Source of the DNA: a virus | Strand: one strand, 5' to 3' | Length of the DNA: 30,561 nucleotides | Virus record (IMG/VR): IMGVR_UViG_3300044970_002118 | Location: 1-30,561 of that record | Shown: positions 1-30,561 of the stretch, one piece after another | Numbering within the stretch: the first letter of the stretch is position 1 | Layout: every line of letters starts with the position of its first letter | Program-made: the position numbers and the translations under genes | The notes under the pieces: generated by a model | Seen by the model: the letters and a program-made list of their open reading frames with translations, nothing else | The model's database searches: none | What the model was told of the DNA's origin: nothing

Positions 1-594
1 ATCGGCCCAGTAGCCGTTCGAACACAACACCAGCGGCTCGCCGAACGACAGGCCGTCCAGCGCGGCTTCCATCGGCAGGGTGATCTTATTGAAGATCTCC
101 TGGCGCAGCTTCGTGGTGTCGGTCTGCACGGCGATCGCAACCGAAGACGCGGCGGCGCCGAACTCGGTGCTCGCCGGGCTCAGGATGCACTGCATCCGCA
201 GGTTTTCGTGCGTCAGGTCGATATCCCGGCGCAGCTTCGCCACGAGACGATTGCGGCGATCGGTGAGGACTTCCTTTGCGCCGGTGGTGCCGGCTCCGCG
301 AGCGGCCAGCACTTCGTCCGCGAACACGTTGCCCTGGTCGCCGTAGACGTCGGTCACGGCGAAGTTATGCACCTTCCGCTTGTCGAGAGTCGTCTGATCG
401 CGCGGAGCGCCGCGCGGATGCGCGATCAGGACGCGTGCGCTGTCCTTCGTTTCTTCTTCGACGGCGAAGGTCGTGCCGGTGAGCGGGACCGGCTCGAACA
501 GGCCCAGCTCGCCCAGGAGTCCCGGGGTGTAGGGCGTCTGCGCGAGGACGCGGACGAGCTCCTCGCGGGTGAAATAGTCGCGGTAGATATCCAT
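1..594 (-). CDS. Major capsid protein, lambda gpE-like family (cut by window edge)
   Basis: The reverse strand from the ATG at 594 is open for 198 codons to the window edge, so the C-terminal part is missing. The protein begins MDIYRDYFTREELVRVLAQ, followed by an LGELGLFEP segment and a charged helix around LTDRRNRLVAKLRRDIDLTHE. That pattern is typical of the phage major capsid protein E family, which forms the icosahedral shell; full-length members have roughly 330-350 residues. A GAGGA ribosome site lies about 7 bases before the ATG. It is the third gene of the protease - decoration - capsid order, the standard arrangement for this head type. The family call rests on recognised pattern, not on a search. 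Confidence 0.9.
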   Translation of the reverse strand, partial: MDIYRDYFTREELVRVLAQTPYTPGLLGELGLFEPVPLTGTTFAVEEETKDSARVLIAHPRGAPRDQTTLDKRKVHNFAVTDVYGDQGNVFADEVLAARGAGTTGAKEVLTDRRNRLVAKLRRDIDLTHENLRMQCILSPASTEFGAAASSVAIAVQTDTTKLRQEIFNKITLPMEAALDGLSFGEPLVLCSNGYWAD

Positions 595-641
595 GAGAGT
601 CCTCGGCTGGATGGTGGGTTAGGAATGAGGTGAGGCGGCGG

Positions 642-1025
642 TCAGACGCCGGTGCCGGAGGGATCGATGAAGCGGATGTTCTTGCCGAGCAGGTCGGTCT
701 TGCCGCTGGCGATACCGGTGCCGTCGTTCGTGCGCCAGGAGATGAGCGAAGCTTTGACCACGGCCATGCGCTCGATGACCGTCACTTTCTGCGTCGAGCT
801 GCTGTTTGCGACCGGGTACGCGAGGATGCCGTAGGCCACCCCGGCGGTGGCGCTGGCGTTGTCGTAGACCACGAGTTGTCCGCCACTGGTGAGCTTTGCG
901 AGCACGGTGCCGGCGAGCAGGTCGCCCTGGTTGGCGGCGAGGGTGCCTTCTTCGCGGGTCAGATGGTGCTCGGCTTGCCAGGAGAGGAACTCCAACGGGC
1001 GGCGCGGTTCGGTGTAAGTCGTCAT
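642..1025 (-). CDS. Head decoration protein, lambda gpD-like (HDPD family)
   Basis: This 127-residue protein has the length and composition of phage head decoration proteins, trimers that sit on the capsid surface and stabilise the expanded shell. It starts MTTYTEPRRPLEFLSWQAEH and continues with a small beta-rich core containing a GTVLAKLTSGGQLVVYD segment, which matches the fold-defining part of the family. The ATG at 1025 has a GAGGA site 7 bases upstream. It sits between the protease/scaffold gene (45 bases upstream) and the capsid gene (47 bases downstream), the usual position. It is probably transcribed with them as a late gene. Confidence 0.88.
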   Translation of the reverse strand: MTTYTEPRRPLEFLSWQAEHHLTREEGTLAANQGDLLAGTVLAKLTSGGQLVVYDNASATAGVAYGILAYPVANSSSTQKVTVIERMAVVKASLISWRTNDGTGIASGKTDLLGKNIRFIDPSGTGV

Positions 1026-1070
1026 GAGGGGTTCCTCGGGAAAGAGTGATTCGGGAGTAGCGGGCGGCGG

Positions 1071-1538
1071 TTACTTGGCCGCGGCGCCGGTGACCTGCGC
1101 CATGATCGACGCCTGCGCGTCGGCGATGCTCTTTTGTTCGGCCGAAAGCTCGGGGCTGGAGACCTCGCGGTACTCGACGACCTTCGGGCGCATGCCCAAC
1201 TGCGCCAGGAACATGCCGCGCGCAGTGACCTTTTTCGCACCGTCGCCCTCGCCGAAGTCGAACGTCGCGGAGCCGTCGTCGAGCGTGGCGGCGAATTCCG
1301 CCAGCTGATCGACTTCGGCGGGCAGTACGCGGCCGGCCTTGACGTGCGGATCGATCGCGGCCTTGATGCCGGCGAGCGAGACCTGCTTCACGATCTTCGT
1401 GTGCTCGGTCTGCAGTTCGGAGAAGTCGGCCACGGCCTTGTCGCGTTCGCCCTTGACCTTGGCGAGTTCGTTTTCGGCGGCATCGGCGCGCGCGGCCTTG
1501 ACCTGCAGTTCGGCGATCTGTGCGGGGGTGAGGGTCAT
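1071..1538 (-). CDS. Possible nested scaffold protein from an internal in-frame start
   Basis: An in-frame ATG at 1538 lies at codon 212 of the protease gene, exactly where the coiled-coil part begins, and a GAGG sequence lies 8 bases upstream of it. Translation from here would give a separate 155-residue scaffold protein sharing its C-terminus with the protease. Mu gpI/gpZ and lambda C/Nu3 are known to use this arrangement. The site and the domain boundary are visible; actual use of the start is inferred. Confidence 0.4.
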   Translation of the reverse strand: MTLTPAQIAELQVKAARADAAENELAKVKGERDKAVADFSELQTEHTKIVKQVSLAGIKAAIDPHVKAGRVLPAEVDQLAEFAATLDDGSATFDFGEGDGAKKVTARGMFLAQLGMRPKVVEYREVSSPELSAEQKSIADAQASIMAQVTGAAAK

Positions 1539-2171
1539 ATCGGTGGCCTCGGTAAAGGATGGGATGGGGTTGCTGATCGACTCGCTGGGCTCGCTCGGTT
1601 CGCGTGCGGCTGCATCGAGGTCGGACAGGTAGTAGTTCGGCAGAGTGCGATCAGCGATCTCTACACCCTTTTCGGCAATGAGCCAGTCGCGCAGACCACG
1701 CAGTAACGCGCTGACGCTCGACCAAGCCCAACGTGTCGAGTCGGCGAATTCGATTACGCCCTCCTCGTCCTCGTTGAAAGAAACGTCCTTGAGGCCCTTG
1801 ATCGCCGGCGGCATCGCGCCGAGGAACCCGACGTGGCGCAGGTAGTAGGTGCCCGGGACCGGGTTGTTCGGGGCATCCGGTGCGTAGAACGATGCGCTGC
1901 GCTTCTTGAAGCGGCCGGACTCAACCATCTCGGTAAACTGCGGATCGACCTGCGAAGAATGAGCGACCATTGCGCCGTCGGCGTACTCCAACTTCGACAC
2001 CCACCCGTAGGCCGGGCCGTTGTCCTTCGGATGTCCGACGACGATCGGCGCCTCGTGGATCGCCGGATCGTAGGCACGGATCGATGCCTCCAGGTCCGAC
2101 TCGGTGAAGCTGAGAGCGTGACCGCTGGCGGCGATGTGCTTGCCCGGCTTGAAAATTTCGAAGTGCTGCAT
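1071..2171 (-). CDS. Capsid assembly protease with C-terminal scaffold, Mu gpI-like
   Basis: I start this 366-residue protein at the ATG at 2171 because a GGGAGGG site lies directly upstream; an in-frame ATG at 2207 is further out and has none. Residues 1-100 carry the conserved block GHPKDNGPAYGWV (46-58), followed by RFKKRSASFY, as in Mu gpI-like prohead proteases. Residues from about 212 onward (MTLTPAQIAELQVKAARAD...) form an Ala/Glu/Lys-rich coiled coil expected of a scaffold. This protease-scaffold fusion would direct prohead assembly and then degrade the internal core. The stop is TAA, 45 bases before the decoration gene. The catalytic residues cannot be assigned by eye. Confidence 0.8.
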   Translation of the reverse strand: MQHFEIFKPGKHIAASGHALSFTESDLEASIRAYDPAIHEAPIVVGHPKDNGPAYGWVSKLEYADGAMVAHSSQVDPQFTEMVESGRFKKRSASFYAPDAPNNPVPGTYYLRHVGFLGAMPPAIKGLKDVSFNEDEEGVIEFADSTRWAWSSVSALLRGLRDWLIAEKGVEIADRTLPNYYLSDLDAAAREPSEPSESISNPIPSFTEATDMTLTPAQIAELQVKAARADAAENELAKVKGERDKAVADFSELQTEHTKIVKQVSLAGIKAAIDPHVKAGRVLPAEVDQLAEFAATLDDGSATFDFGEGDGAKKVTARGMFLAQLGMRPKVVEYREVSSPELSAEQKSIADAQASIMAQVTGAAAK

Positions 2172-2222
2172 GCGCCCTCCCGGGGTCGCGCGAAATGTCG
2201 CACGCATGTCGCAGATTTAACA

Positions 2223-2238
2223 GGTGGGACCATTTCCG
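2223..2238 (-). promoter_or_regulatory. Late-type upstream element, copy 2
   Basis: The plus strand reads GGTGGGACCATTTCCG. A 15/16 match in the same orientation lies at 15330-15345. Both sit 52-70 bases upstream of the first gene of a leftward unit (protease at 2171, endolysin at 15275). This suggests a binding site for an activator such as the Mor-like protein. No convincing -10 is visible between this copy and the protease start. Confidence 0.4.
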
Positions 2239-2259
2239 ACGGACGGTTGCGGCGGATAG

Positions 2260-2289
2260 TTGACATTGGCATGCTACCGACGGTAGCTT
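2260..2289 (+). promoter_or_regulatory. Early promoter with operator for the plus-strand cassette
   Basis: A perfect -35 TTGACA (2260-2265) is followed 18 bases later by TAGCTT (2284-2289). The spacer holds the 13-bp palindrome CTACCGACGGTAG (2274-2286), extended by G and C to GCTACCGACGGTAGC. The last TAG of the operator is the first half of the -10. A repressor bound here would block RNA polymerase directly. The promoter drives the genes from 2327 rightward. Confidence 0.75.
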
Positions 2290-2326
2290 ATCCATCGTGC
2301 CCGGCAGGACCGGGCAGGAGATCACG

Positions 2327-2521
2327 ATGAAAGCCTTTTTTCCGCTGGACCCGCCCGACCCCAGCGTTCCGCTCGAATTCGAGGCCGATGCCGAACTGAC
2401 CGCGCGCATCCGCGCCGGCCTCGACGCGCACCTAGCCGAGGAAAACGACGCCCGGCCTCTGCATTTGCGCCGCGCCGCGCGACTGGACGCGATGCACAGA
2501 ACCGAAGGCGCTGCGGCATGA
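2327..2521 (+). CDS. Small hypothetical protein, first gene of the cassette
   Basis: The ATG at 2327 follows GGCAGGAGATCACG, a strong ribosome site, so the in-frame ATG at 2297 is rejected. The 64-residue product (MKAFFPLDPPDPSVPLEFEA...) is acidic at the front and Arg/Ala-rich at the back, with no recognisable domain and no membrane segment. It is the first gene after the operator-controlled promoter at 2260. It overlaps the next gene by ATGA, so the two are translationally coupled. Function unknown; position in a repressed early cassette suggests a host-takeover or defence-related role, but nothing in the protein itself shows that. Confidence 0.7.
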   Translation: MKAFFPLDPPDPSVPLEFEADAELTARIRAGLDAHLAEENDARPLHLRRAARLDAMHRTEGAAA

Positions 2522-2982
2522 TCCACGACAGCCATATGCCGACTGCGACCATCGCCGCGATCGACGCAGGCGAGCGCATCACTCGTCGCCGAGCCATTGT
2601 AGCCGTGCGCCACTGTGCATCTTTCGCCGAAACCTTCGCATGGGCAGGCCTCACCAAAGTCGCTCAGGGCTACGCCCTTGACGCGATGCGCATCGCGCAA
2701 CATGTCGCCCGCGCCGGTCGAGTTGCGGCCGTGAGCGGGCCAACCACCCTGACCGAAGCTGCGCGCCAAGCTGCCGAGCTGCTGACCGGCGCACCAGATG
2801 AAGATGTTGCCGCGGCCCTAGCGGCCCGATTGGTGAAGTTGGCGGACGAGCAAGACCGCGTGTTTGCGGAGTTGGCCACGCTGAACGCAACTTCGATGCA
2901 GGCCCTCGGCAGCGAAGGCGAAGGCGATGCGCTCTGCGCCCTTTGGGAAGCTGTTGAAACACTGACGGACGGGGCGAAATGA
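2518..2982 (+). CDS. Hypothetical helical protein, 154 aa
   Basis: The ATG at 2518 overlaps the previous stop (ATGA). The 154-residue product is alanine-rich and looks almost entirely helical, with a stretch rich in Ala, Arg and Glu from about residue 80 to 125 (AARQAAELL, AAALAARLVKLADEQDR). I see no signal peptide, metal-binding motif or catalytic signature and do not recognise the family. A second Met at codon 7 could also serve as start. It is coupled at both ends to its neighbours (ATGA at 2518 and 2979), so it is part of a four-gene translational unit, 2327-3496. Confidence 0.65.
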   Translation: MIHDSHMPTATIAAIDAGERITRRRAIVAVRHCASFAETFAWAGLTKVAQGYALDAMRIAQHVARAGRVAAVSGPTTLTEAARQAAELLTGAPDEDVAAALAARLVKLADEQDRVFAELATLNATSMQALGSEGEGDALCALWEAVETLTDGAK

Positions 2983-3332
2983 TGAAGCGGACCGTGTCTC
3001 AAGAAAAGTGGATTGAATTCCTGCTTTATGTGCTTTCTCCGACACAAGCCAACGGCGGATGGATAAGGCCAGAGCAGATTAGTCAAGACCTCGGGCTGGG
3101 CCGAGCCACAACCTACCGCTATATCGAACGAGCCGAGAAAGCAGGCTTAGCAATGCAGGTGAATATGAAGCGTGGCCCCGAGGTGGGGGCTGGCATTCGC
3201 ACCATGCTTATGACGATTCTCCGGCCCGCGGATTCTTTGCCGATAAGCGAAAGGCGAAAACCAAAGGCCGCAAGAGGCCGCAAGAATCAAAAAGGTCGAA
3301 TCGCTCAAACGCTTACGGACCGCGCCCCATGA
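2979..3332 (+). CDS. Winged-helix DNA-binding protein
   Basis: The start ATG at 2979 overlaps the previous stop; an adjacent Met at 2982 is equivalent. In the 117-residue product, residues 27-63 (WIRPEQISQDLGLGRATTYRYIERAEKAGLA) read as a helix-turn-helix with a recognition helix and the start of a wing. The C-terminus is a lysine/arginine-rich tail (KPKAARGRKNQKG). The gene is visibly lower in GC than the genes around it, which points to separate acquisition. A DNA-binding protein inside a small-gene cassette could autoregulate it, as Aca proteins do for anti-CRISPR operons. That parallel is only structural. Its targets are unknown. Confidence 0.65.
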   Translation: MMKRTVSQEKWIEFLLYVLSPTQANGGWIRPEQISQDLGLGRATTYRYIERAEKAGLAMQVNMKRGPEVGAGIRTMLMTILRPADSLPISERRKPKAARGRKNQKGRIAQTLTDRAP

Positions 3333-3496
3333 CCGCCAAGGCCATCCGCCGCCCGCGCTGGCTGCTGCCTCTGATCCAGGCCGCGCGCCGCGCCAACCCG
3401 AACCCCAGCTTTACAGCCCGCGACTTGGCCGGCTTCCTCGCCGTTTATGCGTTCTGGCTGCTGCTGGTCATCGGTGCCGTCTCCGGCGCCAAATAA
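3329..3496 (+). CDS. Small single-pass membrane protein, 55 aa
   Basis: The ATG at 3329 overlaps the stop of the winged-helix gene (ATGA) and the frame ends with TAA at 3494. The 55-residue product has a basic N-terminal half (RRPRWLLPLIQAARRANPNP) and one clear transmembrane helix near residues 34-52 (LAGFLAVYAFWLLLVIGAV). The positive-inside rule predicts the N-terminus in the cytoplasm. Function unknown. The coupling to its neighbour is the main support that it is a real gene. After it, CCGGG-type arms (3502-3516) can form a short hairpin before the next gene. Confidence 0.6.
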   Translation: MTAKAIRRPRWLLPLIQAARRANPNPSFTARDLAGFLAVYAFWLLLVIGAVSGAK

Positions 3497-3537
3497 GCCC
3501 GCCCGGAAAACCCGGGCCACAACTGAGGAAACACCCG

Positions 3538-3927
3538 ATGCTGCCACCGCCAAATCCCATACAGCCCTCGGCGCTCGCCGCGCCCATTATTGCGCCGACG
3601 ACTGCCGAGACATGGTCTGCCCCGTTCCGCGTTGCACCGCAGCTCGCCGCCGGCGGCGTGAATCCGTTTGCGAACGTACCCACTCGCATCGGCATGATGC
3701 TGACCGCGCCCAACGGGCAGCGAGTGCCGCCGGGTGCCGGCCTCGATCTTTATCTGATCGACAGCCAGGGAAATCTGAATAAGCTCGACATGACCCACAT
3801 AGCCGAGGGCGAGGGCGAGCCGTTTTACCTTGTGGTCGGCGACTACATGGCCTACAAACCGGCGTCGTCCGAGCCCTACGGCCTCGACGCGATCGGCTAC
3901 AGCAGCCAGGCGAACGAAGCGTCGTAA
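3538..3927 (+). CDS. Hypothetical protein, 129 aa
   Basis: The ATG at 3538 follows GAGGAAACACCCG, a good ribosome site. The N-terminal 45 residues are rich in Pro and Ala with no charged clusters. The rest has short predicted strands (TRIGMMLTAPNG, GLDLYLIDSQGN, PFYLVVGDYMAY) and looks like a small beta domain. I do not recognise a family. It has its own leader after the four-gene coupled unit, so it is translated independently but probably on the same transcript. Confidence 0.6.
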   Translation: MLPPPNPIQPSALAAPIIAPTTAETWSAPFRVAPQLAAGGVNPFANVPTRIGMMLTAPNGQRVPPGAGLDLYLIDSQGNLNKLDMTHIAEGEGEPFYLVVGDYMAYKPASSEPYGLDAIGYSSQANEAS

Positions 3928-4032
3928 CCCATCCCCAGGCCGACGCGGGGCCGCCAAGTCGTCACCCGTGCCGGGCTTCTCCAGCCCGTACCCCGCGCAG
4001 CCGACCGTGGCGGCTGTAGCGTAGACACCCGG

Positions 4033-4051
4033 CCCCCGACCGCGGCGGGGG
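4033..4051 (+). other. GC-rich hairpin in a 145-base leader
   Basis: Arms CCCCCG and CGGGGG flank the 7-base loop ACCGCGG between the genes ending at 3927 and starting at 4073. No T-run follows, so it is not a normal intrinsic terminator. It may shape the mRNA leader. I see no gene in 3928-4072. Confidence 0.35.
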
Positions 4052-4072
4052 CGTCCCTCTGAGAACGCACGC

Positions 4073-4549
4073 ATGCCCAACGAGAACCTGCTCCCCTTCG
4101 CCATCCATGGCCAACTGATCGAGATCGGCGACGACGACGATGGCCAGCCGCGGCTAGTCGTCCAGACCACGCGCGAGGCAATCAAGGCCTGCGACGCAAA
4201 CCTGCTGCTCAAGCCCGTCGTCGTGGCACTGCAGGGTGCGACGGAGCCGCCGGCGTTCATCGTGAACGCGGAAGATGGATCGGTCACGCGGGCCTATCCG
4301 ACGGTGTACGACGAGGTGATCGCCGAGCGCGTGCGCCAGGACCGGCAGTGGGGCGGTTCCGAGAACGACAATGCCAACACCTTTGCTGACTGGCTGAAGC
4401 TTATCGACAAACAGGCCAGCTATGCAGCACTTTCCCACTATCCCATAGCGCTCAATTACCGTGAGCGAATGGTGAAAATCGCCGCGCTGGCGGTGGCCGC
4501 GATTGAATCCCTAGACCGGACCATGGTGCGCGGCGCCGAGGCTGGGTGA
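4073..4549 (+). CDS. Phage protein with MazG-like C-terminal region
   Basis: In this 158-residue protein, residues 1-80 are an unknown small beta-type domain. From about residue 82 (VIAERVRQDRQWGGSEND...TFADWLKLI) to the C-terminal helix (RERMVKIAALAVAAIESLDR) it resembles a widespread phage segment related to MazG-type helical nucleotide pyrophosphohydrolases. The usual EExxE metal-binding pattern is not obvious, so activity is uncertain. If active it would hydrolyse (d)NTPs or alarmone-like nucleotides. The next gene overlaps its stop. No strong ribosome site precedes the ATG. Confidence 0.55.
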   Translation: MPNENLLPFAIHGQLIEIGDDDDGQPRLVVQTTREAIKACDANLLLKPVVVALQGATEPPAFIVNAEDGSVTRAYPTVYDEVIAERVRQDRQWGGSENDNANTFADWLKLIDKQASYAALSHYPIALNYRERMVKIAALAVAAIESLDRTMVRGAEAG

Positions 4550-4839
4550 TGCTGACTTCGTCTGCAAAGTACGATCGCCTACGTGCCGAGCACTCCGCTC
4601 TAATCGCGGCTTTTAAAGGCCTATTGGAAGAATGGAACAAGCTCGTCGGGCGGATCAATAATCTCGGCGGGGAAAGGTTCCTTGTAAGCGCGCGAATTGT
4701 CCATGGCGACCCATCGCTATCGGACGATGACCCGCGAAAGTTGTTATTGCTGTGCCACCCCGACCGCCACGACGGAAAACAGATGGCTGTCGAAATGACG
4801 CAGAAGCTGCTCGCGATCAAAGCGAATAAGCGGCCCTGA
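4549..4839 (+). CDS. J-domain-like small protein with HPD motif
   Basis: I use the ATG at 4549 (TGATG overlap with the previous gene, GAGG 7 bases upstream); a GTG at 4546 is the alternative. In the 96-residue product an N-terminal helical segment (RLRAEHSALIAAFKGLLEEWNKLV) precedes LLLLCHPDRHDGK, with His-Pro-Asp at residues 70-72, then a helix VEMTQKLLAIK. This helix - HPD - helix order is the hallmark of DnaJ-type J-domains, which stimulate the ATPase of host DnaK. The region is shorter than a full 70-residue J-domain and lies at the C-terminus, so it may be a degenerate or minimal version. A role in recruiting host DnaK is inference. Confidence 0.55.
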   Translation: MLTSSAKYDRLRAEHSALIAAFKGLLEEWNKLVGRINNLGGERFLVSARIVHGDPSLSDDDPRKLLLLCHPDRHDGKQMAVEMTQKLLAIKANKRP

Positions 4840-4878
4840 TTCACCCACCGCGGCGAAGCCGCACACCACGAGGCCAAT

Positions 4879-5139
4879 ATGTCCTACCCCAATATCCCGC
4901 TTACCCCCGTCGATTCCTCGCAGATTGCCGCCATCGGCTACGACGCCGACAGCCGGACCCTCGCGATCCGGTTCAAGGGCAAGGGCGACTCGCCCGGATC
5001 GCTCTACCACTACGACGACGTGTCGCCCGAGGACTGGGCTGCGTTCCGCGATGCCGAGTCGATGGGCTCGCACTTCTACCGCCACATCAAGCCGTATCCA
5101 GGCAAGTTCCGCTACGCGCGCATCGCCGAGGACGCCTAA
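4879..5139 (+). CDS. KTSC domain protein
   Basis: This 86-residue protein matches the KTSC pattern across its length: a VDSSQIAAIGYDADSRTLAIRFK strand pair near the front, a SLYHYDDVSPEDWAAFRDAES segment, then the closing MGSHFYRHIKPYPGKF. KTSC domains are small beta-rich modules, often fused to lysyl-tRNA synthetase or found alone in phages; their function is not established. A GAGG site lies upstream. The 39-base gap before it holds a small perfect hairpin (GCGGC-GAA-GCCGC, 4850-4862). The next gene begins two bases after its stop. Confidence 0.75.
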   Translation: MSYPNIPLTPVDSSQIAAIGYDADSRTLAIRFKGKGDSPGSLYHYDDVSPEDWAAFRDAESMGSHFYRHIKPYPGKFRYARIAEDA

Positions 5140-5141
5140 GT

Positions 5142-5417
5142 ATGGCCGACTACTATCTACCCGGGACGCCCGTCGTCCGCGTGTCCGAAACCCCGTCGGC
5201 GATCGGCTATGTCGTCGAAACGCACATGAAGCTCGGCGGCTCCGTGCGCTACGACATCATGACCCAGGACAGCGCGGGGCGACCATGGGTTAACGCCGTC
5301 GAGGCGTTCGAAGTCCGGCGCGCGAAGCCGGGCGAGTTGCCGAAGTTCAAGCTGCACCTGGGCAGCGACGATTCGGAGGCATCCGCCCCAACAGAGCCCG
5401 GGAGGGTTAACCATTGA
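5142..5417 (+). CDS. Hypothetical protein, 91 aa
   Basis: The ATG at 5142 is two bases after the KTSC stop. Residues 5-65 read as successive short strands (LPGTPVVRVSETPSAIGYVVETHM, SVRYDIMTQDSAGRPWVNAVEAFEVRRA), suggesting a small SH3-like or KOW-like beta barrel of the kind seen in small phage proteins. The tail is acidic and disordered (SDDSEASAPTEPG). I do not recognise the family. The tight spacing indicates co-translation with the KTSC gene. Confidence 0.55.
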   Translation: MADYYLPGTPVVRVSETPSAIGYVVETHMKLGGSVRYDIMTQDSAGRPWVNAVEAFEVRRAKPGELPKFKLHLGSDDSEASAPTEPGRVNH

Positions 5418-5473
5418 GAAATGGCCGGCCGCAGCCGTCAATCTAGACACTTATTCCAACCAGTGAGGGCGAT

Positions 5474-5815
5474 ATGAGCACACAAACAGCAACACGAATC
5501 CAGATCAACCGCGAGAATCTCCCGAAGGTCATCGCGAAGGCATTCGACCTGTCCAAGCCGCAGGGGATGGGAATTCTCCATTTCATGCCCGGCCCCATCC
5601 CAGAAGATGAGCTTAGCTGGATTTTAGCCAGTGCTGACGAAGCAAAGCTCACCGATCACAAGAAAATACGCCTCGATTATGTGCAAGGCCGAGCGGTCAA
5701 GCTGAGTATCCATTACGACGAAGGCAGCCAGCATTGGTATCTTGAAGGCGACAGATGGTACGACCACAGTCCGGCTGCATGGGAAGATTTGAAAGAATAC
5801 GCGCAATCGCTGTAA
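5474..5815 (+). CDS. Hypothetical protein, 113 aa, low GC
   Basis: The ATG at 5474 is preceded by GAGGGCGAT, a good ribosome site. The 113-residue product has a mixed alpha/beta look: an N-terminal helix (NRENLPKVIAKAFDLS), a strand (GMGILHFMPGP), a helix (PEDELSWILASADEAKL) and a C-terminal part rich in Tyr and Trp (HWYLEGDRWYDHSPAAWEDL). No family recognised. It uses more AT-rich codons than its neighbours, like the winged-helix gene at 2979, which fits a mosaic, recently acquired cassette. A terminator-like hairpin follows at 5892. Confidence 0.55.
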   Translation: MSTQTATRIQINRENLPKVIAKAFDLSKPQGMGILHFMPGPIPEDELSWILASADEAKLTDHKKIRLDYVQGRAVKLSIHYDEGSQHWYLEGDRWYDHSPAAWEDLKEYAQSL

Positions 5816-5891
5816 TCCCGACTTATCCCAAGGAGAGCGCCGAAGACACCGTAACGGCCAGCATGAGCGCCGCAACATGCAGAGAGCAAGG

Positions 5892-5918
5892 GACGCCACG
5901 CCCCATCGTGGCGTCTTT
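5892..5918 (+). terminator. Hairpin terminator after the 113-aa gene
   Basis: A perfect 9-bp stem GACGCCACG/CGTGGCGTC (5892-5900 and 5907-5915) with loop CCCCAT is followed by TTT. It lies about 75 bases after the stop at 5815. The T-run is short, so termination may be partial. Confidence 0.55.
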
Positions 5919-6087
5919 AGGGGGGCGGATTCGGAATGCGCAGGCTGATGCGTAGTGACGGGCGAGCGGTACGGAGTGGGTTGTTTCAGTCAGGTCCCAC
6001 ACGTCGGGAATCCAATCAAGCCGGATAGAAGTCGATAGCAGCACCGGCCCGAGTCCGACCCCCTAAAGAGCACAGCAGGAGATCGCG

Positions 6088-6102
6088 ATGAAAGACGAAT
6101 GA
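6088..6102 (+). other. Four-codon leader-like frame (MKDE)
   Basis: GCAGGAGATCGCG followed by ATGAAAGACGAATGA gives a strong ribosome site, a start, three codons and a stop. The site and start closely resemble those of the gene at 2327 (GGCAGGAGATCACG, ATGAAAG). A stable hairpin follows at 6120. It could be a leader peptide, or the 5' end of a gene whose body was lost. Confidence 0.35.
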
Positions 6103-6119
6103 CGCAACACATTGCAATG

Positions 6120-6150
6120 GGTGCCCGGTCCCAAGATGCCGGGCACCTTC
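6120..6150 (+). terminator. Terminator-like hairpin
   Basis: A perfect 9-bp stem GGTGCCCGG/CCGGGCACC (6120-6128 and 6139-6147) with loop TCCCAAGATG is followed by TTCT. It lies just after the MKDE leader frame and 130 bases before the gene at 6281, so it may act as a terminator or attenuator. Confidence 0.45.
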
Positions 6151-6280
6151 TAAGCATCTTCACGCATGCGGTTGGATACGGGATGTCGGTCCCTAACCAG
6201 CCCCGACAGGCTACCCTCGCGGAGAGGGCCGGCCGCATTCGTGAGGGTGAATACGCAGCAGAAAAGCGAAAGGAAATTCC

Positions 6281-6574
6281 ATGCACGAGATCGTCTATAT
6301 CGCGGTATTCGGTGCGATCATCGCCGCGGTGATGTTCCTGCCGCGCCCCGCTGTGTCTTGGCGATGGCCGGCCAGCGGCCACACGCCGAGCGAACATGCT
6401 GGGCCGTCGCCGGAGCGCGTGCGCAAGCTGGCGATCGGCGTGCGTACTTGGTTGCCGACGGACGAGGCCGAGACCTTCGATGATATGTGTCGCGCGCTCG
6501 GGTTCGACGTGCCGCCCGTGCCGCGGAAGCGCCTGCTGCCGCCGAACCCCGTGCGCCAGGACGACGAGGACTGA
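6281..6574 (+). CDS. Small membrane-anchored hypothetical protein, 97 aa
   Basis: The ATG at 6281 follows AAAGGAAATTCC, a clear ribosome site. The 97-residue product opens with a hydrophobic helix (IVYIAVFGAIIAAVMFLP, residues 4-21) that would act as a membrane anchor, followed by a soluble cytoplasmic or periplasmic tail. The tail holds one helical segment (SPERVRKLAIGVRTWLPTDEAETFDDMCRALGF) and a proline-rich end. No family recognised. It is the last plus-strand gene of the cassette. Its stop is four bases from the convergent end of the minus-strand gene 6579-6764, so transcription from both sides meets here. Confidence 0.6.
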   Translation: MHEIVYIAVFGAIIAAVMFLPRPAVSWRWPASGHTPSEHAGPSPERVRKLAIGVRTWLPTDEAETFDDMCRALGFDVPPVPRKRLLPPNPVRQDDED

Positions 6575-6578
6575 CCGA

Positions 6579-6764
6579 TCAGCGATCCGCGCCCTCGGGC
6601 AGGTCGCGGTCGTAGTCCTCTTCTGAGATCGGCCGGCCCCTGTCCAGGGCCTCGGTCATGAGCCCGGCGAGCGTGTCGTCATCCATGCCGATGACGTGAA
6701 GCGGAGCCTGCCCGAAAGCATCAATGTAGCGCCCCATGAGGGCAGCGAAAGCCTCAGTCGCCAT
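6579..6764 (-). CDS. Small acidic protein after the MuF-like head gene, 61 aa
   Basis: I use the ATG at 6764, which overlaps the end of the head protein gene by 11 bases and has a GAGAGGATT ribosome site; an upstream GTG/ATG-rich extension to 6845 would lie inside the larger gene. The 61-residue product (MATEAFAALMGRYIDAFGQ...) is helical at the front and strongly acidic at the end (EEDYDRDLPEGADR). No family recognised. It is the last gene of the terminase - portal - head block before the opposite-strand cassette, so it is probably a late protein. Confidence 0.6.
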   Translation of the reverse strand: MATEAFAALMGRYIDAFGQAPLHVIGMDDDTLAGLMTEALDRGRPISEEDYDRDLPEGADR

Positions 6765-8565
6765 TGCGAACAATCCTCTCGAACTCGCGCGCCATGCGCG
6801 GGAAAAAGCGCCGGGCCAGCTCCCACCACAGCGCGCTCGGCGCACCGGCGGACGCCGTCAGGTTCGCGAACGCCTCGGTTTGCTGTCCGAAGCCCGCGCG
6901 CTTACGGTAGTAGGCCTCTGTGTGGCCGGGGAAGCCGGCCCCGACGCTCGCCAGTTTGTTGCGGGTCGCGGCACCGATCAGGTCGGCGAACGATCCGAGC
7001 ATACCCTTGTTCCAACTGTCGCGGACGGCGATGAAGTGCGCGCGGCGATCATCGACAGATGCACCGACCAGCTGACCCGTGGTGTCCATGCCCGCGGCCT
7101 CGGCGACGAAGCGCTCAACGTCTCGCCGCTCGATCGCCTCCAGAATCCGCGCCATGCGGATGTCGCCGGCCAGCGTGTCGAACAGGGCAGCGCTGTTGGC
7201 CTTGAGTTCGGCGCGGAGCGCGGCGAGATCAATGCCCAGGGCGCCGGCACGCTGCTGCAGGTACTCGCGCCGGCCCTCGGGCGTCATGTCGATCAGGGTC
7301 GGCTGCAGGCGGCGGTAGGTCTCGACCAGCTCCGCACGCTTCGGCATGTCCTTCGCCCCGCCCATGTGCGCCTGTTTAATCAGGTCGCGGGCATCGGCGC
7401 GCATCGCATTGGTAAACGCATCGCCGGCCGAGACGCGGCCAAGCGCTCGTGTGCCGCCCGAGCTGGCCAGGCTGCCGATGCGCACGTCGAGGATGTGGCC
7501 GAACTTGTGGCGCCAAGTCGCGAGGTGTTCAAGGCTCGCGGTCGTGTAGGCCGGCGGCATGTTGACCGACGAGCCGAAGGTCGCATAGGCGCCACCGGGG
7601 AGCGTGGTCACGTTCACCGCCTGCTCGCGCACGACGATGGGCATCAGCCATTCCTGCGCGCCGCGCCACGACTTGACGTGCCAGGCGCCGGCAGCGGTTG
7701 ACGCATTGAACTGCAGGTCGGCCGTGCGCTGCGCCGCCCGCAGCCCCTCCCGCCCAGCCTCGCGGATCTCCGCGGGCAGCGCCTCAATCTTCTCGCCCGC
7801 GAGCCGGCGCAACTCCTCCAGCCGCTTCGCGCCCGGGTTGTGGTCAAACCCCGGATCGATGCCGAGCGGGATGCGCTCGACTTTGCCAGTGCGCGGGTTC
7901 GTCCAGTCGTAGGTGCCCTGCGCCGGCACGGCCGTGACCTGCAGGCCGAGGTCGTCCAGGTCGTCTTTAGACAGTTGGATGATACTGCAACGGCAATTCC
8001 AGCCGTTCGGCGGGGTGTGCGTGCGCCACCAGGGATGCGACACGGGCAGCACCGTGCCATCCCACGCCGCGTGATCAGGCCGCGTGCGGTGATCGTCCAC
8101 GGCATCGTACAGCAGGTAGGGCGCGTCTTGGGCCTGGGCGGCGATCTGCTGCCACATGCCCACGGCGTAGGCCGTCTGCATGTTGGTCCGAAAGATCGTC
8201 TGCAGGCGGTATGGTGCCCCCAGTTGCGCGGTGACCTTGAGGCCTGTGGCCGGGTCGATGACTTCGCGCCGGCCCCACCATCCCTTTTCCTGCAGCATCG
8301 GCGTGATGCTGCGCGCCCACTCCTGATACGGCGTGCCGCGCTCCGCTGCATCGATCAGGCTTTGGTGCACGGTCGCCAGGAGGTCCGTGTCCATCATCTT
8401 CGCGATCACGGACGCGGCCGCGCGCTCCTCGCCCACCATGTCGGCGTAGCTGAACAACTCGGAAAGCCCGCGCGAACGCAGGAACGCGAGCGCGTCCTTC
8501 GGCTTCGTGTCCCAGCCGATCGTGATCGGCGAGTCTAGGAATTCGAGCAGGGCGCCGATCTTCAC
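6754..8565 (-). CDS. Head morphogenesis protein, Mu gpF / SPP1 gp7-like, with zincin-like C-terminal region
   Basis: The 603-residue protein starts with GTG at 8565, eight bases after the portal stop; the N-terminus (GWDTKPKDALAFLRSRG) is too typical to trim. Residues about 130-200 carry the gpF signature: FRTNMQTAYAVGMWQQ, DHRTRPDHAAWDGTVLPVSHPWW and a Cys-containing GWNCRCSI. Such minor head proteins bind the portal during DNA packaging. The C-terminal 250 residues look like a metallopeptidase-type domain: HKFGH at 353-357 in place of HExxH, and TEAFANL near 564 as a possible third-ligand region. Lys replaces the catalytic Glu, so the domain is probably inactive. It overlaps the next gene by 11 bases. 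Confidence 0.85.
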   Translation of the reverse strand: MKIGALLEFLDSPITIGWDTKPKDALAFLRSRGLSELFSYADMVGEERAAASVIAKMMDTDLLATVHQSLIDAAERGTPYQEWARSITPMLQEKGWWGRREVIDPATGLKVTAQLGAPYRLQTIFRTNMQTAYAVGMWQQIAAQAQDAPYLLYDAVDDHRTRPDHAAWDGTVLPVSHPWWRTHTPPNGWNCRCSIIQLSKDDLDDLGLQVTAVPAQGTYDWTNPRTGKVERIPLGIDPGFDHNPGAKRLEELRRLAGEKIEALPAEIREAGREGLRAAQRTADLQFNASTAAGAWHVKSWRGAQEWLMPIVVREQAVNVTTLPGGAYATFGSSVNMPPAYTTASLEHLATWRHKFGHILDVRIGSLASSGGTRALGRVSAGDAFTNAMRADARDLIKQAHMGGAKDMPKRAELVETYRRLQPTLIDMTPEGRREYLQQRAGALGIDLAALRAELKANSAALFDTLAGDIRMARILEAIERRDVERFVAEAAGMDTTGQLVGASVDDRRAHFIAVRDSWNKGMLGSFADLIGAATRNKLASVGAGFPGHTEAYYRKRAGFGQQTEAFANLTASAGAPSALWWELARRFFPRMAREFERIVRNGD

Positions 8566-8573
8566 GGCGACGC

Positions 8574-10076
8574 TCAGCGCTGCCCGCGGAACCAGCCGAG
8601 CAGCCGGGACAGGATGCCGGCATCAGCGACGGCCTCGACCGACTGCGCCGGCGGTGCCTCGGCCATCATCGCAGCCAGGTGCTTGCGCGCGGTCACGTAG
8701 TCGCCGGACTGCTCGGCGAAGGCGAGGATCTGCGACACGCGATCGCCGATCACGCCCTCGTAGCGGGCGGCGAACCGGCGGGCGGCATCCGCAATCTGCT
8801 GCTGATCGGCACGCTTGGAGCCGCGCAGCGCGGCGATCGCTCCCAGCTCCGCGAACTCGGCGGCCAGCTGGCTCGGGATCTGTCCCAGCTGATCGGGCAG
8901 AACGCCTTGCTGCACGGCCTTTTTCTGCCAGCCCTCGCCGTAGGTCTCTGTGATGTAGTCCTCGGTCGGCTCGTAGCCCAGCGCGTAAATCTTCGCATCG
9001 CGCTCGGCGCGGCTGTTCAGGTCTTCGGGCGGCTCGACGTTGCGCCATACGCGCGGGGGCATCGCGCCGGGGAAATTCCACTCGGTGAGCCACTTTACCG
9101 GCCCTTGGTTCAGCGAACCGCACAACAGGTCGGCATCGGACTTGACCACGATGTCGCGCACGCCCTCGTGAACCTCGGCCTGGGATCGGCTGCTGCCGTT
9201 GTCCGTGGTCATGGTCTGCGATAGCACGATCTTCGCGATCGCTGCGTCCATCGCCTTGCAAAGGCCCTCGTAGGACGAGACGCCGGTGCGCGCCGCTTCG
9301 AGCAACCCGACCTCGACGCCCTCGGGCACCAGGATAGCGGTGTCGTGGGCGAACGAGCGCAGTTGAGCCAGCACCTTGTTGCGCTCGACCGGGTCGTCGA
9401 TGATCGCCTTCGGCGCAGCGCCCTTCACGGTCGGAGAGGCGAATTTCTCCAGGAACACCAGCCAGAACTTGATGTCGTTGCGCTTGAAGAAAACCGGCCA
9501 GTAGCAGTAATGCGCGAGGCCCAGGCCGTAGGGCTCGTCGTCGTGATCGGCGCCGGTGTTGAGCGTCCAGAACTTGCGCTCGGGCATCTGCGCATAGCCC
9601 GTGGGGCGATTGAGCCACAGCGAACCATCGACGCCATAGGCGAAGCGGTGCCGCTCGCGCACGATGATGCGGTCAAGTTCGACGTAGCGGCCACCGGTGC
9701 GCCACATGCATTCGGCCACGGCGTGGCCGTACCACACGCCATGCAGCATGCCGTTCGTCGCCCGGTCGAAGTCGATGGCCTCCAGTTGCTCCTTGATGAA
9801 CTGAGCGGCCGCCTTGTCGATGGCGCGCTTGCCGCCGGGCTCGACGTCCCAGTTGCAGGCGATCACCGCGTCGCGGCGCTGCTGGAACGTCGCCTTGCAC
9901 TGGTCGTCGCGCAGAACCTCGCGGTACACGTTGTAGTCGCGGCCCTTCTGGGCCAGAACCGTGTCGCTCGGGATGAGCAGGTCGGTGTAGGGGGCGGCCC
10001 CGAGAATAGTCCGGCCGAGGATGGCGGCATCGGTCTGCGCCAGCTCTTCGGTGACCGGCTTGGCGATCTGCGTCAT
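8574..10076 (-). CDS. Portal protein, DUF935 (Mu gp29-like)
   Basis: The 500-residue protein has the features of DUF935 portals, which form the dodecameric ring at the capsid vertex through which DNA is pumped. These include ELAQTDAAILG near the start, DDQCKATFQQRRDAVIACNWDVEPG (about 77-101), a NGMLHGVWYGHAVAECMW segment, FFKRNDIKFWLVFLEKFASPTVKG (about 196-219) and SQTMTTDNGSSRSQAEVHEGV (about 287-307). Length fits the family (about 500). The ATG at 10076 overlaps the stop of the large terminase gene (ATGA). The short C-terminus (LLGWFRGQR) is basic. Confidence 0.9.
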   Translation of the reverse strand: MTQIAKPVTEELAQTDAAILGRTILGAAPYTDLLIPSDTVLAQKGRDYNVYREVLRDDQCKATFQQRRDAVIACNWDVEPGGKRAIDKAAAQFIKEQLEAIDFDRATNGMLHGVWYGHAVAECMWRTGGRYVELDRIIVRERHRFAYGVDGSLWLNRPTGYAQMPERKFWTLNTGADHDDEPYGLGLAHYCYWPVFFKRNDIKFWLVFLEKFASPTVKGAAPKAIIDDPVERNKVLAQLRSFAHDTAILVPEGVEVGLLEAARTGVSSYEGLCKAMDAAIAKIVLSQTMTTDNGSSRSQAEVHEGVRDIVVKSDADLLCGSLNQGPVKWLTEWNFPGAMPPRVWRNVEPPEDLNSRAERDAKIYALGYEPTEDYITETYGEGWQKKAVQQGVLPDQLGQIPSQLAAEFAELGAIAALRGSKRADQQQIADAARRFAARYEGVIGDRVSQILAFAEQSGDYVTARKHLAAMMAEAPPAQSVEAVADAGILSRLLGWFRGQR

Positions 10077-11671
10077 ACGATGAATCCCGAGGTGTCGGTG
10101 CCGCCGCCGATACTACCAAAGCCGAACGCGCTACCGGAACTAGTAGAGGCGCCCGCGCCGTAGCCGACGCGCTGATCGCCTGACGTGGCGACGCCCGTGA
10201 TGCTCACGCGGTCCTGCATCCAGCGCAGGGCCTGCGAGGTGCTATCCACCTGGTCCTTGTGCTTCGACAGCGGGAAGCGGCCGACCTCCATCTCGTAATC
10301 CAGCAACCAGTCGGCTTCCTCGGGCAGATACACCTGACCCGATTCGATGGTCGGGCTGACCACGCTCGCGCGGGTGACCTTGTCACCTTCGGGCTCAATC
10401 GCGATCACGGGTAGCGAGGTCGTGTCCTTGAGGTCTTGGATAAGTTGCTGGCCGCTGGCCTTGTCCTCAATCAGCACCGCGTCCGGGTTCCATGCCTTGG
10501 CGTGGGCGATCGCGGTGCGGCGCAGGGCCGGGTACTCCATCCGCTCGCGCAGGACGTGCGCGATGAACTTGCCGCGGCGACTTACGATCCAGGTTGTGCA
10601 TACGCTGGGGTCATTGATCTCGGCCGCCTTGTTCGCGGTGTCCCAGGACTGGACGACCATGATGCGGTCTTCGGGCAGGCCCTTGTATCGACCGAACCAG
10701 GACAGCTTCCACAGCCCGCCATCATCGGGCGCCGGCTTCTGCTGGTACAGGGCGGCCCAGTTGCGGGAGCCCTGCGTGCGCCGTTCCTGCTCCCAGTGTT
10801 CCGGCGTGAACCAGTCGGTCCACAACCATTCGCCGATCTCGCGGCCGAGCGGGTCATCTTGCCGCTCGCACTGCGCCTGCAAGCACAGCACGTACCATTT
10901 TTCGCCATCCTGAGCTGTCACCCAACCCGACTCGCCGTCCCAGTCCTTGGGCAGGATGCGGCCGGCGATGTCGTCCTCGTGCCACCGGGTCTGGATGATG
11001 AGGATAAACCCGCCCGGCTTTAGACGGGTGCGCACGCTGGCCTTGTACTCCTCCCAGATGCGATTCCTGATCGTCTCGCTGTCGGCGTCCTGGCGGCCCT
11101 TGAGCGGGTCATCGATCACAATGCCGTCGGCGCGGTTGCCCGTGATGCCGGCATCAATACCGGCCGCCATAAAGCTCGACCCGGAATCAAGCGCCCAGTC
11201 GTCGGCCGCCTTGTTGTCCGACACGAGGCCGGTGCCGAACACCTCGCGATACTCCTTTGACCGCGCGATCTGCCGGCACTTTCGGCCGAACTTGCGGGCG
11301 AGGTCGGCGCCGTAGCTGGTCGTGATGACGTGCCGGCCGCGCTTGCGGCCCATGAACCACGTCGGAAAGGTCACGGTGCCGTAGGTCGATTTGGCCGAGC
11401 CAGGGGGCATGAAGATCATGATCCGGCGCATCTCGCCGGCCTCGACGCGCATCAGGGTCCGATTGATCAGCTGGTGATGTTCGGCCGGCGTGACGGTATC
11501 GCGATAGAACTCGGCGCAGTCGGGGTCCTCGTCATTGATCGGCGCCCCCGGGATCTCGATGTACCTGCAGTATGCGTTCAGGTCGTCCCGGGCTAGCCGG
11601 CGACGGCGCTCCTCCAGCAGCTTTAGCAGCCGCTCACGGTCCCGGCGGTCGCTGGCCGCCAGCGCACTCAC
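10073..11671 (-). CDS. Terminase large subunit
   Basis: The 532-residue protein is the packaging motor and headful/site nuclease. The ATPase half shows Walker A MPPGSAKST (88-96), Walker B GIVIDDP (183-189) and the coupling segment IIQTRWHEDD (225-234). The nuclease half shows QSWDTA (341-346) and IEDKASG (401-407), which supply acidic metal ligands. The last 40 residues are a Gly/Ser-rich, probably disordered tail (GAGASTSSGSAFGFGSIGGG). The start is GTG at 11671, inside a GTGA overlap with the small subunit gene, so the two subunits are made in a coupled way. Confidence 0.93.
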   Translation of the reverse strand: MSALAASDRRDRERLLKLLEERRRRLARDDLNAYCRYIEIPGAPINDEDPDCAEFYRDTVTPAEHHQLINRTLMRVEAGEMRRIMIFMPPGSAKSTYGTVTFPTWFMGRKRGRHVITTSYGADLARKFGRKCRQIARSKEYREVFGTGLVSDNKAADDWALDSGSSFMAAGIDAGITGNRADGIVIDDPLKGRQDADSETIRNRIWEEYKASVRTRLKPGGFILIIQTRWHEDDIAGRILPKDWDGESGWVTAQDGEKWYVLCLQAQCERQDDPLGREIGEWLWTDWFTPEHWEQERRTQGSRNWAALYQQKPAPDDGGLWKLSWFGRYKGLPEDRIMVVQSWDTANKAAEINDPSVCTTWIVSRRGKFIAHVLRERMEYPALRRTAIAHAKAWNPDAVLIEDKASGQQLIQDLKDTTSLPVIAIEPEGDKVTRASVVSPTIESGQVYLPEEADWLLDYEMEVGRFPLSKHKDQVDSTSQALRWMQDRVSITGVATSGDQRVGYGAGASTSSGSAFGFGSIGGGTDTSGFIV

Positions 11672-12195
11672 TTCGGCGTGCCGTACTTCGCCGTCAATTC
11701 AGCGATGCGCGCCTCAATCTCGGCGTCGGAGTAAGACGAGTATTCGCGTTCGCCGCTCGGATCGGTCGGGGCGACCTTTTGCGGCGCGTCCATGCCCAGG
11801 ATCTTCGCCCGGCGCTCGCCGATGTTGACCAAAACGGTCAGGTAGCGCGGGTCGCCGCACTGGCCTCCGGTCTCAATCTTGGACTTGCTGCCTTCCTTGC
11901 CGCCCTTCTCGGCGACCCTCTTAACGTAATCTTTCTTCGAGCGCTCCCACTCGGACCACGTCTCGGCCTCAATTGCGTCCAGCCGGCGCAACTCGCGGGC
12001 CTTGACCGCGGCGATGTCCTCGGCCGCGCTTTTCTGCCATTCGCCGACCAGCGCTTTCAACTCCCGGCGCACCGTCATGACGCTCAGGCCGGTTTCGGCC
12101 GCTATCTCGCTCAGGGTTCGGCCGCGCAGGCGCAGGCGCGAGATAGTCTCGCGGTCCTTGATCTTCTGGGCCTTTGATCGCTTTTCGCCGGGCAT
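11668..12195 (-). CDS. Terminase small subunit (probable)
   Basis: The 175-residue protein directly precedes and overlaps the large subunit gene. Residues about 15-50 (RETISRLRLRGRTLSEIAAETGLSVMTVRRELKALV) are a helix-turn-helix, as expected for recognising the packaging site. A long helical, Lys/Glu-rich middle (WSEWERSKKDYVKRVAEKGGKEG) and a conserved YLTVLVNIGERRAKILGMDAP segment follow; the latter occurs in many phage small terminases and would be the oligomerisation region. No strong ribosome site is visible before the ATG at 12195. The pac or cos site, if nearby, cannot be identified by eye. Confidence 0.8.
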   Translation of the reverse strand: MPGEKRSKAQKIKDRETISRLRLRGRTLSEIAAETGLSVMTVRRELKALVGEWQKSAAEDIAAVKARELRRLDAIEAETWSEWERSKKDYVKRVAEKGGKEGSKSKIETGGQCGDPRYLTVLVNIGERRAKILGMDAPQKVAPTDPSGEREYSSYSDAEIEARIAELTAKYGTPK

Positions 12196-12259
12196 GGGCT
12201 GTTCACTGCATGGGGGTGTTCACGCCCCCGGGTGGCTTATGCCGCCCCTGGGGTCCGCT

Positions 12260-12511
12260 TTAACGTAGCACGGAGCCTACGCGGGCTTCCACGGGTAGCG
12301 CGGCGAACTGTGATGGGTGGAGCGTTCGGGTCGGTGTCGAATTGTTGTTCGCCCCGCGGCCGAAGATGACGCATCCGATGAAGCGGCCGAGTTCCCATGC
12401 GCCGACCTTAACCGTCTTTCCGGCCGGCATGCAGCCGGAGTAGTGCCAGTGTCGGCATGCGTACACGGCGGCGGCGTGGGTCGCCCAGTCCATACGCAGG
12501 TCAGAACTCAT
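12260..12511 (-). pseudogene. Truncated Mom-like DNA modification protein
   Basis: From the ATG at 12511 (overlapping the ParB-like gene by 11 bases) the frame gives 83 residues. They match the front part of Mom-family proteins, GNAT-fold enzymes that modify adenine in phage DNA: ACRHWHYSGCMPAGKTVKVGAWE followed by FIGCVIFGRGANNN. The usual continuation (an ELxRVAL-type segment and a C-terminal catalytic part) is missing: the sequence degrades at EARVGSVLR and stops. Only 64 bases remain before the terminase small subunit gene, so the missing half is not encoded nearby. An alternative start is the ATG at 12493. Family assignment is by pattern; loss of function is inferred. Confidence 0.55.
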
Positions 12512-12989
12512 GCCCGCAGTTTGGGCAGGTGTGCATCGTCTTGCGGTCAAGGCGGCCCTGGTCGCCCTCGCCGCCGGGATTCTGCGGCGGCTCCGCGGTA
12601 CGCAGGCTGTCGAACAGCATCGCAAGGCCGGCGTGATCTACTTCGATACCGCCGAGCAACTCGTCGAGCGCGGCTTGGTCGGTCTCGGCCATGGCGGCGA
12701 TCGGGTCAATGCTGGCGAGCGCAAGGCGTTCCTCGCTCTCGGTCAGGTCCACGTAGACGACCGGCACCAACTCGCCGGCATCGCGCGCCAGTTGCGCGCG
12801 CAGGTGGCCGTCAATGATGCGCCCGGTGTTGCGGTTGACGATGACGCGCTGGATCCATCCCAACTCGGTCAGGCTACCGTCCATGGCCGCCTGCTGGTAC
12901 TCATCGTGCCGGCGGAAGTTTGCCGGGTTGTCTGCGAGCTCGCCTGGATCGACGACGGCCTCACCTACGATGCGGTTGCGCCAGCTCAC
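12501..12989 (-). CDS. ParB/sulfiredoxin-fold nuclease-like protein with C-terminal CxxC
   Basis: The 162-residue protein starts at GTG 12989, inside a GTGA overlap with the previous gene. Residues 15-95 form a ParB-like N-terminal domain: VDPGELADNPANFRRH (13-28), GSLTELGWIQRVIVN, then NTGRIIDGHLRAQLARD (54-70), which is the GHxR-type nucleotide-binding motif. The C-terminus ends HTCPNCGHEF, half of a zinc-ribbon. Stand-alone ParB-like proteins of this length are common next to terminase and Mom-like genes in Mu-head phages, where they probably bind or process phage DNA. It is not a plasmid partition gene: there is no ParA. Confidence 0.78.
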   Translation of the reverse strand: MSWRNRIVGEAVVDPGELADNPANFRRHDEYQQAAMDGSLTELGWIQRVIVNRNTGRIIDGHLRAQLARDAGELVPVVYVDLTESEERLALASIDPIAAMAETDQAALDELLGGIEVDHAGLAMLFDSLRTAEPPQNPGGEGDQGRLDRKTMHTCPNCGHEF

Positions 12990-13363
12990 TGTTTGGGGGC
13001 GGGCGCAGCCTGCACGGACTGGGGCGCCGCTTCCTTTTGCTCTGTGATCGTTGACCAGACGAGAGTCCCGGCCATGCTGACCACGGCCAGCACGCCGAGC
13101 TTGACCCAGCGGGATGTCTCCTTGAGGCTGGGCATCTCGCGCTCAATGGCCTGCAGGCGGTCGTCGAGTTTTTTCGGGATGCGGTCCTCGATCTCGCCCA
13201 TGCGCTCGCGGTAGGTCTCGATGGCCTTCCATGCGCGCTCAAGCCCCGAGCGGGTGTCTGCATGGTGCTGTTCAAGGCGGACGAGGGCCTCCAAGCTCTT
13301 CGCGATTGATTGATGCGACCGCTCAAGGTGGTCCACGCGATGATGCAGGACGCTGTCGGTCAC
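12986..13363 (-). CDS. Coiled-coil protein with C-terminal membrane segment (XhlA/holin-associated-like)
   Basis: The start is GTG at 13363, within a GTGA overlap with the Rz1-like gene and with a GGGGGTG site upstream. In the 125-residue product, residues 5-80 are a long heptad-type coiled coil (HHRVDHLERSHQSIAKSLEALVRL...ERMGEIEDRIPKKLDDRLQAIEREM). A transmembrane helix follows (WVKLGVLAVVSMAGTLVW, about 86-104), then a Pro/Ala-rich tail. This layout resembles XhlA-type proteins that work with holins, and its place in the lysis cluster agrees. Identity with that family is not certain. Confidence 0.6.
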   Translation of the reverse strand: MTDSVLHHRVDHLERSHQSIAKSLEALVRLEQHHADTRSGLERAWKAIETYRERMGEIEDRIPKKLDDRLQAIEREMPSLKETSRWVKLGVLAVVSMAGTLVWSTITEQKEAAPQSVQAAPAPKQ

Positions 13364-13677
13364 CGGATCACCCCCGCCTTGCGGCCGCGATCTAGGCACG
13401 CCTGGCACGCTCGGAGCTTCGCGCGGCAGTCGGCGGTCACGACGCGATCCTGCGGCCCAAGCTGCAGGAGGCTGTCGAAATTGCCCGTTCCGTCTGCGTC
13501 GGGCTGCCATATGGGCAGCTCGGCACAGTCGCCGGAGCACATGGCGGCTTGATCCGCGTCGCATCGCAGGTCGAGCGGCTCAGCCTTCGGGGGGGTCACC
13601 ACGACGGGATTGGTTCCACATGCGGACACGCTCAGGGTCAGCGCGGCAGCCAGGAGATAGGGGATTCGCTTGTGCAT
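13360..13677 (-). CDS. Rz1-like outer-membrane spanin lipoprotein
   Basis: The 105-residue protein starts at ATG 13677, inside the Rz-like gene in another frame (98-base overlap). Its N-terminus, MHKRIPYLLAAALTLSVSAC, is a lipoprotein signal with lipobox LSVSAC and the acylated Cys at residue 20. The mature part has several cysteines (CDADQAAMCSGDC, CRAKLRACQAC) and a Pro-rich start. As the o-spanin it would sit in the outer membrane and pair with the inner-membrane Rz to fuse the two membranes at the last step of lysis. At over 80 mature residues it is longer than lambda Rz1. It ends in a GTGA overlap with the next gene. Confidence 0.75.
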   Translation of the reverse strand: MHKRIPYLLAAALTLSVSACGTNPVVVTPPKAEPLDLRCDADQAAMCSGDCAELPIWQPDADGTGNFDSLLQLGPQDRVVTADCRAKLRACQACLDRGRKAGVIR

Positions 13678-14014
13678 GGGCCTGCATGTCCTTAGAGATT
13701 CTGGCGGCGGAACGGCGGGCGTCGGCGAGGAAGCGAGCGATCTCGCGCGCATCGCGCTCGGCGCGATCGTCGATGCCCTTCTGGGTCTTCACCCATTCCT
13801 CTCGGGCCTCTTTGATCGCGGTGGCCAGCGCCTCGGTCTGGCGCTCGGCGCACTCGGCCTGCGCCGTGGCCTTGCCGAGTTCCTCGGCCGCGTCGGCCTT
13901 GGCGGCCATGTAGAGCCAAACGCCGAGGGCGGGCAGCAGCCACAGAGCGATGCCCAGGGCGGCGCCGGCGATGCGCTGGCCGGTGGTGAGGGTGGCGAGG
14001 GCGGGGATGATCAT
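13580..14014 (-). CDS. Rz-like inner-membrane spanin
   Basis: The 144-residue product has one N-terminal transmembrane helix (about 15-37, AGAALGIALWLLPALGVWLYMAA) and then a periplasmic coiled coil (EELGKATAQAECAERQTEALATAIKEAREEWVKTQKGI...). It has the length and topology of i-spanins. The nested Rz1-like lipoprotein in another frame supports the call. The ATG at 14014 overlaps the preceding stop (ATGA). The C-terminal 25 residues (CRADPERVRMWNQSRRGDPPEG) match the usual Rz ending, a Cys followed by an arginine-rich tail. Confidence 0.8.
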   Translation of the reverse strand: MIIPALATLTTGQRIAGAALGIALWLLPALGVWLYMAAKADAAEELGKATAQAECAERQTEALATAIKEAREEWVKTQKGIDDRAERDAREIARFLADARRSAARISKDMQAHAQANPLSPGCRADPERVRMWNQSRRGDPPEG

Positions 14015-14295
14015 GCCTGAATGGCTCCGTCGATGCGTCCGCGCACATGGATCGGCAGCTTAAGCACTTGGTCTTCGGTCATGAACCAAGTGAACAAATC
14101 GGCGACGGCCTCGCACAGGAAGACCCAGGCCAACATCGGGACAAACTTCGGCACGCCGACGCCGGCATCGTCGCCCTCTGGGATCATCCACGACGGCGCG
14201 CCGTACAGGCTGCCCTCATGGGTGAAGCCGAGAGCAATCGCCCGATCGCGTGTGATGTAAAAGCGGTCGCGGGGCTTAATCTCGTTGGAGTTCAA
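14011..14295 (-). CDS. Small conserved phage protein in the lysis cluster, TTG start
   Basis: I start it at TTG 14295: a GGGAGG site lies 6 bases upstream and TTGA overlaps the endolysin stop, like its neighbours' coupled starts. No ATG lies in a useful position. The 94-residue product (NEIKPRDRFYITRDRAIALGFTHEGSLYGAPSWMIP...) has a hydrophobic stretch at about 53-71 (KFVPMLAWVFLCEAVADLFTWFM) that could be a membrane-associated or buried helix. Similar proteins occur near lysis genes of phages of high-GC gammaproteobacteria, but I know of no assigned function. A holin-related role is possible and unproven. Confidence 0.65.
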   Translation of the reverse strand: MNSNEIKPRDRFYITRDRAIALGFTHEGSLYGAPSWMIPEGDDAGVGVPKFVPMLAWVFLCEAVADLFTWFMTEDQVLKLPIHVRGRIDGAIQA

Positions 14296-15275
14296 GCAAC
14301 ACCTCCCGCTCGGGCGACGCGCGCCTCGTCCTGCCGGCGCCCACATAGGCCGCGGCCATTGGGCGTACCGGCCCAAACCCGGCAGCTGCGCTCCAGCTGC
14401 CGAGCAACGCACTCGACATCCCGGGCGGGCAAGCATACGTCCCGGATGACCCGGCGCTCTTCGCGCCGGCTGCCCGCCATCCCCGGACCTCGGTTGTAGA
14501 CCTCGGAGGTCAGCGCGTCCTGCACACCGATCGGCGCCATGTCGAAGGCGCGGCCGTAGGCCTGTCGCGCGCGGGCTCGGTAGACGGGGATGCTGCTGGA
14601 ATCCAGCACGCGGATTGCGTCGGCCCAGCTGACGATGATGTCGCGGTAGCGGGGCAGGATGGCGCGCGCCTCGGTGCCGGTGAAGCCCGCGGTCGTAGCC
14701 AGCCGCGGGGCGGCCGGGTGCGTGGCCCAGTCGCGCCGGATCGTGTCCGGGTGCTGGTGACCGCCGTCGTAGCCGATGCCCCAGGTGACGCCCGAGGCGC
14801 CGCCCGGCCAGATGGGCCGCTGCAGGTCCGCGACGTATCGGCCCTTGCCGCCGACCTCCCATCGCACGATCAGGTCGCGCGCGCCGTCCTGAGCGTTCGC
14901 CGCGCCCGAGAACGTGCCGAAGGCGATCAGCAGCAGCACGAAGATCGTGATCCATTCGAGCCGGTCCTTGACGATCAGCCACAGCGCGCTGCGGTTGCCG
15001 TCGCGCGCGGCCGAGTGCAGTTCGCGCTCTTCGTCGGCGCTCAGGTCGTGCCAGTACTCGGCTTTCCATCGCCACGCGAGGTAGCCGAGCAGGGCAGTCG
15101 GCACCAAGCCGACGAGGTAATCGACCAGGATCGGGCCGATCTCGATGACGGGAAGGCCGCGCGCCCAGGTCACGAACCATGCGCCCGCCATTCCCGCAAG
15201 CAATAGCGGCAGGATGGCGGTCAGTTCGATATGGGTGCGTAGCCAGCGGGTTGCAGCGGTCAGCTTGTCGCGCAT
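14292..15275 (-). CDS. Membrane-anchored endolysin, apparent holin-endolysin fusion
   Basis: The ATG at 15275 has GAGGA 8 bases upstream, so the longer frame to 15329 is rejected. The 327-residue protein has hydrophobic helices near 17-37, 43-68 and 108-124. The third ends GAANAQD, like a signal-peptide or SAR segment. A lysozyme-like domain follows: Glu140 in IVRWEVGG, then WPGGASGVTWGIGYDGGH (Asp170), resembling the E...D/T layout of phage muramidases. With the N-terminus inside, three helices place the enzyme in the periplasm. The first two helices with a charged tail look like a class II holin. No start codon is visible at the junction, so it is one polypeptide. Confidence 0.72.
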   Translation of the reverse strand: MRDKLTAATRWLRTHIELTAILPLLLAGMAGAWFVTWARGLPVIEIGPILVDYLVGLVPTALLGYLAWRWKAEYWHDLSADEERELHSAARDGNRSALWLIVKDRLEWITIFVLLLIAFGTFSGAANAQDGARDLIVRWEVGGKGRYVADLQRPIWPGGASGVTWGIGYDGGHQHPDTIRRDWATHPAAPRLATTAGFTGTEARAILPRYRDIIVSWADAIRVLDSSSIPVYRARARQAYGRAFDMAPIGVQDALTSEVYNRGPGMAGSRREERRVIRDVCLPARDVECVARQLERSCRVWAGTPNGRGLCGRRQDEARVARAGGVA

Positions 15276-15294
15276 GTCAACGTCCTCTGGAGTG

Positions 15295-15307
15295 CTACGG
15301 AAGGTAG
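15295..15307 (-). promoter_or_regulatory. Operator upstream of the lysis operon
   Basis: On the reverse strand it reads CTACCTTCCGTAG, one mismatch from dyad symmetry with the other four operators. It lies 20 bases upstream of the endolysin ATG. No good -35 precedes it, which would fit an activator-dependent late promoter that is also repressed in the lysogen. Confidence 0.6.
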
Positions 15308-15325
15308 CGTAAGAACTGGTCCCGG

Positions 15326-15694
15326 TCACGGTGGGACCATTGCCGCGCGCCCCTGAACCCCTGCAGCGCCGAGGATTTTTCGCACCATCCGCGGGCTTAT
15401 CCGGTTTTCGCGCGCGATCTTACTGATTGCTTCGCGGGCGAGGTACGCGGTAACGATGGCGTCATTGCGTGCACGAATCAGCGCGGTGCGCTCGGCGGGA
15501 ACGTAGATCTCCACGTCGGGGAAGGCCTCGCACAGCTTGCGCGCGGCATCGACGCCGATCGCCACGCACAGCGGATGCTCATCGCGAACCGACACCGGCA
15601 CCCGGAGCATGTCCCCACCGTAGACCCGCGTTAGGCCGATCAGAGCCGGCATGCCGATAACGGCGATGACTTGATCGATCTCGCTCGCGCTCAC
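15326..15694 (-). CDS. Mor-family transcription activator
   Basis: The start is GTG 15694 in a GTGA overlap with the 35-aa gene. The 122-residue protein follows the Mor/C pattern of Mu-like phages: a dimerisation region, the strand VEIYVPAERT (61-70), then RARNDAIVTAYLAREAISKIARENRISPRMVRKIL (74-108), a helix-turn-helix. Mor-type proteins activate middle or late promoters that lack a proper -35. It is the last gene of the leftward early operon, directly before the lysis and head genes, so it is the best candidate for their activator. The shared elements at 2223 and 15330 are candidate binding sites. Confidence 0.78.
   Translation of the reverse strand: MSASEIDQVIAVIGMPALIGLTRVYGGDMLRVPVSVRDEHPLCVAIGVDAARKLCEAFPDVEIYVPAERTALIRARNDAIVTAYLAREAISKIARENRISPRMVRKILGAAGVQGRAAMVPP
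15330..15345 (-). promoter_or_regulatory. Late-type upstream element, copy 1
   Basis: The plus strand reads GGTGGGACCATTGCCG, a 15/16 match to 2223-2238. It lies at the 3' end of the Mor-like gene, 55-70 bases upstream of the endolysin start. On the reverse strand GGTCCC and GGGACC arms nine bases apart (15317-15337) form a dyad at this copy only. Confidence 0.4.
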
Positions 15695-15798
15695 GGTTTT
15701 GACGCCTCACCATTGAGGCCTTCGGCATCGCGCCACTGCAGATAATCGATAAGTGCAGCGGCCGTCTTCGATACCTCGGGCGGTGGGGCTTCGGTCAT
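15691..15798 (-). CDS. 35-aa small protein coupled to the Mor-like gene
   Basis: A frame of 35 codons starts at ATG 15798, overlapping the previous stop (ATGA), and ends at TGA 15691, overlapping the next start (GTGA). A GGAG site precedes it. The product, MTEAPPPEVSKTAAALIDYL..., has a short central helix and no recognisable domain. The precise overlaps on both sides and the ribosome site make it likely to be translated. It might only couple translation between its neighbours. Confidence 0.5.
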   Translation of the reverse strand: MTEAPPPEVSKTAAALIDYLQWRDAEGLNGEASKP

Positions 15799-16094
15799 AC
15801 CGATCTCCAGATGCGTTCGGCGCGGCCGGCGTGCGATGGCCGGGTGCCTCCGGTGGGTTCGGCCAAACCCTGACGCTCCAGGTCGGGTAGGCGCCGGTCA
15901 ACCTGCACCGAGGTCAGCCCGGTGCGCGTCGCGATCTCGTCCTTGGTCAGCGGCCCGTAGAGTTTCAGGCACGCGATGATCCGGTCGCAATGAGAGCCGG
16001 CGAATTCTGCGACGCTCGTCGCGGCTGCGTGGCTGGTTTCGGGGTCGGTGGCGCGCGCATGAGTGCGCGGTTCGAATTCGCTTACGGCGTGCAT
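15795..16094 (-). CDS. Winged-helix protein, phage type
   Basis: I use the ATG at 16094 (GGGGGCG upstream), giving 99 residues. The core RATDPETSHAAATSVAEF (about 14-31) followed by RIIACLKLYGPLTKDEIATRTGLTSVQVDRRLPDLERQGL (about 38-77) is a widespread phage winged-helix domain: the motif DPxTSHxAA and a helix-turn-helix with a wing (PTGGTRPSHAGRAERIW). It probably binds DNA, perhaps as a regulator within the early operon. The start overlaps the stop of the 93-aa gene by 13 bases and its own stop overlaps the 35-aa gene by 4. Confidence 0.7.
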   Translation of the reverse strand: MHAVSEFEPRTHARATDPETSHAAATSVAEFAGSHCDRIIACLKLYGPLTKDEIATRTGLTSVQVDRRLPDLERQGLAEPTGGTRPSHAGRAERIWRSV

Positions 16095-16363
16095 GGCGCG
16101 CCCCCGAAGTCGATGCGGGCGCCGACGCGGCGGCATCGCGCGGCGTGGTGTTCCCAGACCTCAGCCGCACGGATGTCTCCCATGTTCCGCAGCCTGCGCG
16201 CCATGCACTCGGCGCCCAGAGCGTGCCGCATTGCGTTCGTGGATTCGATTGACTTTCGGAGCCTTCTTTGCGTTCTTTGGATTTGGTGGGATAGATTGGC
16301 TATCACCACGCATGCCGCTTTAGCCCCAAATGGAGCATAGGTGATTTTGATTTCATTGCGCAT
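16082..16363 (-). CDS. Hypothetical basic protein, 93 aa
   Basis: The ATG at 16363 has GGAG six bases upstream and overlaps the end of the RusA gene by 11 bases. The 93-residue product begins with a short strand region (MRNEIKITYAPFGAKAA). It continues as an Arg-rich helical protein (LSHQIQRTQRRLRKSIESTNAMRHALGAECMARRLRNMGDI) with two cysteines and histidines near the end (EHHAARCRRVGARIDFGGAPC). I do not recognise a family. The strong positive charge would suit nucleic-acid binding, but that is only composition. Confidence 0.55.
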   Translation of the reverse strand: MRNEIKITYAPFGAKAACVVIANLSHQIQRTQRRLRKSIESTNAMRHALGAECMARRLRNMGDIRAAEVWEHHAARCRRVGARIDFGGAPCTP

Positions 16364-16829
16364 TGCATTCTCCAGACGTGGGCCGGCGCGAGACCTGGGC
16401 CGGCAGCAGGGGTAGAGTGGTGATGGTGATGACGACGCGGGGCCGCGCGCTGAAAGCCTTTTCCTTCTCGCACCGGATGACCTGCGCGTCGTCGATCCAC
16501 ACGATCTTGTTCATCGCGTCTTTGACCGCCTTTTCAAGATTGTCTAAATCCGGCTTGACGGTTGGCGCAATCTGGCCGCGCTCGGCGGCTTCGCGTTTCC
16601 AGTTCGGCCAGCTGGGAGGGATAGGCAGGAGGAACGCGAGCTCAAGCTTGAGCGGGCCGTTCAGCGGCACCGCTCCGCGCATCGCGGATCGCGCATAGGT
16701 TGCGACTGTCTGCTTCCAGGCGCGCGTCTCCGGCCTCGTGAAGTGCTTCGTGCCTTGGTTCGTCCACGTCACGCCCGCTCGTTGCCACGCGACCGGGGTA
16801 AAGGGCACGATGAAGGTCACCGCGTTCAA
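16353..16829 (-). CDS. Holliday junction resolvase, RusA family
   Basis: The 158-residue protein has the RusA core: FIVPFTPVAWQRAGV at the start, KPDLDNLEKAVKDAMNKIVWIDDAQV at 92-117. The aspartates 94, 96 and 113/114 correspond to the catalytic metal-binding residues of RusA, and KREA/ERGQ precedes them as usual. The enzyme resolves branched DNA during replication and recombination, before packaging. I start it at TTG 16829 because this codon overlaps the stop of the 23-aa peptide (TTGA), as elsewhere in this operon; a GTG three codons on is the alternative. It has a 40-residue C-terminal extension of unclear role. Confidence 0.85.
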   Translation of the reverse strand: MNAVTFIVPFTPVAWQRAGVTWTNQGTKHFTRPETRAWKQTVATYARSAMRGAVPLNGPLKLELAFLLPIPPSWPNWKREAAERGQIAPTVKPDLDNLEKAVKDAMNKIVWIDDAQVIRCEKEKAFSARPRVVITITTLPLLPAQVSRRPTSGECNAQ

Positions 16830-16897
16830 CGTCGGCCCCAGGGATACGTCCCCAGGATTAGCGCGATCAGCGCAAGAATCAGAAGAAGGTCAGCCAT
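16826..16897 (-). CDS. 23-aa membrane peptide between the P-like gene and rusA
   Basis: ATG 16897 overlaps the P-like stop by 8 bases, is preceded by GGAG at a spacing of 7, and its stop overlaps the RusA start (TTGA). The peptide, MADLLLILALIALILGTYPW plus GRR, is one hydrophobic helix with a basic C-terminus. Such short phage membrane peptides can affect lysis, exclusion or host membrane proteins, but none of this can be read from the sequence. Its ribosome site and overlaps on both sides argue that it is translated. Confidence 0.5.
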   Translation of the reverse strand: MADLLLILALIALILGTYPWGRR

Positions 16898-17600
16898 TCG
16901 GTGTCTCCGGCTCTGCGTCCGCGGCGGGCTTTAGCATCGTCAGGATCTCGTCGATCGCGGCGCGGGCGACTTCGGGGGTGCGGGCCTTCGGTGCCGCCGG
17001 CTGATGTGTGATCTCGGGCAACGGATCGGGCAGCGACGCTCCGTTCATGACCGCCTCGACGGTGTCGTCGTAGGCGCGACGCAGCAGCTTCTCGGCGCCC
17101 GTCTCGGGCGCGTGCCGATAGCTCCAGGGGTCCATGCGCTGGAATACGGCGATCGTGAAGGGCATGCGTCGCGCGTTCTCGCGCGCGGAGTCTGCGGCGA
17201 CCTCGGAGAAGGATGGGATGCCGAGCGCTCGCATCTTGAACTCGGTGAGCGACGGCGGCCATTCCTTGCCGGAGTTGATACAGCCCTCCAAACCGCGCGC
17301 CATCTGCTCGCCGGTGAAGCCGGCCAAGCCGCGCGCCCAGGTGTCGCCGGCAACGGTGAGCTGGCCGGCCTTCGGGTGGGGCCGGCCGTCGGGCAGCGTT
17401 GCGGGATGCTGCGGGCTCTCGCCCATCGTCGGAGCCCAACGATGGGGGTATGCCGAGATCATCCGCTCCCACAGCCGGCGCAACCACACCGGCGGCGCTG
17501 GCGGCTCAGAAGAGGCCTTCGCGGGCGTCGTGCTCACGGTTGATTCGCTCCGCGCGTTCCGCAACGCTCTCGCGGCGGCCCGAGGGGTGATTTGTTTCAT
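16890..17600 (-). CDS. Replication protein P-like helicase loader
   Basis: This frame gives 236 residues from ATG 17600. The N-terminal 35 residues are Ala/Arg/Ser-rich. The core from about 37 (PPVWLRRLWERMISAYPHRWAPTMGES) to 120 (TWARGLAGFTGEQMARGLEGCINSGKEWPPSLTEFKMRALG) resembles lambda P-family proteins, which bring the host DnaB helicase to the origin-bound initiator. It lies directly after the O-like gene, the lambda order. The ATG overlaps the O-like gene by 95 bases and has no ribosome site. A GTG at 17540 with GGAG ten bases upstream would shorten the protein by 20 residues and may be the true start. Confidence 0.7.
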   Translation of the reverse strand: MKQITPRAAARALRNARSESTVSTTPAKASSEPPAPPVWLRRLWERMISAYPHRWAPTMGESPQHPATLPDGRPHPKAGQLTVAGDTWARGLAGFTGEQMARGLEGCINSGKEWPPSLTEFKMRALGIPSFSEVAADSARENARRMPFTIAVFQRMDPWSYRHAPETGAEKLLRRAYDDTVEAVMNGASLPDPLPEITHQPAAPKARTPEVARAAIDEILTMLKPAADAEPETPNG

Positions 17601-18276
17601 GTGAAGGGGTCTCAGGTTTCACGGGGAATAGGCCGCGCCAGCCGCGTGCGATTGACTGCTCAAGCACGGCGGCCGGGTCTTGTCCATTGGCGCGCAACTT
17701 CTCAAGCGCGCGCACGTTGAAACGCATAGCGTCCTGCGTGTTCGGTGCGCGTATCTTTTTCCGCACGTCGAGCCATGATGCCCACAGGTCGGCGGGCACC
17801 CATTCGGGCAGTTCAAACATCTGCGCAGACGTTGCGCGCGCGCCCTTGTTCAACCCCTTAGGGTTGATATCGTTAGATGGGACGTTATGTGCAACCTCAG
17901 GAGTTGCAGGGGGTGCAACCTCAGGAGTTGCAGGGGGTGCAACCTCAGGAGTTGCAGGGGTGGGCGATGCGATAGCGCGCAGCACGGACGCGGGATGCTC
18001 CGTGTCGTACAGCACGCGCATGCGGTTCGATGCCTGCCCGCCGTCATCTCGGCGACGCTCGCGCGTCTCGATGTAGCCGCAGTCGCAGAGCACGCGCATC
18101 GACTTCTGCACCGCCTGCCTCGTGACGCCCAGCAACTCGCCGATGCGCCCGAGCGTCGGATAGCACCATCCGTCGCGGTCAGTGTGCAGGCCTATCGCGG
18201 CCAGCACCGAAAGGTCGCGCAGGCTCAGACGCTCGTCGGTGACGGCTGATGCTGGGATTATTGAGAACCGACCCAT
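17506..18276 (-). CDS. Replication initiator, O-like, with winged-helix domain and origin iterons inside the gene
   Basis: The ATG at 18276 follows GGGAGGGCTCG. The 256-residue protein has an N-terminal helix-turn-helix domain (about 16-90: LRDLSVLAAIGLHTDRDGWCYPTLGRIGELLGVTRQAVQKSMRVL). A linker holds three copies of TPEVAPPA (about 106-128). The C-terminal domain (WASWLDVRKKIRAPNTQDAMRFNVRALEKL...IARGWRGLFPV, about 165-219) is typical of phage O-like initiators, where this end contacts the P-like loader. The linker repeats are encoded by palindromic iterons at 17890, so the protein probably binds DNA within its own gene, as lambda O does. It follows cro in the leftward operon. Confidence 0.82.
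   Translation of the reverse strand: MGRFSIIPASAVTDERLSLRDLSVLAAIGLHTDRDGWCYPTLGRIGELLGVTRQAVQKSMRVLCDCGYIETRERRRDDGGQASNRMRVLYDTEHPASVLRAIASPTPATPEVAPPATPEVAPPATPEVAHNVPSNDINPKGLNKGARATSAQMFELPEWVPADLWASWLDVRKKIRAPNTQDAMRFNVRALEKLRANGQDPAAVLEQSIARGWRGLFPVKPETPSHETNHPSGRRESVAERAERINREHDAREGLF
17850..17867. repeat. Inverted repeat beside the iterons
   Basis: TCAACCC and GGGTTGA flank CTTA, a perfect 7-bp dyad. The adjoining bases to 17889 (ATATCGTTAGATGGGACGTT) are AT-richer than the surroundings and could be the unwinding element of the origin. Confidence 0.5.
17890..17961. repeat. Three 24-bp palindromic iterons, candidate replication origin
   Basis: The sequence TGCAACCTCAGGAGTTGCA occurs three times, at 17890-17908, 17914-17932 and 17938-17956, exactly 24 bases apart. 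Each copy is a dyad (TGCAAC / GTTGCA, seven-base centre), so each can bind a protein dimer. They lie in the linker-coding part of the O-like gene, like the iterons of lambda ori. I infer this is the phage origin bound by the product of the same gene. Confidence 0.78.
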
Positions 18277-18304
18277 CGAGCCCTCCCGGGCTTGCGTATC
18301 CCGA

Positions 18305-18598
18305 TCATGCCGCGCTCTGATCGGCGCGCACTTCGTAGCCCAGCTCCTGAGCCGTCAGGTCGCCGTAGAGGTCCGGGCGGATGGTGCGCAGATCGACGAT
18401 GCCGTGCGACAATCGGACAAAGTCGCGGCATTTCTCGGCGGGAACCGGGAGACCAGGGGCGTAAAAGTGCCGGACGCGCTCGCCGGTATTATAGCCGAGG
18501 GCCTTGGCCGCATTCGTGATCCCGCCCATGGCCGTGATCGCGGCGCGGATCAGCCGACTGCGTTTATCGTCGGCGGGAATGTGCATCTTCGGGGGCAT
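18305..18598 (-). CDS. Cro/YdaS-like DNA-binding regulator
   Basis: I start at ATG 18598, with AGGA five bases upstream, giving 97 residues. The helix-turn-helix is RAAITAMGGITNAAKALGYNTGERVRHFY (about 18-46). The part LPVPAEKCRDFVRLSHGIVDLRTIRPDLYGDL (about 50-80) is the typical tail of YdaS/Cro-like phage regulators. It is the first gene of the leftward early operon, divergent from the CI-like gene, and its promoter (18633-18661) overlaps an operator. As in lambda, it would repress from the shared operators during lytic growth. Which operator it prefers is unknown. Confidence 0.78.
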   Translation of the reverse strand: MPPKMHIPADDKRSRLIRAAITAMGGITNAAKALGYNTGERVRHFYAPGLPVPAEKCRDFVRLSHGIVDLRTIRPDLYGDLTAQELGYEVRADQSAA

Positions 18599-18605
18599 TG
18601 CAATC

Positions 18606-18616
18606 CTACCTTGTAG
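18606..18616. promoter_or_regulatory. Auxiliary operator-like site in the immunity region
   Basis: CTACCTTGTAG carries a full CTACC half-site and an imperfect GTAG half-site at shorter spacing. It begins exactly 21 bases (two helical turns) before the full operator at 18627, which would allow two dimers to bind side by side. Confidence 0.4.
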
Positions 18617-18626
18617 CGTGGAAGTG

Positions 18627-18639
18627 CTACCGATGGTAG
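18627..18639. promoter_or_regulatory. Operator between cro and cI
   Basis: CTACCGATGGTAG is a perfect 5-3-5 palindrome. It covers the -10 of the leftward cro promoter and lies just before the possible cI start at 18640. It is identical to the operator at 27866. A further CTACC half-site is at 18662-18666. Confidence 0.75.
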
Positions 18640-18661
18640 ATGACCGGCGCCGGAATTTCAA
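18633..18661 (-). promoter_or_regulatory. Leftward early promoter for cro
   Basis: On the reverse strand TTGAAA (18661-18656) is followed after 17 bases by TACCAT (18638-18633). Transcription would start near 18626, 28 bases before the cro ATG. The -10 lies within the operator. Confidence 0.65.
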
Positions 18662-18675
18662 CTACCATCCGCCCG

Positions 18676-19131
18676 ATGCGGATAAACAGGGATGTTTCGG
18701 CCGAGGAGTTCGCGCAGCGACTCCAGAAAGCCGCCCACGCGCGCGGCCTGACCTCGGGCCGCAGCCGGTCGGGCGTGGATGTCGTCGCCCTGGCCGCGGC
18801 GATCGACGCCAGTTACGAAATGGCTCGCCGCTATGCCAAGGGGCTCGCGACGTCGAAGCCCGAGGCGATCCGGCTGCTTGCGCGCTGGCTCAGGGTTTCC
18901 CCGGCATGGCTCGCCTACGGCGAGGGCGGCATGGACGCAAAAAGCGACGTGGACGTTGTTTTGCTTGAATCGTGTATCAAAGCCGTCACGGACGCGCAAC
19001 GCACCTCCGGGGTAGCTCTGAGCAACGAGAGCCTTGCACACCTGGTTTCCGGCCTATACCTGGAGGCGCGCGACGGAAGTTTGCCGTCTGCGGCCAGTGT
19101 GGCGGCCACCCTAAAAGCCCTGAACAGGTGA
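18676..19131 (+). CDS. CI-like repressor without peptidase domain
   Basis: I prefer ATG 18676, giving 151 residues (MRINRDVSAEEFAQRLQKAA); ATG 18640, right after the operator, would add 12 residues. Neither has a ribosome site, so a leaderless message like lambda cI is possible. Residues about 30-83 (VDVVALAAAIDASYEMARRYAKGLATSKPEAIRLLARWLRVSPAWLAYGEGGM) are a CI-type helix-turn-helix domain. The C-terminal 65 residues are helical and lack the Ser/Lys dyad of S24 peptidases, so RecA-stimulated self-cleavage is not expected. It is divergent from the Cro-like gene and likely to bind the CTACC-type operators. Confidence 0.75.
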   Translation: MRINRDVSAEEFAQRLQKAAHARGLTSGRSRSGVDVVALAAAIDASYEMARRYAKGLATSKPEAIRLLARWLRVSPAWLAYGEGGMDAKSDVDVVLLESCIKAVTDAQRTSGVALSNESLAHLVSGLYLEARDGSLPSAASVAATLKALNR

Positions 19132-19137
19132 GCAAGA

Positions 19138-19284
19138 ATGTCGAAAGAAGACGCGCTACGTCGGCGCGCGGCCGAGCTCGTGGCCGAAGAATCGAGGCGA
19201 ATCCCTCTACGATTTAGGCTGTTCCTGATCGGCGTCGCCGCCGGCCTCGGGCTGGCGGCTTTCGTCGCCCTGATCTCGGAATAG
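19138..19284 (+). CDS. 48-aa membrane protein downstream of the repressor
   Basis: The frame starts at ATG 19138, seven bases after the repressor stop, and ends at TAG 19282. The 48-residue product has a charged N-terminal helix (MSKEDALRRRAAELVAEES) and one transmembrane helix (about 28-46, RLFLIGVAAGLGLAAFVALI). The position next to cI suggests expression in the lysogen, where small membrane proteins often block superinfection; that is inference from location only. A hairpin at 19309 separates it from the next operon. Confidence 0.55.
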   Translation: MSKEDALRRRAAELVAEESRRIPLRFRLFLIGVAAGLGLAAFVALISE

Positions 19285-19308
19285 CCGGCAGCATCTGACC
19301 GTTCGTCT

Positions 19309-19336
19309 GGTAGCCCCTAAATCCCGGGGTGCTACC
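19309..19336 (+). terminator. Hairpin after the repressor operon
   Basis: Arms GGTAGCCCC and GGGGTGCTACC pair with one bulged T; the loop is about eight bases. A T-rich stretch follows after a few bases. The outer arms are also CTACC-type operator half-sites: CTACC at 19332 begins 21 bases before the operator at 19353. The element may serve as terminator, auxiliary operator, or both. Confidence 0.45.
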
Positions 19337-19339
19337 CGC

Positions 19340-19368
19340 TTGCATTTCTTTTCTACCGGCGGTAGTAT
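19340..19368 (+). promoter_or_regulatory. Promoter with operator for the recombination operon
   Basis: TTGCAT (19340-19345) and TAGTAT (19363-19368) are 17 bases apart. CTACCGGCGGTAG (19353-19365) fills the spacer, and its last TAG begins the -10. This drives recT and the following genes. The open frame starting at 19340 is ruled out because it lies upstream of the transcription start. Confidence 0.75.
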
Positions 19369-19411
19369 AAATCCGTCCCGGGGCATGGTGCCTCGGCATG
19401 CGGAGATGCAA

Positions 19412-20188
19412 ATGAACCAGCTTGTGACCGCGCAGCAGAGCGCCAACGCGCTCGTGCCGCGCAACATCAGCGAGGCTCTGGAACTGGCCAACGTCATGTC
19501 GGCCGCCAACCTCATCCCCGACCATCTGCGAGGCAAGCCCGGCGACTGCCTGCTCATCGTGATGCAGGCCCAGCGTTGGGGCATGGACGCGGTGAGTGTC
19601 GCCCAGAGCACCAGCGTCGTGCACGGCAAGCTATGTTACGAGGGTAAGCTCGTCGCCGCTGCGCTGTACGCCATGGGCGCCCTCGACGGCCGCCTGCACT
19701 ACGACATCCAGGGCAGCGGCCAGAACGCCAGCATAACAGTCACCGGCACGCCGAAGGGCGGCAAAGGCCCCCAAACCGTCACCGGCTCGGTCAAGGATTG
19801 GCGCACCTACGGGAAGGACAAGCAGGGCAACCGAATCGACAACGCATGGGACAAGATGCCCGAGGACATGCTTGTATACCGAGGAACGCGCCAATGGGCG
19901 CGCCGCTACGCGCCCGAGGCGCTGCTGGGTGTATACACCCCAGACGAAATTGAGTCCGATGTCATTGACGTGGTCGCTACTCCGGTGACCGATTCGCGCC
20001 CGGCATACCCTGAGGCCGACTTCGAAGCTAACCTGCCGAAGTGGCAGAAGGTCATCGCGGACGGCAAGCGCACCGCCGACGACATCATCGCGCTGGCCGA
20101 GACGAAGGGCCAGCTAAGCGACGACCAGCGCAAGAAGATCCGAGCCGCTGGCAATGCCAAGCCCGCCACCGGGGAGAGCGCGGCATGA
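19412..20188 (+). CDS. recT: RecT-family single-strand annealing protein
   Basis: The ATG at 19412 has GGAG six bases upstream; Met codons at 19385 and 19406 are weaker. In the 258-residue protein, SEALELANVMSAANLIPDHLRGKPGDCLLIVMQAQRWGMD (about 16-55) and HGKLCYEGKLVAAALYAMG (about 67-85) are the usual front half. DMLVYRGTRQWARRYAPEALLGVYTPDEIESDV (about 149-181) is the signature of RecT-type annealing proteins. It would pair complementary strands at ends resected by the exonuclease made from the next gene. The two genes overlap by ATGA, which couples their synthesis. The C-terminal 60 residues look like a flexible, charged interaction tail. Confidence 0.82.
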   Translation: MNQLVTAQQSANALVPRNISEALELANVMSAANLIPDHLRGKPGDCLLIVMQAQRWGMDAVSVAQSTSVVHGKLCYEGKLVAAALYAMGALDGRLHYDIQGSGQNASITVTGTPKGGKGPQTVTGSVKDWRTYGKDKQGNRIDNAWDKMPEDMLVYRGTRQWARRYAPEALLGVYTPDEIESDVIDVVATPVTDSRPAYPEADFEANLPKWQKVIADGKRTADDIIALAETKGQLSDDQRKKIRAAGNAKPATGESAA

Positions 20189-21906
20189 AGATCGTGAGCC
20201 TCACCCAGGGCACCCCCGAATGGCACGCGCACCGCGCGGCCCATTTCAACGCTTCCGATGCGCCGGCGATGCTTGGCGTTTCACCCTACAAGTCGCGTGC
20301 CGAGTTGCTGCGCGAGCACGCCACCGGCGTGGCCAAGGAAGTCGATGCGACCACGCAGCGGCGGTTTGACGAAGGCCACCGGCTGGAAGCGCTGGCGCGC
20401 CCCATCGCCGAGCAATCGATCGGCGAAGACCTGTATCCGTGCGTCGGCGTCGAAGGCCGGTATTCTGCCAGCTTCGACGGCCTGACGATGCTCTACGACA
20501 CCGCGTTCGAGCACAAGACGCTGAACGATACTATCCGCTCTGCCGTGTTCACGGAACCGAATGGGGTGGAGAAGATCGCCATGGATTTTCTGCACATCTC
20601 CTATCGGGCACAGATGGAGCATCAGTGCATGGTGTCTGGCGCCGAGCGCGTGCTGTTCATGGCATCGAAGCAGGCCGGGGAGGAGGTCGAACGCTACTGG
20701 GGCTGGTACTACCCCGACCCCGACCTGCGCGCGCGCATCATCGCCGGATGGGAGCAGTTCGCCGCCGACTTGGAAGCCTACAAGCCCGACCCTACTGCGG
20801 CTGTAACGGCGTCGGTCGCAGTCGGTCGTGCGCCGGAATCGCTGCCCGCGCTGCGCATCCAATTCACCGGCATGGTGACCGAATCGAACCTGACGGATTT
20901 CAAAGAGCGCGCGGTCAAGATATTCCGCGGCATCCGAAGCGAACTCAAAACCGACCAGGATTTCGCCGACGCCGAGCAGACGGTGAAGTGGTGCGGCGAG
21001 ATTGAGGACAAGCTGGACCTCGCCAAGTCCGCCGCGCTCGCGCAGACCGAAAGCATCGAAGCCCTTTTCCGCGCGATCGACGAGATCAAGGACGAGGCGC
21101 GCGCAAAGCGCCTGGAGCTCGAAAGGCTGGTAAAGGCCCGAAAGGAAACCATTCGCGCCGAGATTGTCGAGCGCGCGCGCAATTCGGTGATCGCTCACAT
21201 CGGAGCAATCAATGCCACGCTCGGCGAGCACGCCATCGGCATCCCCGCATCGCTCACCGCCGAGATCGGCGCCGCGATCAAGGGCCGCAAGACCCTGTCA
21301 AGCATCACCGATGCTGCCGATGCCGCCGCGGCGAACGCCAAGATCACGGCAAGCCAGCAGGCCGAGCGCGTGCGGGGAAACATCGCCGTGCTCGCCGAGT
21401 TCGAAGACTACGCGCACCTTTTCGCGGATCGCGTCCAGCTCTGTGCAACCAAGGCGCCGGATGATCTGCGCAACCTCGCGGCGACCCGGGTGAACGAGGA
21501 GCGCGAACGTCTGCAGCGCCAAGCGGAAGCCAAGGCCGCCGCGGACGCGGAAATGGAGCAAATTCGCGAACAAGCGAAACCCGGGAATACAGTTTCACGC
21601 GATCCAATGGATCTGGCGTATGGCGATGTCTACTCGTCAGACCCTTGGAGCAGACCCGGTTCTCCCGTCGCGGCAGGCGGCGACAAGGCACAACTGCCTT
21701 GCACCGACGGCGCCACGATCAGGCTCGGCGAGATCAATACGCTGATCGCCCCGCTCTCCGTCACCGCCGAGGGTCTGGCATCCATCGGCATCAATCCGGT
21801 GGGCAACCAGCGTTCGGCCAAGCTGTACGCGGGGGTTGACCTGCCGCACATCTTCAATTCGCTGACCCGTGTCCTGCGCGACGCGTCGGCCAAGGTGGAG
21901 GCTTGA
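20185..21906 (+). CDS. YqaJ-type viral exonuclease fused to two further phage domains
   Basis: The ATG at 20185 overlaps the RecT stop. Residues 1-215 are a lambda-exonuclease-like YqaJ domain: TPEWHAHRAAHFNASDAPAMLG (10-31), GHRLEALAR with Glu68, SFDG with Asp98, FEHK with Glu109 and Lys111, and RAQMEHQ around Gln143, the PD-(D/E)xK layout. It would degrade 5' ends and feed RecT. Residues about 230-500 form a long helical region resembling DUF1351. The last 95 residues, from DPMDLAYGDV on (GATIRLGEINTLIAPLSVTAEGLASIGI), match a domain that is usually a separate small phage protein. At 573 residues it is over twice the length of simple YqaJ exonucleases. Confidence 0.82.
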   Translation: MKIVSLTQGTPEWHAHRAAHFNASDAPAMLGVSPYKSRAELLREHATGVAKEVDATTQRRFDEGHRLEALARPIAEQSIGEDLYPCVGVEGRYSASFDGLTMLYDTAFEHKTLNDTIRSAVFTEPNGVEKIAMDFLHISYRAQMEHQCMVSGAERVLFMASKQAGEEVERYWGWYYPDPDLRARIIAGWEQFAADLEAYKPDPTAAVTASVAVGRAPESLPALRIQFTGMVTESNLTDFKERAVKIFRGIRSELKTDQDFADAEQTVKWCGEIEDKLDLAKSAALAQTESIEALFRAIDEIKDEARAKRLELERLVKARKETIRAEIVERARNSVIAHIGAINATLGEHAIGIPASLTAEIGAAIKGRKTLSSITDAADAAAANAKITASQQAERVRGNIAVLAEFEDYAHLFADRVQLCATKAPDDLRNLAATRVNEERERLQRQAEAKAAADAEMEQIREQAKPGNTVSRDPMDLAYGDVYSSDPWSRPGSPVAAGGDKAQLPCTDGATIRLGEINTLIAPLSVTAEGLASIGINPVGNQRSAKLYAGVDLPHIFNSLTRVLRDASAKVEA

Positions 21907-21908
21907 CC

Positions 21909-22424
21909 ATGGCCCGCGGCGTAAACAAGGTGATTCTGGTCGGCAACCTCGGTAACGACCCTGAAACGAAGTACACTCAAGGCGGCATGGCCATCACCAC
22001 GATCAGCCTCGCCACTACCAGCGTTCGAAAGGATTGCGACGGTAACACCCAAGAACGCACCGAGTGGCACCGCGTCAAGATGTTCGGGAGGCTCGGCGAG
22101 ATCGCCGGCGAGTACCTGCGGAAGGGCTCGCAGGTCTACGTCGAGGGCTCGCTGCGCTACGACAAGTACACCGACCGCGAGGGCATCGAGCGCTACACCA
22201 CCGACATACTGGCCGACGAGATGCAGATGCTCGCCAGCCGCGGCGGCGAGGGTGGCGGCGAACGTCAGCAGCGCGCGCTGCGTGACGAGGGCGGCGGCCG
22301 GCAGCAGCGGCAGGCGCCGCCGCAGCAGGGCTACGGCACCCAAGGCCGCGCCCAGCGTAGCGGTGGCCAGCAATCGGCGCCGCCGCCGATGGACGACTTC
22401 TCGGATGACGACATTCCGTTTTAG
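21909..22424 (+). CDS. ssb: Single-stranded DNA-binding protein
   Basis: The ATG at 21909 follows GGAGGCTTGACC; an in-frame ATG at 21903 is two codons earlier. The 171-residue product has the OB-fold start GVNKVILVGNLGNDPE, the conserved RTEWHRVKMFGRLGEIAGEYLRKGSQVYVEG (about 50-80), a Gly/Gln-rich disordered linker and the acidic tip DDDIPF, which binds host repair and replication proteins. It coats single strands during replication and RecT-mediated recombination. Length and architecture equal those of bacterial SSB. It is followed by a 128-base gap with no gene. Confidence 0.95.
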   Translation: MARGVNKVILVGNLGNDPETKYTQGGMAITTISLATTSVRKDCDGNTQERTEWHRVKMFGRLGEIAGEYLRKGSQVYVEGSLRYDKYTDREGIERYTTDILADEMQMLASRGGEGGGERQQRALRDEGGGRQQRQAPPQQGYGTQGRAQRSGGQQSAPPPMDDFSDDDIPF

Positions 22425-22552
22425 GGCTTGACCGCAGCACGTTCCGCGCCCCAGTGCAGGGGTCTCCACACGGCGCGCCGGGCCGTCGTCTGCACAAGCC
22501 CGGCACCAATCCCACCCGAGGCCCGTTCGCGGCCCCACCAGGAGACCAAAAA

Positions 22553-23212
22553 ATGCAGCACCTCATGCAGAGGCCGCACGCGCTCAAGGTCAGCGTAGAC
22601 GCGCTGACCAAGGCCGCCCCGTTCGCGGCACACCAGGATATACGTTCCTACCTCAACGGCATTGCCGTGATCCCGCTTGCATCCGGCAGCGTGTTGGCGG
22701 TTGCGACGAACGGGCACGCGATCGTCTGCGTGCGCGACCCGGAAGGCTTCGCCAGCCAGACCGTGATCCTTCCGATCACGAGCAAGCGCAATAAGCCGGC
22801 TCTCAAAAAGAACGGCACCGTCCGCATGACCGACGAAGGCGCCATTTTCACCGAGGTCGGCGACGAGGTGACTTTCATAGTTCCCGAAAGCCAGATCGAC
22901 GGCAAGTTCCCTGACATCCAGAAAGTGTTCGGCAGCGCCGAGCAGTACGAGCCCGGCATTGCGTCGCCGTTCGCGCTTTGCGACCTCAAGCTGATCGACG
23001 AAGTGGGGCGGTACGAATACGTCCGGTTCTGGACTAGGCGCGACAAGGGCGGTCGCGATCAGGCGGCCGGCATCGGCATGTTCACGATCGGCGACCGGAT
23101 ATTCGGCGGCGTGATGCCGCTGCGCGAAGGCGCGCCGCCATCAATCACCAGCATCATTCCGGCCGAAGCTTTCACGGCGCCGGCACTGGCCACGATGACC
23201 GGGGAAGGCTGA
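22553..23212 (+). CDS. Beta-sliding-clamp-like protein (probable)
   Basis: The ATG at 22553 has AGGAG eight bases upstream; an in-frame ATG at 22454 has none. In this 219-residue protein, GSVLAVATNGHAIVCVRD (about 43-60) resembles the ATDGHRLA strand of DNA polymerase III beta. VPESQIDGKFPDIQKVF (about 104-120) resembles the clamp segment that ends in a GkFPdyrrv motif. It is shorter than bacterial clamps (about 366 residues), so it would have two of the three domains. It may act as a processivity factor or decoy for host clamp-binding proteins. The similarity is by eye and needs a structure-based search. Confidence 0.55.
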   Translation: MQHLMQRPHALKVSVDALTKAAPFAAHQDIRSYLNGIAVIPLASGSVLAVATNGHAIVCVRDPEGFASQTVILPITSKRNKPALKKNGTVRMTDEGAIFTEVGDEVTFIVPESQIDGKFPDIQKVFGSAEQYEPGIASPFALCDLKLIDEVGRYEYVRFWTRRDKGGRDQAAGIGMFTIGDRIFGGVMPLREGAPPSITSIIPAEAFTAPALATMTGEG

Positions 23213-23215
23213 GCT

Positions 23216-23737
23216 ATGGGCCTCGACATCACCTGGCACCGCAACCTGACCAAGGCCGTCGGCAACGAAGCATTCGACGAGCACGGCGATTTGCGCTACG
23301 ACGACGACTGGTTCCAGCTTTACATCAATGGCGACTTCTCGGGTCGCGCCGACGAAATTGAGGGTCGCGCGGCCTACTGTTCAGAGGAGAGCGGTACATT
23401 CGCGGCCGGTAGCTACCGCGGCTACAACGTATGGCGTGACCAACTCGCAGAGCTTGCAGGCTATCCGAAAGCCCAGTACGAGCAATACGGAGGCCCCTGG
23501 GAAAGCCACTGCGTTTCATGCTGGAACGGCACGACAGGCCCCTTCGCGGAGCTGATCAATTTCAGCGATTGCGAGGGCACCATCGGCGCTGCAGTGTCAG
23601 CGAAACTCGCGGCCGACTTTGCCGATCATCAAGCGAAGGCCGACGCACATCCTGACGCTCGATTCCGCGAGAAATACGCGCTGTGGCGCCATGCTTTCGA
23701 AAAGGTAGCTGCTGGCGGTTGCGTTAAATTCCACTGA
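23216..23737 (+). CDS. Conserved phage protein of unknown function, 173 aa
   Basis: The ATG at 23216 follows GGGAAGGCTGAGCT. The 173-residue product begins MGLDITWHRNLTKAV and has DWFQLYINGDFSGRADEIEGRAAY (about 31-54) then FAAGSYRGYNVWRDQLAELAGYP (about 62-84). This MGLDI...F...AGSYxGYNxWR pattern is widespread in phages and bacteria, but I know no function. A WNGTTGPFAELINFSDCEGTIG segment follows and the end is helical. It sits between the clamp-like gene and rdgC in the recombination operon. Confidence 0.65.
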   Translation: MGLDITWHRNLTKAVGNEAFDEHGDLRYDDDWFQLYINGDFSGRADEIEGRAAYCSEESGTFAAGSYRGYNVWRDQLAELAGYPKAQYEQYGGPWESHCVSCWNGTTGPFAELINFSDCEGTIGAAVSAKLAADFADHQAKADAHPDARFREKYALWRHAFEKVAAGGCVKFH

Positions 23738-23747
23738 GGGCCTGACC

Positions 23748-24743
23748 ATGTATTTTCGCAACCTGACGTTTTTCCGCTTCCCCTCCGCTACCGCCGATTC
23801 CATCCGCGAGGCCGCCGCGCGCGATCCGCGTCACGACGCGCAGGCGATGCCCGATCAGTACTCCTTGCAGGCGCTGCTGTCCGAATTGGCAGCCAAGCCC
23901 TGCGGTTCCATGGAGCTGTCGAGTCGTGGCTGGGTCTCGCCCTTCGGCGGCGATGCCGATGCCATGTTCCAGCAAATCGGTGACTGCATCCTGCTGACGC
24001 TCGGCGGCGAGGACAAGATACTGCCCGGATCCGCGGTCAAGGCGGCCGTGCAGAAACGCATCGCCGAGATTGAGCAGCGCGAAGGCCGTAAGCTTGGCGG
24101 CCGTGCCCGCAAGGCGCTGCGCGACGATATCGTGCACGACCTGCTGCCGCGCGCGCTGGTCAAACCGTTCCGCATCACCGGCTACATCGACCTGCAGGAA
24201 TGCTTCCTGGCGGTGGACACCGGCAGTCGCAAGGCGGGCGAGGGGTTCGTATCTCACCTGCGGCACACGCTGGGATCGTTCCCCGCGCTGCCTCTGAATG
24301 CCGAAGCACCGCCTCGCGCAATTTTGACCGAATGGCTCACGACCGGCGAACTGCCCCAGGGCAACTTCGGCCCTGGCTCACTGTATCTCGACGACTCGGC
24401 GACGCTGCAGGATGGGCGCGACGACGGCGGCGTGGTGAAACTCGACCGCCTGGAGTTGGGGGCAGAAGAGATCCGGCAACACATTGAAACCGGCATGCAG
24501 TGCACGCGCCTCGGCCTGACGCTGGGCGACACGTTGGACGACCGCCTATCGTTCACCTTCGACGAGGACTTGGTCGTGCGTAAGCTCAAGTTCCTCGACG
24601 CGGCCCTGGAATCGCTCGACACCGGCGACCGCGACGACTTCCGCGCCGAACTAGATGCCCGGTTCGCGCTGATGTCGGGCGAAGTGCGCCAGTTGTTCCG
24701 CACGCTGGCCGGGCCGTTCAAGTTCTCGACGGCGGAGGGCTGA
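23748..24743 (+). CDS. rdgC: Recombination-associated protein RdgC
   Basis: The 331-residue product matches RdgC throughout: MYFRNLTFFRF at the start, CGSMELSSRGWVSPFG (about 52-67), GDCILLTLGGEDKILPGSAVKAAVQKRIAEIE (about 78-109), GYIDLQECFLAVDTGSRKAGEGFVSHLRHTLG (about 145-176) and a C-terminal LDRLSFTFDEDLVVRKLKFLD. RdgC is a ring-shaped DNA-binding protein that limits RecA filament formation and is normally a bacterial chromosomal gene of gamma- and betaproteobacteria. Here it lies in the phage recombination operon, where it could favour RecT-type over RecA-type recombination. It is slightly longer than E. coli RdgC (about 303). Confidence 0.92.
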   Translation: MYFRNLTFFRFPSATADSIREAAARDPRHDAQAMPDQYSLQALLSELAAKPCGSMELSSRGWVSPFGGDADAMFQQIGDCILLTLGGEDKILPGSAVKAAVQKRIAEIEQREGRKLGGRARKALRDDIVHDLLPRALVKPFRITGYIDLQECFLAVDTGSRKAGEGFVSHLRHTLGSFPALPLNAEAPPRAILTEWLTTGELPQGNFGPGSLYLDDSATLQDGRDDGGVVKLDRLELGAEEIRQHIETGMQCTRLGLTLGDTLDDRLSFTFDEDLVVRKLKFLDAALESLDTGDRDDFRAELDARFALMSGEVRQLFRTLAGPFKFSTAEG

Positions 24744-24745
24744 CC

Positions 24746-25102
24746 ATGCACGCGATCAATTGGGTGTCCCGTGCCATTTTTGCCTCGCTGCTCTGGTTTG
24801 GCTTCGTCCATGACGTGGGCGGGGCACGCAACATCGCGCTGTTTTTCGTGTGGTTTGGCGCGGTCCTTAGCCCCTTGATGCTGACCAAGGGCGCCGTCAT
24901 GGATCGCGCAAACCGCGACCCGGCCTCGGCCATTGAGGAGCACGGCGGCAACGTGTGGCGTATCGCTGTCGTGCTGTTTTTGGCTTGGCATGGCGCCTTT
25001 GCTTCCGCGATTGCTTGGGCGCTGTTCGCTGCGATCTTTGTGGTAAGCGAAGACCTCGCGAACCGAGTGCGCGAAGGGCGTGGAGAACTGCCATGGGCAT
25101 GA
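24746..25102 (+). CDS. Multi-pass membrane protein, 118 aa
   Basis: The ATG at 24746 lies two bases after the RdgC stop, with GGAGGG just upstream. The 118-residue product has about four hydrophobic helices: INWVSRAIFASLLWFGFVHDV, NIALFFVWFGAVLSPLMLT, VWRIAVVLFLAWHGAFAS and AIAWALFAAIFVVSEDL. A charged loop separates the two pairs, and the C-terminus (NRVREGRGELPWA) is basic and probably cytoplasmic. No family recognised. A membrane protein in a recombination operon is unexpected; exclusion or membrane-modifying roles are possible but unsupported. Confidence 0.65.
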   Translation: MHAINWVSRAIFASLLWFGFVHDVGGARNIALFFVWFGAVLSPLMLTKGAVMDRANRDPASAIEEHGGNVWRIAVVLFLAWHGAFASAIAWALFAAIFVVSEDLANRVREGRGELPWA

Positions 25103-25290
25103 CCATCGCCGAGGCACAGACCCGCATCCAAGCGATATTGAGTCAGGTCGAGCGCGATCAGAAAATGGTTATCAGCGAAATCAATCTGATGCAGCACGAA
25201 AGCCGCGGTTTAGACGGCGCCCCGAGGTTCGTGCGCACGGTGCGGCTCACACCGTCACCGGGGCCGGGCTCGTGGGCAGGGGGGGGCTGA
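25093..25290 (+). CDS. Hypothetical protein, 65 aa
   Basis: I use the ATG at 25093, which has GGAG seven bases upstream; the ATG at 25099 (ATGA overlap with the previous stop) is the alternative. The first 38 residues are one charged helix (TIAEAQTRIQAILSQVERDQKMVISEINLMQHESRG). The rest is a Pro/Gly-rich tail read through a run of eight Gs (25279-25286) just before the stop. No family recognised. Because the run is prone to slippage or sequencing error, the C-terminus may be misread. Confidence 0.55.
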   Translation: MGMTIAEAQTRIQAILSQVERDQKMVISEINLMQHESRGLDGAPRFVRTVRLTPSPGPGSWAGGG

Positions 25291-25292
25291 CC

Positions 25293-25435
25293 GTGCGCCT
25301 CCATCCCGACATCATCCGCATGCATATCCAGGACACTACCGCCGCCGCCGGCACCGTTTCGGCATCGGCTCGATTATCGGCGCGGTGCTGGTCGCTTCCT
25401 CGCCGCTGTACTTCGCATTGAGGGCCGCGTCGTGA
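25293..25435 (+). pseudogene. Small membrane-protein gene, apparently frameshifted
   Basis: A GTG at 25293 opens a frame (MRLHPDIIRMHIQDTTAAAG...) that loses protein character after about 20 codons. Another frame then encodes a sensible membrane segment, HRFGIGSIIGAVLVASSPLYFALRAAS. It ends at TGA 25433-25435, exactly in a GTGA overlap with the next gene, but has no start codon of its own back to a stop at 25211. A one-base shift within the GCC repeats near 25343-25352 would join the two into one 47-residue protein. Either the gene is broken or the sequence has an indel. Confidence 0.4.
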
Positions 25436-25680
25436 AACAAGCCGCCAAGCTCACCGCGCGCGCCCTCGTGCACACGATCCAGCCGGCGATACACGCCGGC
25501 TTGACCATCGGCGCGCTGGTCGCGTTCGACCTGACCGCGATCAGTTGGTTGTGGCCCTTGAGCCTAACGGTGTATCCCATCCTCGCCATCGCCGCGATCG
25601 TCGCGCTCGGCATCTACGCCGCGCCAGACGCTCCGGCCACCGAGCCCGGCGGCAGTCCGGGCACCGAGAACAATCCATGA
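25432..25680 (+). CDS. Small two-helix membrane protein, 82 aa
   Basis: The start is GTG 25432 with GAGGG seven bases upstream. The 82-residue product has a short basic front (MKQAAKLTARALVHTIQ), then hydrophobic helices AIHAGLTIGALVAFDLTAISWLW and LSLTVYPILAIAAIVALGIYAA, and a disordered Pro/Glu-rich end (PDAPATEPGGSPGTEN). No family recognised. It overlaps the methyltransferase gene by ATGA, so both are probably made from the same message in a coupled way. Confidence 0.6.
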   Translation: MKQAAKLTARALVHTIQPAIHAGLTIGALVAFDLTAISWLWPLSLTVYPILAIAAIVALGIYAAPDAPATEPGGSPGTENNP

Positions 25681-27761
25681 CAGCAGCACAAAACGCATTT
25701 CACATGCCCATGACGGGCACCAGCCGCTTACGCCCGGGCGAGATCGTTGTCGATTTGTTCGCTGGCGGGGGCGGCGCGTCCGAGGCGCTTCGCCAAGCAC
25801 TCGGGCGTGATCCTGACATCGCGATCAATCACGACGCCGACGCGATCGGCATGCACGCGGCCAACCACCCCTACACGCGCCATCACTGCGAGGACGTGTG
25901 GCATGCCGACCCCGTGGCTGAGGTCGCAGGTCGCCCGGTGGGTTGGCTGCATGCCTCGCCCGATTGCACCCATTTCAGCCAAGCGAAGGGCGGCCAGCCA
26001 CGCGACCGCGCCACACGCTCGCTGTCGTGGGTCGTGCTCAAGTGGGCCGGCAGCCTGCACCGCGCCGGCCGCGCGCCGCGGATCATCAGCCTTGAGAACG
26101 TCCGCCAAATCCTCCACTGGGGGCCTCTGATCGCGAAGCGCGACCCAGCGACCGGGCGCGTGCTGCGCCGCGATGGCGCCGGCGGTTGGACGGTTGCCGC
26201 GCGCGGTGAGCGCGTCCCGGTGCGCCAGCAATGGCTGATTCCCGACAAGCGCCACGCCGGCCGCACTTGGCGCGCCTTCGTCGCTGCGCTGAGCGGCATG
26301 GGCTACGCCGTCGAATGGCGGCGGTTGGTCGCCAGCGATTACGGCGCGGGCACCACGCGCGAACGCCTGTTCATGATCGCGCGCCGCGATGGCGCGCCCA
26401 TCGTGTGGCCGGCGCCAACGCATGGCCGAAAATCGGCAACTTGCGCAAATCGTCAAGTTGGCCTGCTGCCGGCTGTGTCCGCCGCCGACTGCATTGATTG
26501 GTCGATCCCATGCCGCACGATTTTCGACAAATCGGCAACTTGCGCAAATCGTCAAGTTGGCCTGCTGCCGGCTGTGTCCGCCGCCGACTGCATTGATTGG
26601 TCGATCCCATGCCGCACGATTTTCGACCGGCCCCGGCCGCTGGCTGAGAAGACCATGCGCCGAATCGCGCGCGGCGTGCATCGGTTCGTGCTCGGCGCGG
26701 CCGAGCCCTTTATCGTGGGCGTCGGCGGCCGCATAGGCGACACCTTAGAGCGGCCCGCCTCCGGCCCTCTGCAGACCATCACCGCCAAGGCTGATGCGGC
26801 CGTGTGCGCGCCCGTGCTGGTGCAGACCGCTTACGGCGAAGGCCAGGGCGCGACCGCGCGCCGAGGAAGCGGCGCACACGATGCCGCCGCGCCGATCGGC
26901 ACTATTCCCGCCGGTGGTGGGTCGTTCGCCTTATGCGCCCCGCACTTGGTCAAATTCCGCGGCGAGAGCGGCGGCGTGCCCGCAGACGAACCCCTGCCCA
27001 CCATTACCAGCGGTGCCGGTGCGGCGCGGCCGGCGGGCGCCGCGCATGCGATGGGCTTGGTCTCCGCGCACCTGTGCGCGATGGCGCAGAACGTCGTTGG
27101 CATTGATGCACGTGACCCGCTGCCGACCGTGTTAGCCGGCGCGACGCGCTTCGGCGTGACCACCGCATTCCTTGAACAAGCCAACGGCGGCAACTACACC
27201 GGCGCCGGCAGCGACCTACGCAACCCACAGCCGACCATCTGCGCACAAGGCGGCCTGCAGCGGCTTGTGGCGGCGCACATGCAACCGATGCAGCAGCACA
27301 GCCCGGGCGCCGCCGCGCGCGATCCGGTCGGTTCAATCCTTGCCGGCGGCACGCACCATGCGGTCGTCGAGTGCCAGCTGAGCCCGGAAGCCGAGGCCGG
27401 CGCGCTGCGCGTGGCGGCATTCCTGATGCGCTATTACGGCGAAGGCGGTCAGCACGGCGACCTGCGCGAACCGCTCGCCACCATCACCACCAAGGACCGT
27501 TTGGCCCTGGTCACGGTGCACATCCGCGGCGTGCCCTACGTGATCGTCGATATCGGCCTGCGCATGCTGGAACCGCACGAACTGTACCGCGCCCAAGGGT
27601 TCCCGCCCGAATACATCATCGACCGGACCGCCGACGGCCGCCGTTTGCCGAAAGCAGCGCAGGTAAAGATGGTGGGCAACAGCGTAAGCCCGCCGCCGCT
27701 GCGAGCGATCGCTGAGGCGAATCTTGATCCCGTCGTTAATGCGGGGCGGATCGCAGCGTGA
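25677..27761 (+). CDS. DNA cytosine-C5 methyltransferase
   Basis: The ATG at 25677 overlaps the previous stop. The 694-residue enzyme has motif I VVDLFAGGGGASEAL (24-38), motif IV SPDCTHFSQAKGG with the catalytic Cys97, motif VI ENVR (140-143), motif VIII region TTRERLF and motif X GNSVSPPPLR near the end. It would transfer a methyl group from S-adenosylmethionine to cytosine C5, most likely to shield phage DNA from host restriction. Residues about 252-317 contain a perfect 33-residue tandem duplication. Residues about 360-610, before motif IX/X, hold some seven degenerate copies of a dPLPTItag... motif, probably the target-recognition part. No partner nuclease is present. Confidence 0.88.
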   Translation: MTAAQNAFHMPMTGTSRLRPGEIVVDLFAGGGGASEALRQALGRDPDIAINHDADAIGMHAANHPYTRHHCEDVWHADPVAEVAGRPVGWLHASPDCTHFSQAKGGQPRDRATRSLSWVVLKWAGSLHRAGRAPRIISLENVRQILHWGPLIAKRDPATGRVLRRDGAGGWTVAARGERVPVRQQWLIPDKRHAGRTWRAFVAALSGMGYAVEWRRLVASDYGAGTTRERLFMIARRDGAPIVWPAPTHGRKSATCANRQVGLLPAVSAADCIDWSIPCRTIFDKSATCANRQVGLLPAVSAADCIDWSIPCRTIFDRPRPLAEKTMRRIARGVHRFVLGAAEPFIVGVGGRIGDTLERPASGPLQTITAKADAAVCAPVLVQTAYGEGQGATARRGSGAHDAAAPIGTIPAGGGSFALCAPHLVKFRGESGGVPADEPLPTITSGAGAARPAGAAHAMGLVSAHLCAMAQNVVGIDARDPLPTVLAGATRFGVTTAFLEQANGGNYTGAGSDLRNPQPTICAQGGLQRLVAAHMQPMQQHSPGAAARDPVGSILAGGTHHAVVECQLSPEAEAGALRVAAFLMRYYGEGGQHGDLREPLATITTKDRLALVTVHIRGVPYVIVDIGLRMLEPHELYRAQGFPPEYIIDRTADGRRLPKAAQVKMVGNSVSPPPLRAIAEANLDPVVNAGRIAA
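26430..26627 (+). repeat. Perfect 99-bp tandem duplication in the C5 methyltransferase
   Basis: Two identical 99-base units lie head to tail at 26430-26528 and 26529-26627. The length is a multiple of three, so the frame is kept and 33 residues (from KSATCANRQVGLLP to CRTIFD) are repeated. Each unit contains arms CAACTTG and CAAGTTG ten bases apart. Identity without a single change indicates a recent event or an assembly artefact. Confidence 0.95.
26745..27510 (+). repeat. Degenerate internal repeats in the C5 methyltransferase
   Basis: The translation shows a recurring pattern: GPLQTITAKADAA, APIGTIPAGGGSF, EPLPTITSGAGAA, DPLPTVLAGATRF, NPQPTICAQGGLQ, DPVGSILAGGTHH, EPLATITTKDRLA. Each copy is followed by a short hydrophobic strand. 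Spacing is about 30-45 residues. The copies are divergent in DNA, so they are old and probably structural. Confidence 0.6.
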
Positions 27762-27851
27762 CGGCCGAGAGATACCGCCCTTCTCACCCAAAGGCGACCA
27801 GCAAGTAAAAACCGCCCGTCCAATCCGCGCAGTTTTCAGCCATTAGGGGGC

Positions 27852-27881
27852 TTGCGCTCCGTATACTACCGATGGTAGTAT
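27852..27881 (+). promoter_or_regulatory. Promoter with operator for the adenine-methyltransferase operon
   Basis: TTGCGC (27852-27857) and TAGTAT (27876-27881) are 18 bases apart. The operator CTACCGATGGTAG (27866-27878) overlaps the -10, the same design as at 2260 and 19340. It lies in the 147-base gap after the C5 methyltransferase. Confidence 0.7.
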
Positions 27882-27908
27882 TCCCGCAACCCAAACAAGA
27901 ACAAGACC

Positions 27909-29471
27909 ATGACAGATACCGCCGTCATCGCTTCCGACATTGGCGAATTCTTCTTGCCCGCAAAGGAGGGCGCGATTGAATTGTTGCTGATGGAGCACGC
28001 CAAGATGCGCGACCGGATCGGCAGCCTAGCCGCGCTGATGGAAGGTGAGATGGGCGGCGCTGTGCCCTACTTCCTAAAAGCAAACAGCGACGGCGGCCGC
28101 CGCGGCGGCCGCCTTTCCACCGAGGAGCTGTTCAAGTCCGAAGGGGCTTATAAAGCACTCGACGCCTACTATTGGCGCCGCGCCCTTGACCTGACCGGCG
28201 TGCGCGAGATCATGCCGCAGGCGCGTCGCGACGGCTGGGACGATGACATTGAGAAGATGACCACGCCGCCCTTCTCGCCGGAATGGATCGAGCCGACGAT
28301 CGCCGACCTGCTGGCGAGTCGCGAGCGGTTTTTCGCCGAAAAGGTCGATGGCATTTTCCGACGGCTGTCACCTGGGCACCTGACCAACAGCCCCGAGGGA
28401 TTCGGTAAGAGGTTCATTCTGACATACGCATTCAGAGGCGGGCGCATGCACAGCTACCCTTACGATGGCTTCCAGGGCTACATGCACGACCTGCGCATGG
28501 TCATCGCCCGGTTCATGGGCATGCCCGATCCGCCGTGGGACAGCACCTACAGCCTGCTGTGCGCGATCCCGCGCACCGGCACCTGGGCGCCGCTGGACGG
28601 CGGCACGCTGCGCATCCGGGCCTACCTCAACGGCAATGCGCACATCGAGGTGCACCCGGATATGGCGTGGCGCCTGAACCGCGTGCTGGCCTACCTTAAC
28701 CCGCTGGCGATCCCGTCGCGGTTCCGCGAGCCGTCGAAGGCGAGACCGCGCAACTTCGCGACCATCGAACGCCCTCTGCCGGCCGAGGTGCGCGAGTATG
28801 TCGGGAAGTGTGTCAGCAAGAAGGCAAACACCGCAGAGGTGCCATGGATCGAGGACAAGCACCTGCGCGCGCAGGTCGAGGACGTGCTGCAGGCGATCGG
28901 TGGCGTCAAGAACAGCCGCGGCGACTACGACTACGACTACGACCCCGACGACGCCCTGCGGCACATCCGCATGGTCGGTACGCTGCCCGACGAGGTGACT
29001 CACCAGTACTACCCGACGCCGGCGGACTTGGCGCGCGAGCTGGTGTCGCGCCTGGACATCGGCCCGAGCGACAAGTGCCTGGAGCCTGAAGCGGGCCAGG
29101 GCGCAATCGCGCAGCTGCTGCCCGCCGACCGCACGACCTGCGTCGAGCTGTCCGCCCTGCACTGCAAGATCCTGACCGCGCGCGGCATCGCCGACGTTCA
29201 GCGTGCCGACTTCCTGGAGTGGGCGAAGACCGCGCCGAAGTACGACGTGATCGCGATGAACCCGCCGTTTTCGCAGGGTCGCGCGGAGGCGCACACCTAC
29301 GCAGCGGCCGGCCTCTTGGCCCCGGGCGGACGACTCGGCGCGATCTTGCCGGCGAGCCTCGCGGGCAAGTTCAAGATCGGCCGCGCCGAGTCGCACTACT
29401 GGTCTGATCCGATCAAATTTCCAGGCGTGTCGGTCAAGGTCTGCGTCTACGTCGCGAGGATGCCGGCGTGA
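27909..29471 (+). CDS. DUF4942 protein with N6-adenine methyltransferase domain
   Basis: The 520-residue protein starts at ATG 27909 after a purine-rich leader (CAAACAAGAACAAGACC). Residues about 60-270 carry the DUF4942 region (KSEGAYKALDAYYWRRALDLTGVREIMPQARRDGW, FEAKV-like FAEKVDGIFRRLSPGHLTNSPEGFGKRFIL). The C-terminal third is a methyltransferase: TPADLARELV, then LEPEAGQGAIAQ (391-402, AdoMet-binding motif I) and MNPPFSQGRAEAHTYAAAGLL with catalytic NPPF at 451-454. It would methylate adenine in phage DNA. It is the first gene after the operator-controlled promoter at 27852 and is joined to a second adenine methyltransferase by a GTGA overlap. Confidence 0.85.
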   Translation: MTDTAVIASDIGEFFLPAKEGAIELLLMEHAKMRDRIGSLAALMEGEMGGAVPYFLKANSDGGRRGGRLSTEELFKSEGAYKALDAYYWRRALDLTGVREIMPQARRDGWDDDIEKMTTPPFSPEWIEPTIADLLASRERFFAEKVDGIFRRLSPGHLTNSPEGFGKRFILTYAFRGGRMHSYPYDGFQGYMHDLRMVIARFMGMPDPPWDSTYSLLCAIPRTGTWAPLDGGTLRIRAYLNGNAHIEVHPDMAWRLNRVLAYLNPLAIPSRFREPSKARPRNFATIERPLPAEVREYVGKCVSKKANTAEVPWIEDKHLRAQVEDVLQAIGGVKNSRGDYDYDYDPDDALRHIRMVGTLPDEVTHQYYPTPADLARELVSRLDIGPSDKCLEPEAGQGAIAQLLPADRTTCVELSALHCKILTARGIADVQRADFLEWAKTAPKYDVIAMNPPFSQGRAEAHTYAAAGLLAPGGRLGAILPASLAGKFKIGRAESHYWSDPIKFPGVSVKVCVYVARMPA

Positions 29472-29986
29472 GTATCGGCGGACACCAGTCGCACCGGATG
29501 GGCAAAGACGAGTGGCTGACGCCACCGGAAATACTGCGAGCACTTGGCGAGTTCGACCTTGATCCCTGCGCGCCGGTTAATCGCCCATGGGACACGGCCA
29601 AGAACCACTACACCATGCTCGACAACGGCCTGGTCAAGGACTGGCACGGCCGCGTTTTCTGCAATCCGCCTTACGGCCGAGAAGCTGCGGCGTGGCTGGC
29701 ACGCTGCGCTGCGCATCGCAACACGATCGCCCTGATCTTCGCACGCACCGAGACGGCGATGTTTTTTGAGCACGTCTGGCTGAAAGCCGACGCGCTGCTG
29801 TTCCTTGAGGGTCGCTTGCATTTTCATCACGTCGATGGCAGGCGAGCCGAGGCCAACGGAGGCGCCCCCAGCGTGCTGATCGCCTATGGCGCAGAGAATG
29901 CCGATGCGCTGCGGACATCCGGCATTCGCGGATCGTTCATGAGCGGATGGGTGACCGTGCCGGTAGCGGAGGGTCTGCTGCGATGA
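29468..29986 (+). CDS. Phage DNA N6-adenine methyltransferase (Dam-type)
   Basis: The start is GTG 29468 in a GTGA overlap. The 172-residue product is the compact phage Dam-type enzyme: KDEWLTPPEILRALGEFDLDPCAP (13-36), AKNHYTMLDNGLVKDWHGRVFCNPPYG (44-70) with catalytic NPPY, then FARTETAMFFEHVWLKADALLFLEGRLHF (about 91-119). It methylates adenine, commonly in GATC-like sites, which can block restriction or alter regulation. Length fits the family (about 170). The next gene overlaps its stop by ATGA. Confidence 0.9.
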   Translation: MSIGGHQSHRMGKDEWLTPPEILRALGEFDLDPCAPVNRPWDTAKNHYTMLDNGLVKDWHGRVFCNPPYGREAAAWLARCAAHRNTIALIFARTETAMFFEHVWLKADALLFLEGRLHFHHVDGRRAEANGGAPSVLIAYGAENADALRTSGIRGSFMSGWVTVPVAEGLLR

Positions 29987-30561
29987 CACGCGCACGCAAG
30001 GCGAAGGCGCCCGCGCCGGCGATCGTTATTGACGCCCACCCTTGGCCAGAGCCCCAAGACGCCACCGGCTGGGGCCTGCATATCCACCGCCGCTACGACA
30101 TGTCCAAATGGCGCGAGCAACTCGAAAAGGTGCCCGAGGAACACCGTGCCGGCGCCGAGGAATACCTGCGCGGCATTGCCGCCCGGATGCGCGTCGTCCG
30201 CCGATTGAAGGGGAGCCCCGATGGCCCGCCCAGCACGAGCGAAAACGCGCACGGAGCCGCTCTATCTGAGAGTGACGCCGCAGGGCACCTTCGAGCCGGC
30301 ATCGCAGCTGTATCGGCAGATGCTGCGCGCGAAGAAGTACCGCGTCGGCGACTTGGTGCGCGCGGAGCTGTCGAAGCCGAGGTATCCGAAGCATCACCGC
30401 CTAGTATTCGCGACGCTGCGCAAGGTGATCGACAACCTCGACACCCCGATGACCGAATACCAGCTGCTAAGCATCCTGAAAATCAAGATGGGCCGCGTGG
30501 AGACCTTCATCGACAGCGCGAGCGGCAAGGTCTACTACATCCCCGAATCGATCGCGTTCGA
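29983..30561 (+). CDS. Hypothetical protein, frame still open at window end
   Basis: The ATG at 29983 overlaps the stop of the Dam-type gene (ATGA). The first 80 residues look like a real protein: a basic Ala/Pro-rich start, then TGWGLHIHRRYDMSKWREQLEKVPEEHRAGAEEYLRGIAARMRVVRRLKG. Beyond codon 80 the frame stays open to the window edge but overlaps the next gene (30221 on) in another frame, and its composition becomes that of a shadow. The expected stop near 30221 is missing, so the true end is unclear. No family recognised. Confidence 0.5.
   Translation, partial: MTRARKAKAPAPAIVIDAHPWPEPQDATGWGLHIHRRYDMSKWREQLEKVPEEHRAGAEEYLRGIAARMRVVRRLKGSPDGPPSTSENAHGAALSESDAAGHLRAGIAAVSADAAREEVPRRRLGARGAVEAEVSEASPPSIRDAAQGDRQPRHPDDRIPAAKHPENQDGPRGDLHRQRERQGLLHPRIDRVR
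30221..30561 (+). CDS. DUF1367-like phage protein (cut by window edge)
   Basis: The ATG at 30221 follows GGGGAGCCCCG and the frame is open for 113 codons to the edge. The product (basic start, LYLRVTPQGTFEPASQLYRQMLRAKKYRVGDLVRAEL, then SKPRYPKHHRLVFATLRKVIDNL) matches the DUF1367/NinB-neighbour type of phage early protein: an RxxKYxVGDxVxAExxKPRxxxxHRxxFA pattern. Function is unknown; such genes lie among phage recombination and replication genes. It belongs to the operon that begins at 27909. Confidence 0.7.
   Translation, partial: MARPARAKTRTEPLYLRVTPQGTFEPASQLYRQMLRAKKYRVGDLVRAELSKPRYPKHHRLVFATLRKVIDNLDTPMTEYQLLSILKIKMGRVETFIDSASGKVYYIPESIAF

Follow-up and report, generated by a model that had tools for sequence, protein, structure and literature searches.

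Does one short palindrome subject operons scattered over this phage genome to a single repressor, and which protein binds it? The question arises from the window, a stretch of 30,561 nucleotides (IMG/VR record IMGVR_UViG_3300044970_002118), in which CTACC-N3-GGTAG was noted in five promoter regions. The phage containing it is represented by contig G001 of about 54.5 kb (54,517 bases scanned), at whose ends no exact terminal repeat was found. We conclude from sequence comparison that CTAC-N5-GTAG, here mostly in the form CTACC-N3-GGTAG, is very probably the operator of the phage's own CI-like repressor, silencing dispersed operons.

Probable operator sites and their promoters

The original prediction of four perfect sites and one site with a single mismatch was borne out at all five positions, given here without strand. 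Operator 1 (CTACCGATGGTAG, 18627-18639) lies between divergent cI-like and cro-like genes. Operator 2 (CTACCGGCGGTAG, 19353-19365) is situated within the promoter TTGCAT-N17-TAGTAT, upstream of the gene for a RecT-like annealing protein (19406-20188, plus strand), the first of the recombination operon. Operator 3 (CTACCGATGGTAG, 27866-27878) is part of the promoter TTGCGC-N18-TAGTAT; the start codon of a DNA methyltransferase with DUF4942 (27909-29471, plus strand), which is followed by a Dam-like gene, lies 30 bases further on. Operator 4 (CTACCGACGGTAG, 2274-2286) is contained in the promoter TTGACA-N18-TAGCTT of an accessory operon among late genes, whose first three reading frames span 2297-3332 (plus strand), the third with a winged-HTH match under its cut-off. 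Operator 5 (CTACGGAAGGTAG, 15295-15307) has one mismatch to CTACC-N3-GGTAG, yet is a perfect CTAC-N5-GTAG. It separates the gene of a Mor-like late transcription activator (15326-15694, minus strand; phrog_836, 1e-21; PF08765, 23.3 bits, just under the cut-off of 24.9) from a downstream lysis-region gene (14292-15275, minus strand). The latter had no family match and is, by position only, a candidate endolysin gene; an endolysin is annotated at the corresponding place in Suso, QH16, Dennis, and StM171. All five sites are intergenic, with no coding base at any of them, in a window whose intergenic share is about 6% according to our own rough gene map.

Four perfect copies in 54,517 bases compare with none in 198 and one in 2 of 200 second-order Markov shuffles, and at up to one mismatch G001 contains seven matches to the true pattern versus two to the same pattern reversed, used as a control. 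Several GC-rich arms, taken as bare palindromes, equal or exceed the count of CTACC (CGCGC 8, TCGCG 4, AGCGC 4), so the palindrome count by itself does not single out CTACC; position outside coding sequence and the family evidence presented below do. Occurrence just as often inside coding sequence of the complete phage had been named as an outcome that would speak against a regulon, and the scan did not produce it: there was no further perfect site, and the two additional one-mismatch sites comprised one in coding sequence (12286), which falls outside the top 20 of the family matrix, and one in a TTGACA-N18-TAGCAT promoter outside the window (G001 48444-48456), the sixth site considered here.

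The proposed integration of the operator into the promoter also held. The operator begins 8, 7, and 8 bases past TTGACA, TTGCAT, and TTGCGC at 2274, 19353, and 27866, respectively, and its TAG opens the -10 element at each of them, giving -35/-10 spacings of 18, 17, and 18. With the sixth site, this placement is found at four of six sites. At 18627 and 15295, a good -35 element in that register was absent in either direction (at most 2/6 matches). A promoter scan of the 18627 region returned a sole match (0.3 expected in shuffles), the candidate cro promoter TTGAAA-N17-TACCAT (18633-18661, minus strand; 9/12 matches), with its -10 within operator 1. The promoters at G001 48444 and 2274 are identical in 28 of 29 bases, and the promoter-operator TTGCAT-N17-TAGTAT located 3' of cI recurs in the relative L151, the two CIs being 44-45% identical. 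In relatives generally, the register seen in the window scored best among 29 offsets, but the advantage is slight (6.97 versus 6.39) and is therefore not relied upon.

The CTACC half-sites preceding operator 1 (18606-18610, plus strand) and operator 2 by exactly 21 bases were confirmed as well; for the recurrence of this spacing, a rough simulation gave a chance of 0.001, calculated post hoc. The half-site at 19332, however, falls within the 3' arm of a hairpin (19309-19336, plus strand) that follows the cI unit and precedes a T-rich stretch (folding z -2.0; 11 of 200 shuffles fold equally well).

The CI-like repressor and its recognition helix

The CI-like repressor of 151 amino acids (18676-19131, plus strand) comprises an XRE-type HTH with the recognition helix SYEMARRYAKG and a small C-terminal domain, three helices in the AlphaFold2 model. 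It matched PHROG transcription regulators (best 1.3e-9), and Pfam HTH_3 at 13.2 bits, below the cut-off of 23. The modeled HTH domain resembles P22 c2 (3jxb; TM 0.82-0.84 by target length); Foldseek searches with the whole model gave weak E-values, none at or below 0.001, and a PDB sequence search returned chance matches only. With CIs of the lambda/P22 type the protein shares the N-terminal XRE/lambda-repressor-like HTH and a divergent cro-like gene with operators in between; the C-terminal S24 autopeptidase of that type was not detected, there being no Pfam or NCBIfam peptidase match. It is thus a peptidase-less CI of an already known kind. Single-sequence searches of IMG/VR with the CI or the Cro-like protein returned only the same phage, and tblastn of CI against plasmids found two Legionella adelaidensis records (31-38% identity). 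No CI relatives were confirmed in bacterial genomes, where the stricter pattern YEMARRYA had no match. The only integrase match in the phage is partial (G001 41484-41675, positions 106-170 of 172 of PF00589), and neither the one resolvase family nor the one ParA-type family searched for was matched. Since an intact integrase was not found, a temperate life style is inferred from the repressor only.

The original prediction named a CI-like or a Cro-like protein as binder and proposed a comparison of operators in relatives. Across phages this comparison favors the CI-like protein, as CTAC-N5-GTAG tracks the YEMARRY helix; the window's CI, with this helix and the upstream site at 18627, belongs to the group so defined in this work. 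The site was present upstream of cI in 112 of 119 IMG/VR loci encoding the helix, a set that includes the phage of the window itself and a locus (L128), counted as a miss, that has no upstream DNA to judge. With the window's phage excluded, 57 of 64 non-redundant N-domains had the site, compared to a mean of 0.18 and a maximum of 3 in first-order Markov shuffles, and among the 256 possible 4-base arms CTAC ranked first with these 57, the runner-up reaching 7. A separate count of 80 of the 119 loci gave 76/80, or 44/48 non-redundant. The YEMARRY helix alone is not sufficient, as the site is missing at L039, L075, L096, L097, L127, and L130, six of the 118 loci that can be judged. Upstream of the nine cI genes nearest to that of the window (L149-L157), we found a perfect site in four, one-mismatch sites only in three, and none in two.

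In named phage records, CTAC-N5-GTAG accompanied all eight YEM[A/V/I]RRY CIs and none of four CIs with other helices. The eight, Haemophilus phage Aaphi23, Moraxella phages Mcat4, Mcat23, and Mcat28, Providencia phages PSTCR8lys and PSTRCR_117lys, Acinetobacter phage AbTJ, and Escherichia phage Phi06_2987, share with the window phage the (nearly) same helix and the same 13-bp geometry upstream of cI. The motif goes with cI in records of Escherichia, Providencia, Moraxella, Acinetobacter, and Haemophilus/Actinobacillus phages. Three of the eight have a further copy downstream of cI in the fetched stretch. Their full-length CIs are longer than the 151 residues seen here (many IMG/VR relatives have 157-168), the interior of their operators is AT-rich and, unlike in the window phage, sites in relatives stay near cI. 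An open-access literature search with the exact operator and helix strings yielded nothing relevant, and no experimental study of these operators was found; the CTAC-N5-GTAG operator is apparently undescribed so far.

Alternative readings of the sites

A family matrix built from 75 sites of other phages only ranked the five reported sites 1 to 5 in the complete genome (27866, 19.7; 18627, 16.0; 19353, 8.3; 2274, 7.7; 15295, 7.3), with the next score at 2.7. In 30 shuffled genomes the mean top score was 4.4 and the highest 13.4, which three of the five sites do not reach. The modest scores at 2274 and 15295 would suit a reading in which only 18627 and 19353 are true operators and the remote sites are functionless promoter-like matches, as would the clustering of sites in relatives, 73 of the 75 listed lying within about 3 kb near cI (25 contigs), compared with four of six located 3-16 kb from cI in the window phage. 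We consider this reading improbable: the site at 27866 scores best in the genome, the remote sites are intergenic with promoter elements in register at three of four, and the 2274 promoter-operator recurs, nearly unchanged, at G001 48444.

It is similarly unlikely, perhaps marginally more so, that the Cro-like protein (18305-18598, minus strand), possibly of YdaS type, is the main binder with CI secondary, or that the sites are common to both. Its gene, the first of the DnaD-like/RusA side, is divergent from cI and adjoins operator 1, and in CP-933P the footprints of YdaS and the CI analogue PaaR2 overlap, with competition for the same sites suggested (PMC8630535). Among relatives, however, Cro-like proteins differ widely and the CI helix is constant. 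Moreover, in four Suso-like phages that encode a Cro-like protein of 38-43% identity, the corresponding position is without an annotated cI, and their fetched stretches (31-40 of 44-45 kb each) contain no CTAC-N5-GTAG. CTACC-N3-GGTAG with one mismatch occurs there once in QH16 and twice each in Suso and Dennis, always within annotated coding regions. As three of the four Cro-like proteins are identical, these phages count as about two cases.

A host regulator, such as an SOS or other global repressor whose palindrome the phage borrowed, is highly improbable, because the motif tracks cI across phages of several bacterial genera and is absent upstream of four other-helix CIs, a linkage that a host factor would not explain.

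A proposed dispersed CI regulon and known systems

A repressor regulon with a promoter-embedded operator is thus the best explanation, supported at the level of sequence, and one CI-like protein probably keeps many phage operons silent. We propose that a CI dimer would bind the palindrome via its YEMARRY helix. At promoters in which the operator extends from the -35/-10 spacer into the -10, providing the first half of the latter, bound repressor would exclude RNA polymerase. CI may in this way silence the putative cro/replication, RecT recombination, and methyltransferase operons, the accessory operon among late genes (site 2274), and, through the sixth site, an operon of early type that includes a Dda-like helicase, and it may regulate its own promoter. 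The lysis/late promoter at 15295 is perhaps silenced directly as well; this site is the least certain of the candidate operators. As no S24 peptidase was found, relief of repression would have to be indirect.

The regulon is unusually dispersed compared to those of relatives. In this respect it appears analogous to that of P1 C1, for which PMC8546580 describes 22 operators scattered across the P1 genome, through which lytic genes, a late activator among them, are repressed. The P1 system also includes the antirepressor Coi and the corepressor Lxc. Operators at many separate promoters have a counterpart here in the six candidate sites, of which four are over 3 kb away from cI; the P1 operator is a 17-bp asymmetric sequence, in contrast to the symmetric 13-bp palindrome of the window phage. 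Mycobacteriophage stoperators likewise serve one immunity repressor genome-wide, but are reported to be asymmetric and to stop elongation (PMC9283540), whereas the window sites are palindromic and mostly promoter-embedded. In the E. coli prophages Rac and CP-933P, the repressors RacR and PaaR2 are encoded divergently from a YdaS-like Cro, an arrangement that the window may share; their immunity regions contain inverted-repeat operators, and CP-933P has an additional regulated promoter. The window's Cro-like protein reaches 27.8 bits with PF15943, against a cut-off of 30. The repeats differ from those of the window and go with other helices, being GCCTAA/TTAGGC for RacR and, according to PMC8630535, GTTTAGTAA as consensus for PaaR2.

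Gene order relates the window phage to the Suso-like siphophages (Suso, StM171, QH16, and Xanthomonas phage HXX_Dennis), which have the same succession of Cro-like, DnaD-like, and RusA genes, opposed recombination genes with SSB, and a similar lysis region. A Mor-like activator is annotated in three of the four, and both phages whose fetched stretch covers the region have an accessory cassette running against the late genes. What sets them apart is the interval from the recombination to the Cro-like genes, in which no cI is annotated. Whether these phages already had such a regulon with a different operator was considered in QH16 alone, where one promoter-like sequence occurred at two places and no recurring palindrome was found.

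It is tempting to speculate, if with somewhat less than even confidence, that this phage belongs to a Suso-like lineage, in whose four examined known members no cI is annotated, and has a peptidase-less CI accompanied by an operator that became wired into remote operons within the -35/-10 interval, in part through duplication of a promoter-operator module (2274 and G001 48444), yielding a P1-like genome-wide regulon from a lambda-like immunity operator. The phage would then represent a compact case of a repressor whose reach has grown beyond the immunity region to cover the remaining genome. The tie between the YEMARRY helix and CTAC-N5-GTAG spans phages of several bacterial groups, so that for many CI repressors not yet studied, targets can be predicted from sequence.

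Candidate operator sites and promoter architecture in the complete phage

The window, a virus record by itself (30,561 bases), matches contig IMGVR_UViG_3300042312_000318 (G001; 54,646 bases) at more than 99.9%, with cI and cro-like proteins 100% identical between the two. Both ends of G001 lie inside one ~99-base tandem repeat, and the window crosses that junction uninterrupted. No exact terminal repeat was found in G001, and because its ends are not letter-perfect copies, the basis for a circular map of ~54.5 kb is that the window bridges them, and the map length is uncertain by about one repeat unit. G001 breaks at window 26427-26627, a tandem duplication of ~99 bases (33 residues) in a C5 cytosine methyltransferase gene. 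The phage also encodes an RdgC-like protein (window 23748-24743; PF04381, 4e-83). Between a tail gene and a helicase gene, G001 41217-42802 (L016 1217-2802) carries a C-terminal fragment of an integrase (last third of PF00589), a gene for tRNA-Met and a reading frame judged rhomboid-like by eye from its translation. This region resembles either bacterial DNA or the remains of an integration module.

The original prediction of perfect CTACC-N3-GGTAG palindromes at 2274, 18627, 19353 and 27866 and a one-mismatch copy at 15295 is correct, coordinates included. Site 15295, one base off this form, fits the family form CTAC-N5-GTAG perfectly. In a rough gene map (~6% of the window intergenic), the five sites contain no coding bases. 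A scan of the complete phage revealed no further perfect site in the ~54.5-kb map, and the only one-mismatch sites were 15295, window 12286 and G001 48444; the pattern read backwards over G001 gave two matches with up to one mismatch. Thus, the motif is not equally common in coding sequence, 12286 being the sole coding one-mismatch site. A 17-position matrix built from 75 operators of other phages, the window's phage excluded, was applied to 54,517 bases of the phage and ranked the five sites first: 27866 (19.7), 18627 (16.0), 19353 (8.3), 2274 (7.7) and 15295 (7.3). The next scores were 2.7, for a site in coding sequence, and 2.4, for G001 48444; in 30 shuffled genomes the best score averaged 4.4 and reached 13.4.

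The -35 and -10 elements enclose the operator, whose last TAG opens the -10, at 2274 (TTGACA-18-TAGCTT), 19353 (TTGCAT-17-TAGTAT), 27866 (TTGCGC-18-TAGTAT) and G001 48444 (TTGACA-N18-TAGCAT). Similar elements occur in the relatives L151 (TTGCAT-17-TAGTAT after cI, TTGCGG-17-TAGCTT before it) and L157 (TTGCAG-17-TAGTAT and TTGCAT-17-TAGCAT). G001 48444, with one mismatch, lies 30 bases upstream of gene 47676-48413 (-), the first in a same-strand run of reading frames, the last of which encodes a Dda-like helicase. Given its low matrix score, this candidate site rests on its promoter, which has 28 of 29 bases in common with the 2274 promoter-operator. Just upstream, on the opposite strand, are tRNA genes for Arg, Phe and Tyr (G001 48546-48794; L016 8546-8794).

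That all five window sites lie in promoter regions, as proposed, holds for 2274, 19353 and 27866, and 18627 has a single promoter-like match (TTGAAA-N17-TACCAT), directed to cro, with its -10 within the operator; at 15295, no -35 is visible. A gene for a Mor-like activator is immediately upstream of 15295, and promoters of Mor-type activators often have no -35. CI could therefore act there by blocking a late promoter that depends on an activator. The neighboring lysis-region protein (window 14292-15275, -) has hydrophobic N-terminal segments, appears lysozyme-like by eye and gave no Pfam or PHROG match. CTACC half-sites do occur exactly 21 bases before 18627 and 19353. However, the latter belongs to a hairpin, as part of its 3' arm, and a T-rich stretch comes next; this structure probably terminates the cI unit (an equally good fold arose in 11 of 200 shuffles), and we therefore give the pair little weight.

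Association of the CI recognition helix with the operator

The CI-like protein (18676-19131, +; 151 amino acids) has an XRE-type helix-turn-helix (HTH) by PHROG match, and no peptidase domain was found in it. In its AlphaFold2 model (pLDDT 83, pTM 0.52, 7 sequences), residues 7-81 form an HTH domain and residues 94-149 three helices; the HTH matches P22 c2 and 434 Cro structures, none reaching an E value of 0.001. Its nearest named-phage relatives are mostly CIs with helix YEMARRY or YEM[V/I]RRY.

Searching IMG/VR for DNA encoding YEMARRY-x-x-G yielded at least 119 loci. CTAC-N5-GTAG was present 60-500 bases before the helix codons in 112 of 119 fetched, the window's phage being one of these, and in 76 of the 80 listed. 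Among the seven misses, L128 has no upstream DNA to judge; the site is missing in L039, L075, L096, L097, L127 and L130, with a one-mismatch site in L039. After identical N-domains were collapsed and the window's phage removed, 57 of 64 non-redundant N-domains from these at least 119 loci had a site within 300 bases (44 of 48 in the first 80 loci). First-order Markov shuffles of the 64 loci gave a mean of 0.18 and a maximum of 3, and among all 256 four-base arms with equal gap, CTAC came first with 57 loci, the second-ranked reaching 7. In L075 and L096, YEMARRY is followed by VGSGKP, and AACAGTTGT-like sequences, a possible different operator, take the place of CTAC sites upstream of cI.

In named phage records, the site accompanied all eight CIs with YEM[A/V/I]RRY and none of four whose helix differs: PhiR30_1 and ST160 (with one helix in common), ST101-KPC2phi6.1 and MD-2021a. 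A distant one-mismatch match occurs in two of the four. The site was also absent from Mcat6 (N-domain FPKMIRRY), and Escherichia coli K-12 RacR differs in both helix and repeats.

Among the nine loci nearest the window's CI, its own phage aside (L149-L157), four have a perfect upstream site (L151, L155, L156, L157), three a one-mismatch site only (L150, L152, L153) and two neither (L149, L154). L154 stops shortly past the HTH, and the L157 reading frame leaves the family pattern after the helix; in L153, cI is flanked by CTACCCGAAGTTG, present twice, and by a single CTACTTGTCGTTG. The search that gave these loci found a perfect site in 72 of 79, the window's phage left out. Hence, for most loci the helix is a good predictor of the operator, and a poorer one for the closest relatives, in which the operators seem to be drifting. 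Many enterobacterial-type relatives (L026, L031, L033, L034 and similar) carry a second operator within the cI reading frame, at around -111 to -144 relative to the helix codons. There, CTACCTATGGTAG encodes part of LLPMVE and contains an in-frame ATG, and the start of the repressor may therefore lie within its operator.

The Cro-like protein as an alternative binder

The original prediction left the choice between the CI-like and the Cro-like protein (18305-18598, -) as likely binder; the association of helix and operator favors the former, and the Cro-like protein may overlap with CI on the sites, as has been reported for PaaR2 and YdaS (PMC8630535). Four Suso-like phages, with the gene order seen here, encode proteins 38-43% identical to the Cro-like protein; no cI is annotated at the corresponding place in these phages. 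CTAC-N5-GTAG is absent from the stretches scanned (40.2, 34.4, 30.6 and 30.6 kb of 43.5-44.7 kb), in which one-mismatch CTACC-N3-GGTAG occurs once in QH16, twice each in Suso and Dennis and not in StM171. Moreover, the divergent Cro-like proteins vary widely among relatives. Together, these observations make CI the better candidate. In QH16, identical ATAAGCAACCTGATACA precedes the Cro-like and FtsK-like genes (L017 19779-19961 and 30458-30586), perhaps as a shared promoter of another kind. Suso was termed temperate on account of its repressor gene (PMC9022531), and lysogeny of the window's phage is likewise putative.

Dispersal of the predicted regulon

Beyond the cI neighborhood, the DNA of 102 non-redundant relatives (1.04 Mb) held 16 sites, or 0.154 per 10 kb, against a crude random rate of 0.153. 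Twenty-six relatives' contigs picked for length (39-76 kb; possible fragments, some near-copies) held 78 sites, 75 of them listed (all but the three of G032), and 73 of these 75 were within ~3 kb of another site in that contig's cluster; only G025 29139 and G022 17871 lay farther off. In the window's phage, by contrast, four of six sites lie ~3.4, 9.2, 14 and 16 kb from cI. Dispersal is thus what distinguishes this phage from its relatives, with a known parallel in P1 C1, for which 22 dispersed operators are described (PMC8546580). No published description of the CTAC-N5-GTAG operator family was found in the open-access literature.

The proposed repressor regulon with promoter-embedded operators is well supported at the sequence level by matrix ranking, helix-operator association and promoter anatomy. 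The system is best read as a lambda-like immunity repressor-operator pair of known kind, in which CI has no identified peptidase domain and the predicted regulon is unusually dispersed.

Follow-up and report, generated by a model that had tools for sequence, protein, structure and literature searches.

Eleven small plus-strand genes interrupt the head operon of the phage described here, and we conclude that they probably form an accessory early-lytic operon, which occupies a swappable slot, fixed in position between MuF and the protease, in a group of Mu-head siphophages (probability roughly three in four).

A plus-strand cassette splits the head operon

The window, meaning the whole stretch of DNA analyzed here, is a 30,561-nt virus contig (IMGVR_UViG_3300044970_002118) with an overall GC of 0.651. 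A near-identical second contig of 54.6 kb is 99.99% identical to it across the shared parts; because the two ends of this contig overlap via a 99-nt tandem repeat, it is probably the complete circular map of the window phage. The gene set of this phage includes Portal_Mu, MuF, a Terminase_6-type large terminase, RusA, RecT, a YqaJ exonuclease, SSB, and DNA methyltransferases. Among named phages, its closest relatives are Stenotrophomonas phages Suso, StM171, and QH16 and Xanthomonas phage HXX_Dennis, to which MuF is ~55% identical, the portal ~49%, and the protease ~40%. B3/JBD67-type proteases are homologs of the window protease.

The head genes run leftward in the order TerS (11668-12195), TerL, portal (Portal_Mu, E 4e-101), MuF (E 4e-23), and then protease (1071-2207). 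As the first-pass annotation had claimed, this minus-strand order is broken by eleven small plus-strand open reading frames (ORFs) (2327-6574), which lie between the protease and MuF with its neighboring 61-aa gene (6579-8565). The bounds that it gave, 2260 to 6574, also hold, with the promoter starting at ~2260 and the last gene ending at 6574. The features of the junction are as follows (aa, amino acids).

1071..2207 (-), head maturation protease; flanks the slot downstream with respect to head transcription
2223..2234 (-), AATGGTCCCACC, candidate late-promoter element serving the protease-capsid genes (putative function)
2260..2289 (+), cassette promoter; -35 TTGACA at 2260-2265, 18-bp spacer, -10 TAGCTT at 2284-2289
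2327..2521 (+), g1, 64 aa; ribosome site AGGAGA
2518..2982 (+), g2, 154 aa; predicted all-helical, low confidence
2979..3332 (+), g3, 117 aa, putative winged-helix-like DNA-binding protein; HTH_29 match below cutoff; GC 0.545
3329..3496 (+), g4, 55 aa; one membrane helix likely; no family match
3538..3927 (+), g5, 129 aa
4073..4549 (+), g6, 158 aa; match to phrog_2831 in the C-terminal half (E 1.4e-6)
4549..4839 (+), g7, 96 aa; weak J-domain-like stretch with an HPD motif (CHPDRH)
4879..5139 (+), g8, 86 aa, KTSC domain (E 4.4e-20)
5142..5417 (+), g9, 91 aa
5474..5815 (+), g10, 113 aa, phrog_12532-like family, widespread in phages
5889..5918 (+), hairpin 1, terminator-like; -19.2 kcal/mol, weak versus shuffles (z -1.6)
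6119..6148 (+), hairpin 2, terminator-like; -24.6 kcal/mol (z -4.1)
6281..6574 (+), g11, 97 aa; N-terminal membrane helix; 3' of both hairpins
6579..6764 (-), 61-aa acidic gene directly after MuF; inner slot boundary, with same-place homologs at loci L022 and L023
6754..8565 (-), MuF head morphogenesis protein; flanks the slot upstream with respect to head transcription

A codon-usage gene caller accepted 10 of the 11 cassette ORFs and missed g3. The lower GC that had been pointed out at 2979 (g3, 0.545) and 5474 (g10, 0.52) extends to g7 (0.55), while the remaining cassette genes resemble the rest of the genome in composition. Two terminator-like hairpins had also been described, and both were found; however, their T runs are short or missing, the first is weak against shuffled sequences, and both lie after g10 and before g11. 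Because both hairpins precede it, g11 may be a unit of its own outside the operon, and the hairpins after g10 could mark the end of the transcript.

The 12-mer AATGGTCCCACC occurs exactly twice in the genome, both times on the late strand: 5' of the protease and, at 15330-15341 (-), 5' of the lysis genes that adjoin a Mor-like gene. This distribution suggests that the element may mark a late start belonging to the protease-capsid genes themselves. We looked for a late-promoter element that Suso shares with the window and found none.

The cassette promoter carries a recurrent dyad

The first-pass annotation had called the cassette promoter a consensus one. Its -35 box is indeed perfect, but the -10 box, TAGCTT, matches at three of six positions, and a standard promoter scan of the window did not call it. 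Overlapping the promoter is a dyad, GCTACCGACGGTAGC (2273-2287), which can also be written as CTACCGACGGTAG. The phage operator previously proposed at the cassette corresponds to this dyad, a real and recurrent element that we treat as a predicted site: CTAC-N5-GTAG is present in five copies in the 54.6-kb near-identical genome versus 0.11 expected, and CTACC-N3-GGTAG occurs in the window at 2274, 18627, 19353, and 27866. The five places are the cassette, the space between two divergent regulators, the RecT operon, and the regions 5' of the DUF4942 gene and 5' of the lysis genes. Because the last of these dyads (15294) precedes lysis genes, operator sites are not confined to early units. A sixth copy, which departs from the motif at a single position, lies within a near-copy of the cassette promoter (TTGACATTGGCATGCCACCGACGGTAGCATT) that precedes a further operon, at 48444 in the 54.6-kb contig.

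18305..18598 (-), Cro/YdaS-like regulator homologous to the Suso "immunity repressor"; candidate dyad binder
18627..18639, dyad between the two divergent regulators
19353..19365, dyad at the promoter of the RecT-YqaJ-SSB operon
27866..27878, dyad upstream of the DUF4942 gene

The dyad would most likely be bound by the Cro/YdaS-like protein or by the HTH-like protein encoded at 18676-19131. This predicted site is shared between the cassette and replication and regulator units, which is consistent with an early operon under the main repressor. Early expression of the cassette is suggested by this common operator together with the occurrence of block families in other early operons; these two observations are also what the earlier label "early" now stands on, as a prediction.

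Block promoters of relatives show related features to varying degrees. L024, the nearest relative, has a block promoter (TTGACA-17-TAGTAT) overlapped by a perfect 22-bp dyad, and the HXX_Dennis block promoter bears a GCTAC-N5-GTAGC dyad. The block dyads of L038 and L024 have no clear recurrence elsewhere in their own contigs, which gives no clear sign of a window-type regulon in these two. For Suso-type phages, we considered and rejected a phage-wide operator role of the dyad: near matches there occur at chance level, and the block promoter alone stands out. Since, in addition, promoter-like boxes at the blocks of relatives show no overall enrichment (Fisher p 0.30), we infer main-repressor control for the window phage only.

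The MuF-protease junction is a conserved slot with variable content

We surveyed 47 loci that retained both flanks, most of them found via MuF alignment, and 46 remained after a duplicate of the window phage was dropped; the relatives are mostly metagenome fragments, with genes called by a simple home-made caller. The distance between MuF and protease ranged from 66 bp to 6.2 kb. A block of small reverse-strand genes of at least 600 bp occupied the junction in 24 of the 46 nonredundant loci, and in most of the others, the junction was empty or held one to three small forward genes. On the MuF tree, the block state is clustered; nonetheless, well-supported branches require three or more changes of state, and parsimony puts the overall count at about seven.

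The window groups with L024, L034, and L047 on this tree (SH-aLRT 90). L024 has a 965-bp gap with three small reverse genes, and L034 (430 bp) and L047 (305 bp) are both block free. L023 shares the whole of MuF with the window (40%) as well as the 61-aa gene (E 6e-7), after which come a hairpin and then the protease, with zero block genes. L022 also has MuF and the 61-aa gene in common with the window, followed by reverse-strand ORFs up to the contig end, one of which is winged-helix-like and not alignable with g3. Shared content between the window block and the others was considered and rejected: between the 11 window proteins and the 193 reverse-strand proteins of other blocks, blastp gave no match and phmmer --max gave unconvincing scores.

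The same flanks thus enclose content that is absent, shorter, or nonhomologous in relatives, and because these junctions are empty, short, or otherwise filled, the slot is conserved and its content is not. This supports the earlier view of a separately controlled accessory cassette. A comparison of relatives had been proposed with that view, and it returned loci with the same head genes and the block absent or replaced; across the 46 loci, the block did not prove to be a virion-assembly component common to all relatives. The description of the cassette as "inserted" does not hold in the sense of a single insertion and needs rewording, because the slot recurs across a large phage group.

The blocks of Suso, HXX_Dennis, StM171, and QH16 resemble that of the window in head order, slot, reversed orientation, and number of small genes (~10 to 12), but they contain no genes homologous to the window block, and the KTSC homolog sits instead within the Suso DnaD-RusA operon. 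In the parts available to us, the genome and isolate papers on these named phages do not discuss the block. Within the Suso species group, the flanks are 93 to 99% identical, yet genes have been swapped at both block ends: the promoter-proximal gene belongs to family 11, family 15, or both, depending on the phage, and the far end holds families 2, 12, 13-14, or 3, again varying between phages. A core of ~7 block genes is retained, and this core is stable over ~70% nucleotide identity.

Named products of relatives' blocks include a C5-methyltransferase, DUF4942, and a RecA-dependent-nuclease family. The C5-methyltransferase (in the L030 and L028 blocks) is 34% identical to the window phage's own, encoded at 25680-27761, and the DUF4942 proteins (in the L036, L040, and L061 blocks) are related to the window gene at 27909-29471. 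This 25.7- to 29.5-kb region of the window bears the operator at 27866. Because homologs of both genes are found in both settings, the same gene types occupy the slot of one phage and the conventional early region of another.

Cassette gene products

The sole firmly named cassette product is g8, a KTSC-domain protein. The winged-helix gene of the first-pass annotation is backed by a match of g3 to HTH_29 (E 3e-5), but the score of 24.5 bits is below the Pfam cutoff of 28.1. We rejected g3 as a relative of Aca1 (JBD30 gene 36) or of the winged-helix-like ORF of L022, since it aligns with neither. The match of g7 to DnaJ is not significant (E 0.057), and the single-sequence structure of g2 is of low confidence (pLDDT 69). 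Single-protein searches of viral contigs with g2, g6, and g10 recovered the near-identical phage alone; relatives of g10 were reached by an alignment search rather than with the single sequence. The alignment shows P29, G31, G33, L35, H36, D68, Y69, G72, R73, K76, and D97 to be invariant in the g10 family. The g10 model is confident and of the alpha/beta type (pLDDT 91), with no match in the PDB (best E 1.2) and one close, nameless match in a viral structure library (E 1.5e-13), where nothing else was significant.

Besides its place in the Suso operon, a KTSC homolog adjoins RecT-exonuclease in Shewanella phage QDWS, and a g10 homolog lies directly 5' of a recombinase in Xanthomonas phage Olaya. 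The gene context of g8 and g10 in other phages points to early genes. No anti-defense match was recognizable among the cassette proteins in Pfam, PHROGs, PADLOC, or NCBIfam; the lack of PADLOC matches is weak evidence, because this library covers defense rather than anti-defense. Structural-protein family matches were likewise not found in the cassette. More generally, homologs of g8 and g10 elsewhere adjoin RecT/ERF-exonuclease genes.

Comparison with the Pseudomonas anti-CRISPR locus and alternative explanations

JBD30 has genes 35-36 between gene 34 and the protease gene 37, and the JBD30 MuF is homologous to that of the window (36%, E 6e-42). We take gene 35 to be an anti-CRISPR gene and gene 36 to be aca1. 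In Pseudomonas Mu-like phages, RGP G, a plasticity region just before the head protease, contains anti-CRISPR genes and is low in GC (PMC4378225), and in DMS3vir, acrIE3-aca1 is located directly 5' of protease I and expressed early (PMC8027618). The window cassette occupies the corresponding position, between MuF/G and the head protease, and resembles this locus in having variable, partly low-GC small genes and an HTH gene, putative in the window, between MuF(/G) and protease (PMC4378225, PMC8027618). The Pseudomonas locus has its own early expression (PMC8027618), to which the promoter and predicted operator of the window correspond. The two differ in that the Pseudomonas locus comprises few small genes, which in JBD30 are codirectional with the head genes, with aca1 after the anti-CRISPR gene, whereas the window has eleven genes on the opposite strand and an operator found also at replication units. 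There is also no Acr or Aca1 match in the window, and its protease is weakly similar to that of JBD30. Because the cassette is larger, reversed, tied to the main operator, and without an Acr or Aca1 match, we did not file it as an anti-CRISPR locus.

Given this position at the Pseudomonas Mu-like anti-CRISPR site, an anti-defense or host-takeover role for the cassette is plausible. A stricter version, in which the cassette serves mainly to counter CRISPR, restriction, or other host immunity, is possible but doubtful. It fits the junction shared with JBD30 genes 35-36 and a homologous MuF, the anti-CRISPR genes in low-GC regions of RGP G (PMC4378225), the early acrIE3-aca1 of DMS3vir (PMC8027618), the DNA methyltransferases in relatives' blocks, and the putative winged-helix gene in the cassette; it fits less well with a block that is reversed and under a predicted phage-wide operator rather than an Aca-type local one, with a g3 that has no similarity to Aca1, and with at least two genes (g8 and g10) from families found with recombination genes. 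The window block also yielded no anti-defense family match, which counts for little given the scope of PADLOC. We consider it unlikely that the cassette is a moron or lysogenic-conversion unit, expressed independently and active in the prophage. Such a unit would be expected to be silent in the lysogen here, as the operator common to replication units overlaps its promoter, and the named genes of relatives' blocks are lytic DNA-metabolism types. What speaks for it is the presence of small, partly low-GC genes with their own promoter and hairpins inside late genes; as for the features by which morons are recognized, the promoter has a weak -10 box, there are two terminator-like hairpins, and three genes are low in GC, with the rest matching genome composition.

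That these are virion-associated or head-assembly accessory genes is very improbable: they lie on the opposite strand, are missing from block-free relatives with the same head genes, and match no structural families, despite their location inside the head module and the stability of the Suso-group core across ~70% nucleotide identity. Least credible of all is an assembly or annotation artifact, with shadow ORFs in a noncoding or chimeric stretch. Long opposite-strand ORFs (3445-4287, 280 aa) and the failure of g3 in codon scoring would be in keeping with it, but it is largely refuted by the presence of this junction in the second contig (54.6 kb, 99.99%), the reality of the KTSC and g10 families, and the syntenic blocks in isolated phages.

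Proposed mechanism and implications

Under the accessory early-lytic operon reading, binding of the phage regulator to the dyad would keep the cassette promoter closed in lysogeny, along with the replication units. Upon infection or induction, the cassette would be transcribed early, in the direction opposite to the later, leftward transcript of the head genes, and its own transcript would end at the hairpins at ~5.9 to 6.15 kb. Should the protease-capsid genes start from a late promoter of their own, splitting the head operon would do no harm; the split may be tolerated because this unit probably has such a promoter (the AATGGTCCCACC element). The products may adapt the phage to particular hosts; in relatives, they would be DNA modification and recombination accessories, and in the window phage, possibly anti-defense or host-takeover proteins.

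We tentatively extend this reading, with less confidence than doubt, to the MuF/protease junction as a general counter-defense and host-takeover slot across a large Mu-head phage group, far bigger than the known anti-CRISPR site. If true, position alone nominates ~100 uncharacterized small-protein families for anti-immunity screening (94 representatives from the 193 block proteins, together with the eleven of the window). A slot that stays in place while its content is exchanged, even inside a single species, would be a positional guide to arms-race genes. The Pseudomonas anti-CRISPR junction, the one well-studied case, is extended here to phages from many metagenomes and from Xanthomonadaceae, as well as to a reversed and putatively repressor-controlled form. 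Because the junction case extends to these phages, hypotheses on the functions of the cassette genes can be tested gene by gene.

Lambda ninR-type regions, invoked as a comparison in PMC4378225, resemble the cassette in having closely packed, short, dispensable, and exchangeable genes (PMC4378225). Unlike those regions, the cassette lies within the head genes and is divergent from them.

Other regulatory and coding features

The fifth copy of the CTAC-N5-GTAG operator-like dyad (GCTACGGAAGGTAGC, window 15294-15308) lies immediately upstream of the lysis genes, which suggests that the regulator proposed for the other dyads may also act on late genes. An exact 12-mer, AATGGTCCCACC, is found on the minus strand at 2223-2234 and 15330-15341; these are its only two copies across the 54.6-kb genome, each is upstream of a late unit, and we consider it a candidate Mor-type late promoter element. 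In the relative L024, a reverse block of three genes has a TTGACA-17-TAGTAT promoter whose spacer is filled by a perfect 22-bp palindrome (ACTAGGCCAGCACTGGCCTAGT, about 6129-6150). The geometry of this promoter is the same as that of the window's cassette promoter, but the dyad is different. Between the two terminator-like hairpins of the cassette lies a mini-ORF (ATG AAA GAC GAA TGA, 6088-6102), whose ribosome site resembles that of the first cassette gene (GGAGATCGCGATGAAA versus GGAGATCACGATGAAA); it may be a remnant of a former start of the cassette.

The MuF protein carries a C-terminal extension of ~300 amino acids that contains a metalloprotease-like HKFGH motif and matches no Pfam family. 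Directly after it is a 61-amino-acid acidic gene (both genes, minus strand, 6579-8565). The extension and the small gene are common to the relatives L022 and L023, and together they look like a MuF polymorphic toxin, a family described in PMC5576092, and a putative immunity partner. Different, far longer MuF proteins, of up to about 1,700 amino acids, occur in relatives.

The DnaD-like gene contains three perfect 24-nt tandem repeats (17889-17960; linker expansion), and the C5-methyltransferase gene an in-frame, perfect 99-nt tandem duplication (26430-26627). The 54.6-kb sister contig breaks exactly within this duplication, so the number of copies may reflect the assembly. That contig also encodes a tRNA-Arg, tRNA-Phe, and tRNA-Tyr cluster plus tRNA-Met (contig 1989-2064 and 8546-8794), and the tRNA-Met adjoins an integrase C-terminal match (contig 41484-41675).
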